From: an uncultured Lachnospiraceae bacterium
GTDB taxonomy: Bacteria; Bacillota; Clostridia; Lachnospirales; Lachnospiraceae
Reading direction: 5' to 3'
Assembly (NCBI GenBank): GCA_947652925.1
Contig: CANTEW010000013.1
Location: 1 to 55,033 of the forward strand
Length of the DNA: 55,033 nucleotides
Both the position numbers and the translations under genes were made by a program. Shown in pieces: positions 1 through 55,033 of this stretch. Positions within the stretch are counted from its first letter, which is position 1, and every line of letters begins with the position of its first letter. The notes below the pieces were generated by a model. That model saw only the letters and a program-made list of their open reading frames with translations. It was not told the origin of the DNA and did no database searches.

Positions 1-93
1 ATCGGGCTGGTGAATGATATGTATACGGAGCAGGTGAATGACGGGTATCGGTACTTTGAGATTGGGACGCAGGAGGATATGGATCGGTTCTGA
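1..93 (+). CDS. C-terminal end of a phage tail assembly chaperone (outer prophage, partial)
   Basis: The open frame enters from the left edge and ends at the TGA at 91-93. The 30 residues visible end in GTQEDMDRF, after an acidic, tyrosine-rich stretch. This ending is typical of the tail assembly chaperones encoded just before the tape measure gene in siphoviruses of Bacillota. The next phage gene on this strand is indeed a tape measure gene at 2305, although a two-gene cassette now separates them. The family assists tape measure folding and tail tube assembly in the cytoplasm. The call rests on a short fragment plus gene order. Confidence 0.6.
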   Translation: MGLVNDMYTEQVNDGYRYFEIGTQEDMDRF

Positions 94-122
94 TTGATAA
101 AACGGCCTTTTTCTGCTATAAT
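94..122 (+). promoter_or_regulatory. Promoter of the AT-rich cassette in the outer prophage
   Basis: TTGATA at 94-99, a 17-base spacer and TATAAT at 117-122 make a near-consensus vegetative promoter that starts immediately after the chaperone stop codon. It would express the two following genes independently of the late tail operon. Confidence 0.65.
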
Positions 123-140
123 TTGGTGGTGGAAAAAGGC
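105..140. repeat. Inverted repeat around the cassette promoter
   Basis: GCCTTTTTC at 105-113 is the exact reverse complement of GAAAAAGGC at 132-140. The 18-base loop contains the -10 box. It could be an operator or an attenuating hairpin for late-operon transcripts reading in from upstream. No regulator can be assigned. Confidence 0.5.
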
Positions 141-164
141 TGACAAATTAAGGATATATTGGTA

Positions 165-1316
165 ATGAATAAATATTTTTCAAAAGTTTTGAAGAGATTT
201 GAGGAATATATTTCTGAATATTCTTTTCAAAAATTTATAATCGAAAAACAGGAAGGTGTTTACCTTATAGAAGATAGTATTATAGAATACTTTTCTGTTC
301 GTGGGGAGAATTATGGGCGAATTGTCATAGAAGAAATTTTTAATGAGGGTGTCCATAATCTCAAATTGAAAAAATTTGAGAATCAACCAGAAGGAGCAAT
401 ATTACAGTATTTTCCTTATTATGGAGGGCTTGGTGTTTCTAATCCATTTATGAAAAGTCAATTTGAAAAAGTGAACCAACTGTTGCCAGAATTGAGGATA
501 AGAGAAAGATTTGATAATTGGCCTGGTTTTTCGGTTCCGTATTTGGTTTTTGAATTGGAAGATGAAGGGATAGTAGGATACGCTATTTGCCAAACTAATG
601 CAAGACAAACGATTAAAAAGGTGATTGATATTGGAAGTGATTTAATGTCCGCATGTTTATCTGCACCAGATTTCGATATGATGTATAAAGAATATGGAAA
701 GAAGTATGTGAGCTGTGGTTTAAATTACTATTTTCAGATTGATCGTAATATGAAGGATATAATGCTGTGTCGTTTAAAGGCGGATACATCCAGTTGGAGA
801 AAGAAGAATTTAAGCGGAGGCCGGTTAGGGCTTGAAGAGAAGGGATTAAAATATTTTTGGATTAATGCCCGTATTAAATATCCCGATGAACGTTTTGATG
901 GAAAAATAATTGAAGATATAAAATCCGGTGTTTATGAGGATGTAGACAAATATGAATATGTTCTTCCAGAAAATAAATGGAAATCTGAGCAACTGGTATA
1001 TGAAATAGTTAAGCAACTTTATTCGAAGGCAGCAGTCTGGTATCAGTTTCGTCCTGATTTTTTGAATACAGGCACTGGACAGTTATCATATGATATATTT
1101 ATTGGGAAATTGCGGGTTGCAATAGAATATCAAGGAAAGCAGCATTTTGAACCAGTTGACATTTTTGGAGGACAGGAGAGTTTTGAACGACAGAAGACAA
1201 GGGATGCTTTAAAACGTAAACTAAGTGAAGAAAATGGCGTGAAATTAGTATATATAAATTATTGGGATGATATTACACCAGAACTGATAAAAGAAAGAAT
1301 TGAAGGAGAAACTTGA
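165..1316 (+). CDS. Putative PD-(D/E)XK-type nuclease, moron-like cargo gene
   Basis: A protein of about 383 residues. ATG at 165 is preferred over the TTG at 159 because AAGGA at 150-154 sits 10 bases before it. The last 90 residues look like a restriction-endonuclease-fold nuclease: RPDF, then SYDIF, then AIEYQGKQHF, which fits the D...ExK core of DUF559/Vsr-like enzymes, followed by a helix rich in Lys and Arg and YINYWDD. The N-terminal 290 residues are not recognised. The gene is visibly more AT-rich than the phage genes on either side and sits between a tail chaperone and a tape measure gene, where it has no structural role. DNA cleavage in defence or phage competition is an inference. 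Confidence 0.6.
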   Translation: MNKYFSKVLKRFEEYISEYSFQKFIIEKQEGVYLIEDSIIEYFSVRGENYGRIVIEEIFNEGVHNLKLKKFENQPEGAILQYFPYYGGLGVSNPFMKSQFEKVNQLLPELRIRERFDNWPGFSVPYLVFELEDEGIVGYAICQTNARQTIKKVIDIGSDLMSACLSAPDFDMMYKEYGKKYVSCGLNYYFQIDRNMKDIMLCRLKADTSSWRKKNLSGGRLGLEEKGLKYFWINARIKYPDERFDGKIIEDIKSGVYEDVDKYEYVLPENKWKSEQLVYEIVKQLYSKAAVWYQFRPDFLNTGTGQLSYDIFIGKLRVAIEYQGKQHFEPVDIFGGQESFERQKTRDALKRKLSEENGVKLVYINYWDDITPELIKERIEGET

Positions 1317-1343
1317 AAATAATAAATGGAGGGAGAATGAATT

Positions 1344-2189
1344 TTGGATAAGGAACATATATTCGAAAAGCTGAATAAATCGTTTGACTTAAATATTGAA
1401 ATAAGAAGAATTGAGGCTTTATTCTGTACAAAACTTTATTATGAGCAATTTGGGAGTTATAGGAGGATATGGTATTTCCCAGAACAGTTAGTTGATGAGT
1501 ATTGCATATTTAGCTGGGAACATAGGAAAAATTGTATTACTTGTAGAGACATGAGGGAAACCCTTGGAATACCTCATTTCGATTATGTGGATTGTTATAC
1601 GCAAGATGAGGTATTGACATACTTAGAATATGTCGCAAATATTTTGTTTTTATGTGAAATATGGAGAAAAAGTCATTCGGATTTAAAGGTTACTGATGAA
1701 TACGATATGCTGATTCAAAATCTCAATGTTGTATTGGATACTTTAAATCTTGAAATAAAATGTTTTGAAGAAAGCCGACAGGTCTTCATAAAGGAAAAAA
1801 ATAATGCGATAAACATTGTATTAGATTCCGTAGATGATAATATTGCTATAGATATTGTTAAATACAATCACCATATGTTAAAAGGAAAATTAGAAGAAAA
1901 AAGAAAGATACTGGCTTTTTTAGCAACAGAATTTGAAGGAATGAGAAAACAATTAAAAAGTATGAAGTGTAATATCGAGGACGATGCGGGGTATTTGCTG
2001 AATACTTTCATCCGACATAATAACAATAGTAAAATGTATATACAGAGTTTGTCAAATGATGAATTGGAGAGATGGTATGATAAGACATATGAATTGGTGA
2101 TGATTTGTTTTTTACAAAATAAATATCTACAAGACAAAAAAGATATAAAATCTTTAAAACAAAGAATGTCTGAAAATACGAAAAATTAA
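1344..2189 (+). CDS. Uncharacterised cargo protein, partner of the nuclease-like gene
   Basis: 281 residues from a TTG start at 1344, with GGAGGGA at 1328-1334 placed 10 bases before it. I recognise no family. The sequence is mostly helical in appearance, has scattered cysteines in the first 80 residues (including CITC), no signal peptide and no convincing membrane segment, and a Lys-rich C-terminus. It follows the nuclease-like gene by 27 bases, shares its AT-rich composition and is followed by a strong terminator, so the two probably form one transcript. A role as regulator, sensor or immunity partner of the nuclease is possible but unsupported by any motif. Confidence 0.55.
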   Translation: MDKEHIFEKLNKSFDLNIEIRRIEALFCTKLYYEQFGSYRRIWYFPEQLVDEYCIFSWEHRKNCITCRDMRETLGIPHFDYVDCYTQDEVLTYLEYVANILFLCEIWRKSHSDLKVTDEYDMLIQNLNVVLDTLNLEIKCFEESRQVFIKEKNNAINIVLDSVDDNIAIDIVKYNHHMLKGKLEEKRKILAFLATEFEGMRKQLKSMKCNIEDDAGYLLNTFIRHNNNSKMYIQSLSNDELERWYDKTYELVMICFLQNKYLQDKKDIKSLKQRMSENTKN

Positions 2190-2212
2190 TATGGAATTAA
2201 TGAATACATAAG

Positions 2213-2242
2213 GCGTTTGTCAGAAATGGCAGGCGCTTTTTT
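2213..2242 (+). terminator. Rho-independent terminator closing the cargo cassette
   Basis: A 9-bp stem (2213-2221 with 2228-2236, including three G-T pairs), a 6-base loop and six T's at 2237-2242, directly downstream of the cargo genes. Confidence 0.7.
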
Positions 2243-2256
2243 GGTGCATTTTTATG

Positions 2257-2279
2257 GGAGCCAGGGTGGCTCCTTTTTT
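2257..2279 (+). terminator. Terminator-like hairpin in the tape measure leader
   Basis: GGAGCC at 2257-2262 and GGCTCC at 2268-2273 form a perfect 6-bp stem followed by six T's. It shows that the upstream ATG at 2254 is not the true start of the tape measure gene. Confidence 0.65.
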
Positions 2280-2304
2280 CGTTGGAGAAAGGCGGGTGAG
2301 GTTC

Positions 2305-3168
2305 GTGGCATCCAGGATTCAGGGGATTACGGTGGAGATTGGCGGGGATACTACGAAGCTCTCCACGGCGCTTTCAAAGGTGAATAAGGAGATTCGGGAC
2401 ACGCAGGCACAGCTAAAGGACGTGAACAAGTTGTTGAAGCTGGACCCGGGCAATGCGGAGCTGATGGCGCAGAAGCAGCGGCTCCTTTCCCAGGCGGTCA
2501 GTGAGACGAAAGAGAAACTGGATGCCTTGAAGCTGGCGGGGCAGCAGGCGAATGAGGCGTTGGCAAAGGGGGAGATTTCCCAGAGCCAGTATGACGCTTT
2601 GCAGAGGGAGATCATAGAGACGGAACATGCCCTGCGGGATCTGGAGCGGCAGGCGGAGCAGTCTTCGGTGGCTTTGCAGAAAATCGGGGCTGCCGGGGAG
2701 AAATTGCAGAGTGTGGGTTCTTCCATTGAGGGTGCCGGGCAGAAGCTGATGCCGGTGACGGCGGCTGTGGGCGGGCTTGCCACGGCGGCGGTAAAGGTGG
2801 CTTCTGACTTTGATTCCGCCATGAGCCAGGTGGCGGCGGTGTCCGGGGCGACAGGGAAGGAGCTGGATGCCCTGCGGGACAAGGCGCGGGAGATGGGGAG
2901 CAAAACGAAGTTCTCCGCTTCCGAGGCGGCAGAAGCTATGAATTATATGGCCATGGCTGGCTGGAAGACCGGGGACATGCTGGACGGCATTGAGGGGATC
3001 ATGAATCTTGCGGCCGCTTCCGGGGAGGATCTGGCGACTACTTCCGACATTGTGACGGACGCTTTGACCGCCCTGGGGCTGTCGGCTTCGGATTCCGGGC
3101 ATTTTGCGGATATCCTTGCGGCGGCAAGCAGTAATGCGAATACGAATGTATGCGTAATAAAAATATGA
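2305..3168 (+). CDS. Tape measure protein of the outer prophage, N-terminal part, interrupted by integration
   Basis: The GTG at 2305, preceded by a purine-rich GGCGGGTGAGG, gives MASRIQGITVEIGGDT, the usual opening of siphovirus tape measure proteins. A coiled coil (KEIRDTQAQLKDVNKLLKLD) follows, then the conserved TMP core with AMNYMAMAGW and SDIVTDALTALGL. Genuine sequence ends at Asn after NANT, at 3146. The next seven codons (VCVIKI and stop) come from the inner prophage. The gene continues at 53397. The family sets tail length and occupies the tube lumen. A product truncated here could not build a normal tail, so the outer prophage is disarmed while the insertion is present. Confidence 0.88.
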   Translation: MASRIQGITVEIGGDTTKLSTALSKVNKEIRDTQAQLKDVNKLLKLDPGNAELMAQKQRLLSQAVSETKEKLDALKLAGQQANEALAKGEISQSQYDALQREIIETEHALRDLERQAEQSSVALQKIGAAGEKLQSVGSSIEGAGQKLMPVTAAVGGLATAAVKVASDFDSAMSQVAAVSGATGKELDALRDKAREMGSKTKFSASEAAEAMNYMAMAGWKTGDMLDGIEGIMNLAAASGEDLATTSDIVTDALTALGLSASDSGHFADILAAASSNANTNVCVIKI

Positions 3169-3172
3169 AGAT
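3120..3172. other. attL of the inner prophage
   Basis: The left half (to 3146) is tape measure coding sequence and the right half (from 3147) is phage. The proposed crossover dinucleotide is AA at 3145-3146. The phage-side arm TGAAGATT at 3166-3173 mirrors AATCTTCA at 53368-53375 at an equal distance of 19 bases from the AA. The serine recombinase gene begins at the next bases, as is typical of these integrases. Confidence 0.8.
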
Positions 3173-4746
3173 TATAGTCTAAGAAAAAGTGTCTCTCCAT
3201 CCCAGACACAATTATCTACCACTTCATTCACGACAGCATTCTTATCCTTATCCGAAAAACGCTCAAGCCCATGGATAAACTGGGCTATCGTATCGGCCTT
3301 ATCTTCGATGGATCTCTTTTCTTTATCCTCCCTACGTTTTGCTGCCCTTGCAAGCTCCTCCTCACGCTTCAGGGCCTGCAGTTCTAAGTCCTGACGCTCT
3401 ATCTCAGCCACGATATACTTCATTGCTGAAGAACTGTCCGCTTCCGAGAGGGAAGCCGTCAAACGGGCGATACGGGCCTCACAGGCGGCGATCTTCTGGC
3501 GGGACGGTTGCGAATCAGGGGCTTTTTCTTTTGGCTCTGCTTTCTCTATGTAACGCTGGATCACAGAAGGATCGGCCTCGATCTCCCTGAACGTCTCCAG
3601 GACCTTATCATCCAGGATGGAACATGTGATCGCTCTCATATCGCACGCTTCCACGCCCTGACGCTGGCGTTTCAAACAATAATACTGCGATAGGACGCCG
3701 GACTTTTTCTTTTTCCTGGCGACACTCATCCTCCCGCCGCATTTGCACCGCAACACGCCTTTTAAGAGAGGGACATCATATCTCATTGTCTTGTCGAATG
3801 TATTCTGTTTGAAGCGCTCCTGCACGGCCAGCCACCTGTCTGCAGGTATGAAACCTTTATGGAGGCCCAGGCACACGATCCAATCTGACTTGTCTTTCAA
3901 AGGATGTGTCCCGCCCTCACCTTTTCCACGCCGCCCGTAGACCATGACACCTTGTATTCCGTCCCACCTCTCCCTGGGTGAACCTGCGTCCATCTGGCAT
4001 CCGAGAGATTCCCAGTAGTCGTAGACTTCTGCAGTGGCGATACAATAGTAAGGCGTGGTCAGGATACGGTAGATGGACGCCTGGGAGAAGAAGCATCCAT
4101 TCAATGTCTTGATGCCGTTCTTGCGGAAATGCGTCTCCATCCCCTGTACGGTCATCTCCTCATCCAGGAACGTATCATAGATGGACTTTATGTAGGCCGC
4201 CCCATCGGGATCGATGGCGAGTGTGCTGTGCCGTTTACCATCGACGATGATATGCTGGCGGACAAAACCGGTCGGCACGGTGCCGATCGGCCAGAAGCCA
4301 CGCCTGGCCAGACCGGTCATGTTGTCGGTCACTCTGGTGGCGATGGTCTCCCGCTCCATCTGGGCGAATACCATGGTGACATACATCATGGCCTTGCCGA
4401 TGGGTGTAGCCGTGTCGATGTTCTCCTTGATGGATATGAACATCACATGCTTTTCCTCCAGCGTGGCGTAGATGTTCGCAAAATCCCGCACGTCGCGGGA
4501 TAGCCTGTCCAGCTGGTAGACCACGATGGCGCCGATGAGGCCGTCCCTTATATCTTGTAAGAGGGCTTTTAACATTGGCCTGTTTGTGTTCGCGCCGGTC
4601 AGGCCCTCGTCGGTGTATTCGGATATCCCCTCGTCCTGCCCGGGGAACTTGAACTGGATATACTCCCGGCACATCCGGCACTGGTTCGTGATGGAGTCGG
4701 ATCTGTCGGAATAGACGGACTTCCGTCCGTAGATCGCAAAATGCAT
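3172..4746 (-). CDS. Large serine recombinase (phage integrase)
   Basis: 524 residues. The N-terminal resolvase domain (about 3-150) begins AIYGRKS, with Ser10 as the expected nucleophile that forms the 5'-phosphoserine link. Then come a recombinase domain (about 165-270), a zinc ribbon starting near residue 334 (CKCGG, later CLK and CDM), and a Glu/Lys-rich coiled coil (about 415-475) ending in VVDNCVWDGETLFLRL. AAGGAGG lies just before the ATG. The gene abuts attL, with its stop codon at 3172. Such enzymes join attP to attB without host factors and need a directionality factor to excise. No directionality factor is identified here; small uncharacterised genes of the early region or the attR locus are candidates. 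Confidence 0.96.
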   Translation of the reverse strand: MHFAIYGRKSVYSDRSDSITNQCRMCREYIQFKFPGQDEGISEYTDEGLTGANTNRPMLKALLQDIRDGLIGAIVVYQLDRLSRDVRDFANIYATLEEKHVMFISIKENIDTATPIGKAMMYVTMVFAQMERETIATRVTDNMTGLARRGFWPIGTVPTGFVRQHIIVDGKRHSTLAIDPDGAAYIKSIYDTFLDEEMTVQGMETHFRKNGIKTLNGCFFSQASIYRILTTPYYCIATAEVYDYWESLGCQMDAGSPRERWDGIQGVMVYGRRGKGEGGTHPLKDKSDWIVCLGLHKGFIPADRWLAVQERFKQNTFDKTMRYDVPLLKGVLRCKCGGRMSVARKKKKSGVLSQYYCLKRQRQGVEACDMRAITCSILDDKVLETFREIEADPSVIQRYIEKAEPKEKAPDSQPSRQKIAACEARIARLTASLSEADSSSAMKYIVAEIERQDLELQALKREEELARAAKRREDKEKRSIEDKADTIAQFIHGLERFSDKDKNAVVNEVVDNCVWDGETLFLRL

Positions 4747-4801
4747 ACATCATCCTCCTTAAAAAAGTGTATAAAAATAACACCTGATCAAACGTTCTGG
4801 C

Positions 4802-4906
4802 TTGACCGGTGCCCCCGCAGGATGATATATTGCGTTTGGTGAGGTATCACTCTGCGGAGTATATCTGAAAGCCGTTCGGTGTTGGTAGCACCGGGCGGTT
4901 TTTCTT
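4802..4906 (+). ncRNA. Candidate small RNA convergent with the KilA-N gene
   Basis: TTGACC at 4802-4807, an 18-base spacer and TATATT at 4826-4831 precede about 70 bases with no ORF, ending in a hairpin (GCCGTTCGGTG at 4871-4881 with CACCGGGCGG) and a T-rich run to 4906. It lies on the opposite strand, just past the KilA-N stop codon. It may simply be the terminator for the KilA-N transcript read on the other strand. The spacer length makes the promoter uncertain. Confidence 0.35.
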
Positions 4907-4912
4907 AATCAG

Positions 4913-5725
4913 CTATTGATTATCTTTAACTTCAACGTATCCCATTACTTCACGGTAGTTCGGGAGTGACAGGAACTGTTCAAGATAGGGTAGCGCGCTG
5001 GGATCTCTTTCAGCGAAATATTTTCGTGACTTATCGCGTAGCCATTCTTCAACAAAGAATCGGCGCAATTCTCCAATCAATTCGTTCGGGTATGCTCGAG
5101 CATCAACGATACGCCCATCTTCGTATTTATGGGGGTATGTAGGGTAATCATCTACGGGATAACCTAAATTACGTAAATGTCTTGAAAACGTGCGTCCAAG
5201 GGATATATCGGGGATCATCCCAGATGAAACTGTATAGCCTAATGCTTCAAGCGGTCCGATAAGGGATAACGTTACCTCGTTGAGCATAGAAAAATAACCA
5301 TAAGGGACGCTTGCCATGTTTACAAGATATCGTTTTAAATGATAGGGTAAGTTTTGTTGTTGGATATTGCCAGACATCCATTCAAAAACCCATTGGGATA
5401 CAAGTACGGCAATTTTTGGGGAGAGCCACTGTGCGAGGTGGATGGCAACCTGCGGATGTACCCAGGTTCCCTGAAGGTGGGGAGTCCCGCCCCGTATTGT
5501 CTGAATGAGTCCCGTTACGGGAATTCCCGTAACGGAGGATAATTCATTTAAAAAGGCCTGTGTTGAAGAAAGTCTAGCATAATCATTGATCTGTTTCTTG
5601 ACCACTTTGCACATTGCTGTAGCGTTGATATAGCCGTCAGTTATACGTTGTGATATGATATCATTATCCGCCAGACGTTCAATAACTTTGGTCTGAAGTT
5701 GGAATTGAAGTTGTGTATTATCCAT
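4913..5725 (-). CDS. KilA-N domain protein
   Basis: 270 residues from ATG at 5725, with GGAGA 8 bases before it. The KilA-N DNA-binding domain spans about residues 20-115: GYINATAMCKV, then STQAFLNEL, TGIPVTGLIQ and GTWVHPQVAIHLAQWLSP. The C-terminal half (IGPLEALGYTVSSG, RHLRNLGYPVDDYPTYPHKY, YPNELIGELRRFFVEEWL) is a separate domain often found with KilA-N, perhaps DNA-sensing. The protein probably acts on DNA in the cytoplasm. KilA-N prophage proteins can be regulators, antirepressors or abortive-infection factors such as BstA; the sequence does not decide between them. A 24-bp palindrome lies inside the gene and a near-identical copy lies outside it at 6122. Confidence 0.85.
   Translation of the reverse strand: MDNTQLQFQLQTKVIERLADNDIISQRITDGYINATAMCKVVKKQINDYARLSSTQAFLNELSSVTGIPVTGLIQTIRGGTPHLQGTWVHPQVAIHLAQWLSPKIAVLVSQWVFEWMSGNIQQQNLPYHLKRYLVNMASVPYGYFSMLNEVTLSLIGPLEALGYTVSSGMIPDISLGRTFSRHLRNLGYPVDDYPTYPHKYEDGRIVDARAYPNELIGELRRFFVEEWLRDKSRKYFAERDPSALPYLEQFLSLPNYREVMGYVEVKDNQ
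5512..5535. repeat. 24-bp perfect palindrome inside the KilA-N gene
   Basis: Half-site CCGTTACGGGAA followed by its exact complement, centred between 5523 and 5524. On the coding strand it encodes the VTGIPVT stretch of the KilA-N domain. A second copy with a single base difference occurs at 6122-6145, in non-coding DNA. Confidence 0.85.
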
Positions 5726-5809
5726 AAATATCTTCTCCTATTTTTGAGTAAGGGATTTCAGATTAAAAAAAATTTTCTCTCGAGGGGATGTTGCCGGGCG
5801 GTTTTGTTA

Positions 5810-5838
5810 TTGACAGATCTGTCTGCCTGGCATATAAT
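5810..5838 (+). promoter_or_regulatory. Consensus promoter of the antitoxin RNA, with a palindromic operator
   Basis: TTGACA at 5810-5815, exactly 17 bases, TATAAT at 5833-5838: both boxes match consensus. The perfect palindrome GACAGATCTGTC at 5812-5823 overlaps the -35 box and spacer, so a dimeric regulator could shut it off. Confidence 0.75.
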
Positions 5839-5844
5839 ATGCTT

Positions 5845-5950
5845 AACAGAACAGCCGACGAGTAGTTGCACACTACCCGCCCCTGTGAAAATAATTGACT
5901 ATAGAGATAGCCGCCTATTCTTTACCAGAGGACAGGGCGGCTATTTCTTA
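5845..5950 (+). ncRNA. Antisense antitoxin RNA of a type I toxin-antitoxin locus
   Basis: Runs from the consensus promoter at 5810-5838 to a hairpin at 5907-5944, about 100 bases with no credible ORF. It is transcribed towards the small toxin gene at 5941-6024 and overlaps its 3' end and terminator, the layout of fst- and txpA/ratA-like loci. Its leader (ATATGCTTA, ACAGCCGAC, TACCCG) recurs in the toxin mRNA leader as an inverted copy. The RNA itself has not been observed; it is inferred from promoter and terminator. Confidence 0.6.
5907..5949. terminator. Bidirectional terminator shared by toxin and antitoxin transcripts
   Basis: ATAGCCGCC at 5907-5915 pairs perfectly with GGCGGCTAT at 5936-5944, followed by TTCTT on the plus strand. 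The stop codon of the toxin lies within the right arm. Confidence 0.65.
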
Positions 5951-6024
5951 TCGACGTATCTGAGTATCGCTACGATCAGGTTGGCTGTCGCCAGTATGAC
6001 CATCAACAACTCATATGTACTCAT
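5941..6024 (-). CDS. Small membrane toxin, type I toxin-antitoxin (putative holin-like toxin family)
   Basis: 27 residues: MSTYELL, then a single hydrophobic segment (about residues 5-22), ending LRYVDKK. The MSxYExL start, one membrane helix and a charged D-K-K tail are the signature of the Hol_Tox/TxpA-like toxins of Bacillota. ATG at 6024 is chosen over the in-frame ATG at 6030 because AAAGGGG is 8 bases from it. The convergent RNA at 5845-5950 is the likely antitoxin. Such peptides insert in the cytoplasmic membrane and are kept silent by antisense RNA, stabilising the prophage. Confidence 0.75.
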   Translation of the reverse strand: MSTYELLMVILATANLIVAILRYVDKK

Positions 6025-6094
6025 AAGCATTTCCCCTTTCCGTAAGACTCGGAACGGGTAATGAGCCGCCACTGTCGGCTGTCCGGGTAAGCAT

Positions 6095-6124
6095 ATCATA
6101 TTGTCAGGGTGCGGATTCTGTCCG
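6095..6124 (-). promoter_or_regulatory. Toxin mRNA promoter overlapping a palindrome
   Basis: Read on the minus strand: CGGACA (6124-6119), 18 bases, TATGAT (6100-6095). The -35 box overlaps the last three bases of the 24-bp palindrome at 6122-6145, so a protein bound there would block transcription. The -35 box is weak, hence moderate confidence. Confidence 0.45.
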
Positions 6125-6145
6125 TTACGGGAATCCCCGTAACGG
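6122..6145. repeat. Second copy of the KilA-N gene palindrome
   Basis: Same 24 bases as 5512-5535 except one T to C change at the fourteenth position (6135). It lies in the short gap between the hicB stop codon and the toxin promoter. It may be an operator, a structured 3' end for the hicAB mRNA, or a recognition site for the KilA-N protein. Confidence 0.8.
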
Positions 6146-6149
6146 CTTA

Positions 6150-6548
6150 TCAACCGACGTGGAGTTGTGCCTTCAATGCATCCTGCAATACTTGGGAGAA
6201 ATTCAGCCCAGCAGCGATAGCGGCATCGTTGAGCCATGATGGGATACTCAGTGTCTTTTTCACCGCTCGGGAGTCGGTTTTCTTTTTATATGCCAGCATA
6301 TCGAACTCGATCACTGCAAGAAACGCATCTGATCCAGGGACGATCGTTGTCGGGTCAGATGCATCTGGTAACAGTTGCCCTTCTTCTTCACGGCATACCA
6401 GAGCCAGACCCAATGCATCTACAGCCATCTCATAGGCTTGCGCCATATCGTCACCTTGTGTGAGACACTCCGGGAGGTCTGGAAAAGAGATCCAAAAACC
6501 ACCCTCTTCAGCTTTGTGGAACAATGCAGGATAAAATAACTTTTTCAT
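6150..6548 (-). CDS. hicB: HicB-family antitoxin
   Basis: 132 residues. The N-terminal HicB fold (about 1-70) reads FYPALFHKAEEGGFWISFPDLPECLTQGDD and is followed by AYEMAVDALG. The C-terminus (KKTLSIPSWLNDAAIAAGLNFSQVLQDALK) looks like an added DNA-binding domain. It is downstream of hicA in the same leftward transcript, the usual order for this arrangement. The protein neutralises HicA by direct binding and is expected to repress its own promoter through the inverted repeat at 6809-6851. Confidence 0.93.
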   Translation of the reverse strand: MKKLFYPALFHKAEEGGFWISFPDLPECLTQGDDMAQAYEMAVDALGLALVCREEEGQLLPDASDPTTIVPGSDAFLAVIEFDMLAYKKKTDSRAVKKTLSIPSWLNDAAIAAGLNFSQVLQDALKAQLHVG

Positions 6549-6579
6549 GATACATAGACCTCCATCTGTGATGGCGGGG

Positions 6580-6768
6580 TCATTTAAGCCCCGCCTGTTT
6601 CAATATAGCCTGTTCCAGACCTTTTTTCAGGTCCGTGCTGTGATAAGGAACTTCGGTCTGATGTCCGGTCTCGTCATTCCTCATCTTTACATGGGAACCG
6701 TTCTGCCCGACTATCTTAAAACCGTTTTTCTTGAGATGTCTTATCATCTCACGTGATGTCATCGGCAT
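6580..6768 (-). CDS. hicA: HicA-family mRNA interferase toxin
   Basis: 62 residues with the full HicA fold: TSREMIRHLKKNGF, then QNGSHVKM, in which His26 is the expected catalytic residue, then VPYHSTDLKKGLEQAILKQAGL. AAAGGAG lies about 12 bases before the ATG. The toxin cleaves mRNA in the cytoplasm when HicB is lost. With HicB and the neighbouring type I locus it gives this prophage two stabilisation modules side by side. Confidence 0.94.
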   Translation of the reverse strand: MPMTSREMIRHLKKNGFKIVGQNGSHVKMRNDETGHQTEVPYHSTDLKKGLEQAILKQAGLK

Positions 6769-6800
6769 CTTTTTGTATCTCCTTTCCTTATCATGCCTAT

Positions 6801-6829
6801 ATCATATCACGTAATAATACGTATGTCAA
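6801..6829 (-). promoter_or_regulatory. hicAB promoter
   Basis: On the minus strand TTGACA (6829-6824), 17 bases, TATGAT (6806-6801), leading into hicA. It is flanked and overlapped by the 16-bp inverted repeat at 6809-6851. Confidence 0.8.
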
Positions 6830-6851
6830 GGTGAAATACGTATTATTACGT
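6809..6851. promoter_or_regulatory. Operator: 16-bp perfect inverted repeat at the hicAB promoter
   Basis: ACGTAATAATACGTAT at 6809-6824 and its exact reverse complement at 6836-6851, separated by 11 bases that contain the -35 box. One arm lies in the promoter spacer and the other just upstream of -35, fitting autorepression by HicB or HicAB. Confidence 0.8.
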
Positions 6852-7014
6852 AAAATATCGAGTGTCGTCTCAAACCTTGCCGATAGTAGCTATATCCTCA
6901 TCCACTTCTACGTTTGGTTATTTTTTGATCGGGAATCCACAATAAAATACTATCAATCACATAGTATCACGAATTAATTTCAGATACATTGCTTCCTCAC
7001 ATACGTAGCCGTTG

Positions 7015-7224
7015 CTATGATAGACCATTGATCCGCAGGCAGTTATTGTAGGCGAGTTCTTGCAGTTGTTTATAAAGTGGTTGGACATTATATGTCTTAG
7101 GAAATTCTAATTTCTTCGTTGCATAGACCACTTCATATGCAGTCAGGTTGGGTGTTTTGATGTATGTAAAGGCCAGCGCACTATCATTAAGACCAAATCC
7201 AGCGGTTTTCATGGCTACATCCAC
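7015..7224 (-). CDS. Short hypothetical protein, possibly a remnant
   Basis: 69 residues from ATG at 7224 (a second in-frame ATG is four codons on). No clear ribosome binding site; an in-frame stop lies two codons upstream. The sequence (FGLNDSALAFTYIK, AYEVVYATKKLEFPKTYN, CLRINGLS) has no recognised motif, signal or membrane segment. It follows the gene at 7253 by 28 bases on the same strand and shares its AT-rich composition, so it may be co-transcribed, or it may be the remains of a longer gene. Confidence 0.35.
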   Translation of the reverse strand: MDVAMKTAGFGLNDSALAFTYIKTPNLTAYEVVYATKKLEFPKTYNVQPLYKQLQELAYNNCLRINGLS

Positions 7225-7252
7225 TACAGAAAAATTGATAGTTTGAGAATTT

Positions 7253-8380
7253 TTATTTTATAAAAAAATCTACAGCCGTATCATAAGCTTTTAATTTTTT
7301 AGAAATAGTATAAGAACCCAAGGGCAAATCTGATCCAGAATAATAAGAAAGTGATCTTACAAATTCTTTGTTATCTTTATATTTCATAGCAAATGAATAA
7401 AACAGGTCTTTCATTTCAGGCTCGGCATCTTCCAGCGTATAGTATACTTTTCTTTTGAGATTACAATATACTTTCATGGCAAAATAAGCAATTTTTTCAT
7501 CCAGGTCGATATTACGAAAATACAGGTTATGAGCTTCATCTTCACTGGCATAAGCAGGAACATAAATTCCTTTTCCGATTAAATACCGAATCAATTTTTC
7601 TGGCATAGGGGATGGATACAACGTCCTTCTTTCTTCATATCTCGTAAGAAAAATAGAGACATCCTCAAATGCGGCGTCTTGTGGTAAAGATAATCTTAAT
7701 TTTTTTGCATAGGCTATCTGTTTTTCCGTAGGTGCGCCGAGAGAGATTTCTGTTATCTCGAATGGGGGAAGGAAACCGCTTTTCTGTTGTATGGCTTCCA
7801 TTGACGCAGTTGATTCTACTACTACTTGGATAGTTTTGAAACGGTTTGTAGCTGGATTTTTACCTTTAACAAAATACCTTTTACAAGTTATACAATTTTT
7901 ACGCACTTTAGAATTATTGACTTTACATTGCACATCGATAACATTTTCAGGAATGTTGTTTTTTAGAGGTGTTATTTCATCAATATTCTTATTATTGTTG
8001 TAAATTTCAGCATCAGATTCAGTACGAGAAACTGGGTTAAGGGCGTTTTGGTCAGCAAACAGTTCTGGTCGATATTCTCCCGTCCTTAATGTTTCAGATA
8101 TATTTGTGTGTTTTTCGCCAAAGTGATCTAAAGTACTGGATAGTTTCATCATCTTTTCATCTAGTCCTAGAGTATTAGATACTTTGACGCACGTTTCTCC
8201 CAGACCACTTAAAGCATCAGATGCCTTTGATATTTTCTCATCTAAATCTATAGCATTGGATATCTCCGTATATTTTTTCTCTACTGCATTAGATGATCTC
8301 ATTAGTTTTTCATCTAAATTTAGGTCATCCGATATTTTTTTACACTTTTCACCTAAATTTGAAAAGCCAGGTAATTTCAT
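7253..8380 (-). CDS. Uncharacterised AT-rich cargo protein with N-terminal repeats
   Basis: 375 residues. The first 100 hold degenerate repeats of about 27 residues built around LDEK and LGExCxKxS (NLDEKLMRSS, DLDEKISKAS, GLDEKMMKLS), probably a helical bundle or coiled coil. A short CITCKRYFVKGKNP segment near residue 150 has a CxxC. From about 210 there is PTEKQIAYAKKLRLSLP, a helical motif seen in diverse phage and plasmid proteins. No catalytic motif is recognised. AGGAGG precedes the ATG. It sits in the lysogeny block between hicAB and the ImmA gene, a common site for genes expressed from the prophage, so a role in lysogen fitness or exclusion is plausible but unproven. Confidence 0.6.
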   Translation of the reverse strand: MKLPGFSNLGEKCKKISDDLNLDEKLMRSSNAVEKKYTEISNAIDLDEKISKASDALSGLGETCVKVSNTLGLDEKMMKLSSTLDHFGEKHTNISETLRTGEYRPELFADQNALNPVSRTESDAEIYNNNKNIDEITPLKNNIPENVIDVQCKVNNSKVRKNCITCKRYFVKGKNPATNRFKTIQVVVESTASMEAIQQKSGFLPPFEITEISLGAPTEKQIAYAKKLRLSLPQDAAFEDVSIFLTRYEERRTLYPSPMPEKLIRYLIGKGIYVPAYASEDEAHNLYFRNIDLDEKIAYFAMKVYCNLKRKVYYTLEDAEPEMKDLFYSFAMKYKDNKEFVRSLSYYSGSDLPLGSYTISKKLKAYDTAVDFFIK

Positions 8381-8502
8381 AATATAGGTTCCTCCTTTTA
8401 TGTATATCCTACATAGATAATGCGATAAAAAAGTAAAGAGATAACGCTAAATGGTAAAATAATTTCTTGATATTTCCTTTTGATACGAAAAACTGTGATC
8501 AA

Positions 8503-8940
8503 TTACTTTTTCAATCTTAATCCAACAAGTTTTTGATGATATCCCAAAGTACGGGATAGTTGCTCCAGCGTATAATCCCTGTATTTTTCTATATCTTCAT
8601 CAGATACAAGTAGATGCATGGCAAATGTATTTGCCTCCATTTCATACCTGGAGGTATTCAGGCACGTCCGGGTATCCATGAAGATGGCATTGCTTTTCTT
8701 ATGCAAGAGCATGTGTCCGAGTTCGTGGGCCAGCACGAAACTTTTTTCGGTATCCGGGAGCATCTCATCTATGTATATGATGTTATTCCGTCTGAAGTAT
8801 TGATAAAAGCCACGTACCCCCACTAAAGGGTAGTGTACAAGGATCACATTCATACCCATTACCATTTCAAACGGGTTCCGGGTTTTGTGTTGACGAACAA
8901 GACGGTCCACCCTCAACTTAATATCTTTCATAGGCATCAA
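8503..8940 (-). CDS. immA: ImmA/IrrE-family metallopeptidase
   Basis: 145 residues. FVLAHELGHMLLH carries the HExxH zinc motif at residues 72-76, with Glu102 in YEMEAN as the likely third ligand. Members of the family cut their partner repressor after DNA damage, as ImmA does to ImmR of ICEBs1. The start codon overlaps the repressor stop (ATGA), so the two are translationally coupled. It most likely cleaves the repressor at 8937-9398 to trigger induction. Confidence 0.9.
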   Translation of the reverse strand: MMPMKDIKLRVDRLVRQHKTRNPFEMVMGMNVILVHYPLVGVRGFYQYFRRNNIIYIDEMLPDTEKSFVLAHELGHMLLHKKSNAIFMDTRTCLNTSRYEMEANTFAMHLLVSDEDIEKYRDYTLEQLSRTLGYHQKLVGLRLKK

Positions 8941-9398
8941 TCCTTTTTGTATTTTTTAGGCGTGTACTTTTCCTTATTCTTTTTCTTTGCCATCTCCATG
9001 CCAATCTGCATCGCGGCGAGGATGGATTCTACTGCCTCGGGGCTGGCCGGATTACCATCGAACATCAAGCCTTCTTGGGAGGTGAGTTGTTCGCGGGTCT
9101 GGTCTAGGATTTTTTCTATATCACGTTCATCTTTACGGGTCAAAGCGTTGATGTCAAGATAGTTTTGACCAGCTGTTTCAGGAAGGATTGTAATTTTGTC
9201 GGTTCGTCCTAAGAGGTAATCGGTATCCACATTGAAAAAATCAGCAATTTTTTCAAGCGTTTCAAAATCTGGTTCTCTAGCTCCAGTTTCATACATTCCG
9301 ATTGTGCTTCTTGAGATGCCTAATCTTCCGGCCATTTCTACTTGTGTTAATCCCGCAGAAATTCTAAGGCGTTTAAAGATGTTTTGGAAATTTCCCAT
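8937..9398 (-). CDS. XRE-family phage repressor (ImmR/CI-like)
   Basis: 153 residues. The N-terminal helix-turn-helix (about 8-60) reads RLRISAGLTQVEMAGRLGIS and then YETGAREPDFETLEKIADFF. The C-terminal half is acidic and has no peptidase motif, in keeping with cleavage in trans by the ImmA-like protease encoded next. AAGGGGAGG lies before the ATG. Its own promoter contains an operator dyad in the spacer and the divergent rightward promoter has a related half-dyad, so it should repress lytic entry and itself. Confidence 0.92.
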   Translation of the reverse strand: MGNFQNIFKRLRISAGLTQVEMAGRLGISRSTIGMYETGAREPDFETLEKIADFFNVDTDYLLGRTDKITILPETAGQNYLDINALTRKDERDIEKILDQTREQLTSQEGLMFDGNPASPEAVESILAAMQIGMEMAKKKNKEKYTPKKYKKD

Positions 9399-9428
9399 GA
9401 GATACCTCCCCTTGTGTTGTTAAATCTA

Positions 9429-9457
9429 ATATTATCACATAACGTGATAAATGTAAA
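9429..9457 (-). promoter_or_regulatory. Repressor maintenance promoter with operator in the spacer
   Basis: On the minus strand TTTACA (9457-9452), 17 bases, TAATAT (9434-9429). The operator TTATCAC-ATAAC-GTGATAA at 9432-9450 (7-bp arms, 5-bp centre) fills the spacer. Confidence 0.7.
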
Positions 9458-9480
9458 TATAAAAATGTCACGAAAAGTGG

Positions 9481-9509
9481 TTGACAAACAGAAACATATG
9501 TACGATAAT
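9481..9509 (+). promoter_or_regulatory. Rightward promoter divergent from the repressor
   Basis: TTGACA at 9481-9486, 17 bases, GATAAT at 9504-9509. A weaker operator-like dyad, TCAC-GAAAA-GTGG at 9468-9480, abuts the -35 box. Confidence 0.75.
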
Positions 9510-9557
9510 ATGTAGGAGAAACACGAACGGATATTCGATATAGGGGAGGCAGGAACA

Positions 9558-9719
9558 ATGGAGAGACTAGAAGATAGAGCGTACGCGCATGATGTAGAGG
9601 TAGAAAGGTATAGGGAAGAGATTGTTGAGATGGTGGGGAAAATTGAAAGTAAAGATTATCTGTTTAAAATTTATCATTACATATTAGCGAAATTTCGTAG
9701 AGATAAAGGCCAGGGTTAA
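9558..9719 (+). CDS. Small conserved phage protein, first gene right of the repressor
   Basis: 53 residues, ATG at 9558 preceded by GGGGAGG. Charged and helical (YREEIVEMVGKIESKDYLFKIYHYI), resembling short proteins often encoded in phage and integrative-element regulatory regions of Bacillota. It is the only gene between the rightward promoter and a convergent terminator, so it is the prime target of the repressor at 8937. It could be an antirepressor-like switch factor or the recombination directionality factor. Both are guesses. Confidence 0.6.
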   Translation: MERLEDRAYAHDVEVERYREEIVEMVGKIESKDYLFKIYHYILAKFRRDKGQG

Positions 9720-9730
9720 TCCTGACCTTT
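9705..9730. terminator. Bidirectional terminator between convergent genes
   Basis: AAAGG and CAGG (9705-9714) pair with CCTG and CCTTT (9721-9730) with one mismatch and a 6-base loop. It spans both the stop codon of the 53-residue gene and that of the second repressor. Confidence 0.6.
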
Positions 9731-10105
9731 ATACTTTTCTGCCATTCCTTCTGCGATTTTTCTAAGAGCGGTTTTACTGGTTTCATCTAATTGCATATAA
9801 ACTTCAATGATATTTTTAATGAATGCGTCATCCGTATCTTCTAGGTCGGACAAAAGTTCTGAAAATGAACCATCTTTTTCTTTCTTTTTAGGCTCTATCC
9901 CATATCGAAGCCAATCTTCGTTAAATCCATATTTCAGACATATAATTTCAATTACTCTGTCTGAAACACCTTTTCGCTTGTTTTCGATGTCCGAAACATG
10001 TCCTTGGGTTAACTTGATTTCTTTTGCAAATTCGCCTTGCTTCATTTTTAGGGATGCTCTTATTTCCTTGAATCTTTCGCAGATTTTTTCTTCATCTATA
10101 CTCAT
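9716..10105 (-). CDS. Second XRE-family repressor
   Basis: 129 residues. Helix-turn-helix at about 11-65: RFKEIRASLKMKQGEFAKEI, then QGHVSDIENKRKG, with EDWLRYG after it. The C-terminus (DDAFIKNIIEVYMQLDETSKTALRKIAEGMAEK) is a short helical oligomerisation segment. It is transcribed divergently from the early operon with back-to-back promoters, so it probably governs early gene expression. A phage with two separate XRE repressors suggests a two-tier or Cro-like arrangement. Confidence 0.88.
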   Translation of the reverse strand: MSIDEEKICERFKEIRASLKMKQGEFAKEIKLTQGHVSDIENKRKGVSDRVIEIICLKYGFNEDWLRYGIEPKKKEKDGSFSELLSDLEDTDDAFIKNIIEVYMQLDETSKTALRKIAEGMAEKYKGQD

Positions 10106-10125
10106 ATTCTCTCCCTTCTGGTATC

Positions 10126-10154
10126 ACTATATCATAAAAAAAATTACTTTGCAA
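10126..10154 (-). promoter_or_regulatory. Promoter of the second repressor
   Basis: On the minus strand TTGCAA (10154-10149), 17 bases, TATAGT (10131-10126). Confidence 0.65.
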
Positions 10155-10164
10155 CAAAAAAAGG

Positions 10165-10193
10165 TTGACACAATACCTAAAAAGCTATATTAT
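10165..10193 (+). promoter_or_regulatory. Early operon promoter
   Basis: TTGACA at 10165-10170, 17 bases, TATTAT at 10188-10193. Its -35 is 10 bases from the -35 of the divergent repressor promoter; the A-rich gap between them is flanked by CAAC and GTTG and may be the operator. Confidence 0.7.
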
Positions 10194-10229
10194 AATATTA
10201 CAAAACAACAAATAAGGAGGTGCATTTTT

Positions 10230-10412
10230 ATGGCTGACGCATTGGATATGGCAATACCAAAAGAAGAGCAAGATGAGATTAAGGAATTTATTTCTATATT
10301 GATTTTGCTCCCAAAACCAGACAGAGCGATATTGCTATCAAATGCGAATGCTCTAAAAGTTCGAAGCGACATTGAGAAAGCTATGCGGGCGCAAGGGATA
10401 AAACAAGGGTGA
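10230..10412 (+). CDS. Small early phage protein
   Basis: 60 residues from ATG at 10230, with AAGGAGG at 10214-10220. The sequence has an acidic N-terminus, a hydrophobic centre (FISILILLPKPDRAILLSNA) and a basic end (DIEKAMRAQGIKQG). It is the first gene of the early operon, opposite the second repressor. The hydrophobic stretch is too short and interrupted by PKPDR to be a confident membrane helix. No function is recognised; a regulatory role is likely from position. Confidence 0.6.
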   Translation: MADALDMAIPKEEQDEIKEFISILILLPKPDRAILLSNANALKVRSDIEKAMRAQGIKQG

Positions 10413-10434
10413 GGATAGGGGAAGGTGGAAAGAG

Positions 10435-10599
10435 ATGTTGAGACCGGAGGATGTAAAAGTAGTAGTTGAATACACGGAAGGCATCGAGCGACGGTATACA
10501 GAAGCCTGCCTCAAACGGCTGGACAAGATGCTGAAAGATGGGGCGGACCTGGATGAGCTGCTGACACGTACACAGGAAACAACAGAAAAAGTAGGATAA
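10435..10599 (+). CDS. Small early hypothetical protein
   Basis: 54 residues (MLRPEDVKVVVEYTEGIERR, later RLDKMLKDGADLDELLTRT). It begins 22 bases after the previous stop, preceded by GGTGGAAAGAG. Charged and helical with no cysteine or membrane segment. No family recognised. Position and spacing make it part of the early operon. Confidence 0.5.
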   Translation: MLRPEDVKVVVEYTEGIERRYTEACLKRLDKMLKDGADLDELLTRTQETTEKVG

Positions 10600-10612
10600 G
10601 GGAGGGCAGACA

Positions 10613-11047
10613 ATGCACAAAGAGTTAGAAAGAGCCATCGGGGAACTGCGGGTGAACCACACGGATAAAGAGATTGCCGGAGCATTATCCGAATATTTCC
10701 AGATCGTCAAGAACGTATCGTATGACTACACGGACAATGCCACAGCGAAGGATATCCGGGAGGACCACCCGGAGCTGGGCTTCATGGATGATGGAGAGAT
10801 CGTGGAGATCCTGGAGCAGGCCAAGACGATGCGCCGGAAACGGGCCCCACAATGTTACCACACGGACGGCTACGACGTTGAGTTCATGGAGAAGTGTGTG
10901 GCAGAACACATGGATGCATTCATAGACCGGCCCTATGGGGATGTCAAAAAGGTGGAGGTGGACAGGGACGGCAACCTGCGCATCCATTACACAGGCGGCA
11001 TGTACTGGCACTATAAAAGAAAAGACGAGGAGATCGTATGGTGGTAG
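10613..11047 (+). CDS. Early hypothetical phage protein
   Basis: 144 residues, with GGGAGG before the ATG. The N-terminal part is helical (HKELERAIGELRVNHTDKEI) and acidic. The C-terminus forms a likely small beta sheet (VKKVEVDRDGNLRIHYTGGMYWHYKRK). No catalytic motif identified. It overlaps the next reading frame and sits between the regulatory genes and the recombination genes, where phages often keep host-takeover or accessory replication proteins. Confidence 0.6.
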   Translation: MHKELERAIGELRVNHTDKEIAGALSEYFQIVKNVSYDYTDNATAKDIREDHPELGFMDDGEIVEILEQAKTMRRKRAPQCYHTDGYDVEFMEKCVAEHMDAFIDRPYGDVKKVEVDRDGNLRIHYTGGMYWHYKRKDEEIVWW

Positions 11048-11064
11048 AAGATAAGGAGGAGAGG

Positions 11065-11244
11065 ATGGAGCGGATATACCCGAAGAAAAAGAGATTGAAG
11101 CAGGTAGATATCTATGAAGCGGCAGAGCTTCATGAGATACATAAAGAAGAGATCGTTGTGCTGGTCCAGACGGACCATGGCATGTATGAGAGTCATACGC
11201 TGGAAGAGTTTATTGAGGACTGTATGTTCTTTAAGACGGAGTAG
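11065..11244 (+). CDS. Small early hypothetical protein
   Basis: 59 residues from ATG at 11065, chosen because AAGGAGG at 11053-11059 sits 5 bases upstream. An earlier in-frame ATG at 11038 would overlap the previous gene. The protein starts with a basic patch (MERIYPKKKRLKQ) and ends acidic (LEEFIEDCMFFKTE). Unrecognised. Its TAG overlaps the next start (TAGTG), pointing to coupled translation. Confidence 0.5.
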   Translation: MERIYPKKKRLKQVDIYEAAELHEIHKEEIVVLVQTDHGMYESHTLEEFIEDCMFFKTE

Positions 11245-11540
11245 TGCAGATGCAGGAGCTGTATTACCGCAAAGGGCAAAAGGACCAGCGTAGGTATTAC
11301 GCCACGTACAGTGATGCAGCGTTGGGCGTCCCATCTTTTGAGCATGTGGCCCTTATGGGACCGATGGAGCGCGGATGGGAGAGGTTCACGATGCAGGATC
11401 TGCCCGGTGGCGTGATCATGATAAAAAAGATGCCCTGGCCGTCAGGGGACGGGACCAGGGCTCACAGAAAGAATCACACCTCTATTATAGGGTGTATACA
11501 CAAAGATATCAAGACGTTTTTTAGGAGGAGAGCGATATGA
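11244..11540 (+). CDS. Early hypothetical protein
   Basis: 98 residues from GTG at 11244; an in-frame ATG two codons on is equally possible. Aromatic and basic (QELYYRKGQKDQRRYYATYS), with RGWERFTMQDLPGGV in the middle. No known domain. The last 30 codons overlap the leader of the next gene, and the ribosome binding site of that gene lies within them. Confidence 0.45.
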   Translation: MQMQELYYRKGQKDQRRYYATYSDAALGVPSFEHVALMGPMERGWERFTMQDLPGGVIMIKKMPWPSGDGTRAHRKNHTSIIGCIHKDIKTFFRRRAI

Positions 11541-11962
11541 AGATCAATGTTGAGTTTGAAGATCTGAGAGAGACAGTGATATTTGCAGAGTTTATCAATG
11601 GGAGGACCGCGCCGGCCCAAGAGCCAGCACAGTCGGCCCCAGCTGTACAGCCAGCCGTGCCGGCGTCCACGCCACCAGCGGGCCAGGCGCAGCCGGCAGC
11701 ACAGGGGGTGGGACAGGCCGCGCCTGTACAACAGCCAGTACAGCCGGCAGTCCCCACACCGCCCCAGCAGGTGCCGACGGTCGCCCCATCCTACACGCTA
11801 GAGGACCTGGGCAGGGCCGGTGTGACGCTCATGGAATCCGGGAAGAAGGCGGAACTGGAAGCACTGGTGGCCAGCTTCGGGGTGGCCTCACTCCAGCAGC
11901 TCCCCGAGGAGCAGTACGGGGCGTTCGCCACCGCCCTGCGGTCCATGGGGGCGCCGATATGA
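11537..11962 (+). CDS. Phage protein with a Pro/Ala/Gln-rich linker
   Basis: 141 residues in three parts: a short N-terminal strand-rich segment (1-25), a low-complexity linker of Ala, Pro and Gln (about 25-85), and a compact C-terminal helical domain (YTLEDLGRAGVTLMESGKKAELEALVASFGVASL, written here in part). The C-terminal domain is common in Clostridial phages next to DUF2800 and DUF2815 genes. It could bind the recombination proteins encoded next; the linker would tether it. Stop and next start overlap (ATGA). Confidence 0.6.
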   Translation: MKINVEFEDLRETVIFAEFINGRTAPAQEPAQSAPAVQPAVPASTPPAGQAQPAAQGVGQAAPVQQPVQPAVPTPPQQVPTVAPSYTLEDLGRAGVTLMESGKKAELEALVASFGVASLQQLPEEQYGAFATALRSMGAPI

Positions 11963-13119
11963 TGGGGCACGCCCTCCTGGGCGCGTCCAGCGCACACCGG
12001 TGGATTGCCTGCACCAGGAGTGCCAGGTTAGAAGAACAAGTTCCTGACGCCACGTCGGATGCAGCGGCAGAAGGGACGTTGGCCCATACCTTAGCAGAGG
12101 CCAAGGTGCGCCATTATTACTATCCGGCGGACCTCAGCAAGCGCAAGCTGTCCGGGCTCGTGAAGAAGATGAAGGCGGACCCGCTCTGGCAGGATGAGAT
12201 GGACGGGTATACAGACGATTACCTGGACTATATAAAAGCGGCGGCCCTTGCGTTCGATCAGGCACCGTACGTGATGCTGGAAAAGAAGGTGGATTATAGC
12301 GTCTATGCGCCCGAGGGCTTTGGGACGGCCGACTGCATCCTGATAGGCGGCGGTACGCTGCATATCATCGACTTCAAGTACGGCAAGGGTGTCCAGGTGT
12401 CCGCAGTGGACAACCCGCAGCTGTCCCTGTATGCCCTAGGAGCTTATGCGACGTATAGGATGTTGTATCCGATCCGGGACATCAAGATGTCCATCGTCCA
12501 GCCGAGGCTCGACAACATCTCCGAGTGGGGGTGCAGCTTAGATGACCTGCTGGCCTGGGCGGTGTATGTAAAGGAACGGGCAGCCCTGGCCTGGGACGGT
12601 CAGGGGGAGTTCGCCCCTGGGGAGGATACCTGCCGGTTCTGCCGTATACGGGCGCAGTGCCGGGCGTGGTCGGACTACAACGTCAAGCAGGCATTTGACA
12701 TCGGGGAGCTGCCGCCGCTGATCACAGCACAGGAGGCTGGGGAGAGGCTGACAGCATTGGAAGGTCTGGTACAGTACCAGAAGGACCTACAGGCGTGGGC
12801 GCTCTCCGAGTGCCTGGCCGGGAACACGGTCCCCGGCTGGAAAGCCGTGGAAGGCCGGAGTGTACGCGAGTGGACGGATATGGAGGCGGCGTTCAAGACT
12901 TTAAAGGAGAACGACATCGACGAGGCCATGCTGTACGAGAAAAAGCCACTGACACTGGCCCAGGTGGAGAAGGTCGTAGGCAAGAAGGAGTTCGCGGAGA
13001 TCGCAGGCGGCTACGTCATGAAGCCGCCAGGTAAGCCGACACTGGTAAAGGAGATTGACAAACGGGAAGCGATAACAAACAAGGAGACAGCCGCAGAGGT
13101 ATTTAAGGAGGAAAGATAG
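11959..13119 (+). CDS. DUF2800 family, RecB/Cas4-like nuclease
   Basis: 386 residues. The start HALLGASSAHRWIACTRSAR and the core ADCIL (about 122), IDFKYGKG (about 136) and QLSLYALGA (about 154) are the D...ExK-like layout of the PD-(D/E)XK superfamily. CRFCRIRAQC near 223-232, with an upstream Cys, fits an iron-sulphur cluster as in Cas4 and AddB. The gene stands beside an ssDNA-binding gene, so the pair probably handles end resection and annealing-type recombination during replication. Confidence 0.85.
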   Translation: MMGHALLGASSAHRWIACTRSARLEEQVPDATSDAAAEGTLAHTLAEAKVRHYYYPADLSKRKLSGLVKKMKADPLWQDEMDGYTDDYLDYIKAAALAFDQAPYVMLEKKVDYSVYAPEGFGTADCILIGGGTLHIIDFKYGKGVQVSAVDNPQLSLYALGAYATYRMLYPIRDIKMSIVQPRLDNISEWGCSLDDLLAWAVYVKERAALAWDGQGEFAPGEDTCRFCRIRAQCRAWSDYNVKQAFDIGELPPLITAQEAGERLTALEGLVQYQKDLQAWALSECLAGNTVPGWKAVEGRSVREWTDMEAAFKTLKENDIDEAMLYEKKPLTLAQVEKVVGKKEFAEIAGGYVMKPPGKPTLVKEIDKREAITNKETAAEVFKEER

Positions 13120-13120
13120 T

Positions 13121-13849
13121 ATGAGTATGGATGTATGTAGAGTGACGACAGGGGAAGCGAGATTATCTTATGTACATTTATTCAAACCGTATGCGTTCCA
13201 GCAGGGGCAGGAAGAGAAATACAGCGTGACAGTATTGGTGCCGAAGACGGATACGGATACCATGGCCCGCATCAATGCGGCCATCGAGGCAGCAAAGCAG
13301 AGGGGGATATCTGATAAATGGAACGGGCAGTGCCCACCAATCCTGCCGACACCGGTCCATGATGGTGACGGGGTGCGGCCGTCCGATGGGATGCCCTTTG
13401 GGGATGAATGTAAGGGCCATTGGGTGTTCACGGCTAGCGCAAAAGAGGATTATCCGCCGGAAGTGGTGGACGTGAACGGGAACCCGATCATCGACCAGTC
13501 AGAAGTATACAGCGGCATGTATGGGCATGTGCGCGTGAACTTCTTCCCATATGCCTTCGGGGGCAAGAAAGGGATCGGATGCGGCCTGGGACCGGTACAG
13601 AAGACAAAGGATGGCGAGGCCCTCGGCGGGGGCAGGGAATCGGCGGCGCAGGTATTCGGGACGCCCATCCCGCAACAGCCACAGATGGGCGCGATACCTG
13701 GTATGCCCGCATACGCCACAGCTGGTATGCCCACACAACAACAGCAGGCGCCTGTGTATGGCACAGCCGGTATACCAGCGTCACAGGCACAACCAGCGCC
13801 GCAAGCATCCACAGGGGGTATCAACCCGATCACCGGGCTGCCCTATTGA
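13121..13849 (+). CDS. DUF2815 family ssDNA-binding protein
   Basis: 242 residues. It begins with an OB-fold-like region (GEARLSYVHLFKPYAFQ, EKYSVTVLVPKTDTDT), then HWVFTASAKEDYPPEVVDVNGNPI and YSGMYGHVRVNFFPYAF, all typical of DUF2815. The C-terminus is a flexible Ala/Gln/Pro/Gly tail of about 60 residues, as in ssDNA-binding proteins, which use such tails to recruit partners. It lies 1 base after the DUF2800 gene. Confidence 0.85.
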   Translation: MSMDVCRVTTGEARLSYVHLFKPYAFQQGQEEKYSVTVLVPKTDTDTMARINAAIEAAKQRGISDKWNGQCPPILPTPVHDGDGVRPSDGMPFGDECKGHWVFTASAKEDYPPEVVDVNGNPIIDQSEVYSGMYGHVRVNFFPYAFGGKKGIGCGLGPVQKTKDGEALGGGRESAAQVFGTPIPQQPQMGAIPGMPAYATAGMPTQQQQAPVYGTAGIPASQAQPAPQASTGGINPITGLPY

Positions 13850-13855
13850 TGGCCT

Positions 13856-15829
13856 ATGGCGCATCTGAGTATAGATATCGAGACGAAGAGCAGCGTAGCC
13901 ATTGGCAAAGCTGGGATGTACAAATACGCCCAGTCAGAGGATTTCGGGATATTGTTGTTCGCTTATCAGGAGGATGAGGGCCCTGTGGAGGTCGTGGACC
14001 TGGCGCAGGGAGAGCGCATCCCGCCGCATATCCTAGTGGCCCTGGAGGACCTGCACATCACCAAGCACGCATATAATGCAGCGTTCGAATGGTACTGCCT
14101 GAACAGGGCAGGGTATGCGACGCCCCTCAGCCAATGGCGCTGTACCATGGCCCACAGCCTGTACTGCGGGTATCCCGCAGGGCTGGCAGACACGGGTGCC
14201 GCCATCGGCCTGCCCCAGGACAAGCGCAAGATGGCGGTGGGGAAGGCGCTGATCAAATATTTCTGTACACCGTGCAAGCCCACGAAGAGCAATGGCGGCA
14301 GGACATGGAACCTGCCGCACCACGCACCGGAGAAGTGGGAGCTGTTCAAGGATTACTGTAAACGGGACGTGGAGGCGGAACACGCGATACTCAAACGCCT
14401 CACGCCATTCCCTATGCCGGAGGATGAGGAGAGGCTCTGGCGGATGACCATGGAGATGGACGCCTTTGGTGTACGTGTGGACGATGCTCTGATCAAAGGG
14501 GCCCTGGCGATAGATGGCGCGAGCAAGGCGTGGCTGATCGAAGAGGCACGCCGGATGACAGGGGTGGATAACCCGAACAGCGACACCCAGCTGCACGGCT
14601 GGCTGGAGGGCCGGGGAGTGCCCTTACCCAATATGCAGAAAGCCACCATAGCGGAGACATTAAAACGCCAGGATATACCAGACGACGTACGGAGGGTCCT
14701 AGGGATCCGCCAGCAGACAGGAAAGACATCTATCTCAAAATACACGGCGTTGGATACGGCAGAAGGGAGCGACGGGCGTGTCCGGGGCCTGACGCAGTAT
14801 TACGGGGCCAACAGGACCGGCCGTTGGGCCGGGAGGCTGGTACAGCCACAGAATCTACCGAGGACTTACTTGGAGACGTTGGACTACGCCAGGGGACTGG
14901 TGAGGGATAAAGACTATGATGGCCTGAGATTAGTGTATGGGGATGTGCCGGACACATTGTCCCAGCTGATCCGGACAGTGTTCATCCCTTCAGATGGGCA
15001 TAAACTCGTGGTAGCTGACTTCTCTGCCATCGAAGCGCGGGTGATCGCATGGCTGGCTGGGGAACAGTGGGTCAACGAGGTGTTCGCCACCCATGGGAGG
15101 ATCTATGAGGCCACGGCATCCCAGATGTTCGGCGTGCCAGTGGAGCGGATCGTGAAAGGCAACCCGGAGTACGATCTGAGGCAGAAAGGAAAAGTGGCCA
15201 CGTTGGCCCTGGGATACCAGGGATGGATACCGGCCCTGATACAGATGGGGGCAAAGGACATGGGTCTGACTGAAGAGGAGATGCAGGATATCGCAAGACG
15301 GTGGCGACGGGCGAACCCGCGTATCTGCGATCTGTGGCAGGCGACGGGACAAGCGGCCATAGCGGCTATACGGACCGTGCAGCCGCAGGTGACGCATAGG
15401 TTGCGGTTCGCGCTGGAAGGCGATATCGTCTATGGCCAATGTTTCCTGACCATACGACTGCCGAGCGGGCGCAAGCTCTATTATCCGAAGCCGTTCTTGC
15501 ATGAAAATGACCGTGGGGAGCTGGCCCCCCATTACTATGGGCTGATGAAGGGTACGAAAAAATGGGGGCCGATATCCACATACGGGGGCAAGCTGACAGA
15601 GAACATCGTCCAGGCCATCGCCAGGGACTGCCTGGCCGAGACATTAAAGCGGATCGACGCCAGGGGGCTGCAGGTGGTCTTCCACGTCCATGACGAGGTG
15701 GTCATAGATGCGCCGATGGACGTGGGCGTGGAGGAGATCTGTGGCCTGATGGCGGAGCCGATCCCCTGGGCGCCGGGGCTGGTGTTAAAGGGCGCCGGGT
15801 TTGAGGGCATGTATTATAAGAAGGACTAG
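13856..15829 (+). CDS. Family A DNA polymerase with 3'-5' exonuclease
   Basis: 657 residues. The N-terminal DnaQ-like exonuclease keeps its motifs: SIDIET (residues 4-9), AYNAAFEW and YCKRDVEAE. Polymerase motif A is ADFSAIEAR (about 385), motif B is KGKVATLALGYQG (about 443) and motif C is HDEVVID (about 611). The length is that of phage-type Pol I lacking the 5' nuclease. It is the replicative enzyme of the inner phage. It sits 6 bases after the ssDNA-binding gene and is followed at once by the primase-helicase. Confidence 0.96.
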   Translation: MAHLSIDIETKSSVAIGKAGMYKYAQSEDFGILLFAYQEDEGPVEVVDLAQGERIPPHILVALEDLHITKHAYNAAFEWYCLNRAGYATPLSQWRCTMAHSLYCGYPAGLADTGAAIGLPQDKRKMAVGKALIKYFCTPCKPTKSNGGRTWNLPHHAPEKWELFKDYCKRDVEAEHAILKRLTPFPMPEDEERLWRMTMEMDAFGVRVDDALIKGALAIDGASKAWLIEEARRMTGVDNPNSDTQLHGWLEGRGVPLPNMQKATIAETLKRQDIPDDVRRVLGIRQQTGKTSISKYTALDTAEGSDGRVRGLTQYYGANRTGRWAGRLVQPQNLPRTYLETLDYARGLVRDKDYDGLRLVYGDVPDTLSQLIRTVFIPSDGHKLVVADFSAIEARVIAWLAGEQWVNEVFATHGRIYEATASQMFGVPVERIVKGNPEYDLRQKGKVATLALGYQGWIPALIQMGAKDMGLTEEEMQDIARRWRRANPRICDLWQATGQAAIAAIRTVQPQVTHRLRFALEGDIVYGQCFLTIRLPSGRKLYYPKPFLHENDRGELAPHYYGLMKGTKKWGPISTYGGKLTENIVQAIARDCLAETLKRIDARGLQVVFHVHDEVVIDAPMDVGVEEICGLMAEPIPWAPGLVLKGAGFEGMYYKKD

Positions 15830-15841
15830 GAGGGATGCCGG

Positions 15842-18253
15842 GTGGACTATAACAGACAGATACATATCAGTACAGCCGGGAGCCGCAAGGCCAGGCACTG
15901 GCCCGCGACGGTGACCACCTGGGCCGAGTTCGCCGAGAAGTTAAAGATACCGGTCAGGGGCGGGGAGACGCTGGGGGCATATCTAGCCCTGCCCAAGACA
16001 CAGCAGGATGACTTAAAGGATGTGGGAGGTTTCGTGGGCGGCACGTTCACAGGGGGACGCCGGAAGGCGCCCTGCCTGGAGGGGCGTGACCTGGCCACGC
16101 TGGACCTGGACAGCATCCCTGCAGGGCAGACGGAGGACATACTGAAAAAAGTGGGCGGTCTGGGATGCGCTGCTGCAGTCTACAGCACGCGGAAGCACGC
16201 CGGGTACGCGCCCAGGCTCCGCGTGGTCATACCTTTTGACCGGACGGCGACAGCGGATGAATATGAGCCTGCGGCCAGGAAGCTGGCATCGCTGATCGGG
16301 ATGGAGTACTGTGACCCGACGACGTTCGAGGGTACACGGCTCATGTACTGGCCCAGCTGCTGTGCGGACAGTCCGTACGTGTACCAAGTATACGACCAGT
16401 CGTTCTGCAGCCTGGATGGCATCCTGGGGATGTACGGGGACTGGAAGGATGTGTCCCAGTGGCCGCAGGTGCCAGGGGCAGATGCCCGGGAGAAGAGGCG
16501 GCTGGCAAAGCAGGAGGACCCGACAACAAAGAAGGGCGTCATAGGGGCTTTCTGCCGGACGTATACCGTCACCCAGGCGATGGAGCGGTTCATCCCCGGG
16601 ATGTACGAGGGGACGGCTGTACAGGGCCGTTATACCTATACGGGCGGGTCCACGGTGGGCGGCGCCATCGTCTATGACGGCGACCTGTTCCTGTATTCCC
16701 ACCACGCCACGGATCCATGCTCCGGTCTATTGGTCAACGCCTTCGACCTGATCCGGCTGCACATGTACGGCGACCGGGACGGGGAGGCGAAGGAAGGCAC
16801 GCCGGTCAATAAGCTGCCATCCTTCCTCGCCATGAAGCAGCTGGCGATGGAGGACGAGGGCGTATCTGGGCTGATGCGCAGGGAGAGGCTGGAGGCTGCA
16901 CGGGAAGCGTTCCCCATACAGACAGGTGGGGAGGATGCACAGCCGGAGGATGACCCGGACTGGATCAGCCGTCTGGAAGTGGATGGGAACAACAACTATA
17001 AGAAGACCATCAACAACACGGTCCTCATCTTAGAGAACGACCCAAACTTGAAGAGGAAGATAGCGACGGATGAGTTTGCCTCCTGCGGGATGGTCCTGGG
17101 CGCGGTGCCGTGGGATGCACGGGAGGAGAAGCACCGATGGGGCGATGTGGACGATGCAGGATATCACAGATACATGGAACAGTATTACGGGATCACAGGG
17201 AGGGACAAGATGGACAATGCACTGCTGATCATCAGCGCACAGAACAAGATAAACGATGTGAGGCGATACCTGGAGGGCCTGGCGTGGGATGGGATACCAC
17301 GTGTGGAAACATTATTGTCAGATTATCTGGGAGCAGAAGACAATGTCTATACCCGGGCTGTCATGAAGAAAGCCTTATGTGCCGCTGTGGCGCGGGCCAT
17401 CGTGGGCGGCATCAAATTCGACTACATGCCCATCTTCACAGGGCCGCAGGGCATCGGGAAGAGTACGTTCCTGGCCATCTTAGGGAAGGACTGGTTCTCG
17501 GATTCCCTGACCACTTTCGCCGGAAAAGAGGCTGCGGAGCTGATACAGGGGACGTGGATCAACGAGGTGGGGGAGCTGTCTGCATTTTCTAAACAGGAGA
17601 CGCAGGTGATCAAACAGTTCCTGAGCAAGACACACGATATCTACAGGGCCGCATACGGACGGAGGACGGAGAAGTATCCCCGCCGCTGTGTGTTCTTCGG
17701 GACTTCGAATGACCACGAGTTCCTGAAGGATGCCACGGGCAACCGGCGGTTCTGGCCCGTGGACGTAGGACGGCATCCAGCCAAGAAGTCCGTATGGGAG
17801 CAGCTGCCGCTGGAAGTGGACCAGATATGGGCGGAAGCCTACGCGTATTGGAGAGCGGGTGAGGAACTGTTCCTGACAAAGGATATCGAGGCCCAGGCAA
17901 AGATCGCACAGGATGAGCATATGGAGACGACCGGCAAGGAAGGACTGGTCCAGAGATTCTTAGACAAGCCAGTGCCGGAGGACTGGGACTACCTGGGGAT
18001 AGCGGAGCGCAGGATGTACCTGGGCGGGAACATGAGCCTGCCGGAGGGGGCCATGCTGCGGAAACGGGACAGGACGTGCGCCGTAGAGGTATGGGTGGAG
18101 TGCTTTGGAGGCGACCCTAAGTTCATGAACCGCCGTGACAGCACAGAGATCAACAACATCCTGATGGGGCTGCCTGGATGGAGGCGGATGAAGACGCCAA
18201 GGACGTACAGGCTGTACGGTTCCCAGAGGGGGTTTGAGAGGGTGGCTACATAA
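15842..18253 (+). CDS. Primase-helicase, VapE (virulence-associated E) family
   Basis: 803 residues from GTG at 15842, with AGGAGGG at 15828-15834; a closer ATG at 15835 is out of frame. The N-terminal part (about 1-230) resembles the primase-polymerase region found before VapE helicases (ATLDLDSIPAGQTEDI, YSTRKHAGYAPRLRVVIP). The C-terminal SF3-like ATPase has Walker A GPQGIGKST (about 534-542), then WINEVGELSAF and RRCVFFGTSND. It unwinds and primes phage DNA. The following 250 bases are a possible origin. Confidence 0.93.
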   Translation: MDYNRQIHISTAGSRKARHWPATVTTWAEFAEKLKIPVRGGETLGAYLALPKTQQDDLKDVGGFVGGTFTGGRRKAPCLEGRDLATLDLDSIPAGQTEDILKKVGGLGCAAAVYSTRKHAGYAPRLRVVIPFDRTATADEYEPAARKLASLIGMEYCDPTTFEGTRLMYWPSCCADSPYVYQVYDQSFCSLDGILGMYGDWKDVSQWPQVPGADAREKRRLAKQEDPTTKKGVIGAFCRTYTVTQAMERFIPGMYEGTAVQGRYTYTGGSTVGGAIVYDGDLFLYSHHATDPCSGLLVNAFDLIRLHMYGDRDGEAKEGTPVNKLPSFLAMKQLAMEDEGVSGLMRRERLEAAREAFPIQTGGEDAQPEDDPDWISRLEVDGNNNYKKTINNTVLILENDPNLKRKIATDEFASCGMVLGAVPWDAREEKHRWGDVDDAGYHRYMEQYYGITGRDKMDNALLIISAQNKINDVRRYLEGLAWDGIPRVETLLSDYLGAEDNVYTRAVMKKALCAAVARAIVGGIKFDYMPIFTGPQGIGKSTFLAILGKDWFSDSLTTFAGKEAAELIQGTWINEVGELSAFSKQETQVIKQFLSKTHDIYRAAYGRRTEKYPRRCVFFGTSNDHEFLKDATGNRRFWPVDVGRHPAKKSVWEQLPLEVDQIWAEAYAYWRAGEELFLTKDIEAQAKIAQDEHMETTGKEGLVQRFLDKPVPEDWDYLGIAERRMYLGGNMSLPEGAMLRKRDRTCAVEVWVECFGGDPKFMNRRDSTEINNILMGLPGWRRMKTPRTYRLYGSQRGFERVAT

Positions 18254-18503
18254 GGACTACAAAGGGCATGGTATCGTAGCGTCTCTTTCAGCTACATACC
18301 TATACGTAAAATGTGGATGTAGCGGCTTTTTGTAGGCGTCCCAACCCCTTTATATATAAGGCTTCAGAGGGTATCTGCTACAAAGACTACATTATCTATA
18401 TATAGATATAAAGATAGGTAATATAGGTATATACGTATATAGCCTAGAGCGCCTATACGCATATATGTATACGCGCGCGCGAGATCGTAGGCAGGAGGAT
18501 AGC
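18254..18503. other. AT-rich palindrome cluster, candidate replication origin
   Basis: No gene. It contains the perfect palindromes TATCTATATATAGATA (18393-18408) and TATATACGTATATA (18428-18441), repeated GCTACA/CTACAT/GTAGC motifs near 18284-18390, and an alternating CGCGCGCGCG run at 18472-18482. Placement directly after the primase-helicase gene fits an origin. No initiator-binding repeat can be proven by eye. Confidence 0.4.
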
Positions 18504-18821
18504 ATGAGAGAAAAGGATATAGAGAAGGTATTGGTGGATGAGGTAAAAAAGTTGGGCGGCAGGGCCTATAAATGGGTCAGCCCCGGCAATGCAGGGGTGC
18601 CGGACAGGATCGTCATATTCCCCGACCGTGAGCCTGTATTCGTGGAGCTCAAGACGGACACGGGGACACTGACAGCCATCCAGAAGGTCCAGATCGACAG
18701 GTTACAGGCCCTGGGACAGGGGGTGTGGGTAGTGAGAGGGATGGACGGCCTGAGCCAGTTCTTCCAGGACATGGGGTATGAGAGTGTGAGCAAGGCCCTG
18801 GACTGTAGGTATGACCTATGA
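18504..18821 (+). CDS. VRR-NUC domain nuclease
   Basis: 105 residues from ATG at 18504, with AGGAGG 5 bases before. The whole protein is one VRR-NUC domain: EKVLVDEVKKLGGRAYKW, GNAGVPDRIVIF, then PVFVELKTDTG (the D...ExK core) and QKVQIDRLQALGQGVWVV. Stand-alone VRR-NUC enzymes of phages cut branched or structured DNA, and this one probably resolves replication or packaging intermediates. It is followed by a SNF2 helicase, a very common pairing in phages of Bacillota. Confidence 0.93.
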   Translation: MREKDIEKVLVDEVKKLGGRAYKWVSPGNAGVPDRIVIFPDREPVFVELKTDTGTLTAIQKVQIDRLQALGQGVWVVRGMDGLSQFFQDMGYESVSKALDCRYDL

Positions 18822-18852
18822 GTGCCATAGGCAGGAAGGGAGGTGATGCCGT

Positions 18853-20232
18853 ATGATGTTCAGGCCACATGCCTACCAGCAACACTGCATAGAGCAGATC
18901 ATAAGGATACCGAAGCTGGGGCTGTTCCTGGATATGGGCCTGGGAAAGACGGTCACGACGCTGACTGCAGTCCATGAGCTGAAATACAACCGGTTCGCCG
19001 TGGGGAAGGTCCTGGTGATCGCGCCGAAGAAGGTCGCTGAGGGGACGTGGACAAAGGAAAAGGATAAATGGGACCACACCAGGTGCCTCCGGGTGTCCCA
19101 GGTATTGGGCAGCCAGGCACGCCGGATACGCGCCCTCAACACCCCAGCGGATATCTATATCACCAACAGGGAGAACGTGGTCTGGCTGGTGGACCATTAC
19201 AGGAACAGCTGGCCGTTTGACATGGTGGTCGTGGATGAGTCCAGCAGCTTCAAGAGCCATACCGCGAAACGCTTCAAGGCCCTGGCCAGTGTGTCGGGCC
19301 GTATCGAACGGATGGTGGAGCTGACCGGCACGCCGTCACCCAACGGCCTGGAGGACCTGTGGGCGCAGGTGTATCTCCTGGACGGCGGTGAAAGGTTGGG
19401 GAAACGGTACGGGCAGTTCAGGGAGAGGTATTTCGATCCGGGCAAGAGGGGCAACGGCGTGATCTATTCCTGGGACCCGAAGACTGGGAGCGAACAGGGG
19501 ATACTGGACAAGATATCCGATATCTGCATATCCATGAAGGCAGAGGACTATCTGCAGTTACCGGATATCATCTACGACCAAGTCCCAGTCGTCTTGGATA
19601 CAAAGGCGGAGAGGTCCTATAAAAAGATGGAACGGGAAGCGGTATTGGATATCCCGGATGGAGAGGATATCAGTGCTCTGGATGCGGCGTCCCTGAGCGG
19701 CAAGCTCCTACAGTTGGCAAACGGGGCGCTATACGATGACGACCATGTGGCCCATGAGGTCCACGGCTGCAAGATAGAGGCGTTCATGGAACTGGTGGAG
19801 TCCCTACAGGGGAAGCCCGCGCTGGTGTTCTACAATTTCAAGCATGATAAGGACAGGATCAAAAAGGCCCTGGCCAAGAGTGGGCTGCGGGTGCGGGGAC
19901 TAAAAGGACCGCAGGATGAGGATGACTGGAACGCCCACGGGGTGGACATCCTCCTGGCCCATCCGGCCAGCGCGGCCTACGGCCTGAACCTGCAGCAGGG
20001 CGGCAACCACGTCATATGGTTCGGGCTGAACTGGAACTATGAGCTGTACTCCCAGGCCAATAGGAGGCTGCACAGGCAGGGCCAGGAGGAAAAGGTCATC
20101 GTCCACCACCTGGTGTGCCAGGGCACACGGGATGAGGATGTGATGGCGGCATTGGAGAGGAAGGAGGGCGCGCAGGAGTGGGTCATGCAGAGTTTGAAGG
20201 CAAGGATACGGGCGGTAAAAGAGAGGGGCTGA
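18853..20232 (+). CDS. SNF2-family DEAD/DEAH-box helicase
   Basis: 459 residues. Helicase motif Q/I is FRPHAYQQH and LDMGLGKTVT (Walker A at about 27-33), motif II is VVDESSSFK (about 126), motif III is LTGTPSPNG and motif VI is ANRRLHRQGQ. Both RecA-like lobes are present, as usual for short phage SNF2 proteins. It likely remodels protein-DNA complexes or aids replication restart with the VRR-NUC nuclease. The ATG at 18856 is an alternative start. Confidence 0.93.
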   Translation: MMFRPHAYQQHCIEQIIRIPKLGLFLDMGLGKTVTTLTAVHELKYNRFAVGKVLVIAPKKVAEGTWTKEKDKWDHTRCLRVSQVLGSQARRIRALNTPADIYITNRENVVWLVDHYRNSWPFDMVVVDESSSFKSHTAKRFKALASVSGRIERMVELTGTPSPNGLEDLWAQVYLLDGGERLGKRYGQFRERYFDPGKRGNGVIYSWDPKTGSEQGILDKISDICISMKAEDYLQLPDIIYDQVPVVLDTKAERSYKKMEREAVLDIPDGEDISALDAASLSGKLLQLANGALYDDDHVAHEVHGCKIEAFMELVESLQGKPALVFYNFKHDKDRIKKALAKSGLRVRGLKGPQDEDDWNAHGVDILLAHPASAAYGLNLQQGGNHVIWFGLNWNYELYSQANRRLHRQGQEEKVIVHHLVCQGTRDEDVMAALERKEGAQEWVMQSLKARIRAVKERG

Positions 20233-20240
20233 CCGTCCAG

Positions 20241-20681
20241 GTGACATATAAAGACGGCAGGGGTCAGATGACGGTCAACGTCCCTGAGTTCTTGAAGATG
20301 CGCAGGATAGGCAGGTACAGGAGACTGATGAAGTTGATCCGGCAGTCGGATACCCCGAATGTGGCGGATAGGGTCGTCCGGTATATCCGGCGGGAGCTGG
20401 CCGATATGGACGTACGTATGAGGGATGTGGAATCCAAGGCAGAAGAGGCCCGATCTGGCGCTGGGAAGATACGGATGGACATCAGCCGGCTGACGGTCAT
20501 GCGCGACAGGGCCAGGAGGGGTCCAGAGCAGTACAGGATGTATTCCCAGCAGATCAAAGACCTGAGGCAGTCACAGCGTACGCTGAACGGTCTATACCGT
20601 GGGTATGAGGCGGATCTTAAAACGATGCAGAGGGACAGGTTTTTTTATCAGAAGATCATGGACGAGGAGGATAAAGGATGA
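20241..20681 (+). CDS. Hypothetical phage coiled-coil protein
   Basis: About 146 residues. The start is uncertain: GTG at 20241 avoids overlap with the helicase, GTG at 20178 would overlap it by 55 bases, and ATG at 20268 is also possible. It opens with a short beta segment (VTYKDGRGQMTVNVPEFLK) followed by a long basic and charged helical region. Similar proteins of unknown function follow SNF2 helicases in Clostridial phages. Its stop overlaps the next start (GGATGAG). Confidence 0.6.
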   Translation: MTYKDGRGQMTVNVPEFLKMRRIGRYRRLMKLIRQSDTPNVADRVVRYIRRELADMDVRMRDVESKAEEARSGAGKIRMDISRLTVMRDRARRGPEQYRMYSQQIKDLRQSQRTLNGLYRGYEADLKTMQRDRFFYQKIMDEEDKG

Positions 20682-21076
20682 GAATGAGCGAGCAGATATC
20701 GGCTTTCTTGGACATGCTCCGGGAGACCCCATCCATGTGCAGGACGGCGCAGGAAGATGAGACGCGCAGCGACAGGGAGACCCAGGATATCCTGCATTGG
20801 TTTGAAAACTATGGGTATCATGCCAGTGATGCAGAGATAGTGAGGGTGGCGAGGGCACTCAGTCTGGTACGTAGGCGCAGGAGACAGGCAAAAGATGCCA
20901 GGAACGTCTTGCATCCGGTGGCGGAATGGGTAGCTAAGAGCGAGAATGCCCAGAAGAGCATGGAACGCCTACTGGGGGACGTGCGGAAGGCTGAGAAGGC
21001 TACAGAGAACAAGCATTACATGGACAGGACGGATATCATGGCGCAGACGTTGGAGACGCCGGATGAGGAGGAGTGA
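20678..21076 (+). CDS. Hypothetical phage protein
   Basis: 132 residues, mostly helical, with an Arg-rich patch (LSLVRRRRRQAKDARN) near residue 67 and an acidic end (LETPDEEE). No known motif. It overlaps the previous stop by 4 bases and belongs to the replication operon. The basic patch suggests contact with nucleic acid, but this is inference. Confidence 0.6.
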   Translation: MRMSEQISAFLDMLRETPSMCRTAQEDETRSDRETQDILHWFENYGYHASDAEIVRVARALSLVRRRRRQAKDARNVLHPVAEWVAKSENAQKSMERLLGDVRKAEKATENKHYMDRTDIMAQTLETPDEEE

Positions 21077-21077
21077 G

Positions 21078-21338
21078 ATGGCAAAGAAAAATAAACTGAC
21101 ACCAGAGGAAGAGCTGCAGCAGTACCGGGCGATCGGCACAGTCAATGAATGCCAGGAGGCAAGGGAAAAACAGACAGCGAAGATGCCTGTAGACTGGAGT
21201 GAGCTAAAAAATTTTAATCTGCAGGTATATGCCATACGCGGGGATTGTCCATCATGTGGGACAGAAGGACTCATATCCACAACTGGGAGATACTGCCCTA
21301 GATGTGGGCAAGCTATAAATTGGGGGAGGTGGGGATGA
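21078..21338 (+). CDS. Small zinc-ribbon phage protein
   Basis: 86 residues from ATG at 21078, after GAGGAGGAG. The C-terminal third contains GDCPSCGTEGL and YCPRCGQAINWG, two CxxC knuckles expected to bind one zinc. The first half is polar. Comparable ribbon proteins occur at the end of phage replication modules; a partner is not evident. Its TGA overlaps the next ATG (ATGA). Confidence 0.6.
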   Translation: MAKKNKLTPEEELQQYRAIGTVNECQEAREKQTAKMPVDWSELKNFNLQVYAIRGDCPSCGTEGLISTTGRYCPRCGQAINWGRWG

Positions 21339-21502
21339 TCACGATAGAGAACATGGATGAATATTCTCGGGAGATACGCAAGACGCGAGCACGGGATATA
21401 AGGGACAACTGCAAAGCAACTGGAAACTGTGACACCTGCAGGGACAAGGAACGCGGCCAGCCCTGCCCATACACAGGGAACCCGGTCAACTGGCGGGTAT
21501 AG
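21335..21502 (+). CDS. Small Cys-rich phage protein
   Basis: 55 residues from ATG at 21335, with GGAGGTGGGG just upstream. It has four cysteines in DNCKATGNCDTCRDKERGQPC, a possible small zinc site. It is coupled to the preceding zinc-ribbon gene by a 4-base overlap. Function unknown. Confidence 0.55.
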   Translation: MITIENMDEYSREIRKTRARDIRDNCKATGNCDTCRDKERGQPCPYTGNPVNWRV

Positions 21503-21520
21503 GAGGAAAAAGATCTGGAT

Positions 21521-21787
21521 ATGCCAAAGTTGAGTAAGAAAGATATGGAGGAACTGAGGGAACATTGTTCTTTAGGTTGTGATTACAGCGGTACAAAGGA
21601 AATTGTCTCAGAGCTTGTATATGAAACGTTAGAAGCTATGGGCAGGATCGGGATGGGAACGGATTTGAGAAGTGCTGACGAGATTGGATTGACTGATGGT
21701 AAGGAATTCGCGACCCTTGATGATTTTGTATACATATTCTGGGAAAAGGCAGCTGCGAGTATATTGAATGTCGTAGAAACACAGTAA
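21521..21787 (+). CDS. Hypothetical phage protein
   Basis: 88 residues (MPKLSKKDMEELREHCSLG to SILNVVETQ). Helical and slightly acidic, no motif. It is a little more AT-rich than its neighbours. A weak AGGAGG precedes it by about 15 bases. Part of the rightward operon by position. Confidence 0.5.
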   Translation: MPKLSKKDMEELREHCSLGCDYSGTKEIVSELVYETLEAMGRIGMGTDLRSADEIGLTDGKEFATLDDFVYIFWEKAAASILNVVETQ

Positions 21788-21996
21788 GGCGCAGCGTCCA
21801 GGAGCCAGGCAGTAGGGAAAGAGAAAGGATGTGTACTGTTATGCCGCCAAGATGCGATAGGTGCGGGTTATGCCATATGGGGTGGTGGTGTGCTGACGGG
21901 ATCGACAGTTTCAGTAGTAGACCATACATCATACGGATGAGAGGGACAGGAGATAAAAGCTGGGCAGACGGAGACACACAACATATTGGGGGGAGG

Positions 21997-22446
21997 ATGA
22001 TGCCGATGGTGACAGTGGATAACGAAGAAAAGAAAAAGTTCCTGCGGGGATATCGGGATTCTGTGCGGCGGATAAGACGGATAGGAGCGGAGATCGATGA
22101 ACTACGTACTATGCGGATGGGCACGTCTGCGGGCAACGGCGGCGGAAGATGCAAAGACCGGAAATGTGACCTGTCCGGTTACGCCGCGTCCCTGGACAGG
22201 CTTGAAAGGGACTTGGAAGAGGAACGGAAGGGGCGGGTGCAGGTCTATGAGCGGATCACAGAGGCCATAAACGGCCTGGAAGATACGAAGGAGCAGGATG
22301 TGTTATTTTACCGCTACATAAAGGGGATGACCTGGTGGGAGATAGCCGAAAAGATGTTATATTCCGAGAGATGGGTCTACATGGCCCACGGGAGAGCGTT
22401 GACACATTTAGAACTCCCAAAAGAGTGCATAGAATTGCAGTCTTAA
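21997..22446 (+). CDS. Late transcription regulator, sigma-70 region 4-like (ArpU/DUF1492-like)
   Basis: About 149 residues. GGGGGGAGG at 21988-21996 supports ATG at 21997, 22000 or 22006; the frame is also open back to 21829, where a Cys-rich extension (RCDRCGLC) would precede it. The first part is coiled coil (RRIRRIGAEIDELRTMRMG, later YAASLDRLERDLEEE). The end is a sigma region 4-like helix-turn-helix (VLFYRYIKGMTWWEIAEKMLYSERWVY, quoted in part). Its position after replication and before terminase is that of the activators of phage late genes. Confidence 0.75.
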   Translation: MMPMVTVDNEEKKKFLRGYRDSVRRIRRIGAEIDELRTMRMGTSAGNGGGRCKDRKCDLSGYAASLDRLERDLEEERKGRVQVYERITEAINGLEDTKEQDVLFYRYIKGMTWWEIAEKMLYSERWVYMAHGRALTHLELPKECIELQS

Positions 22447-22551
22447 ATGTGGTAATATGGTATTGTGGAAAAACGGCAAGGGAATAGCACCCCGCATATC
22501 CTCCTTAAAATACGTACAGACTTGAACGAGACCATTATTTATACTCCCGGA

Positions 22552-22581
22552 AACGTCCTACTGATATGTGGGGCGTTTTTT
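22552..22581 (+). terminator. Terminator after the late regulator
   Basis: AACGTCC at 22552-22558 pairs with GGGCGTT at 22571-22577 (one G-T pair), followed by a run of T to 22581. It separates the early and replication operon from the methylase and packaging genes. Confidence 0.6.
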
Positions 22582-22593
22582 AATGCAAAAAAA

Positions 22594-22636
22594 GCCACCT
22601 AAGATGATGCCCCCAAATATATCATCTGGAGGTGGT
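22594..22636 (+). promoter_or_regulatory. Hairpin sequestering the methylase ribosome binding site
   Basis: CCACCT (22595-22600) pairs with AGGTGG (22630-22635), and AGATGAT (22602-22608) pairs with ATCATCT (22621-22627), with a small A/GG internal loop and a 12-base apical loop. The Shine-Dalgarno GGAGG at 22628-22632 is inside the stem and the ATG is 10 bases on. No T-run follows, so it is not a terminator. Confidence 0.65.
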
Positions 22637-22641
22637 CATGT

Positions 22642-23385
22642 ATGGATAGTTTCATCAGCTGGATAGGCGGGAAGAAAGCCCTGCGCAAAAAGATACTGGC
22701 ACAGTTCCCACAAGACTATGACAGATATATCGAGGTGTTTGGCGGGGCAGGATGGATGTTATTTGCAGAAGAGCGCAAGGTAGGCCTGGAGGTCTACAAC
22801 GATATAGACGGGGACCTGGTCAATCTGTTCAAATGTGTAAAGCATCATCCTGATGCATTGCAGAAAGAGCTTGAGTGGACATTTACATCGCGGGAACTGT
22901 TCTTTGATGCAAAGCAGGATATAAGCGGCTTGACTGACATCCAGCGTGCCGCTAAGTTCTATATCCTGATCAAATACTCTTTCGGTACAGACCTCCATTC
23001 ATTCGGGGCAAGGAAGAAAGATATGGAGAGAGCCGTCCATTACTTACAGGATGTATCGCACAGGCTCAGGAGCGTCGTGATCGAACACATGGACTTTGAA
23101 CGTTTACTAAAGGTCTATGACAGGCCGGGCGCACTGTTCTATCTCGACCCGCCATACTTTGGCGTTGAGGAGTACTATAAAGCTGGATTCAGCACAGAGG
23201 ACCACATGCGCCTGTGCGATGCATTGAGCAGGATAAAGGGAAAGTTCATCCTGTCATACAACGACTGTGATGATGCGCGGGAGTTATACAAGGACTACGA
23301 TATCGTAGAGACTGACAGGCATGATAACCTGACAGCGGGATCCAGTTCAAGACGTTATCACGAACTGATCATAAAAAACTACTAG
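22642..23385 (+). CDS. DNA adenine methylase (D12 class)
   Basis: 247 residues. SWIGGKKALR (residues 6-15) and VFGGAGWML form the AdoMet site, NDID follows, and the catalytic DPPY is at about 169-172 (LDPPYFGVEEYY), with SYNDCDDAREL near the end. The order is that of Dam-like enzymes that methylate N6 of adenine in GATC-type sites. No restriction partner is nearby, so it probably protects phage DNA or times packaging and replication. Its translation appears controlled by a hairpin over its ribosome binding site. Confidence 0.93.
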   Translation: MDSFISWIGGKKALRKKILAQFPQDYDRYIEVFGGAGWMLFAEERKVGLEVYNDIDGDLVNLFKCVKHHPDALQKELEWTFTSRELFFDAKQDISGLTDIQRAAKFYILIKYSFGTDLHSFGARKKDMERAVHYLQDVSHRLRSVVIEHMDFERLLKVYDRPGALFYLDPPYFGVEEYYKAGFSTEDHMRLCDALSRIKGKFILSYNDCDDARELYKDYDIVETDRHDNLTAGSSSRRYHELIIKNY

Positions 23386-23446
23386 ACAAACGCGTGTTCG
23401 ATTGTTATGATGGTCACGGGGCATCAACATAGGTGTTTTTGCAAAG

Positions 23447-23476
23447 GGCTGGACAGCATTGGCTGTCTGGCCTTTT
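23447..23476 (+). terminator. Terminator after the methylase
   Basis: An 11-bp stem (23447-23457 with 23462-23472, two G-T pairs) with a 4-base loop and TTTT at 23473-23476. Confidence 0.7.
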
Positions 23477-23613
23477 ATACGTGAACGATGCAAGGTACTT
23501 CTTTGCATCTGTATATGTATGCGGGTAAGAACACCCCGATTTTTGATTAGGTTCACATAAAAATTTTTTGCGGTTACCGTTACCGATTTTTTGGCGTCTG
23601 AGGAGGTGTAGGC
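23477..23613. other. Candidate packaging site (cos/pac) before the terminase genes
   Basis: A non-coding block with an inverted repeat GATGCAA (23487-23493) / TTGCATC (23503-23509) and tandem hexamers GTTACC GTTACC at 23573-23584. An inverted copy, GGTAAC, occurs at 23682-23687 inside the terminase small subunit gene. In lambda-type phages the small subunit binds such repeats next to its own gene. Cleavage position cannot be read from the sequence. Confidence 0.35.
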
Positions 23614-24177
23614 ATGGGCGAAACGGTTGAAAATACAGGCTTTTCCGCGAAGGTCACGGATATAGATAAGGTCACAGTATCGGTAACCGTCCTGAGTGAT
23701 ATCTTCGGCGTCACGGACGGCCGGGTCCGGCAGATGGCGCGGGAAGGCATCGTCGAGCGGGCGGCAAAAGGGCGTTATAACCTGAAGGATTCCCTGAAGA
23801 ACTATATCCTGGCCCTCAAAGTCGCAGGTGAAGGGTCGGGCATCGCTGACTTGGACAGCGACATCAACATCGATGAGGAGAAGGCGATCCACGAGAGGGT
23901 GAAGCGCCACATCTCTGAGCTGAAGCTGAAGACTATGAAAGGGGAGCTGCACAAGGCGGCGGATGTGAAAGAGGTCATGACGGATATGCTGGCGGCATTC
24001 CGGACCCGGACACTGGCCATCCCATCAAAGATAGCCCCGGCACTGGAGGACAGGGACGCCAACTATATCAAGGAGCGTCTGCTGGCGGAATGCACCGAGG
24101 CCCTGTCAGAGCTGAAGGATTACGATCCGCAGATGTTCTACCCGGATGAATATGTAGGGGGTGTGGATGATGAGTGA
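23614..24177 (+). CDS. terS: Terminase small subunit (Nu1-like)
   Basis: 187 residues, with GAGGAGG before the ATG. A winged helix-turn-helix like that of lambda Nu1 is at about 25-75 (VTVLSDIFGVTDGRVRQMAR, GRYNLKDSLKNYI). The middle is helical and charged (IHERVKRHISELKLKTMKGE) and the C-terminal part, which should contact the large subunit, is acidic. It selects phage DNA for packaging. It overlaps the large subunit gene by 8 bases. Confidence 0.88.
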   Translation: MGETVENTGFSAKVTDIDKVTVSVTVLSDIFGVTDGRVRQMAREGIVERAAKGRYNLKDSLKNYILALKVAGEGSGIADLDSDINIDEEKAIHERVKRHISELKLKTMKGELHKAADVKEVMTDMLAAFRTRTLAIPSKIAPALEDRDANYIKERLLAECTEALSELKDYDPQMFYPDEYVGGVDDE

Positions 24178-26029
24178 CCAAAAGGAGACCCATGCCATAT
24201 ACAAGACGCTACGGCTGTTCCGGGATATCGCGCAGGTGGTCGCTCCGCCCCCGGTCCTCACCGTCAGCCAGTGGGCGGACCGGTACCGGAGGCTGTCCGC
24301 AGAATCCGCAGCGGAACCAGGTCAGTGGAACACGGACCGCGCCCCGTACCAGCGGGAGATCATGGATGCGGTGAACGACCCGGCCTGTGAGGATATCGTG
24401 ATCATGAGCTCTGCACAGGTGGGGAAGACCGAGCTGGTGCTGAACATCATCGGCTATTACATCTCCCATGATCCTGCCCCGATGCTGGTCGTACAGCCCA
24501 CCATCGAGATGGGCCAGATGTTCTCGAAGGACAGGCTGGCCCCCATGATCCGGGACACGTCCGCCCTGTCAGATAAGGTCCGGGACGTGAAGTCCAGGAC
24601 TTCCGGCAACACCATCTTGCACAAGGCTTTCCCTGGGGGCCATGTGACGATCGCGGGGGCCAATTCAGCGGCATCCCTGGCCAGCCGCCCCGTCCGGATC
24701 GTCCTGATGGATGAGGTGGACAGATACCCGCCCAGCGCCGGGTCCGAGGGCAACCCCATCAAGCTGGCTGAGAAGAGGACCACGGCCTTCTGGAACCGGA
24801 AGAAGATAAAGGTGTCCACGCCTGTATTGGAATCCACGAGCCAGATCTACAAGGAATACCTGGCGGGGACGATGGAGGAGTGGAACGTTGCCTGCCCCAT
24901 CTGTGGGAGATACCAGCCGTATGAGTGGGATCGGATACTCTTCCCGGACGTCACGATGAGATGCAAGTACTGTGATGAGCATATCGGAGAAGCCCGATGG
25001 AAGCAGAGCCCCGGGAAATATGTAGCGGAGCATCCTGAACGCCGGAAGAAACGGTCTTTCCATCTGAACGAGCTGGCATCCCCCTGGAAGCATTGGGAGG
25101 ATATCATCGGAGAATGGAAAGAGGCCAATAAAGAGTACAAGGAGTACAGGGATACGAACAAGCTCCAGACGTTCGTCAACACTGCATTGGGGGAGCCATG
25201 GAAAGAGTGGGGCAAGAGCGCGGACAGCGATGATATCCTGGCACGCCGGGAGACATACGGGGCGGAGATACCGGACGGTGTGTTATTACTGACCGCCGCC
25301 GTGGATGTGCAGGATGACCGTTTCGAAGTGGAGGTCGTTGGATGGGGCAAGGGCTATGAATCCTGGGGGATACAGTATGTCAAGATATACGGTGATACAG
25401 AACAAGAGGATGCATGGGACCAGCTGGAGGCGTATCTGGACAGGGAACTGTATTTTAAGTCCGGTGCGGGACTGCTGATCGCGTGCACATGCCTAGATAC
25501 TGGGTTCCGCACAACGGAATGTTATAAATGGCTGCAGAAGATGGGGATAAGAGGCAAGAGGATCTATGGCGTCAAAGGCATGGGCGGCATGGGGCTCTCC
25601 CTGATCCATAAGCTGTCCAGGAACAATCCTTATAAAGTCCTCCTGTTCATCTTGGGTGTCGATTCTGGAAAAGATCTGGTCATGTCACGGTTAGATATAA
25701 AGGAGCCAGGCCCGGGGTATTGCCATTTCCCCAGCGAACGGGAGTGCGGCTATGATGAGGAGTATGTCAAGGGTCTCAATAGCGAGCAGGTCGTGACGAA
25801 GATGAAGGACGGGCGTGTGATCCGGAAATGGGAGAAGAAAGTAGCCGGCAGTCGGAACGAGCCGTTCGATCTGCGGAACTATAATACAGCAGCTGTGGAG
25901 ATATTGAGGCCAGATTTCCGCGTGTTGGAGACGAAGGTCCGGGCAGGGATCAATTACCTGAAGAAGAGACCGGCAGAGACCGGGACTAAAAAGAGGTCAG
26001 GGGTCGTGAGCCGCGGCATCCAGATATGA
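24170..26029 (+). CDS. terL: Terminase large subunit (GpA family)
   Basis: 619 residues from ATG at 24170 (MSDQKETH). The packaging ATPase has Walker A SSAQVGKTE (about 80-88) and the acidic VLMDEVDRYP (about 176-185). CPICGRYQ and CKYCDEH (about 242-270) form a zinc-like insert typical of GpA. The C-terminal nuclease begins LTAAVDVQDDRFEVEVVGWG and has DTGFRT and GVKGM. It cuts concatemers and drives DNA into the prohead. The lambda GpA class implies cos-type packaging. Confidence 0.95.
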   Translation: MSDQKETHAIYKTLRLFRDIAQVVAPPPVLTVSQWADRYRRLSAESAAEPGQWNTDRAPYQREIMDAVNDPACEDIVIMSSAQVGKTELVLNIIGYYISHDPAPMLVVQPTIEMGQMFSKDRLAPMIRDTSALSDKVRDVKSRTSGNTILHKAFPGGHVTIAGANSAASLASRPVRIVLMDEVDRYPPSAGSEGNPIKLAEKRTTAFWNRKKIKVSTPVLESTSQIYKEYLAGTMEEWNVACPICGRYQPYEWDRILFPDVTMRCKYCDEHIGEARWKQSPGKYVAEHPERRKKRSFHLNELASPWKHWEDIIGEWKEANKEYKEYRDTNKLQTFVNTALGEPWKEWGKSADSDDILARRETYGAEIPDGVLLLTAAVDVQDDRFEVEVVGWGKGYESWGIQYVKIYGDTEQEDAWDQLEAYLDRELYFKSGAGLLIACTCLDTGFRTTECYKWLQKMGIRGKRIYGVKGMGGMGLSLIHKLSRNNPYKVLLFILGVDSGKDLVMSRLDIKEPGPGYCHFPSERECGYDEEYVKGLNSEQVVTKMKDGRVIRKWEKKVAGSRNEPFDLRNYNTAAVEILRPDFRVLETKVRAGINYLKKRPAETGTKKRSGVVSRGIQI

Positions 26030-26045
26030 AAGGGCAGGAACTGTT

Positions 26046-26282
26046 ATGACAGAGAGGCAGAGACAGAAACGCGACAGATACAAAAAGAGACTGGATATGT
26101 ACTATGCAGCCGAAGAGGCTGTCCTGCTGGGCCAGGAATACCGGATCGGGACGAGGAGCTTAAAAAAGGCCGACCTGGCAACGATCCGCGCGGCCATCGA
26201 TGAGCTGGAGGATGAGATCGCGGCTCTGGAGGATTCAGGCGGCAAGAGATATGCAGGCAGGTTTTTACCGCGGGATATCTGA
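26046..26282 (+). CDS. Head-tail connector-like small protein (gpW / DUF6148 type)
   Basis: 78 residues (RKRLDMYYAAEEAVLLGQEY, RIGTRSLKKADLATIRAAIDELEDEI, shown in part). Two helices and a hairpin, similar to gpW-like and DUF6148 proteins that sit between terminase and portal in lambda-type head modules. It would plug or extend the portal after packaging. The call comes from family appearance and position. Confidence 0.75.
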   Translation: MTERQRQKRDRYKKRLDMYYAAEEAVLLGQEYRIGTRSLKKADLATIRAAIDELEDEIAALEDSGGKRYAGRFLPRDI

Positions 26283-26293
26283 GAGGAGGGTCT

Positions 26294-27997
26294 ATGGGTA
26301 TCATCGATAAGCTGATCGAGACGGTCAGCCCACAGGCGGCATTGGAGCGTGAGATGTCCCGGATGAAGCTGCGGATGGCCAGGTCATTTACTGATTCAGG
26401 TTATGACGAATCTGGTGCATCCCGCACTAAGAACTCCATGCGCGGGTGGCTGGCCAGGAGTCTGACACCCCAGGAGGACATAGACCGGAACCTGCCTACA
26501 TTGCGGCAGCGGTCCAGGAGTCTGTACATGTCGGCCCCACTGGCTGTGTCCGCGATAAAGACGAACCGGACAAATATAGTCGGGGAAGGCCTGCATTTAA
26601 AGAGTACGATCGACGCTGACTTTTTAGGACTGTCCCCGGAAGAGGCTGAAGACTGGCAGCGCACGGCGGAGCGTGAATTCGGGCTCTGGGCGGCATCCAA
26701 GTCCTGCGACTCCACCCGGGTCAACAATTTTTACGAGGTGCAGCAGACGGCGTGCCTGTCCTGGCTGATGAACGGGGATGCGTGTGTCCTTTTGGAGTAC
26801 GAGCGGCCCAGCAGGGAGTTCCCGTACGGGATCCGGGTCCATCTGATCGAATCCGACCGGGTATCCACGCCCAACAGCTCAGGGCACAACGTCCATCTGT
26901 ATGCGACCAACCCGGACAACGGGAACCGGATCTTCAATGGCGTCGAGGTGGATGGCAACAACCGGGTCGTGGCTTATCACATATGCTCTTCGTATCCCGG
27001 CAGTAACCTCTATGCCCGTAAAGAGTGGAGGCGCGTCAAGGCGTTCGGGGGCCGCACGGGGACACCAAATGTCCTGATGATCTACGAGACAGAACGGGCG
27101 GAGCAGTACCGGGGCGTCCCGTACCTGGCCCCGGTCATCGAGAGCCTGAAACAGCTGACCAGGTACAGTGAGGCGGAGATGATGGCTGCTGTGATCAACG
27201 GCTTCTTCACGGTGTTCATCAAGTCTGAGAAGGGTACATCCGAGATGGGGTTCATGGGTGTGGTCCCAGGAGAGGATAGGGTCACGGATGATGATATATC
27301 CTATGAACTCGGCCCGGGCATGGTCAATGTGTTGCGTCCTGGGGAGGATGTCGAGATAGCGGATGCCAAGAGGCCCTCCACGAACTTTGACGCGTTCGTG
27401 ACCTCCATGGCCAAGTATGTAGGCGCAGCCCTGGAGATCCCGGTGGAACTTCTGGTGAAGCATTTCTCATCCAGCTATTCCGCCAGCAGGGCGGCATTGC
27501 TGGAAGCCTGGAAGGCATTCCGTATGAAGCGGGCATGGCTGGCGGCCGATCTATGCCAGCCGGTGTATGAGCTGTTCTTAGCAGAGGCCATCTCGAGGGG
27601 ACGGATGAGGGCTCCGGGCTTCTTCCTGGACCCGGTCGTGCGTGCGGCTTACTGCAAGGCACAGTGGAACGGGCCAGCGCAGGGAATGATAGACCCGTCC
27701 AAAGAAGCGGACGCGGCTGAGAAACGGATTTCCATAGGGGTCTCCACGAGACAGCGGGAGCCCATCGAGATGACGGGCGGGGACTTTGACAGCAACATCG
27801 CCCAGCTGGCGCGTGAAGAGCGGATGATGCGGGAGGCTGGGCTCTCGGGCGGAAAGAAGGCAAAGGATAGGGAGGCAGACGGGAAGGAGGATGAGCCAGA
27901 GGATGGACAAGATGAAAAAGACAGTCCAGATGAGCCGGGAGAGGATGACGATGACGACCCAGGCGATGGGAAAGACAGGAGAACGGACAGGACCTAA
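26294..27997 (+). CDS. Portal protein (lambda gpB family)
   Basis: 567 residues. Characteristic stretches include RSLYMSAPLAVSAIKTNRTN, VHLIESDRVSTP and GVPYLAPVIESLKQLTRYSE, followed by VGAALEIPVELLVKHFSSSY. The last 60 residues are extremely acidic and disordered (DEPGEDDDDDPGDGKD). Twelve copies form the portal ring for DNA passage. The tail of the gene overlaps the protease gene, so two different reading frames share about 47 bases or more. Confidence 0.95.
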   Translation: MGIIDKLIETVSPQAALEREMSRMKLRMARSFTDSGYDESGASRTKNSMRGWLARSLTPQEDIDRNLPTLRQRSRSLYMSAPLAVSAIKTNRTNIVGEGLHLKSTIDADFLGLSPEEAEDWQRTAEREFGLWAASKSCDSTRVNNFYEVQQTACLSWLMNGDACVLLEYERPSREFPYGIRVHLIESDRVSTPNSSGHNVHLYATNPDNGNRIFNGVEVDGNNRVVAYHICSSYPGSNLYARKEWRRVKAFGGRTGTPNVLMIYETERAEQYRGVPYLAPVIESLKQLTRYSEAEMMAAVINGFFTVFIKSEKGTSEMGFMGVVPGEDRVTDDDISYELGPGMVNVLRPGEDVEIADAKRPSTNFDAFVTSMAKYVGAALEIPVELLVKHFSSSYSASRAALLEAWKAFRMKRAWLAADLCQPVYELFLAEAISRGRMRAPGFFLDPVVRAAYCKAQWNGPAQGMIDPSKEADAAEKRISIGVSTRQREPIEMTGGDFDSNIAQLAREERMMREAGLSGGKKAKDREADGKEDEPEDGQDEKDSPDEPGEDDDDDPGDGKDRRTDRT

Positions 27998-29135
27998 GTT
28001 CTGGAACTTCATAGACAACGGTGATACCGCTGAGCTGCAGCTCTTTGGCACGATATCCAGCGAGGAGAGCTGGTGGGATGATGACTGTGTCACATACCGG
28101 AACTTCATCAACGAACTGAACGGTCTCGGGGATAAAAAGACCATCAATGTGACCATCCAGTCAGGCGGAGGTGACGTGTTCGCCGCGAACGCTATCTACA
28201 CCGCACTCGTGACGAACAAGGCCACGATAACGGGGACGGTGATCGGGATATGTGCCAGTGCGGCCACGATCGTACTCATGGCCTGTGACAGCCGGAAGAT
28301 CGCGAAGAATGGGATCCTGATGGTGCATAATCCGTCCATAGGTCTGTTTGGGCATTACCAGGCAGAAGACCTGCTAAAGCTTGTGGAGGTCACGGACCAG
28401 GTGAAGAAGAGCATCCTGACAGCCTACATGGAGAAGCTGGATAAGTCAGAGGATGAGATCCGGCAGATGATGGATGAAGAGAGCTGGTACGTGGGCCAGG
28501 AAGCGGTGGACGCTGGATTTTGCGACAGCGTGATCGAAGCGGGTATCCAGGACAACGCTTTTTTAAATAGATTTGAGATCAACGGGAGACCATGTAGTTT
28601 CCAAAATTACCTGGAGGACTTTGTGCCGGAGGATGTGCGGAAAAAAGCGCGGGCCCTCTCAGAGAGGCCATCAGCTGGCAAGCCTGGGGCTCTTTCCAGC
28701 ACGACAAGTAAAAAGACAGGGGGAAGGACAAAGATGGATGAAAAAGATATGACTATCTCTGATGTAGCAGGGCTCAAGGCCGCATACCCACAGTTATGCG
28801 ACCAGATCATTGCCCAGGCGGTCGATGCGGAGAGGGAACGCCTGAGAGCTATCGATGAGATCGCGGCAGGGATCCCGGAAGGGACGCTCATGAAAGCGAA
28901 GTACGAGGAACCGGTATCGGCGGCTGACCTAGCACTTGCGCAGATGAGAGCCAACGCCACAGCAGGCCAGCAGTTCCTGGCGGGCATGGTGGCCGATATG
29001 CAGGATTCCGGTGCGGCGGCAGTGTCAGCAGAGCCAAATGGGGGCGTTGATGATGCGGCCAGGGCGAGAGCGGAGAGCGAAGAGAAGGTCAACGGCCTTG
29101 CAAACGCGATGAAAAAAGACACGAGGAGGGGATAG
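27951..29135 (+). CDS. ClpP-like (S14) head maturation protease, possibly with scaffold domain
   Basis: About 394 residues. GGGAGAGG at 27937-27944 supports ATG at 27951; the frame is open to 27891. The ClpP fold has GGGDVFAANAIY, catalytic Ser in GICASAATIV (about 103), His in MVHNPSIG (about 125) and a likely Asp in VDAGFCD. After residue 260 comes a Lys/Ser/Ala-rich linker and a charged helical C-terminus (LKAAYPQLCDQIIAQ, VDAERERLRAIDE), which resembles a fused scaffold, as in lambda gpC/Nu3. It cuts scaffold and head proteins in the prohead. Confidence 0.92.
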   Translation: MTTQAMGKTGERTGPKFWNFIDNGDTAELQLFGTISSEESWWDDDCVTYRNFINELNGLGDKKTINVTIQSGGGDVFAANAIYTALVTNKATITGTVIGICASAATIVLMACDSRKIAKNGILMVHNPSIGLFGHYQAEDLLKLVEVTDQVKKSILTAYMEKLDKSEDEIRQMMDEESWYVGQEAVDAGFCDSVIEAGIQDNAFLNRFEINGRPCSFQNYLEDFVPEDVRKKARALSERPSAGKPGALSSTTSKKTGGRTKMDEKDMTISDVAGLKAAYPQLCDQIIAQAVDAERERLRAIDEIAAGIPEGTLMKAKYEEPVSAADLALAQMRANATAGQQFLAGMVADMQDSGAAAVSAEPNGGVDDAARARAESEEKVNGLANAMKKDTRRG

Positions 29136-29138
29136 GCC

Positions 29139-29600
29139 ATGGGTATGTTCGAGCAGATCAGGGAGTTTACACCAGATAGCCTGATAGCTTCACCAGATTT
29201 CCCGATACTGAAGAGAGGTATCGGATTGAAGCCGGGGCAGGGGGTATTGAAACGCGGTTCCCTGATATTGAAAGGGACAGATAAGGCTGGATATATCGCG
29301 GGGGGCAGCGTAGCCGGGGAAGGGGCGCAGGTGTGCGGCATCCTGACGGATGATACTGACACGGGGAGCAGTGCAGGGGCACAGGCATCGGATACCCCGG
29401 GAGTTGATACAGATACAGTGGATGGGATATCTGAGGATATACCCGGGGGCAATATCCCGGCTACGGTCTATATGACAGGGGTGTTCAACCCAGCGGCCAT
29501 CCTGTTATCAGGAGAGGATGCAGATATCAGCACCTATGAAAAAGAGTTAAAGGACGCGGGGATCTATCTCCGCAGCGTCCAAGAGTATGAGGGGAGGTAA
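29139..29600 (+). CDS. Head decoration protein (gpD-like)
   Basis: 153 residues (FTPDSLIASPDFPILKRGI, VLKRGSLILKGTD, GVFNPAAILLSGED). The gpD fold is recognisable: an N-terminal arm, KRG turns and a C-terminal half ending in a short helix. It lies 3 bases after the protease and 5 before the capsid gene. It would trimerise on the expanded capsid and stabilise it. A Gly/Asp-rich loop of about 40 residues in the middle is longer than in lambda. Confidence 0.85.
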   Translation: MGMFEQIREFTPDSLIASPDFPILKRGIGLKPGQGVLKRGSLILKGTDKAGYIAGGSVAGEGAQVCGILTDDTDTGSSAGAQASDTPGVDTDTVDGISEDIPGGNIPATVYMTGVFNPAAILLSGEDADISTYEKELKDAGIYLRSVQEYEGR

Positions 29601-29605
29601 GCCAG

Positions 29606-30646
29606 ATGCCGGAATATACGACACGGGAGATGATGGAGGCGATCGACCGGACGCCCCCAGTCGGGACGTTCTTCCAGAGGACGTTCTTCCCGGGTGAACA
29701 GACACATATATCCGAAAAAGTAGAGTTCGATGTGCGCAAGGGCAAGCGCATCATGGCGCCGTTCGTGAGCCCGCGCATGGGCGGCAAGGTCATCACCCGC
29801 CAGGGCTGGAAGACCAACCAGTTCACCACGCCGAAGATCGCCCCGGAGAGGCCGCTCACGATCGACGATATCGCCCAGCGGGGCATCGGGGAGGACATCT
29901 ATTCCCAGCGGACGCCTGCCGAACGGGAGGATGAGCTTTTATCCAGGGACCTGACAGACCTGGAAGAATCCATCGCCCGCAGGAAGGAATGGATGTGCAG
30001 GCAGATCATGTATACAGGTAAGGTCGACGTGGTGGATGAGGAAGAGGGCGTGGATGTACAGATCGATTTTGGGTTCAGTAACATCATCGTCCTGGGGGCC
30101 AGTGAACAGTGGTCCCAGGCGACGGTCAACCCTCTCATCATCCTGCGGGAGGTCCGCAAGAAGATCATCAAGGACACTGGATCCGCACCGGATATCGCCA
30201 TATTTTCCTCCGATGTGATCGAGGACTTCATCACGAACCCACAGGTCAAGGCCGCGATGGACATGCTGAACTACAAGAACATCGTCATCCAGCCGCGTGT
30301 CGTAGACCCGGCGCTGACCTTTTACGGAAGGATCGCGGAACTGGACCTGGATATCTACACATACGATGAATGGTTCTTAAACGATGAGGGTGTGGATGAG
30401 GCCATGGTGCCGGAAGGGACGGTCCTCCTGGGCCATTCCGGCGGGGAGGGCCAGATCGAATACGGGTTAGTCACCCAGATGGAAGATAAGGTGTTCCGTT
30501 CCTATGAAGGGAAGCTGGTCCCCAAAGTATGGGCAGATGAGAACAGTGAGGTCAAGAAGGTAAGGCTGACATCCAGGCCACTCCCGCGTCCATTCGATGT
30601 GGATTCCTGGGCAGTCATCCAGATACAGAAAGGAGACCAGCCATGA
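29606..30646 (+). CDS. Major capsid protein (lambda gpE family)
   Basis: 346 residues: TPPVGTFFQRTFFPGEQTH, FVSPRMGGKVITRQG, RPLTIDDIAQRGIGEDIYS and RKEWMCRQIMYTGKV are hallmark stretches of the E family with the HK97 fold. The C-terminus (LVTQMEDKVFRSYEGKLVPK) is also typical. It forms the icosahedral shell. The stop overlaps the start of the next gene by 4 bases. Confidence 0.96.
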   Translation: MPEYTTREMMEAIDRTPPVGTFFQRTFFPGEQTHISEKVEFDVRKGKRIMAPFVSPRMGGKVITRQGWKTNQFTTPKIAPERPLTIDDIAQRGIGEDIYSQRTPAEREDELLSRDLTDLEESIARRKEWMCRQIMYTGKVDVVDEEEGVDVQIDFGFSNIIVLGASEQWSQATVNPLIILREVRKKIIKDTGSAPDIAIFSSDVIEDFITNPQVKAAMDMLNYKNIVIQPRVVDPALTFYGRIAELDLDIYTYDEWFLNDEGVDEAMVPEGTVLLGHSGGEGQIEYGLVTQMEDKVFRSYEGKLVPKVWADENSEVKKVRLTSRPLPRPFDVDSWAVIQIQKGDQP

Positions 30647-31116
30647 GGTACAGGTTAAAGGTATCATACCGTTCAGACGGCAGGACATACGCCCCGGGGG
30701 ACATCCTCCCGGAAGGCACCCCTGCGGGCGACCTGGCATATCTGAGGGATAAGAGATTTGTGGAGCCGGTCGATGCAGTGTTTCCGGAAGCAGATATCCC
30801 CAGTCAGGGAGAGAGAAGTTTTCAAGGCGTGGACGCAGTGGATAAAGAGATCGACATCGGCTTTCTGGACACGGGGGAGGAAGGGCTCGGCATTGGCTTT
30901 CCAGATACGGGAGAAGAAGGGATGGGCATCGGTTTTCCAGACCTTGACGGGATGGAGGGCATGAAGACCCCGGAGGAGATCCAGAAGATGCGGACAAAGG
31001 ATGAGGTCTATGCCTATGCCCAGTCCATCGGCCTGGACCTGGGGGAGGATTACAGAGAAGAGAGCCTGAAAGGACTGCAGGAACAAGTGATCAGTTTCCA
31101 AGGAGGTGCAGGATGA
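30643..31116 (+). CDS. Head completion-type protein with internal repeats
   Basis: 157 residues. The N-terminus (RYRLKVSYRSDGRTYAPGDI) is a small beta domain. Residues 65-105 carry three copies of an acidic unit IGFxDTGEEGxG, and the end is a helical domain with KTPEEIQKMRTKDEVYAYAQ like a SAP/Rho-N or FI-type motif. Position after the capsid fits lambda FI-like proteins that help DNA packaging. The repeats are not part of that family and look like recent tandem duplication. Confidence 0.6.
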   Translation: MRYRLKVSYRSDGRTYAPGDILPEGTPAGDLAYLRDKRFVEPVDAVFPEADIPSQGERSFQGVDAVDKEIDIGFLDTGEEGLGIGFPDTGEEGMGIGFPDLDGMEGMKTPEEIQKMRTKDEVYAYAQSIGLDLGEDYREESLKGLQEQVISFQGGAG

Positions 31117-31439
31117 CTTTCAAAGAACAACTAGCGGCAGATGTCGGGGCGGTGTTCCTGAACCCGGCAGAGTTCGGGGAGACGCACATCGTCAACGATA
31201 AGGAGATGGTCATAGTCATTGATGGCTATATATCATCGGAACACCAGGGAGGCGCAGGCCAGTATCTGGACGGCCTTTATACGAAGATGAGGAAGGTATA
31301 CGTGGCGGCAGCAGACTTCGGGCCGCTGCCAAAACAAGGATCGGTCTTTACGGTCGATGATGGGGAATATACGGTGATGGATGCTGTTGCAGAGGGGGAC
31401 ATGTATGTGATCACGGCTAAAGTGGATGACAGCTTATGA
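31113..31439 (+). CDS. Head-tail joining protein (gpFII-like)
   Basis: 108 residues. FKEQLAADVGAVFLNPAEFG, VIDGYISSEH and GSVFTVDDGEYTVMDAVAEG match the beta-rich FII / head-tail joining fold. The order after capsid and FI-like genes agrees. It would cap the connector and accept the finished tail. Overlaps its neighbours by 4 bases on both sides. Confidence 0.75.
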   Translation: MTFKEQLAADVGAVFLNPAEFGETHIVNDKEMVIVIDGYISSEHQGGAGQYLDGLYTKMRKVYVAAADFGPLPKQGSVFTVDDGEYTVMDAVAEGDMYVITAKVDDSL

Positions 31440-32095
31440 TCAGTATCAGATATGAGCTGGATAGGAAACAGCTCAGGAGTGTCGAAAAGGACCTGCGGCA
31501 GCTGGAGACCAGGATGCCGAAGATATTGACCCGTACCGCCGATAAGACTGCCACGAGCGCGCGGGTGCTCCTAGTAAAGGGGATGCAGGAGACTTACACC
31601 ATAAAGTCTGGCGGGGCAAAGAAGGGCATGGTGCTAAAGAAGGCTTCCGGCAAGGAGCCGACGGCAGTGATAGGGATATCGGGCGATTCCCAGCCGTCCA
31701 TCCGTTTCCGCCACTCAAAGGGCGGGAGCGGCGGTGTGAAACTGCAGGTGCGGAAAGACGATCCGTTCGAGGCCATAAAGCCCGTCGAGGATAGGAAGGC
31801 CTTCATCGCTCAGATGGCGAATGGCCACAAGGGCATCTTCCAGAGGCAGGCGGATGAGTTCATGGGGAAGAAGTCCCCGAGGCTGTCAAAGCCTAGGGTC
31901 CGTCCCAGGACTAAGCACACAGAGAAGATCAAGGAGCACATATCCATATCGCCAGTCGGGATGGCAAGGGACGTGTACAGGGGTAGTGGAGGTGTCTCGG
32001 GAGGGCTGGAGCCAAAGATAGAAGATCTGTTCCAGAAGTACTTCGGGCGGCAGGTCATGCTCATACTGGGCAAAAAGAAAGGAGGGGGCGCATAG
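31436..32095 (+). CDS. Minor tail protein Z-like / head-tail adaptor
   Basis: 219 residues. LDRKQLRSVEKDLRQLETRM, TRTADKTATSARVLLVKGMQ and the later conserved Lys/Arg-rich segment resemble lambda gpZ and P2-like neck proteins. It needs many Lys and Arg (basic C-terminus LILGKKKGGGA). It probably helps finish the tail end before joining to the head. Its position between head-joining and tail terminator genes agrees. Confidence 0.8.
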   Translation: MISIRYELDRKQLRSVEKDLRQLETRMPKILTRTADKTATSARVLLVKGMQETYTIKSGGAKKGMVLKKASGKEPTAVIGISGDSQPSIRFRHSKGGSGGVKLQVRKDDPFEAIKPVEDRKAFIAQMANGHKGIFQRQADEFMGKKSPRLSKPRVRPRTKHTEKIKEHISISPVGMARDVYRGSGGVSGGLEPKIEDLFQKYFGRQVMLILGKKKGGGA

Positions 32096-32569
32096 ATGAC
32101 AGCAGCACATCTGCAAGACGCACTCGCAGAGGAGGTAAAGGGGATACTCAAGGACATCATCACAGAGGATGAGGCTGGAGAGCGGGTGGAGGGTATAAAC
32201 GTCTTCACGCAACAGCTCCCGGTCATCAGGGCGCATGAGAGGGATGGCACGAGAGCCCTCCCCTATGCAGTCGTGAAGCTGCTCGATGGCAGGACGGTGG
32301 GTGAGGAGCCCTGGACTGTGTCTGTGGGCATCTATCTGGGTGTATGGGACAGAGGCAGGGAGAACCAAGGGCATAGGCATGTGCTGGTGATGATACAGCG
32401 GATCATCGACCGTTTCGTATCGGAGCCTCTGCTGGATGACCGATACTGGGCGCAGCCAGAGATGGAATGGGCGCTGGACACCGAAGACCTCCGTCCAGAA
32501 TTTTATGGGTGTGTCTGGATCAAGTTCAGTGTACCAAAGATAGGGAGGAGGATGACAGAGTATGACTGA
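32096..32569 (+). CDS. Tail terminator / tail completion-like protein
   Basis: 157 residues, ATG directly after the previous TAG. It contains LPYAVVKLLDGRTVGEEPWTV, VMIQRIIDRFV and FYGCVWIKFSVPKIGRRM, the layout of neck and tail terminator proteins (short alpha/beta domain with a central helix). Its location just before the sheath gene is usual. Family assignment is by pattern and context. Confidence 0.6.
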   Translation: MTAAHLQDALAEEVKGILKDIITEDEAGERVEGINVFTQQLPVIRAHERDGTRALPYAVVKLLDGRTVGEEPWTVSVGIYLGVWDRGRENQGHRHVLVMIQRIIDRFVSEPLLDDRYWAQPEMEWALDTEDLRPEFYGCVWIKFSVPKIGRRMTEYD

Positions 32570-32918
32570 AATCGATAAAAAAGATGGGACGGGGACGCCG
32601 CAGCCAGAGGATACAAAAACGGCGGCAGTGAAAAAAGATGATGCTACGCCGAAGCCGAAAAAGAAAGAGCCAGGGATGAAAGGCCCCTGGATGTATGTAG
32701 GCCCGACCGTCCCAGGCATCGGCATCCAGAACCGGGTATACACAGAGATACCGGCAGATGCAGCAGAACGGGCTAAAGATGTGCCTGAAGTGGGACTGCT
32801 GTTCATCCCGGTCAAGGATTACCCGATGGCTAACAGGATGCTGCGCGAGGGGACAGGCTACATCTATGATGCATACTGCAAGGCAGCACAGATCAGGAAA
32901 GGAGGCGATGGGGCATGA
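32562..32918 (+). CDS. Hypothetical tail-module protein
   Basis: 118 residues. The first 35 are a flexible Lys/Asp/Pro-rich segment, followed by GPWMYVGPTVPGIGIQNRVY and LFIPVKDYPMANRMLREG. Proteins with this GP-x-x-YVGP-x-(I/L)PG segment precede the sheath gene in many contractile-tail prophages of Bacillota. Exact role unknown. Overlaps both neighbours by a few bases. Confidence 0.6.
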   Translation: MTEIDKKDGTGTPQPEDTKTAAVKKDDATPKPKKKEPGMKGPWMYVGPTVPGIGIQNRVYTEIPADAAERAKDVPEVGLLFIPVKDYPMANRMLREGTGYIYDAYCKAAQIRKGGDGA

Positions 32919-34369
32919 GCGTACATCATGGGATATCGATCATAGAAGAGGCGACGGCGCTGGCCGTGCCGATCACAGGGTACAGTGCTGTACAGGTGGT
33001 GATCGGCACAGCGCCTGTGAACATGCTGGACGACCCGTCCAGCGCCGTCAATATGCCCATCATGGCTACGAAAGCGACGGAGGCCATGGAAAAGCTGGGG
33101 TATTGCATGGACTTCAATAAGTACACGTTGTGTCAGAGCATGTATGTGACCAGCAACATCTACAGGGTGTCCCCAGTGGTCTACATCAATGTCTTAGATC
33201 CAGGGAAACACAAGAAGGCCCTCGAGGCGACCGAGGCGACCGTCGATGCACTCCGCGCGGTCGTTGAAACGACCGGCGTCCTCCGGGAAGGCCTGGCCGT
33301 GACTGCCGGGGAGACGGTACTGGAACTGTCAAAAGACTATACAGTCAGTTACGATGCCAACGGATATCTGGTCGTCAACTTAGTGGCTGGTGGTGCGGGT
33401 GCAGGAGCGGAAAAGGTCAGCGTGACCGGCCATGCACTGGATCCCACAAAAGTGACAAAGGACGATATCATCGGCGCATACGACCCACAGACTGGAAGAG
33501 AGACAGGCATGGAGCTGATCCGGCAGGTATACCCCAGGTTCGGTCTCGTACCGAGCCTGGCCCTGGCCCCAGGATATTCCCAGATCCCAGAGGTGGGCAT
33601 CGCCCTGTCTGCAAAGATGGCGGACATAAACGGTGTGTTCAAAGGGATCGCCCTCCTGGACCTGGATACAGATAAGGCCAGGAAATACACGGATTGTAAG
33701 GAGGTAAAGGAGAGCAGCGGGTTTACATCAGAGTTCTGTTATCCGTTATGGCCCTGCTTCATGGTCGGAGAGACGGTGCTTGCCGCGTCGGCAGTCGTCG
33801 GGGACCTGATATCATACATGGATGCCTCAAATGGTGATGTGCCATACCTATACCCATCCAATAAGCTCATGGGTGTCACAGGCACATGTCTGGCGGACGG
33901 GACAGAGGTCATCATGGACCAGGACCACGCGGGCGCAGTGAATGAGTTTGGAGTGACCACGGCGTTCAATTCAAATGGATGGAGGCTGTGGGGGAACTAC
34001 ACGGGTGCGTATCCAGCGGTGACGGACGCAAAGGACATGTGGATCGCAACCCGCAGGATGTTCAACTGGCAGGGGAACACGTTCATCCAGACATACCTGT
34101 CGAAGGTGGACGATCCGATGAACCGGTATCTGATCGAGAGCATCGTGGATTCGGAGAATATCCGGTGTTCGGCATTCGCGCCGGAAAAATGGGCGGGGGC
34201 ACGCATCGAATACGCGGCTGAGGACAACCCGGATACGGACATCCTGGCTGGGAAGATGACGTTCCGGCAGCATATCGCTCCATATACCCCTGCGCAGGAG
34301 ATTGTGAACATACTGGATTATGACGTGTCGATGCTGCGGGCAGCGTTGACTGGCGAAGGGAGTGAATGA
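32915..34369 (+). CDS. Contractile tail sheath protein
   Basis: 484 residues. HHGISIIEEATALAVPITGY, VVIGTAPVN, and a C-terminal half with KDMWIATRRMFNWQGNTFIQ and CSAFAPEKWAGARIEYA (quoted in parts) are sheath signatures (FI of P2). The C-terminal domain that locks sheath subunits is complete. The sheath contracts to drive the tube through the cell envelope. Shows that the inner phage is a myovirus, unlike the outer prophage. Confidence 0.94.
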   Translation: MSVHHGISIIEEATALAVPITGYSAVQVVIGTAPVNMLDDPSSAVNMPIMATKATEAMEKLGYCMDFNKYTLCQSMYVTSNIYRVSPVVYINVLDPGKHKKALEATEATVDALRAVVETTGVLREGLAVTAGETVLELSKDYTVSYDANGYLVVNLVAGGAGAGAEKVSVTGHALDPTKVTKDDIIGAYDPQTGRETGMELIRQVYPRFGLVPSLALAPGYSQIPEVGIALSAKMADINGVFKGIALLDLDTDKARKYTDCKEVKESSGFTSEFCYPLWPCFMVGETVLAASAVVGDLISYMDASNGDVPYLYPSNKLMGVTGTCLADGTEVIMDQDHAGAVNEFGVTTAFNSNGWRLWGNYTGAYPAVTDAKDMWIATRRMFNWQGNTFIQTYLSKVDDPMNRYLIESIVDSENIRCSAFAPEKWAGARIEYAAEDNPDTDILAGKMTFRQHIAPYTPAQEIVNILDYDVSMLRAALTGEGSE

Positions 34370-34905
34370 GTATGGCAGGGACAAATGTGGTCGTACCGGA
34401 GTTAGTGAACAACTTCAATGTATATGATGATAAGGCAAAGAGGCTGATCGGGGTATCCGGGGAGATCGACCTCGGGGAGTTGAAACAGATGACCGATACA
34501 GTCGGGCTTGCGGGTATGTTAGGGGAATATGACGCTCCGGCGACCGGACATTTCTCATCGATAAAGCTCAAGATACCTTTCGCGATCGTATTTGGGAAGA
34601 TATTCGAACTGCTGGACCCGACCGAGGCGATACAGCTGACGCTCAGAGGTTCCATGCAGACCATCGGGCAGGAGAGCTTCAAGGTCGATTCATACGGCGT
34701 CAAGATCGTAGTCCGGGGCAGGATGACGAGCACGGGCCTCGGTAAGTGGGCCAGGGCCAAGAAAGGCGACCCAGAGGTCGAGCTGGAGATCCTATACATC
34801 AAGATCACGATAGATGGTGAGGATGTACTGGAACTCGACAAACTGAATTTTAAGTATGTCGTAGATGGTAAAGACGCGCTGGCAAAGATACGCAGCCAGA
34901 TATAA
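34366..34905 (+). CDS. Major tail tube protein (FII family)
   Basis: 179 residues. NFNVYDDKAKRLIGVSGEID, LKIPFAIVFGKIFELLDPTE and the closing VLELDKLNFKYVVDGKD match the P2 FII-like tube protein. ATG at 34372 is an equally good start. It overlaps the sheath stop by 4 bases, so sheath and tube are made in a coupled way. Confidence 0.93.
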   Translation: MSMAGTNVVVPELVNNFNVYDDKAKRLIGVSGEIDLGELKQMTDTVGLAGMLGEYDAPATGHFSSIKLKIPFAIVFGKIFELLDPTEAIQLTLRGSMQTIGQESFKVDSYGVKIVVRGRMTSTGLGKWARAKKGDPEVELEILYIKITIDGEDVLELDKLNFKYVVDGKDALAKIRSQI

Positions 34906-34915
34906 GGAGGATGTT

Positions 34916-35272
34916 ATGGGAGAGGAAAAAGTAGAGAAAAAAGAGATCGTGGGAGTAAAAAAGGATGGAAAGATGGAGGGTAGGCCGGACGATAAAAAGA
35001 CGATCGAGCTGTCAAGGACATATAAGTTCGAGTATGAGGAAATCTCCAGCCTGCATTTCACCGGGCTGGAAGACGTTACAGCTGAAAATATGATCCGGGC
35101 GAACAATATCATGATAAATGACGGGACATCTGTGGTCGTCCCGGAGAATACCCTGTATTTCGCACTGATCATCGCAGCGGACACGACGGGCTTGCCGATC
35201 GAGTTCTTCAAGCAGTTGAAGCCTAAGGACGCGATGGAGGTCAGACGTTTCATCTCGAACTATTTTTTTTGA
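34916..35272 (+). CDS. Tail assembly chaperone, short form (gpE-like)
   Basis: 118 residues from ATG at 34916, with AAGGAGG 5 bases before. KTIELSRTYKFEYEEISSLH, LEDVTAENMIRAN and FFKQLKPKDAMEVRRFISNY are typical of P2 gpE-type chaperones. The frame ends at 35272, immediately after eight T's. The protein coats the tape measure while the tail initiates. The longer -1 frame product is listed separately. Confidence 0.85.
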   Translation: MGEEKVEKKEIVGVKKDGKMEGRPDDKKTIELSRTYKFEYEEISSLHFTGLEDVTAENMIRANNIMINDGTSVVVPENTLYFALIIAADTTGLPIEFFKQLKPKDAMEVRRFISNYFF

Positions 35273-35436
35273 GAGGTTTGAGGCTCAGGGATGCGGGGAA
35301 GCTGCGGAAGCTGTGCATGGCGTTGAACTTCCAGAACGTAGCGAGTTACGGGGACCTGGAAAAGAAGCCCATCTATGAGCTGATGAATATCTGCAGGTGC
35401 TGGAAGGAGCTGCGGGAAGAGATGAGAGGGGGCTAG
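34916..35436 (+). CDS. Tail assembly chaperone, -1 frameshift fusion (gpE-E'-like)
   Basis: T TTT TTT at 35263-35269 is an ideal slippery heptamer directly before the TGA (35270-35272) of the short form. A -1 slip continues as LRGLRLRDAGKLRKLCMALN through GDLEKKPIYELMNICRCWKELREE to the TAG at 35434-35436, 6 bases before the tape measure gene. The downstream frame has no start or ribosome binding site of its own. The arrangement matches the conserved G/GT and E/E' frameshifts between tube and tape measure. Confidence 0.8.
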
Positions 35437-35442
35437 GTTGCG

Positions 35443-38400
35443 ATGGGCGACATGAGCATCACGATCAAGATCGGCGGGAAGCTGGAAAAGAGCTTCAATG
35501 AAGCGGTCAGGGCAGCCCAGAGCAGCCTAGCCGGCCTCAATGCAGCGGTATCTAAAGAGATGGCCGAGGTAGGGAACGTCAGTACCGCAGCTGCCATGAA
35601 GATGGCGGATGCGGGGAAGATGTATGCGGGGGCCTCCAGGGATATGGCCGCTGCGGGGAAGATGGGAGCTTCGGCCTCTAGGCGTATGGCGACAGAAGGG
35701 ATCGCGGCAGCCGCATCTTCCAGGGATATCGCATCGGCAGGAGAAGGCGCGGCCTCCACGTTCAGGGATATGGCCACAGAAGGTGTGCGGGCGGCGGACG
35801 CTATCGTGGATATCGCCTCGTCGGGAAAAGTGAGCGTATCTTCCGTCAAGGAGATCTCTTCGGCATTGAAAGGGGTCGTGACAGGGTTCAGGGATGTGTC
35901 CACACAGAGCGGGAAGGCATCCAAGGACCTGCTGGCGGGAGGCAAGGAGGCTGTCAACCTGTCCAAGGACCTGCTCCCGGCTGGGAAGGGGACCGTCAAC
36001 CTATCCAAGGACCTGGGCAAGGCCGGTGAGATGGCTGGAGCGGCATCCAAAGGGTTCATGGTAGCCGGGGCGGCTATAGCTGCGACCGTCGCGGTGGCGG
36101 CGACAGCAGGGAAAGTGATGAAAGAGGTCGCTGAGTATAGCATACAGGTCGGCAAGGAGTTTGAGGCTTCTATGTCTGATGCAGCCGCTACAGCGGACGC
36201 CAGCGCAGAAGACTTCGGGAAGATGGAGCAGGCTGCCATGGAGATGGGCAAGACCACATCCAAGACAGCCTCAGAATCCGCCAAGGCCCTGGAATATATG
36301 TCCCTGGCGGGCTGGGATGTGGATACGTCCATCTCCGCCCTGCCCTCCGTCTTAAAGATGTCAGAAGCATCCGGCATGGAGCTGGGCCAGACATCTGACC
36401 TGGTCACGGATTCCATGGCCGCCCTGGGCGTCACAGTGGAGCAATTACCCGGGTACCTGGATGTAGCCACGAAAGCCCAGACCAAGTCGAACCAGTCCGC
36501 CCAGCAGCTCATGGAAGCATACATCGGCGTGGGCGGTACGATGAAGAACTTGAACGTTCCCATCGAAGAGTCGGCTACAGCTTTAGGCGTATTGGCAAAC
36601 CGGGGTATCAAAGGGTCAGAGGGCGGGAACGCCCTGAACGCGGTCATGGTCAACCTGACCACAGGATCAGGCCAGGCCGGGAAGATGATGCAGGAGCTGG
36701 GCGTATCAGCGTTTGACCAGCAAGGTAAGTTCATCGGGCTGGAGGCGACGCTCCAACAGTTAGACACGGCACTGCAAGGATACAGCGAGGAACAACGCAA
36801 CGCTGCCCTAGCGGCGATCGGCGGTAAACAGCACATGGACGCCCTGAACGCCCTCATGTCTGGCCTCAATACGACCAATGAGGAAGGCATCTCAGAATGG
36901 GCGGCACTCACAAACGAGCTGGAAAACTGTAATGGGTCCCTACAGAAGATGCGGGATGTAAAGCTCGATAACCTGGAAGGGGACTTAAAAACGTTGGAAT
37001 CCGCGACCCAGGACGCGGGGATCAAGATCTACAAACATCTGAACGAGCCCATGCGGGAGTTCACGCAGTTCAAGATAAAGGCGGTCTATGACGCATCGGG
37101 TGCCTTGGAGAGCGGTGGGTTCGCCGGGATGGCGATGTCCGCGGGCAGCTCGTTGGCGGAGGGGATCGGGATGGTCGTTGAACGGCTGCCGGAGTTCCTG
37201 GTAAAAGCTGTGGTCTCAGTTGGGTCATTCCTGGTAGGGTTTGCGACAGAACTCCCCGCGAGCCTATTGAAAGGGATCATAAAAGGGGTACCGAGGCTCC
37301 TAAAGGCACTCCCAGGGATCGGTGTCGATATCGTGAAGGCTATCATCAAAGGTATCTTCTCGATAGGCGGCGCCCCATTAAAGGCCATCGGGAGTCTGTT
37401 CTTCGATGGCGGGGATGACAAAAAGATCAAAGATGCCGGTGCCGATATAGCAGAGGCCCAGGCGTCCGGGATCGGTGATGATATGGCTGCAGCGGCTGAT
37501 ATCCCACAAGCCCCGCAGCCTGCGCAGGCCGAGGGCACGGATCCAGTAGGACCTATCCCATCCGTCGAGGGTGTAGGGCCGATACCAGTGAGTGCCCCTA
37601 TGGATACAGTGCCGCTGGCAGATGGCGTCGGTGTCGACAACGTTGATATAGGGTCCCAAGGACCCGGGATCGTGCAGGCACCTGCGGATATCCCTATGGA
37701 CATAGTACAGCCAGTGGAGGGGATCGATGCCGTGGTCACAGACGCGCCCGTCACAGCGGATATGGTCCCTGCACCGCAGGGGATCGGGGATCCAGATACT
37801 GGTATCATCAAGGAGGGGATGCCGGACCAGGCTCCCATACCTGCAAGAGAGATGCCAGTGGGACCTCTGATGTCCGATATGGATATGACGGGCACGGACG
37901 CTGATATTGCGGGACAGCCCATCGCCGTGGGGCAGGATATCGTGCAGACACCGCCCTGGACTGCGACAGATATCCCCATTGGGGACTTGCAGGTATCAGA
38001 CGATATCGCACCAAGTATCCCCATAGGGGACGTACAAGTATCCCCAGACATCATGCCGGATATGTCTGTAGGAGGTGCGCAGGCATCCGTAGGGGCCACC
38101 CAGATACCGGCTGATATCGTACCTGATGTGGGACAGATGGGCGATACCCCAGAGGTGGCAGGCATGTCCGATATCACCCCAGATGTAGCCACAGCAGTGC
38201 CCATGGAGGGCATGGGCAGCCAGGCCATGGCAGATGTACCCATCCAGGATACCGCAGTACCAGAGCCAGGGGATATGGGTATCGGGAAGATACAGGTTCC
38301 GCCAGCCGACATCGACATGGCGGGCATAGGTGACGGTATCGCCCAGGCGAGAGATGCTCTGAGCACTGGTGTGGTGGGGAGCGTGGTCGGACAGGGCAGC

Positions 38401-39057
38401 GTACTGGGTATCGATGTGGATGGCACTGCCTCATCTGGCAGGATGGGGGCCATCGGTGCACTGGATGGTATCGGGAATGATATCGGAGGCACCATCGATG
38501 CACCCCAGGCGGGTACTGATATGCCAGGGATAGCCGCTCAGATGCCGCAGACCACACAGATCCCGTTGCAGGGAGTTATACCAGTTGCCTTGCGCGATGC
38601 GGCCCCGGATATGACAGCAGCGCGGGATGTGGCCAAGGGCACAGGGGATACACCGGGAGCATCCCCAGGGATGGGTGCCCCGGCATCCATGATGGCGGCA
38701 CAGGAGCCAGCCAGGGGCATGGGTGATGTATCTGGCTGGCTCCATGATATCACAGACACGATCCGGAGTGTATTGAGGATACCGGACATGGATAGCTTGT
38801 CCGGGCGTTCGGTGGTCGATGATACGTTAAACATGCTCTCAAAGGAGAGGGGTGGCAAAGATACGCCAGCATCTGATGTATCGCCAACGTTCACATTAAA
38901 CCTGACGATCAAGGTCGAAGGTGGCGGTGGCACAGAGGATAAAGTGGTCGAGGCCGCCAAACTCGGTGCGCAGGAGTTTGAGAGACATATGGAAGGCTGG
39001 ATAAAGAAACACCGGCGGGCAGGTTTCACAAAAGGACTGATAGGGATGTTCACGTAA
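35443..39057 (+). CDS. Tape measure protein of the inner phage
   Basis: 1204 residues. Residues 25-190 are degenerate repeats around AGKMxAxASRDMA. The TMP core (about 230-500) has AKALEYMSLAGWDVDTSISA and SDLVTDSMAALG, then RGIKGSEGGNALNAV. A few hydrophobic helices follow (about 560-660). Residues about 666-1106 are a long acidic, Pro/Ile/Asp/Met/Gly-rich and probably disordered stretch with almost no Lys, followed by a structured end (FTLNLTIKVEGGGGTEDKVV). It fixes tail length. The core is homologous to the outer prophage's tape measure but lacks its integration site. Confidence 0.93.
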   Translation: MGDMSITIKIGGKLEKSFNEAVRAAQSSLAGLNAAVSKEMAEVGNVSTAAAMKMADAGKMYAGASRDMAAAGKMGASASRRMATEGIAAAASSRDIASAGEGAASTFRDMATEGVRAADAIVDIASSGKVSVSSVKEISSALKGVVTGFRDVSTQSGKASKDLLAGGKEAVNLSKDLLPAGKGTVNLSKDLGKAGEMAGAASKGFMVAGAAIAATVAVAATAGKVMKEVAEYSIQVGKEFEASMSDAAATADASAEDFGKMEQAAMEMGKTTSKTASESAKALEYMSLAGWDVDTSISALPSVLKMSEASGMELGQTSDLVTDSMAALGVTVEQLPGYLDVATKAQTKSNQSAQQLMEAYIGVGGTMKNLNVPIEESATALGVLANRGIKGSEGGNALNAVMVNLTTGSGQAGKMMQELGVSAFDQQGKFIGLEATLQQLDTALQGYSEEQRNAALAAIGGKQHMDALNALMSGLNTTNEEGISEWAALTNELENCNGSLQKMRDVKLDNLEGDLKTLESATQDAGIKIYKHLNEPMREFTQFKIKAVYDASGALESGGFAGMAMSAGSSLAEGIGMVVERLPEFLVKAVVSVGSFLVGFATELPASLLKGIIKGVPRLLKALPGIGVDIVKAIIKGIFSIGGAPLKAIGSLFFDGGDDKKIKDAGADIAEAQASGIGDDMAAAADIPQAPQPAQAEGTDPVGPIPSVEGVGPIPVSAPMDTVPLADGVGVDNVDIGSQGPGIVQAPADIPMDIVQPVEGIDAVVTDAPVTADMVPAPQGIGDPDTGIIKEGMPDQAPIPAREMPVGPLMSDMDMTGTDADIAGQPIAVGQDIVQTPPWTATDIPIGDLQVSDDIAPSIPIGDVQVSPDIMPDMSVGGAQASVGATQIPADIVPDVGQMGDTPEVAGMSDITPDVATAVPMEGMGSQAMADVPIQDTAVPEPGDMGIGKIQVPPADIDMAGIGDGIAQARDALSTGVVGSVVGQGSVLGIDVDGTASSGRMGAIGALDGIGNDIGGTIDAPQAGTDMPGIAAQMPQTTQIPLQGVIPVALRDAAPDMTAARDVAKGTGDTPGASPGMGAPASMMAAQEPARGMGDVSGWLHDITDTIRSVLRIPDMDSLSGRSVVDDTLNMLSKERGGKDTPASDVSPTFTLNLTIKVEGGGGTEDKVVEAAKLGAQEFERHMEGWIKKHRRAGFTKGLIGMFT

Positions 39058-39070
39058 GGAGGCGGTATAG

Positions 39071-39292
39071 ATGGCATCGACATACATGACCAGCCAGGGG
39101 GACACATGGGACCTGATGGCCTATGACCTCTATGGTGACGAAAGATATATGCACTACCTGATCGAGGCCAACTGGCCCCTCTTGGATATCTTGGTCTTCC
39201 CCTCGGGGATGATGGTCAACGTACCAGATATACCGGAAGATGCAGCAGAAGATGTGCCATTCTGGCGCAACACAGATACGGAGGAGAGCTGA
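39071..39292 (+). CDS. Tail protein X (LysM-like baseplate hub factor)
   Basis: 73 residues: YMTSQGDTWDLMAYDLYGDE, then YLIEANWPLLDILVFPSGM, the single LysM-like domain of P2 gpX, which links tape measure and hub. GGAGG precedes it. The order tape measure, X, D, V is the standard one for this tail type. Confidence 0.88.
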   Translation: MASTYMTSQGDTWDLMAYDLYGDERYMHYLIEANWPLLDILVFPSGMMVNVPDIPEDAAEDVPFWRNTDTEES

Positions 39293-39293
39293 T

Positions 39294-40349
39294 ATGAGTA
39301 ACCCACGGAGAGTAAAGGCAGATTTTAAATTCAACGGCAAATGGCTGGGGAAGTCACTAAAAGACTATCTACAATCGCTGACCTATACAGACGTCGCGTC
39401 CGGCCAGAGTGACCAGCTGGACATCGCGATGCAGAACATTGAGATGGACTGGCTAGGCAAGAAATACCCCAAGAAGGGTGACCGGGTGGACGGCAAGATC
39501 ACGTTCGTCAACTGGGACGGGATTCGGGACAAAAAACTGGACTGCGGGGCGTTCGTCCTGGACAGCATAAAATTCTCCGGCGGTCCCCTCACGGCATCTT
39601 TCGGGTGCCTTGCGTCCCCGATCGACAGCGACTTTAATGCACGTGAACGTACTAAGACCTATAAGGAAGTCACGATCGAAGAGATCGCCCAGGGGATCGC
39701 CGACCGGTATGACCTAAAACTGAAATATTCCGGCGCGGACATACGGATCGATACGATCGAACAGTCTCAGAAGACTGACAGTGCATTCTTACAGGAGCTG
39801 TGCGACACCTACGGCTTGGCACTGAAAGTCTACAAAAAAGCCATCGTGATCTATGACCAGACCGAGATGGAAGGGAAAAACCCGGTAAAAAAACTGACCA
39901 GGGAGTCTTTTATAGACGATGGTTGGGAATATGAAGATGCGCTCGTTGGGGTCTACACGGGAGCGCGGATATCCTATAAGCCCGCTGAAGGTGGCGATGA
40001 GATAAGCGTTTATGTAGGCCAGAAAGCCGAGGATGCAAAAGACGCGCGTGTCCTGCACATAAATGAGACAGCGGACAGCGTGGCTGACGCATACCGGAAA
40101 GCGGCAGTGGCGGTCAATAAATCCAACCAGGAGGCCACCAGGTTATCCGGCGATATCTGGCCGGATCCGGAGATATGCGCGGGCGTGACCGTGGAGGTGT
40201 CCGGCCTGGGCCACGCAGACGGGAAGTATTTCGTAGATAAATGTGTCACGGAGGTGGGCGGCTCAAAAGCCCGACAATCCGTAGAGATGCACAAGTGCTA
40301 TGAGCGGCTGGCATGTGAGCCGGAGCCAGAGGAGGACACCAAAGGATGA
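39294..40349 (+). CDS. Baseplate hub protein (gpD-like, late control family)
   Basis: 351 residues from ATG at 39294, with GGAGGAGAG upstream. LKDYLQSLTYTDVASGQSDQ, DSIKFSGGPLTASFGCLASP and IAQGIADRYDLKLKYSG are typical of gpD/gp27-like hubs, which form the ring that carries the spike. The C-terminus (VCVTEVGG-like region, YFVDKCVTEVGGSKARQSVE) also fits. Overlaps the spike gene by 4 bases. Confidence 0.9.
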   Translation: MSNPRRVKADFKFNGKWLGKSLKDYLQSLTYTDVASGQSDQLDIAMQNIEMDWLGKKYPKKGDRVDGKITFVNWDGIRDKKLDCGAFVLDSIKFSGGPLTASFGCLASPIDSDFNARERTKTYKEVTIEEIAQGIADRYDLKLKYSGADIRIDTIEQSQKTDSAFLQELCDTYGLALKVYKKAIVIYDQTEMEGKNPVKKLTRESFIDDGWEYEDALVGVYTGARISYKPAEGGDEISVYVGQKAEDAKDARVLHINETADSVADAYRKAAVAVNKSNQEATRLSGDIWPDPEICAGVTVEVSGLGHADGKYFVDKCVTEVGGSKARQSVEMHKCYERLACEPEPEEDTKG

Positions 40350-40939
40350 CGGAGAGGTTGATAAGGATAGGAAAAGTGTCCACTGTGGACTACGAGACGG
40401 GCATGGTCAGCGTCACCTATCCAGAGATGGATGCTAACACGACCAACAGATTCCCAGTATTTTCTATGTCGGATGAGTATAAGATGCCCGCCGTCGGCCA
40501 GGAAGTGCTGGTCCTGCACCTCCCCACAGGCCAGGCCGCAGGTGTTGTCCTGGGGAAGATGTGGAACACAGCGAACAGACCCAGGAAGGCCGGGGAGCAT
40601 GTATACAGCCAGGAGTTTGGGGACGAGCCGGATGAAGCTTACATGGAGTACGATGCCGCAGACGGGGATCTGAAGTTCAAGGATAAGAACACAGGCCCAG
40701 TCACATTGGCCGACTTGCTGGGCCTGGCAGAGACAGACAAACACCGCAGGGAGTTCGGGGATGAGCCGGGGGAAGCATACATCGAATACCGGCCCGAGGA
40801 GGGCAGGATGTACTTCAAAGATAAGAGGGCTGGCTTGGTGAGCCTTTCAATGATATTGGGCCTCAGCCCGGAAGACGAACTCAAAGATCCAGAGCCAGCC
40901 CCGGATCCGGTCCCAGACCCAGGCCAGACAGGAGGATGA
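40346..40939 (+). CDS. Baseplate spike protein (gpV-like) with duplicated repeat
   Basis: 197 residues. The N-terminal OB domain reads GKVSTVDYETGMVSVTYPEM and VGQEVLVLHLPTGQAAGVVL. From residue 88 there are two tandem units of about 43 residues, each starting EFGDEPxEAYxEY and holding a xFKDK motif followed by LLGL or ILGL. A Pro/Asp-rich tail ends the protein. gpV trimers pierce the outer layers; the repeats would form a beta-prism shaft. A metal-binding HxH apex is not seen. Confidence 0.85.
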   Translation: MTERLIRIGKVSTVDYETGMVSVTYPEMDANTTNRFPVFSMSDEYKMPAVGQEVLVLHLPTGQAAGVVLGKMWNTANRPRKAGEHVYSQEFGDEPDEAYMEYDAADGDLKFKDKNTGPVTLADLLGLAETDKHRREFGDEPGEAYIEYRPEEGRMYFKDKRAGLVSLSMILGLSPEDELKDPEPAPDPVPDPGQTGG

Positions 40940-40940
40940 G

Positions 40941-41339
40941 ATGGCGAAGGTAGGCAACTGGGGGAGGCATATAAAGTTCTCTGTCAACTCCGAGAAGATA
41001 CTGTCTTTCAAAGACTTCAAACGCACAGTCAAGGGCAGATGGGCAGACCATCCCATCATCAACGAGAAACCGAAGAAAGAGTTCCAAGGCCCCGATGCTT
41101 CCAGCGTGACCATGGACGTAGTGCTGTCCGCACACCTGGGCGTCAGCCCGAAAGATACCATCGAAAAGCTGGAGAAGGCCTGCGAGAAGGGTAAGATAGA
41201 CTATCTATACATCGGCGGTAAGAAGATAGGCAAATGCAAGATGTACTTGGAATCAGTGAGTGAGACCTGGGATGAGATATGGAACAAGGGCGAACTGGCC
41301 AGGGCGACACTGAGCCTGACATTTACAGAATACTCATAA
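40941..41339 (+). CDS. Tail protein U (P2 gpU family)
   Basis: 132 residues. KVGNWGRHIKFSVNSEKILS, RWADHPIINEKPKKEFQGPD and SVTMDVVLSAHLGVSPKDTI match P2 gpU (PF06995), with ARATLSLTFTEYS at the end. It sits among hub genes and is thought to aid tail completion or hub formation. GpU homologues sit at this position in many contractile prophages. Confidence 0.9.
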   Translation: MAKVGNWGRHIKFSVNSEKILSFKDFKRTVKGRWADHPIINEKPKKEFQGPDASSVTMDVVLSAHLGVSPKDTIEKLEKACEKGKIDYLYIGGKKIGKCKMYLESVSETWDEIWNKGELARATLSLTFTEYS

Positions 41340-41352
41340 GGAGGTGGTCCCC

Positions 41353-41676
41353 ATGAGGGAGACAGACAGGATCAGAATTGTCCCCGTCGGTGGGGAAGCC
41401 CCCATAGAACGCATCAACGCACAGTTGAAAGCCTTGATCCTCACCCGGGAGCGCACTATTCCAGGCTCCCGGGGTTTCGGATTGAGCGGGGACTATCTGG
41501 ATGCACCATGCTACGAGGTGGCCAGTGAGTTCGGCGTGGAGCTGGAGGAGAAAGCAGATATCTATATCCCGGAGATCGATATCGCGGAGGTAAAGGTTGA
41601 TGCTGGTATCGACGGGCGGGTGGACACACAGGTATCAGTGAGATGGAGGGATGGATATGATAGCGCAGATCAGTAA
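41353..41676 (+). CDS. Baseplate wedge protein (gpW/gp25-like)
   Basis: 107 residues from ATG at 41353, with AGGAGGTGG 4 bases before. ALILTRERTIPGSRGFGLSG resembles the gp25/gpW wedge core, followed by a helix-strand end (VDTQVSVRW). It would join the baseplate wedge to the sheath. It overlaps the start of the gpJ gene by about 20 bases. Confidence 0.75.
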   Translation: MRETDRIRIVPVGGEAPIERINAQLKALILTRERTIPGSRGFGLSGDYLDAPCYEVASEFGVELEEKADIYIPEIDIAEVKVDAGIDGRVDTQVSVRWRDGYDSADQ

Positions 41677-42802
41677 CTTACCGGACGTGAGTTTCATAGA
41701 CGATATGACCTTGGATGACGTCCAGGCCCTCCTAGTGAAGAGCTACGAGGAAAAGTACGAGCAGGTGGCAAAGGAAAAGGTCCGCTTAAAGAGGGCGGAT
41801 CCCGTAACCCTCACCCTCTATGCCTGTTCCGTGCCCATCTACCAAGCATTGATGTACGTGGACCGGGCTGGGAAACAGGACCTGATCAAGTACAGCTACG
41901 GTGAGTTTTTAGACAATATCGCCGCCAACAAAGGCGTCACGCGCCTCCCCGCCCAAGCCGCTGAGGTGACCGTACGTTTCAGTATCCCCGCGCCCCGCAA
42001 GGATGCGGTCAGCATCCCCACAGGGACCAGGGTCACATCAGGGGACGGGATCTATTTCGGGACCATGGAGTACGCAGAGATACCACCGGGGGACGTATAC
42101 GTGGATATCCCCTGTCGGTGCCAGACAACGGGAGCCGTCGGCAGCGGCCTGGCCGTGGGGAGCATCAACACCCTGGTGGACCTTTTACCCTACATATCGG
42201 GCGTATCCAACATCGAAGAGAGCCAGGGCGGGGCAGACATCGAAGACGATGAGAGCCTGGCAGAGCGCGTGTATCTGGCCCCATCGGCCTACTCCGTAGC
42301 AGGACCTAGGGACGCATATATCTATCATACAAAGGCATACGGCGCATCGATCGGGTCGGTCAATGTATCCAGCCCCAAGCCTTGCGAGGTGGAGGTGCGG
42401 GTGCTACTAAAGGACGGCTCCCTCCCCTCCCAGGCATTGTTGGACGGCATCCTGGAGTATCTGGACGATGACACGATACGCCCCCTGACAGACCAGGTGA
42501 AAGTCTTGGCCCCGTATACAAGAGAGTACGACTTAGATGTGACATACCACATATCCAAGACCAACGCGGCGAGGGCGGTATCCATCCAGACGGCTGTATC
42601 CAACGCGGTCAGGGAGTACAACACCTGGCAGACAGGGGAGATCGGCAGGGACATCAACCCATCGGAACTGATCCGCCGGATGGTGGACGCTGGCGCAAAG
42701 AGGGTGGTGGTCAACTCCCCCAGTTTCATATCGCTCCCGGCTTCAACGGTCGCGAGGCTGGGGAGCATGTCCGTGACATACGGGGGTATCGAGGATGATT
42801 GA
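41657..42802 (+). CDS. Baseplate protein J (gpJ family)
   Basis: About 381 residues. GGAGGG at 41644-41650 supports ATG at 41657 (41651 is also possible). QEDLIKYSYGEFLDNIAAN-like core (LIKYSYGEFLDNIAANKGVT), RLPAQAAEVTVRFSI, DESLAERVYLAPSAYSVAGP and the C-terminal EIGRDINPSELIRRMVDAGA are family hallmarks. It forms the ring of the baseplate. Complete by length. Confidence 0.93.
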   Translation: MIAQISNLPDVSFIDDMTLDDVQALLVKSYEEKYEQVAKEKVRLKRADPVTLTLYACSVPIYQALMYVDRAGKQDLIKYSYGEFLDNIAANKGVTRLPAQAAEVTVRFSIPAPRKDAVSIPTGTRVTSGDGIYFGTMEYAEIPPGDVYVDIPCRCQTTGAVGSGLAVGSINTLVDLLPYISGVSNIEESQGGADIEDDESLAERVYLAPSAYSVAGPRDAYIYHTKAYGASIGSVNVSSPKPCEVEVRVLLKDGSLPSQALLDGILEYLDDDTIRPLTDQVKVLAPYTREYDLDVTYHISKTNAARAVSIQTAVSNAVREYNTWQTGEIGRDINPSELIRRMVDAGAKRVVVNSPSFISLPASTVARLGSMSVTYGGIEDD

Positions 42803-43511
42803 TCTCTATAACGGAGAGCTGTTGGACATGCTCCCCAGCCAGATGTCCAAGGAGACGCACCAGATCTGTCTGAGCCACGCCCTGAGAGCAGGCATACAGT
42901 TGGTCATGGACAGGGCATACGTGACCCGGACGCAGGCGTTCATCGACGGCCTCCCGGAGCGCATCTTGGACGTGCTGGCAGTGGAATTACATACACCGTA
43001 TTACAGTGAGGATCTATCTATAGACCAGAAGCGTGAGATCATCAAGCGCACATTATTGTGGCATCTGACCGCCGGGACGCCCAGCGCCATGCGGGAGCTG
43101 ATCGGCATCGTGATCGGGGAGGGGGATATCGAGGAGTGGCCGGATTTTACCGACCCTCCCTTTACACCCGGGACTTTTGACATCCTGACCGACGTGCGGA
43201 TCACGGAAAAGATCGTGGAGACGTTCATCGCGATCATCGAGCGGGTAAAGAACGAGCGGTCACACCTGCGCAGGTTACATATCCACAGGCGCATGGACGC
43301 CCACTGGTATGTGGGCGTGTGTGCCGTGTCGCACCCGCATGTGGTCATCCAGAGGGATGCGCGCGGGGCAGAGGGCAGGCAGTATGTGGGTGCGGCCCTC
43401 ATATCGTGGCCCACGGCGGTGGTCCGCATGGGTCCACACGAGGTGCGCACAGACCTGTATATCGGTGCGGCCCACATATCTTATACCAAGAATGTGATAG
43501 AGGAGGGATAG
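42795..43511 (+). CDS. Tail protein I (gpI family) with an extended C-terminus
   Basis: 238 residues. LLPSQMSKETH-like start (LDMLPSQMSKETHQICLSHA), then VLAVELHTPYYSEDLSIDQK and LLWHLTAGTPSAMRELIGIV match P2 gpI. The last 80 residues hold repeats of VGxAxxSxPxxVVxxG type (YVGVCAVSHPHVVIQ, YVGAALISWPTAVVRMG, YIGAAHISYTKNVIEEG), absent from P2 gpI and possibly a docking platform for the fibres encoded next. Confidence 0.88.
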   Translation: MIDLYNGELLDMLPSQMSKETHQICLSHALRAGIQLVMDRAYVTRTQAFIDGLPERILDVLAVELHTPYYSEDLSIDQKREIIKRTLLWHLTAGTPSAMRELIGIVIGEGDIEEWPDFTDPPFTPGTFDILTDVRITEKIVETFIAIIERVKNERSHLRRLHIHRRMDAHWYVGVCAVSHPHVVIQRDARGAEGRQYVGAALISWPTAVVRMGPHEVRTDLYIGAAHISYTKNVIEEG

Positions 43512-43512
43512 A

Positions 43513-45378
43513 GTGGCTACTTTCAAAGACGCAGTCCTGACCAAGAAAGGGCTGGCCCTGTTAGCGAAAGCCCAGGCAGGGCAGACAGACATACATTTCA
43601 CAAAGGCGGCTTCGGGCAGCGGCTCTTACGGGCCGGACGAAAAGCTCTCAGAGAAAGAAGGGTTAAAAGAACCCAGGCAGGAGACCACATTTGAGAGGAT
43701 AACGGTCATAAATGACATCGTGGTCCTGATAAGGTTCCTGATATCCAGCGAACAGGAGTCAGGGAACCTGCAGGAAGGCTATTACGTGAAAGAAGTGGGC
43801 ATCTTTGCCGAGGACCCAAACGAAGGGGAGATATTGTACGCCATCGCCACGGCAGTCGAGGACCAGTGGGATTACATGCCCCCCTACAACGGCCTCATGC
43901 CTGCCTACATAACGATGGAGTTCTACACCGAGGTCTGCAATGCCGAGAACGTGACCATAGTCTGCTCAGGCACGTTCATAACGGCAGAAGAGGTAGAGGC
44001 TGAGTTAGAAAAGATCAGGGCGGATGCGGAGGCTGCGCATGACGCGATAAAGGGGATGATACCAAAGAAGGTATCACAGCTGACCAACGACAGTGGATAT
44101 AAGACCACGGATAATGATACTTGGAGGGCTAATACAAAGACCCAGGATGGGTATGTGACAAAGGGGTCAGGGAATCCCGATAAGGTCTGGGGTACTGACG
44201 CGGACGGCAACCCTGGGTGGGTCACACCCAAGAGAGGCGACACACTCCCAGAAGGATTAAAGAGTGGATATGTCAGGACAGGGCAAGATAAGAACGCTAC
44301 AGTCGGGCGCGCTTCGACTGCAGAAGGGTCGCTCACTGTCCCATCTGGTGATTATAGCCACGCGGAAGGTATCTATTCAAAAGCGACCGGCGATTATTCG
44401 CATACGGAAGGCCGGCAGACAACAGCTGGGGGCGAGGGCAGCCATGCAGAAGGAGGCACCACGCAAGCAACTGGAGGCTATTCACATGCGGAAGGTAGCG
44501 CCACAACAGCTGGGGGTGAGGGTAGCCATGCAGAAGGGGGCCGTACCCAGGCGACCGATGCATATGCACATTCGCAGGGATATTGGACGCGTGCGGCTAA
44601 TATCGCATCCGATGCATCTGGGAAGTGCAACAAGGCTATGGGGACTGGCGGCGCCCTGAACAATAAGCTGGGGGACGCATATGTGATCGGAAATGGTTGT
44701 TCCAGTTCGGCCAGCAGCCCGCCCAATGAGCTCTCCAATGCGTTCCGTGTGACCTATGCGGGTGAAGTATACGGCCTGTCTGCGTTCAATTCTTCAGGTG
44801 CCGACTATGCCGAGTTCATCAAGCCCTGGGCGGACGGGAACCCTGACAACGAGGACAGGGTGGGATATCTCGTCACAGTGAAGGACGGGGGATTATACAA
44901 AGCCGACGAGGGGGACTATATCGCGGGCATCACATCGGGCAACCCTTCTGTCGTAGGGAATGCCGATGAAGATTATTATTGGAGATACGAGCGTGACGAA
45001 TTCGACCGCATCGTATGGGTGGACGTGCCCGAGCTGGCCCCAGTGTTGGATGGCGATGGCAGCCCTGTGATTAGTGAGGACGGTCTGCCCGTCATGACCC
45101 CGACAGGCAGGATGATAGAAAAGGGCACTATGAAACTTGCAGGAGGCTATGATCTGGCCAGACAAAAGGACTATGTTGAACGTAAAGACAGGCCTGAATG
45201 GGACTATGTCGGGATGGTCGGTGTATTGGCGGTCCGTGACGATGGGACATGTATCCCAGGACGTTTTTGCAGATGCGGGGGCGGGGGTATCGCCACCCTG
45301 GCCACCGAGAGGGGCTTTGACACATACATGGTGATCGAGCGCGTGACCGACAACGTCGTCAAGGTCATCGTGAGATAG
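43513..45378 (+). CDS. Tail fibre with YadA-like head repeats and peptidase G2 domain
   Basis: 621 residues from GTG at 43513. The N-terminal 160 residues are a phage tail-fibre attachment domain (TKKGLALLAKAQAGQTDIHF, GYYVKEVGIFAEDP). Residues about 276-356 hold trimeric-adhesin repeats, SHAEG (or SHTEG) recurring about seven times at spacings of 14 and 20 residues. From about 415 on a self-cleaving peptidase G2 region follows (SSGADYAEFIKPWADGNPDN, GNADEDYYWRYERDEFDRIV). It should trimerise and bind the cell surface, and may be cut autocatalytically like endosialidase-type fibres. Confidence 0.9.
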   Translation: MATFKDAVLTKKGLALLAKAQAGQTDIHFTKAASGSGSYGPDEKLSEKEGLKEPRQETTFERITVINDIVVLIRFLISSEQESGNLQEGYYVKEVGIFAEDPNEGEILYAIATAVEDQWDYMPPYNGLMPAYITMEFYTEVCNAENVTIVCSGTFITAEEVEAELEKIRADAEAAHDAIKGMIPKKVSQLTNDSGYKTTDNDTWRANTKTQDGYVTKGSGNPDKVWGTDADGNPGWVTPKRGDTLPEGLKSGYVRTGQDKNATVGRASTAEGSLTVPSGDYSHAEGIYSKATGDYSHTEGRQTTAGGEGSHAEGGTTQATGGYSHAEGSATTAGGEGSHAEGGRTQATDAYAHSQGYWTRAANIASDASGKCNKAMGTGGALNNKLGDAYVIGNGCSSSASSPPNELSNAFRVTYAGEVYGLSAFNSSGADYAEFIKPWADGNPDNEDRVGYLVTVKDGGLYKADEGDYIAGITSGNPSVVGNADEDYYWRYERDEFDRIVWVDVPELAPVLDGDGSPVISEDGLPVMTPTGRMIEKGTMKLAGGYDLARQKDYVERKDRPEWDYVGMVGVLAVRDDGTCIPGRFCRCGGGGIATLATERGFDTYMVIERVTDNVVKVIVR

Positions 45379-45390
45379 GGGAGGTGTGAC

Positions 45391-46086
45391 ATGTCGCGAC
45401 CATACAACAATGCGGTCATAACGGACGCGGGGATAGATTTACTCGATAAGGCTCAGACCGGGCAGGCATCGATACAGTTCACCCGGATGGCGGCGGGCAG
45501 CGGGATATATACAACAGAGGAAAAGGACCCATCCGTGCTGCGGGGGAGTACTGGCCTCAAGCTGGGACAGGACAGTTATGGCTTATCATCGGTCGATATC
45601 ATGCCAGATGACGGCATAAAGCTGACCTCTCTCTTCACAAACCAGGACCCGGCCACAGGGGAGGTCATCATAACAGAGGGCTACTACATCAACGAGATAG
45701 GGTTATACGCGAGAGAAAAAGGCGGGTCCGATGATACGGAGATACTCTACAGCATCACTGTCGCCACGGATGATACAGGGGACTATATGCCGCCCTATAA
45801 CGGCGGCCCGCCCGCCCAGATCATCCAGGAGTACCGCTGCAAGGTCAGCAACGCGGCAGAGGTCAGCATAGACTTGACAGGCGCAGGGGCCGCGATGCTG
45901 GTAGAAGAAGCCGAAGCGAGGTTCCAGGGACTCACGGACATGATTCAGGGACTGATAGAGACGGACCAAGGCCTGGCAGAGATGATCCAAGGACTCACAG
46001 AAACGGTCCAGGGACTGCAGGAAAAACAAGAGAGAGACCGGGCAGATATCGATTATATCGCCCTTATGAGAGGGGTGGACCTATAG
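45391..46086 (+). CDS. Second tail fibre, attachment domain plus coiled coil
   Basis: 231 residues, with GGGGAGG before the ATG. The first 160 residues are a diverged copy of the attachment domain of the preceding fibre (AVITDAGIDLLDKAQTGQAS, GYYINEIGLYARE, DYMPPYNGGPPAQ). The end is a short repetitive coil in which QGL and LTE/IE units recur every 7 residues (MIQGLIETDQGLAEMIQGL). No receptor-binding tip follows. It may act as an adapter for the fibre genes downstream. Confidence 0.8.
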   Translation: MSRPYNNAVITDAGIDLLDKAQTGQASIQFTRMAAGSGIYTTEEKDPSVLRGSTGLKLGQDSYGLSSVDIMPDDGIKLTSLFTNQDPATGEVIITEGYYINEIGLYAREKGGSDDTEILYSITVATDDTGDYMPPYNGGPPAQIIQEYRCKVSNAAEVSIDLTGAGAAMLVEEAEARFQGLTDMIQGLIETDQGLAEMIQGLTETVQGLQEKQERDRADIDYIALMRGVDL

Positions 46087-46992
46087 ATGTTTGAGAAGAT
46101 CAAAGACTACTACGACCAGGGGCTATGGGGTGAACCCAGGGTCAGGGGCATGGTCATACGGCGGATACTGACCCCGGAAGAATATGGATCCATCATCGGT
46201 GAGCCGATAGGTGAGTGGGAGCCGGATGACAGCACCATGATAGGCTCCACAGAGACTACAGATGGCAAAAAGGGATTTGTCCCCGCCCCAGACAAAGGTC
46301 CCCCAAACAGGTTCCTAAATTCAAGCGGTATCTGGACGCCTCCGATGGGAGGCAGTGCAGACACTGTGGACGGGTTCCACGCGTCCATAGATGATATCGC
46401 GAATGATATCGTGGTGCGCGGGACAGATAAGAGCATCAATGTTGGAGCTATCATATCGGATGCACCTAATGATGAAGAACCGTCCATATCCCAGGTGATC
46501 GTAACGAACGGGACGGATGATACCTATAGGAAAGCTTCTTTGCAGCACTTGAAAAATTCGATGGGCATCGGGCGGTTAAAAAGTGGGGCTCTTTTTGTTT
46601 TTTCGACAAGTAGTAAAAGTATGGGCGCAACCTGGTATCTCAATTTTATGGATGTAGATACGAGTGGGTATGCTTTTCCGATCGTCTTTTGGCTTGTTTC
46701 CAGGGGTGGGAACACGATAATGGCAAGGATAGCTCCGACTGTCAGCCGTGAGATCAGTTTTGTATGCACTCCAGGGACTGGGCGGGGGACTTCTTCAGAA
46801 TGGGCGGATAAACTATATTACGTAAAAACTGGAACGAGCAGATACAGCATCTATGCCAGATGCCACTATTGGGGAGGTGAGGTCACTGTGTTTGGGGTAT
46901 CCATGTCGGTACCTTTTGAAAATAAGAATATCGGCGTCAGTTCTTTACCGACAGGAGCTGTCGAGGCGACACAGGTGTCCAATATGGTATAA
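46087..46992 (+). CDS. Third fibre gene, putative receptor-binding protein A
   Basis: 301 residues, starting directly after the previous stop. Conserved front (IKDYYDQGLWGEPRVRGMVI, ILTPEEYGSIIGE), a linker with GGSADTVDGFHA, then SISQVIVTNGTDDTYRKASL and HLKNSMGIG, shared with the gene at 47594. The C-terminal 120 residues (beta-rich, with Ser/Thr/Gly and aromatic residues, ending SSLPTGAVEATQVSN) differ from the paralogue and likely form the binding tip. Confidence 0.75.
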   Translation: MFEKIKDYYDQGLWGEPRVRGMVIRRILTPEEYGSIIGEPIGEWEPDDSTMIGSTETTDGKKGFVPAPDKGPPNRFLNSSGIWTPPMGGSADTVDGFHASIDDIANDIVVRGTDKSINVGAIISDAPNDEEPSISQVIVTNGTDDTYRKASLQHLKNSMGIGRLKSGALFVFSTSSKSMGATWYLNFMDVDTSGYAFPIVFWLVSRGGNTIMARIAPTVSREISFVCTPGTGRGTSSEWADKLYYVKTGTSRYSIYARCHYWGGEVTVFGVSMSVPFENKNIGVSSLPTGAVEATQVSNMV

Positions 46993-47031
46993 AGACTACA
47001 ATAAGATATACATTTAACGAAAGGATAGATG

Positions 47032-47457
47032 ATGGAAAAGATAAGGCTAAAAAATGGGGCCGAATACGACGTTATCTCCGGCGGCTTCCAGATGAAAGAC
47101 AGCCAAGGGGGTACCGGGCTACTGAGGATGATATTGGCAGAAAAAGAGGGCACATCCTTTGACAGTATCGAAGCGGATTTCAATAAAGAGGAAAACGTTA
47201 CCGATATCGTATTGATAGACCCGAACGGGTCTGCCGAAGATGTGGTATCTGGGTACAGTATATTAAAGTCGGTAGAAAAATGCAGGGACTACCTGACTGG
47301 GCATGACACCGTGCCATTGGAGGATGGGGGCTACCAGATGGATGAGATACGGCAGACAGTATATGTTGTCCTCCTGGAGAGACCAGACTTCCAGACGCAG
47401 TTCAGGAACATGGTGGAAACTGTAGATATGTTAGTCTTAAATGCGTTGGAGGGATGA
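47032..47457 (+). CDS. Fibre-region protein of unknown function
   Basis: 141 residues. AAGGA at 47021-47025 suits the ATG at 47032 (47029 is alternative). It begins with a beta-rich part (IRLKNGAEYDVISGGFQMKD) and ends helical (QFRNMVETVDMLVLNALEG). Similar proteins precede XkdX-like genes in prophages of Bacillota. It may be a fibre assembly factor. No motif seen. Confidence 0.6.
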   Translation: MEKIRLKNGAEYDVISGGFQMKDSQGGTGLLRMILAEKEGTSFDSIEADFNKEENVTDIVLIDPNGSAEDVVSGYSILKSVEKCRDYLTGHDTVPLEDGGYQMDEIRQTVYVVLLERPDFQTQFRNMVETVDMLVLNALEG

Positions 47458-47460
47458 GTC

Positions 47461-47601
47461 ATGAGTGATACTGTGAAAAGATTGTTCTTGAGTGGGAAGA
47501 TGCCCGTGGATCAGCTGGAGAGGGCAGTCACGAAAGGCTGGGTCAGCCGGGAGGAGGCTGACAGGCTGCTGGGGATGCGCCAGGAGGAAGAGGATGCATG
47601 A
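47461..47601 (+). CDS. Small XkdX-like protein
   Basis: 46 residues (VKRLFLSGKMPVDQLERAVT, KGWVSREEADRLLG). The helix-turn-helix with KGWVSxEEAD is the XkdX pattern seen at the end of PBSX-type tail fibre clusters. Four bases after the previous stop. The last 8 bases overlap the start of the next fibre gene. Role unknown. Confidence 0.7.
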   Translation: MSDTVKRLFLSGKMPVDQLERAVTKGWVSREEADRLLGMRQEEEDA

Positions 47602-48640
47602 TATGTTCCACAAAGTAAAGATGTATTATGACCAAGGTCTATGGAGCAAGACCCGGTTAGGCAATATGGTCATCAGGAATGTGATCACGGAAGATGAGTA
47701 TATTGCGATCGTTGGCTCAGAGATGGAGTGGGGGGGGGGGGTAAAAGGTGACCTGATGATCGGCGCGACAGCGGCGGAAGATGGCGCCGCAGGTTTAGTC
47801 CCCCCGCCTGAAAAAGGGGATAGGGACAGATATCTGAGGTCTGATGGGATATGGACATCAGCAGACGGTGGGGATGCTGACACTGTGGGTGGCAAGACAG
47901 CAGATGAGTTGTTAGATTACCGTAACGCGACCAACACACCGACCATCCCCACATCCCTCCCAGCAAACGGTGGGAATGCGGATACGATAGACGGGTTCCA
48001 TGCAGCCCAGACACCAAATGCTAAAAATACATGTATCGTGAGGGATGGGAATGGATACGCCCAGTTAAATTACATCGCTTCAAATACTGCCAATAATGAA
48101 GATCCAGGGATATCACAATTTATCACAACAAATGGTAACGACAATTATTTTAGGAAGGCTTCACTATCGCATGTTAAAAATAGTATGGGCATCGGGGCGA
48201 TCAACAATGGTCGAGTATTTTCAACCCGGATCAGACCATATGTCGCTTATCCTGGATATGTGGATTTTCTCCAGATCACTTCTCAACGCATACCTGATTA
48301 TAAATACACTGCTGATTCATACCCCAGGATAAGGGCGTATTTTTTTATCCTATACGATTACACAGTATTAGTCTCATGTAGTTTATGGCTCAATGGTAGC
48401 GCCAGGAGTTTTAAATACAATGCTGAATCAAACGATCATACTTTTAATATGTATGCGGCAAATACTGGGGGAGATCGCTATGACCTTTATCTCTCTACAG
48501 CTGGTGGACATCCAAATACTGCACGGACGATCGATATCTTTGGGATCGTACAGATAGGTGCATACGAAATAAAAAATACCACTGTCACATCTCTACCTAC
48601 CGGAAATTTTTCGCTAACAGATTCATCATCGCTCCTCTGA
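47594..48640 (+). CDS. Fourth fibre gene, putative receptor-binding protein B with a poly-G tract
   Basis: 348 residues. AGGAGG at 47582-47587 favours ATG at 47594; ATG at 47603 would match the paralogue's start. It shares the front (KVKMYYDQGLWSKTRLGNMV), the NGGNADTIDGFHAAQT linker and SHVKNSMGIG with the gene at 46087, but its last 130 residues are different. A run of 12 G's at 47730-47741 lies in codons 46-49 (GGG of EWGGGV). In the length seen here the frame is open; a change by 1 or 2 bases would truncate it. Confidence 0.82.
   Translation: MHDMFHKVKMYYDQGLWSKTRLGNMVIRNVITEDEYIAIVGSEMEWGGGVKGDLMIGATAAEDGAAGLVPPPEKGDRDRYLRSDGIWTSADGGDADTVGGKTADELLDYRNATNTPTIPTSLPANGGNADTIDGFHAAQTPNAKNTCIVRDGNGYAQLNYIASNTANNEDPGISQFITTNGNDNYFRKASLSHVKNSMGIGAINNGRVFSTRIRPYVAYPGYVDFLQITSQRIPDYKYTADSYPRIRAYFFILYDYTVLVSCSLWLNGSARSFKYNAESNDHTFNMYAANTGGDRYDLYLSTAGGHPNTARTIDIFGIVQIGAYEIKNTTVTSLPTGNFSLTDSSSLL
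47730..47741. repeat. Homopolymeric G tract (12 G) in the fibre gene
   Basis: Twelve consecutive G's in the coding strand, the longest homopolymer seen in the window. The paralogue has GAGTGGGAGCCG at the same place, so the run is not needed for the protein fold. Such tracts are contingency loci that change length by slipped-strand mispairing. Confidence 0.9.
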
Positions 48641-48690
48641 TCACTATAAATGATATGAAGATCGGAACAGACAAAACGAAAGGAGAGACT

Positions 48691-49170
48691 ATGGAAAGAT
48701 ATCTAAGACCGATCCAACTGCTGCTATCAGCGGTGATCGCCTGGCTGAGCAACAGATTGGGGATATTATTCCCAGTGCTGTGTGTGTTGTGCTTCCTCAT
48801 GATAGTGGACTACATCACAGGGATGACGGCCAGCAAGAGGGAAGCCCTCGATCATCCAGACGACCCTGGGTATGGTTGGAATTCACGAAAAGGGGCAAAG
48901 GGGATACTCAAAAAAATGGCGTATGTGTGTGTGATCGCATGCGCCATGGTGTTGGACTATATGATCGCGCTGCTGGCTGGACAGCTTGGGCTGGACATGC
49001 CAAAGCGTGTGTTCTTCGGTCTTCTGGTGGCAGTGTGGTACATACTCAACGAGATGTTATCCATCGCTGAGAACGCTGGCCGTGCAGGGGCAGATGTGCC
49101 GGAATGGCTGCTGCGGTATATCGCGGTATTAAAAAAGAAGATAGATGATAAAAGTGACGGAGTCGAATAG
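48691..49170 (+). CDS. Holin (phage lysis / toxin-secretion holin family)
   Basis: 159 residues from ATG at 48691, with AAGGAG at 48680-48685. Membrane segments are at about 6-45, 70-90 and 100-125 (LGILFPVLCVLCFLMIVDYI, VCVIACAMVLDYMIALLAG). The DYITGMTASKR turn and GYGWNSRKGAKGILKK are typical of the Phage_holin_4 family. It permeabilises the membrane at the end of the lytic cycle and lets the endolysin out. Confidence 0.9.
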   Translation: MERYLRPIQLLLSAVIAWLSNRLGILFPVLCVLCFLMIVDYITGMTASKREALDHPDDPGYGWNSRKGAKGILKKMAYVCVIACAMVLDYMIALLAGQLGLDMPKRVFFGLLVAVWYILNEMLSIAENAGRAGADVPEWLLRYIAVLKKKIDDKSDGVE

Positions 49171-49191
49171 GTTTTTTGAATGGAGGTAATG

Positions 49192-50517
49192 ATGAGCAAT
49201 AGTTCTCTAGTGAGTTATACATCGATCAGTCCGTGCAAGAGCGTTCCCAGGGAACACAAGATCGACACCATCACGATCCACTGCGTTGTCGGGCAGCTTT
49301 CTGTAGAAGGTATCTGTGGTTGTTTCCGTAACTCAGCGGTGGGCGCGAGCTGCAATTACGCTATCGGGACGGATGGCCGGATCGGCCTATGCGTAGAAGA
49401 AAAAGATTGTTCCTGGTGTTCTTCTAGTCCATCTAATGACCACAGGGCGGTCACGATCGAGTGCGCCAGCGACAGGACGCATCCTTATGCGATCAATGAG
49501 GAGGTCTATAGATCATTGGTCGATCTCTGTGCGGATATTTGCAGGAGGAACGGCATAAAGGGAGTGAAGTGGAAAGCTGACAGGTCCCTGATCGGCCAGC
49601 CGGACAAACAGAACATGACCGTCCACCGTTGGTTCGCGAACAAGGCCTGCCCAGGGGACTATATATATGATCGCTTAGGGAGGATCGCAATAGAGGTGAA
49701 TGCTAAGCTGGGTGCTGGGGCCATCAAAGATAATACCGAGGGACTGACCAAGATCATGGGCACCGCTGTAGCAACTGCAGAGCAGATGAAAAAATACATC
49801 AGGGCAAAAAATCCCGGTGTGTCTCAGTCGGTGCTTGATATGGTGCCATTATATCTGTCAGAAGGCAAGGCGGAGGGCGTTCGGGGAGACATTGCTTTTG
49901 CCCAGTCGTGCCTTGAGACGGGAAATTTCACATTTAAGGGTTCTGCAGTCACCTTGGACCAGAACAATTTCTGTGGCATGGGTGTCACTGCGAACGGGAT
50001 GAAAGGCAATTCTTTCAAAGACCCAAAGACTGGCATCCGGGCACAGATCCAGCACCTGAAGGCGTACGCTAACGCGGACGCGCTGATGCAGTCCTGCGTG
50101 GATCCGCGCTTCCAGTACATCACGCGCGGATGCGCCAAATATGTGGAATGGCTGGGGATCCAGGAAAACCCGAACCGCAAAGGCTGGGCTGCCGGAGCGG
50201 GGTATGGTGAAAAAATCCTGAACATCCTGGCGCAGATTTTAAAAATAGAGAGGGGGGACGCATACATGTTTACAGTAAATGAGGTTAAAAAAGGCGAAAA
50301 AGGCAATCATGTGCTGCTGGTGCAGGAAATTTTAAAGGCGCGTGGGTTTAAAGGCAAAAACGGCCAGGAAATAAATTTGGACAAGGACTGCGGGGCGAAC
50401 ACTGTGTACGCCATTAAGCAGTACCAGAAGGCGCGGAACAAAGTAGACCCAGGCATCTGCGGAAATGTGGATGGTATCGCAGGGCCGAAGACTCTGCGGG
50501 ATATGATCGCGTTGTAG
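49192..50517 (+). CDS. Modular endolysin: amidase, glucosaminidase, peptidoglycan-binding
   Basis: 441 residues. N-acetylmuramoyl-L-alanine amidase (amidase_2, about 12-160) with TITIHCVVGQ, in which His is a zinc ligand, and later TVHRWFANKACPGDYIYD. A glucosaminidase-type domain (about 185-345) carries FAQSCLETGNFTF with the expected catalytic Glu and NNFCGMGVT. A PG_binding_1 domain (about 355-440) closes with GNVDGIAGPKTLRDMI. GGAGG precedes the ATG at 49192. Two cutting domains and one binding domain cleave the host wall. Confidence 0.93.
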   Translation: MSNSSLVSYTSISPCKSVPREHKIDTITIHCVVGQLSVEGICGCFRNSAVGASCNYAIGTDGRIGLCVEEKDCSWCSSSPSNDHRAVTIECASDRTHPYAINEEVYRSLVDLCADICRRNGIKGVKWKADRSLIGQPDKQNMTVHRWFANKACPGDYIYDRLGRIAIEVNAKLGAGAIKDNTEGLTKIMGTAVATAEQMKKYIRAKNPGVSQSVLDMVPLYLSEGKAEGVRGDIAFAQSCLETGNFTFKGSAVTLDQNNFCGMGVTANGMKGNSFKDPKTGIRAQIQHLKAYANADALMQSCVDPRFQYITRGCAKYVEWLGIQENPNRKGWAAGAGYGEKILNILAQILKIERGDAYMFTVNEVKKGEKGNHVLLVQEILKARGFKGKNGQEINLDKDCGANTVYAIKQYQKARNKVDPGICGNVDGIAGPKTLRDMIAL

Positions 50518-50525
50518 AAATCACG

Positions 50526-50568
50526 GCTCGAAAAGAAATTATTGTTTTACTAAAGTTTCTTTTCGAGC
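50526..50568. terminator. Hairpin between the lysis genes and the right-end operon
   Basis: GCTCGAAAAGAAA (50526-50538) and its exact reverse complement (50556-50568), a 13-bp perfect stem. It lies 9 bases after the endolysin stop and 27 bases beyond the convergent operon's last stop. No strong T-run, but position suggests a shared terminator. Confidence 0.65.
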
Positions 50569-50594
50569 TATCTGCTTAAAAGAGATAAAATATT

Positions 50595-51170
50595 CTATAA
50601 ATCTTGTTTTAGTGAAACTGGTTCAATTCCGTAGTTCAAAAGATTGATATATTCTAATAAAAAATATCTATCTGCTAATTCCAAAACATTAAAATTCATA
50701 TCATCTTCGGTTTCCTCATAATATAGTAGTCTGCATATTATTTCTTGATATGGTGTATCACAGGTTAATGCTATAGGCAAATAATATTTGCCTATTCTTT
50801 CGCGTATACCGTTTTCTTTTAGAGAAATATTAATACAATCTTTCATATAGGATAATGCGGCATTAACAGCTATAGATTGTGGAATTATTGATATTTCATC
50901 TATGCTATGCGATGAATGACTTATCGTATTTGATTCTAAAAAACAAATTGTAATTAAAGCTGCCTGTTTATGCGAATCAAGAGCACTTGTATCAGGTCTC
51001 ATAAATCTATTTATGATATCATCGTATCGTTTCTCAAATATCTCTTTAAATCTATCATACCCGTTTGTATCAAATTTTATGTTGGGATATTTCTTTTTAC
51101 ATATATTATATCCTTCTATTATCGATTCCCATGCTTTATCTACAACACCTTTGGTTTTCGTCATAATCAT
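50595..51170 (-). CDS. Uncharacterised soluble protein of the right-end operon (gene 3)
   Basis: 191 residues from ATG at 51170, which overlaps the previous stop (ATGA). Helical, with FMRPDTSALDSHKQAALITI in the middle, a segment suggestive of a helical active or binding site (D..H...), and ADRYFLLEYINLLNYGIEPV near the end. No membrane segment. I do not recognise the family. It is AT-rich and lies after the lysis genes on the opposite strand, so it is probably expressed in the lysogen. An effector or sensor in phage exclusion is possible given the membrane proteins encoded with it. Confidence 0.7.
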   Translation of the reverse strand: MIMTKTKGVVDKAWESIIEGYNICKKKYPNIKFDTNGYDRFKEIFEKRYDDIINRFMRPDTSALDSHKQAALITICFLESNTISHSSHSIDEISIIPQSIAVNAALSYMKDCINISLKENGIRERIGKYYLPIALTCDTPYQEIICRLLYYEETEDDMNFNVLELADRYFLLEYINLLNYGIEPVSLKQDL

Positions 51171-51472
51171 AATCCTCTTTTCGGAAGTAAGTACGTATCG
51201 CACTCTAAATGATCTTTGAATTTGATATTTCTTTTGTATGTTTTAGGATTGAAACCAGAGTTTTTTCTTTTTCCCCACTGTTTTGGTTTTATGAGACTTG
51301 TTTTAGCTACATACTCTTCAAAAACAAAACCTCCGTGTTCTTTTCTGTACTTTCGTCCCTTAATGGAGGCATGTTGTTGTTTTAAATCATATCCTGAAAA
51401 AAAGTGAATAATCCCTAATACAGATCCAAACACTAAAATTGTTACTGCAATATATATTGAAATATCTATCAT
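51167..51472 (-). CDS. Small membrane-anchored basic protein of the right-end operon (gene 2)
   Basis: 101 residues. One N-terminal membrane helix (about 3-25: ISIYIAVTILVFGSVLGIIH) then a soluble, strongly basic tail rich in Lys, His, Arg and aromatic residues (KGRKYRKEHGGFVFEEY, KPKQWGKRKNSGFNPKTYKR). The tail would be cytoplasmic. No family recognised. It is 6 bases after the 4-helix gene and overlaps the next start by 4 bases, so the three are one translationally coupled unit. Confidence 0.65.
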   Translation of the reverse strand: MIDISIYIAVTILVFGSVLGIIHFFSGYDLKQQHASIKGRKYRKEHGGFVFEEYVAKTSLIKPKQWGKRKNSGFNPKTYKRNIKFKDHLECDTYLLPKRGL

Positions 51473-51478
51473 GATAAA

Positions 51479-52024
51479 TTACTCTCTTTCTACTGGATCT
51501 ATACTTGCATCATATGCATAAATTATATTATTTGTCAAATCATTAACAAACACCCAAAAAATAGATGCGGATGTTAAAAATTTTATTGCTAAAATCATAA
51601 ACAAATTTCTTTCACAACGTAAAGTGTATGCGATCTCAACCGCTTTTGAATTAGAAATAATTATGAAAATAAGCAGTGTGAGAGTATATGCAAAAGCACA
51701 TCCCATTACGCATAGTCTTGTATGATAATAATTATTGGTTGAGCAAGTATTTTCTATAGATGAACATTTTATCTTGTATGTGATTTCCGAAGCGGATATA
51801 GCGTTATTCAATACTGCACGAGCTAGACAAAATATATTCAGTATTAGGATTTCTGTAGCTGCGTTTTGCATTACAACCGATATTATAGATATGATTGAAT
51901 ATGTTGCTGCTATTATACTATCGGCCCATATTTTGAATTTGAACTTTGCTTTTTTCTTTTTTAAAACAAATCCGTTATATTCTAAATAATTTTTAGGGAT
52001 TTCAGACAAAGAATGCATATTCAT
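51479..52024 (-). CDS. Four-helix membrane protein of the right-end operon (gene 1)
   Basis: 181 residues with ATG at 52024 after AAGGAAAA. A short polar N-terminus with a Lys-rich patch (VLKKKKAKFKFKIW) is followed by four hydrophobic segments at about 33-50, 54-72, 105-125 and 142-162 (IISIISVVMQ, ILILNIFCLARAVL, AYTLTLLIFIIIS, FLTSASIFWVFVND). The pattern of two helical hairpins and basic N-terminus resembles 4TM effectors of nucleotide-signalling systems (SLATT/S-4TM), but no sequence identity is claimed. First gene of the operon. Confidence 0.7.
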   Translation of the reverse strand: MNMHSLSEIPKNYLEYNGFVLKKKKAKFKFKIWADSIIAATYSIISIISVVMQNAATEILILNIFCLARAVLNNAISASEITYKIKCSSIENTCSTNNYYHTRLCVMGCAFAYTLTLLIFIIISNSKAVEIAYTLRCERNLFMILAIKFLTSASIFWVFVNDLTNNIIYAYDASIDPVERE

Positions 52025-52188
52025 TTTTTCCTTGGTGGTTTATGTATATTTAACGAGAAAAATTAATTTTATTTTGGCGCGATGCATACATAATTAAGGA
52101 TTGCGATTTTTCATTATTAACTCTCCTGTTTTAAAATGACGTAATCTTGAATATTTGATGACATATCAATACTATGTGAATTATATAC

Positions 52189-52229
52189 AAATTATGCAAT
52201 AAAATCCTGTGCATAATAGTGCATAATTT
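52189..52229. promoter_or_regulatory. Candidate operator upstream of the right-end operon
   Basis: A 10-bp perfect inverted repeat AAATTATGCA / TGCATAATTT plus a third TGCATAAT at 52210-52217 in direct orientation to the right arm. It lies about 170 bases before the first gene of the operon. A promoter could not be fixed with confidence. Confidence 0.45.
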
Positions 52230-52468
52230 ATAAAAATATAAACAACGAGTGTATTGTATCATCTCACATACAGATAAGTGGTGACAAAATTATTAATATT
52301 AATTACAAATATATTAACAATTCATCACATACTAATCACTAATTGTTTCAAAATCAACAATCTATTACATTGCACTAACAAATAAATGAATTCAATATAG
52401 AAAATCGCTGTAAAAAAATACGGTTAAATAAAACATAATGCTTGTACGCACGAACAATAACTAAAACA

Positions 52469-52498
52469 GCTTGTCCTAAAATTGTTTTTAGTACAAGC
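52469..52498. repeat. Structured hairpin in the AT-rich region
   Basis: GCTTGT / ACAAGC (52469-52474 with 52493-52498) and CTAAAA / TTTTAG (52476-52481 with 52486-52491) form a 13-position stem with one mismatch and a 4-base loop. A second GCTTGTAC at 52440-52447 can compete for the right arm. It may be a terminator or an RNA switch; no transcript is known. Confidence 0.4.
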
Positions 52499-52756
52499 AA
52501 AGCAGAGGTATGCCTTGTTAATCTATAGGGGGAGTTTTTTACTGATTCTAATAAATTACCATTTGTTAAAATATTTAATATATATATAATATGTTACTTA
52601 ATAATTTTCCTTGTGTTTTTTGGGAGGATATACTATTCGCTTTTTTATTATACTAAATTAAAAACGTAGAAATGATGTGAGCCCGTATGAGGGCATGGTC
52701 TGCAAATTTTATCGCACAAAAAAGAGTCATGAGAAACCACGGCTCTTTTCTATATC

Positions 52757-52785
52757 TTGATTATTCTATTTATGTCTGTTATAAT
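52757..52785 (+). promoter_or_regulatory. Promoter of a small RNA near attR
   Basis: TTGATT at 52757-52762, 17 bases, TATAAT at 52780-52785. It points right, against the 55-residue gene. Confidence 0.7.
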
Positions 52786-52790
52786 ATCCA

Positions 52791-52866
52791 TTGTCGGGGG
52801 AGCGGTGGCAAGCCCGCCCTCCCTTGATTTTGTCTATGGCCGATTTAATCGGCCTCTTCTTTTTTG
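52791..52866 (+). ncRNA. Candidate small RNA convergent with the 55-residue gene
   Basis: About 75 bases from a good promoter to a terminator. It has a GC-rich hairpin (GGGAGCGG with CCGCCCTCCC, 52796-52823) and ends in GGCCGATTTAATCGGCC (52838-52854) plus a T-rich tail to 52866. Its 3' end is antisense to the last codons of the gene at 52845-53012. The layout is that of a type I antitoxin or an antisense regulator. Transcript inferred, not shown. Confidence 0.55.
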
Positions 52867-53012
52867 TCGTCTTTTTCTTCTTTAAATCCTGTTGAATGTT
52901 TGCGTATTTCCTTGTTCATCTCTCTTACTTCATCCATCGTTTGACATTTATCTGTTGCCGTCGTTATCAGCCATGCTATGAATTGCATTTGTTTATCAGT
53001 CATGATATCCAT
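52845..53012 (-). CDS. Small 55-residue protein at the attR end
   Basis: ATG at 53012 after GAGGAAAG. MDIMTDKQMQFIAWLITTAT opens with a hydrophobic amphipathic stretch; the rest is charged (MDEVREMNKEIRKHS) and ends in a Lys/Glu/Asp-rich tail. It is driven by a strong promoter whose spacer is a 20-bp palindrome. The stop codon lies in the terminator hairpin of the convergent small RNA. It could be a toxin-like peptide, a regulator or a directionality factor; no family recognised. Confidence 0.6.
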   Translation of the reverse strand: MDIMTDKQMQFIAWLITTATDKCQTMDEVREMNKEIRKHSTGFKEEKDDKKEEAD

Positions 53013-53062
53013 TCTTTCCTCTCTTTCTATTTCAGATTTACTTACCCCATCTGATAATACTT

Positions 53063-53091
53063 ATTATATAACGATATCGTTATATCGTCAA
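53063..53091 (-). promoter_or_regulatory. Promoter and 20-bp palindromic operator of the 55-residue gene
   Basis: On the minus strand TTGACG (53091-53086), 17 bases, TATAAT (53068-53063). The perfect palindrome ATATAACGATATCGTTATAT at 53066-53085 fills the spacer and touches the -10 box. The Arc-like gene just upstream is the natural candidate to bind it. Confidence 0.8.
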
Positions 53092-53270
53092 GAGTCTCTG
53101 CTGATTTTTTTCAATTTTTCTAGGACACATCTAACGATATATCCGTTTAGGCTCTCTCCTGTTGCTTGTATCTGTTCTTTTGTGCCTTTTGGGAACCTTA
53201 CCAGTATCTTGTCGTAGGCCTCCTTTTCATATTTTGCCGTGGCACGTTTCTGGGCGTTTGATACCGGCAC
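53088..53270 (-). CDS. Ribbon-helix-helix (Arc-like) regulator
   Basis: 60 residues from GTG at 53270, with AGGAGG 9 bases before. After a basic N-terminus (MPVSNAQKRATAKYEKEAYD) comes the RHH unit: strand KILVRFPKG, helix TKEQIQATGE, turn SLNGYIVRCVLEKLKK. Such dimers bind palindromic operators through the paired strands. It is encoded directly upstream of the palindrome at 53066-53085, so it most probably represses the 55-residue gene. It stands within 130 bases of attR, so it may also couple with integration control. Confidence 0.87.
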   Translation of the reverse strand: MPVSNAQKRATAKYEKEAYDKILVRFPKGTKEQIQATGESLNGYIVRCVLEKLKKISRDS

Positions 53271-53318
53271 TTGAACACCTCCTATCCCCGCTGTTAAAAA
53301 ATGTTATCATATTTTGTA

Positions 53319-53348
53319 TATTGACGTGTATTGAGCGAAATGTCAATA
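53319..53348. repeat. Inverted repeat upstream of the RHH gene
   Basis: TATTGAC (53319-53325) and GTCAATA (53342-53348), 16 bases apart. On the minus strand TTGACA (53346-53341) may be the -35 box of the RHH promoter, so this is a probable operator, or an accessory site of the recombinase given that attR is close. Confidence 0.5.
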
Positions 53349-53368
53349 GTGTTATGATATTTTTATAA

Positions 53369-53410
53369 ATCTTCACTTTTTTATCCCGCTGACTAACGTA
53401 TCTATGATGG
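53369..53410. other. attR of the inner prophage
   Basis: Left of 53396 is phage, right is tape measure coding sequence. The proposed crossover AA is at 53395-53396. The phage arm AATCTTCA at 53368-53375 mirrors the arm in attL. The attB half CGTAT at 53397-53401 mirrors ATACG at 3140-3144. Confidence 0.8.
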
Positions 53411-55033
53411 GGGAGACATTCAAGTATTGTGCGCCGGTTGCGGGGGCTTTGGGGTTCACGGCGGAGGATACGGCGGAAGCCATCGGGCTGATGGCGAATG
53501 CGGGGATCAAGTCTTCCCAGGCCGGCACGGCCATGAGGACCATGCTGACCAGCCTGACGGGGGAAGTGACTTTCGTTGGGGATGCGTTCGGGGAGCTGAC
53601 GGTGCAGACTACCAATGCGGACGGGAGTATGCGGAGCCTGGGGGATATCCTGACGGACTGCCGGGCGGCGTTCGCGCAGATGTCGGAGTCGGAGCGGGCG
53701 GCCAATGCGGAGGCGTTGGTGGGGAAGAACGCCATGAGCGGGTTCCTGGCGGTGATGAACGCGGCTCCTGGGGATATTGAGAAGCTGAACAATGCTATTA
53801 ATAACTGTGACGGCACGGCGGAGCGGATGGCCGAGACCATGCAGGACAATCTGGCGGGGCAGCTTACGATTTTGAAGAGCCAGTTGGAGGAACTGGCGAT
53901 CTCTATCGGGGAGATTCTGATGCCGTCCATCCGGCAGATCGTGGGGTGGATTCAGGGGCTTGTGGACTGGCTGAACGGGCTGGACGAGGGGACGAAGAAG
54001 GTCATTGTCACGGTGGCTCTGGTGGCTGCGGCCCTGGGGCCGGTGCTGATTGTGATTAGTAAAGTGGTAGGTGCCGTGGGGACGATCCTGACGGTGGTTC
54101 CGAAGATTGCGGGGGCGGTTTCCGGCGTGGTCGGGTTTGTGTCGGGGACGGTGATCCCGGCGCTGTCGGCGGTTGTGGCGGCTATCGGATGGGTTCCTAT
54201 TGCCATAGCAGCGGTGATTGGGGTTGTTGTGCTGCTTTATAATAAGTGTGAGTGGTTCCGGGATGCGGTGAATGCGGTCTGGGCGCAGGTGAGGGACTTT
54301 TTTGTCTCTGCCTGGGAGGTCATCTGTTCGTTTTTTACGGAGACGATACCGGCGGCGTGGGAGTCTCTGGTTTCATTTTTCCAGGGGATTCCGGCCTGGT
54401 GGTCGGGGCTGTGGCAGTCGGTGGGTGACTTTTTTAACAATGTCTGGACGGGCATGATGGAGAATCCGGTGCTGTCCGGGATTGTGGATATGATACGGTC
54501 TCTTTGGGAGAATCTTTCTGCTGCCCTGCAGGGCATCTGGCAGGGGATTCAGACGGCGGCTTCGGGTGCCTGGGAGTTGATTAAGAATGTGATTCTGGGG
54601 CCGGTGCTTCTGCTGATTGACTTGGTGACGGGGAATTTTACGAAGCTGAAAGAGGACGCGCTGCATATCTGGACGAACATTCAGCAGGCGGCTTCCACGA
54701 TCTGGTCCGGCATTCAGCAGATTGTGGGTTCTGCGGTGCAGGGGCTGGTGAACCATGTTTCTATCCTGCTGTCGGGGCTGCGGGATTTCATGGGGAACCT
54801 GTGGTCTGCGGTGTCCTCTGCGGCGGCTTCGGCCTGGAACGGGCTGAAAAATCTGGTGGTGTCCACGGTGTCGGATTTAAAGCAGTCGGCGGTGGAGGCT
54901 TTCCGGGCGATGGTGTCGGGGATTGGTTCTGCCCTGTCCTCTCTGGGGAGCGTGGTGCAGGACGGGTTCCAGTCTGCTATTGGGTTTATTACGTCTCTGC
55001 CGGGGCGGGCTTTGCAGTGGGGGATGGATTTTA
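53397..55033 (+). CDS. Tape measure protein of the outer prophage, C-terminal part (continues past the window)
   Basis: An uninterrupted frame from 53398 (GTA TCT ATG ATG) to the end. It begins VSMMGETFKYCAPVAGALGF, the normal continuation of NTN in the left part, and goes on with AGIKSSQAGTAMRTMLTSL and QLTILKSQLEELAISIGEIL, then several hydrophobic segments (VALVAAALGPVLIVISKVVG, IAIAAVIGVVVLLYN) and repeated Trp-rich helices (VWAQVRDFFVSAWEVI) seen in tape measure proteins. It has no start of its own, so it is silent unless the inner prophage excises. Confidence 0.9.

Follow-up and report, generated by a model that had tools for sequence, protein, structure and literature searches.

Mobile elements within prophage late genes, the HE-PICIs, and prophages residing within other prophages in E. 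coli are both already known, as set out in the sections of the reports drawn on here. HE-PICIs are enterobacterial satellites that carry tyrosine integrases and AlpA and lie inside prophage late genes; their target gene is restored on excision, and related integrases reach several such genes (Tommasini et al. 2023, PMC10111431). That paper counts nine late-gene targets, and its main text has no occurrence of 'tape measure'. The E. coli prophages within prophages use attB sites apparently derived from the host chromosome (Nakamura et al. 2021, PMC8112680), and in Listeria a prophage serves as an excision-driven molecular switch (comK), with a metalloprotease acting on repressors (Argov et al. 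2019, PMC6872733). Prophages with large serine recombinases (LSRs) have conserved coding sequences as their targets, some of these prophages being multi-targeting, and the term tape measure is absent from the part of the article drawn on (Durrant et al. 2022, PMC10083194). Within open-access titles and abstract openings, a scope outside which preprints, most subscription papers and supplements fall, no prophage in a tape measure gene was described.

We analysed a window of 55,033 bp, the whole of contig G000:C13, in which a prophage lies inside the tape measure protein (TMP) gene of an outer phage. As with HE-PICIs, so far as the sections drawn on describe them, a mobile element occupies a late gene of the surrounding prophage with no replacement sequence, the outer element being partly seen here; it differs in that the inserted element is a ~50 kb phage encoding its own virion proteins and a serine recombinase, that the host appears to belong to Lachnospiraceae and that the site lies in a TMP gene. 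The HE-PICI integrase is described as co-oriented with the interrupted late gene (PMC10111431), whereas here the LSR is encoded on the minus strand and the TMP on the plus strand. The locus resembles the E. coli cases, as given in the same partial account, in that a full prophage lies in another prophage, its completeness here being judged by homology; in contrast to them, attB consists of conserved TMP coding sequence that belongs to the outer phage itself and is common to phage homologues. It likewise shares with the LSR families described in the part of PMC10083194 drawn on the use of a conserved coding sequence as the target of an LSR prophage.

The divided tape measure gene and its unsplit homologues

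The left half of the outer TMP gene (2305..3146, plus strand) runs into attL and the right half (53397..55033, plus strand) is truncated at the contig end; both were recognised by PHROG, Pfam and homologues. In profile searches the halves adjoin on PHROG 1272 (positions 71-379, then 379-1047) and on Pfam PhageMin_Tail (1-93, then 92-201), their reading frame agrees, and neither contains stops or indels. The initial annotation had proposed that the gene breaks off at 3146 and resumes in frame at 53397, and the frame, the adjoining profile halves and the unsplit homologues described below all bear this out. The interruption brings no replacement coding sequence to the junction, and the outer TMP is broken while the inner prophage is present.

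Intact TMP genes carrying the joined sequence, for which the annotation had proposed a search, were found. Viral locus L173, which has a 990-aa TMP frame, covers the join unsplit at 96.5% nucleotide identity across 2580 bp, and L172 does so at 94.1% and carries AACGTATCTATGATGGGGGAGAC at the site, matching the attB prediction. Homologues in three genomes also span the join unsplit (G370:C27, 92.9%; G286:C39, 89.6%; G061:C55, 90.3%). Uninterrupted homologues thus exist, and the halves do not come from unrelated genes. Among the best 80 of 595 confirmed viral loci, 79 reach the site, all 79 run on into the left half and none of these holds a second split TMP; the remaining locus lies at a contig edge and starts within the right half. 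The shortest TMP frame is the window's own (318 aa), all others being at least 397 aa, among places that match to at least residue 274 (60/397 family genomes). Allowing up to 2 substitutions, the site motif NTNV[ST]M[ML]G was present in 14 of the 34 loci scanned, which comprised 30 TMP loci, including the split one of the window, and 4 LSR loci. Within this comparison, the window is the one instance found of a prophage in a TMP gene.

Mismatches to G370 (1/60 left versus 6/60 right of the core) prompted the idea that the halves stem from two separate outer phages and meet at the core, which we rejected as L173 is close on both sides. Relative to L173, six mismatches fall within the 60 bases immediately to the right of the core as against 0-2 in the nearest left bins, and the difference is limited to a short stretch on that side.

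The inner prophage and its attachment sites

Modules, att sites and G+C delimit an inner prophage of myovirus type and 50,248 bp (3147..53394). Its left end carries an LSR gene (3172..4746, minus strand; 524 aa) with Resolvase, Recombinase and Zn_ribbon_recom domains and a match to PHROG 95 integrase. The domain trio and the position of the gene beside an att site, with 25 bases from the core to its stop codon, identify it as a phage integrase. Next to it lies a gene for a BstA-like KilA-N protein (4913..5725, minus strand; PHROG 6287, E 2.7e-53; KilA-N), whose PADLOC BstA match (E 4.9e-17) covers residues 123-240 of 270 only; in BstA phage defence, as described in the part of the report drawn on, a cognate anti-BstA (aba) element lies at the gene start (PMC8585504). 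An ImmA/IrrE-type peptidase (8503-8940, Peptidase_M78) and a Cro/CI-type HTH protein (8937-9398, HTH_3) are encoded together on the minus strand (8503..9398), and the peptidase thus adjoins a repressor-like protein, a likeness to the Listeria system as far as the sections drawn on describe it.

Homology then identifies, all on the plus strand, a series of phage modules: a replication module (11959..20232) with exonuclease, ssDNA-binding protein, DNA polymerase, primase-helicase and helicase; terminase large subunit, portal, head protease and major head protein (24161..30646); the sheath of a contractile tail (32915..34369, PHROG 23); the inner phage's own TMP (35443..39057), which is without the NANTNVSMMGETFKY motif; and tail protein, baseplate wedge, tail fibre and endolysin (39240..50517). 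Judged by homology, the inner prophage has all main modules and is complete, in line with its initial description as a complete myovirus-like prophage.

The crossover was most probably at the dinucleotide AA, found in attL (3145..3146) and in attR (53395..53396), where the dyad of the reconstituted attP is centred: 19/26 positions are symmetric at this centre and 15 at the next best. The attB dyad reaches 7/16 at the core, a score equalled at five other centres, and only the inner five bases per side are symmetric; the AA core is therefore supported by attP and not by attB, which has no overall dyad. The boundaries proposed initially agree with this dyad-centred crossover, which places the inner element at 3147-53394. 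We also considered a core at GTAT (3148-3151 = 53398-53401), which is exact and keeps the frame, and set it aside because the attP dyad is centred on the nearby AA instead; both cores yield an identical protein, and the attB dyad favours neither.

In L003, a relative of the same genus, attP is undivided, and its arms correspond to the sequences at either end of the inner prophage; the L003 LSR shows 86% identity across the 481 residues present on that contig. The symmetry of the L003 attP peaks on TT (17/26), and TT also lies at the centre of the window attP. As a control, 13 sites judged undivided by eye scored 12-21/26, eight of them at least 17 with a clear single centre and five with a centre that was not high or not single, and 11 sites judged integrated by eye scored 9-14/26. 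At the remaining undivided sites the centre was TC, AC or AG or gave no distinct reading, which suggests that the core has changed in the branch of the window and L003. Searching viral_contigs with patterns of the attP arms gave 0 matches for each arm.

Targets of related recombinases and the state of the outer element

Thirteen distinct integrated relatives were read, with the target named for 11: nine lie in the gene for a T2SSE/CpaF-type (secretion/pilus-type) ATPase, another lies in a permease gene and another in a further prophage. The LSRs of L010 and L016 are nearly identical (end branches 0.009 and 0.010); L010 sits in the permease gene and L016, a placement that rests on one flank, in a ParB-domain gene of the other prophage. 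Of seven methylase places retrieved from the genome of L016, the three whose frames were read (C199, C413 and C226) are other genes and not the second half of its outer gene, and the place on C275 has no long frame. The annotation had also proposed looking for related recombinases beside split TMP genes; the named targets are the ATPase, permease and ParB-domain genes. Because nine of the 13 integrated relatives use the ATPase gene and others lie elsewhere, use of the TMP appears to be a retargeting inside a single enzyme family.

On the left, the window opens with the 3' portion of the gene that lies ahead of the outer phage's TMP module (1..93, plus strand), recognised by a weak PHROG 3033 match to its last 30 residues (E 0.0002), and window positions 1-142 share 87% identity with the sequence upstream of the G370:C27 TMP. 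Two cargo ORFs follow on the plus strand (159..2189, assigned by PHROG and G+C): 159-1316 has endonuclease-like PHROG matches to its C-terminal part and 1344-2189 has no match in the PHROG search. G+C is 31% in 151-2204 versus 59-60% in the TMP halves, and the cargo slot holds different ORFs in L173 and G370.

Searches of the window's own assembly, some lacking a positive control, returned no portal, major tail protein or tail-tip protein of the outer type, nor any outer-phage genes past the window, and the outer element may therefore be incomplete; since the contig ends inside it, the missing genes may reflect an assembly gap. Across 20 genomes searched, a portal lies 4.6-7.6 kb upstream at 16 homologous TMP places in 12 genomes, and in the other eight none was found close to a TMP. 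G370, G318 and G357 have portals only on other contigs, and G296, G115, G128, G230 and the window's own genome gave no portal match anywhere. These upstream portals led us to drop an F-type tailocin as the general reading of the outer element; the window's own outer element may yet be one.

One phage gene probably held by another phage

Taken together, the two TMP halves, the unsplit homologues, the attP arms at both ends, the full set of inner modules and the motif-free inner TMP argue, with a probability of about 0.82, that a temperate myovirus has integrated by its LSR into the TMP gene of a siphophage-type prophage and that the integrity of this gene is held by the inner phage. Its own LSR would have recombined attP with an attB formed by the TMP coding motif NANTNV|SMMGETFKY, and exchange, most likely at AA, would have left one half of the gene at attL and the other at attR. 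During lysogeny by the inner phage, the outer phage would lack a full-length TMP and make no normal tails; excision by the LSR together with a directionality factor would bring the codons back together precisely and restore the TMP. The arrangement may have arisen through an evolved preference for the TMP or through one-off retargeting from the ATPase gene used by most relatives. The initial annotation, in which a serine-recombinase phage took another phage's structural gene as its attB, is supported by the split TMP, the LSR and the att arms. The further proposal that it disarms the resident phage stands in that the TMP is interrupted without replacement; its effect on the outer phage, the restoration of TMP on excision and a relationship of antagonism or co-induction between the two phages are inferred. 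A strong form of the proposal is weakened by the possible incompleteness of the outer element, by the chance of an off-target insertion and by the precedents among HE-PICIs and E. coli prophages. In coordinated phage elements of Listeria, the switched gene is reportedly a host gene.

Whether any phage-phage strategy lies behind the insertion is a separate matter. An LSR that normally uses another site may have landed in the TMP by chance, which we consider to have close to an even chance: such off-target insertion is possible because the nearly identical L010 and L016 enzymes occupy unrelated genes, and it fits the prevailing ATPase target, the single TMP case found (with the best 80 of 595 loci as the viral comparison) and an attB without overall dyad, as well as the off-target events that HE-PICI integrases likewise show in the part of the paper drawn on (PMC10111431). 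Yet an intact ATPase gene (450-aa frame) was left unused in the same genome, and L003, the closest LSR relative, shares the TT attP centre of the window where other centres differ. The outer element could instead be a decayed prophage or tail-only remnant that offers a safe harbour, with no effect on a competitor; we regard this as plausible, at somewhat less than even odds. The left TMP half differs by 12/843 bases from that of G370:C27, a cluster that adjoins host-like genes and in which no head genes were recognised by eye and no portal was found by profile search; PF04860 portals were not found in the window's own assembly, and every outer prophage in the E. coli study is reported to have been apparently defective (PMC8112680). 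Against such decay stand the stop-free TMP halves, a dN/dS of 0.06-0.12 (versus G370 and G286), portals 5.9 kb upstream of the TMP in G286:C39 and G061:C55, and a contig that ends within the outer element, where absence may be an assembly gap.

Dependence of the inner phage on the outer phage, in the manner of a helper-embedded satellite, is very improbable: the topology is that of HE-PICIs as described in the part drawn on, in a prophage late gene and with no replacement sequence (PMC10111431), but the inner element owns terminase, portal, head, sheath, baseplate, fibre and lysis genes, and its integrase is a serine and not a tyrosine enzyme. We give still less credence to an assembly chimera of two unrelated phages. 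The contig is a draft with both ends inside the outer element, and the mismatches to L173 cluster just right of the core; random misassembly, however, would not be expected to place both junctions at the arms of a single attP and at the same codon of a single gene. A more elaborate version of the favoured integration, in which a myophage lineage evolved to use the TMP motif of competing siphophages as its att site and so disarm their tails, with the BstA-like protein as a second barrier and excision as a switch, seems to us unlikely.

The gene integrity of one phage is thus most likely held by another, and what is apparently new, in one case, is a self-sufficient phage that uses a serine recombinase and a TMP gene as attB. 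Phage late genes as att sites extend with it from small tyrosine-integrase satellites to a self-sufficient serine-recombinase phage. One LSR family reaches genes for an ATPase and a permease as well as genes belonging to other prophages, and a natural attP/attB pair is gained for an LSR whose target is a phage gene. Should excision restore the TMP, competition between resident phages would be open to test by a few PCRs, and one phage would control whether another builds virions.

A tape measure gene in two parts

The N-terminal part of the outer, siphophage-type tape measure gene (TMP) lies at 2305-3146 and is continued in frame at 53397-55033, and the two halves match adjoining positions of PHROG 1272 (71-379, then 379-1047), PHROG 4704 (4-335, then 335-570) and Pfam PhageMin_Tail (1-93, then 92-201), which bears out the resumption of the frame at 53397 proposed in the initial annotation. 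The left fragment stops 6 residues past the split Asn codon (...NTN-VCVIKI-stop), and its translation revealed no replacement coding sequence for the interrupted TMP at the left junction.

We searched the left half against 397 genomes of the family and obtained matches in 60. Where the match reaches at least residue 274, the TMP frame of the window is the shortest, at 318 aa, followed by one of 397 aa; further matches, outside this comparison of frame lengths, either covered just a short N-terminal stretch, with ends at residues 84-143, or lay at a contig edge. The joined TMP DNA aligns unbroken to G370:C27 (92.9%), G286:C39 (89.6%) and, up to its contig end, G061:C55 (90.3%), all from family genomes, as well as to viral contigs L173 (96.5% over 2580 bp; TMP frame of 990 aa) and L172 (94.1% over 2581 bp). 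Among the best 80 of 595 viral loci, the left half is continuous with the site in all 79 that reach it, whilst the remaining locus, at the edge of a contig, starts inside the right half. Intact homologues of the joined sequence therefore exist, and the halves are those of one gene.

To the right of the core, the first 60 bases (53398-53457) of the window contain 6 mismatches to the otherwise close L173 and resemble L172. Just upstream of the outer TMP is a low-G+C (31%) cargo slot (151-2204), filled by different ORFs in L173 and G370, which suggests a site of variable accessory genes. Its first ORF has endonuclease-like PHROG matches, and PADLOC gave no match for either of its ORFs.

The inner prophage and its attachment sites

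With the core placed at AA, the inner element spans 3147-53394 (50,248 bp). Homology identified terminase, portal, head protease, major head protein, sheath, head closure, TMP, baseplate wedge, tail fibre and endolysin genes, together with DNA polymerase, primase-helicase, helicase, exonuclease and methyltransferase genes, in agreement with its initial description as a complete myovirus-like prophage. As far as homology can tell, the element is a phage with a contractile tail and the genes required to build virions of its own. The inner TMP (35443-39057) is of one superfamily with the outer TMP but lacks the target motif: an alignment by eye shows QTKSNQSAQQLMEAY in place of the NANTNVSMMGETFKY of the outer protein.

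The left end carries the large serine recombinase (LSR; 3172-4746), directly beside it a BstA-like KilA-N protein (4913-5725), a HicB-like antitoxin match (6150-6548), and adjoining genes for an ImmA/IrrE-type peptidase and a Cro/CI-type, repressor-like HTH protein (8503-9398). The latter pair is reminiscent of the metalloprotease linking two phage elements in Listeria (PMC6872733). BstA is described in Gram-negative prophages (PMC8585504); relatives of the BstA-like protein with 75-79% identity occur in five viral contigs, with no related LSR in the stretches examined around them.

The LSR of L003, a same-genus relative, is 86% identical to that of the window over 481 residues (contig edge). 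Downstream of it is an undivided site, AATCTTCATATTTTTATTACGC - centre - CAGCGGGATAAAAAAATGAATATT, of which the AATCTTCATATTTTTATTACGC arm is found at the left junction of the window and the CAGCGGGATAAAAAAATGAATATT arm, differing by one or two bases, at the right junction. Centred on TT (AA on the + strand), the attP reconstituted from the window is symmetric at 19 of 26 positions, against 15 for the second-best centre, and the L003 site scores 17, on TT; as a control, 13 sites looking undivided scored 12-21, versus 9-14 for 11 looking integrated. At attB the dyad at the core reaches 7/16, tied with other centres (inner bases ATACG-AA-CGTAT). Symmetry support for the core comes from attP, and attB provides none. 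Nested integration by the LSR at an attB within the outer TMP is as good as shown.

Targets of related recombinases

Among the LSR relatives, 15 loci were picked by eye as integrated, judging from the sequence on the LSR side; removal of L107 and L109 (repeats of L011 and L014) left 13. A T2SSE (CpaF-type) ATPase gene is cut at LRMRP in seven, as identified by Pfam T2SSE in L009, L011, L013, L014 and L031 and by eye in L028 and L110; in L032 and L033, inspection by eye shows the stretch that follows in a gene of this kind, MRP-RIIVGEVRGAETIDMLQ. For L010 the target is a permease gene (Pfam BPD_transp_2). L016, with an almost identical LSR, is an element (11508-21463) in a ParB-domain gene adjoining a phage small terminase subunit (terS) and DNA polymerase, with one flank seen; these neighbours place it in another prophage, which, from that flank, would add a second case of a prophage within a prophage for this LSR family. 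L015 and L108 have no assigned target gene, that of L015 giving no Pfam match. The initial annotation suggested looking for related recombinases beside split TMPs; there is no TMP among the assigned targets of the 13 (nine ATPase, one permease, one ParB-domain). In a tree of 26 LSRs, rooted at the midpoint and with a very long outgroup branch, the window and L008 (same contig as L003) fall outside the rest (support 94/96).

The genome of the window has one intact ATPase gene. In same-genus genomes G002 and G004, the ATPase frame enters similar unrelated residues right after LRMRPDRL. Such residues soon after LRMRPDRL (YGATAPI, SGATSPI; L255, L256) thus occur in 2 of the 5 genus genomes, the window's own being one of the five, which may mean that a further element also inserts preferentially here.

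State and fate of the outer phage

A search for the PF04860 portal in 20 genomes gave matches in 15, with none in G296, G115, G128, G230 or the window's own genome. From coordinates, a portal lies 4.6-7.6 kb upstream of 16 homologous TMP places, in 12 of the 20, so the TMP is as a rule part of head-and-tail prophages. No portal lies near the TMP in G370, G318 and G357, where portals are on other contigs. In G370:C27 (L111, L112), connector, tail, holin and lysin genes, assigned by eye, form a tail cluster next to host-like genes and two serine recombinases; no head genes were recognised by eye and no portal is on the contig. This cluster may represent a remnant or a tail-only particle.

The window's genome is a draft of 100 contigs (98% complete), the window being an entire contig. 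No major tail or tail-tip protein was found in it (both searches without positive control), nor did a DNA search turn up sequence resembling the adjacent outer genes beyond the window; its other matches were an acetyltransferase-like gene (C20:23541-24039, 79%) and the inner endolysin. Since the contig ends inside the outer element on both sides, the missing genes may reflect a gap or loss.

Because TMPs function in tail assembly, the outer phage, if otherwise intact, would be disarmed, and by LSR chemistry excision would give the TMP back. Of the antagonism first proposed, the split TMP stands, whilst antagonism itself is possible, on the evidence of one contig. Outer late transcription would enter the inner phage antisense to its LSR, BstA-like and regulator genes (from strands), and could conceivably have a regulatory effect. 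Helper-embedded satellites (HE-PICIs; PMC10111431), which have tyrosine integrases, sit in late genes of a surrounding prophage, and their orientation relative to outer late transcription is the reverse of that of the inner prophage. In E. coli, complete phages are integrated in prophages at attB fragments that apparently derive from the host (PMC8112680). Phage elements inside prophages are thus already known; the present case differs from these in enzyme class, in site and in how autonomous the inner phage appears to be.
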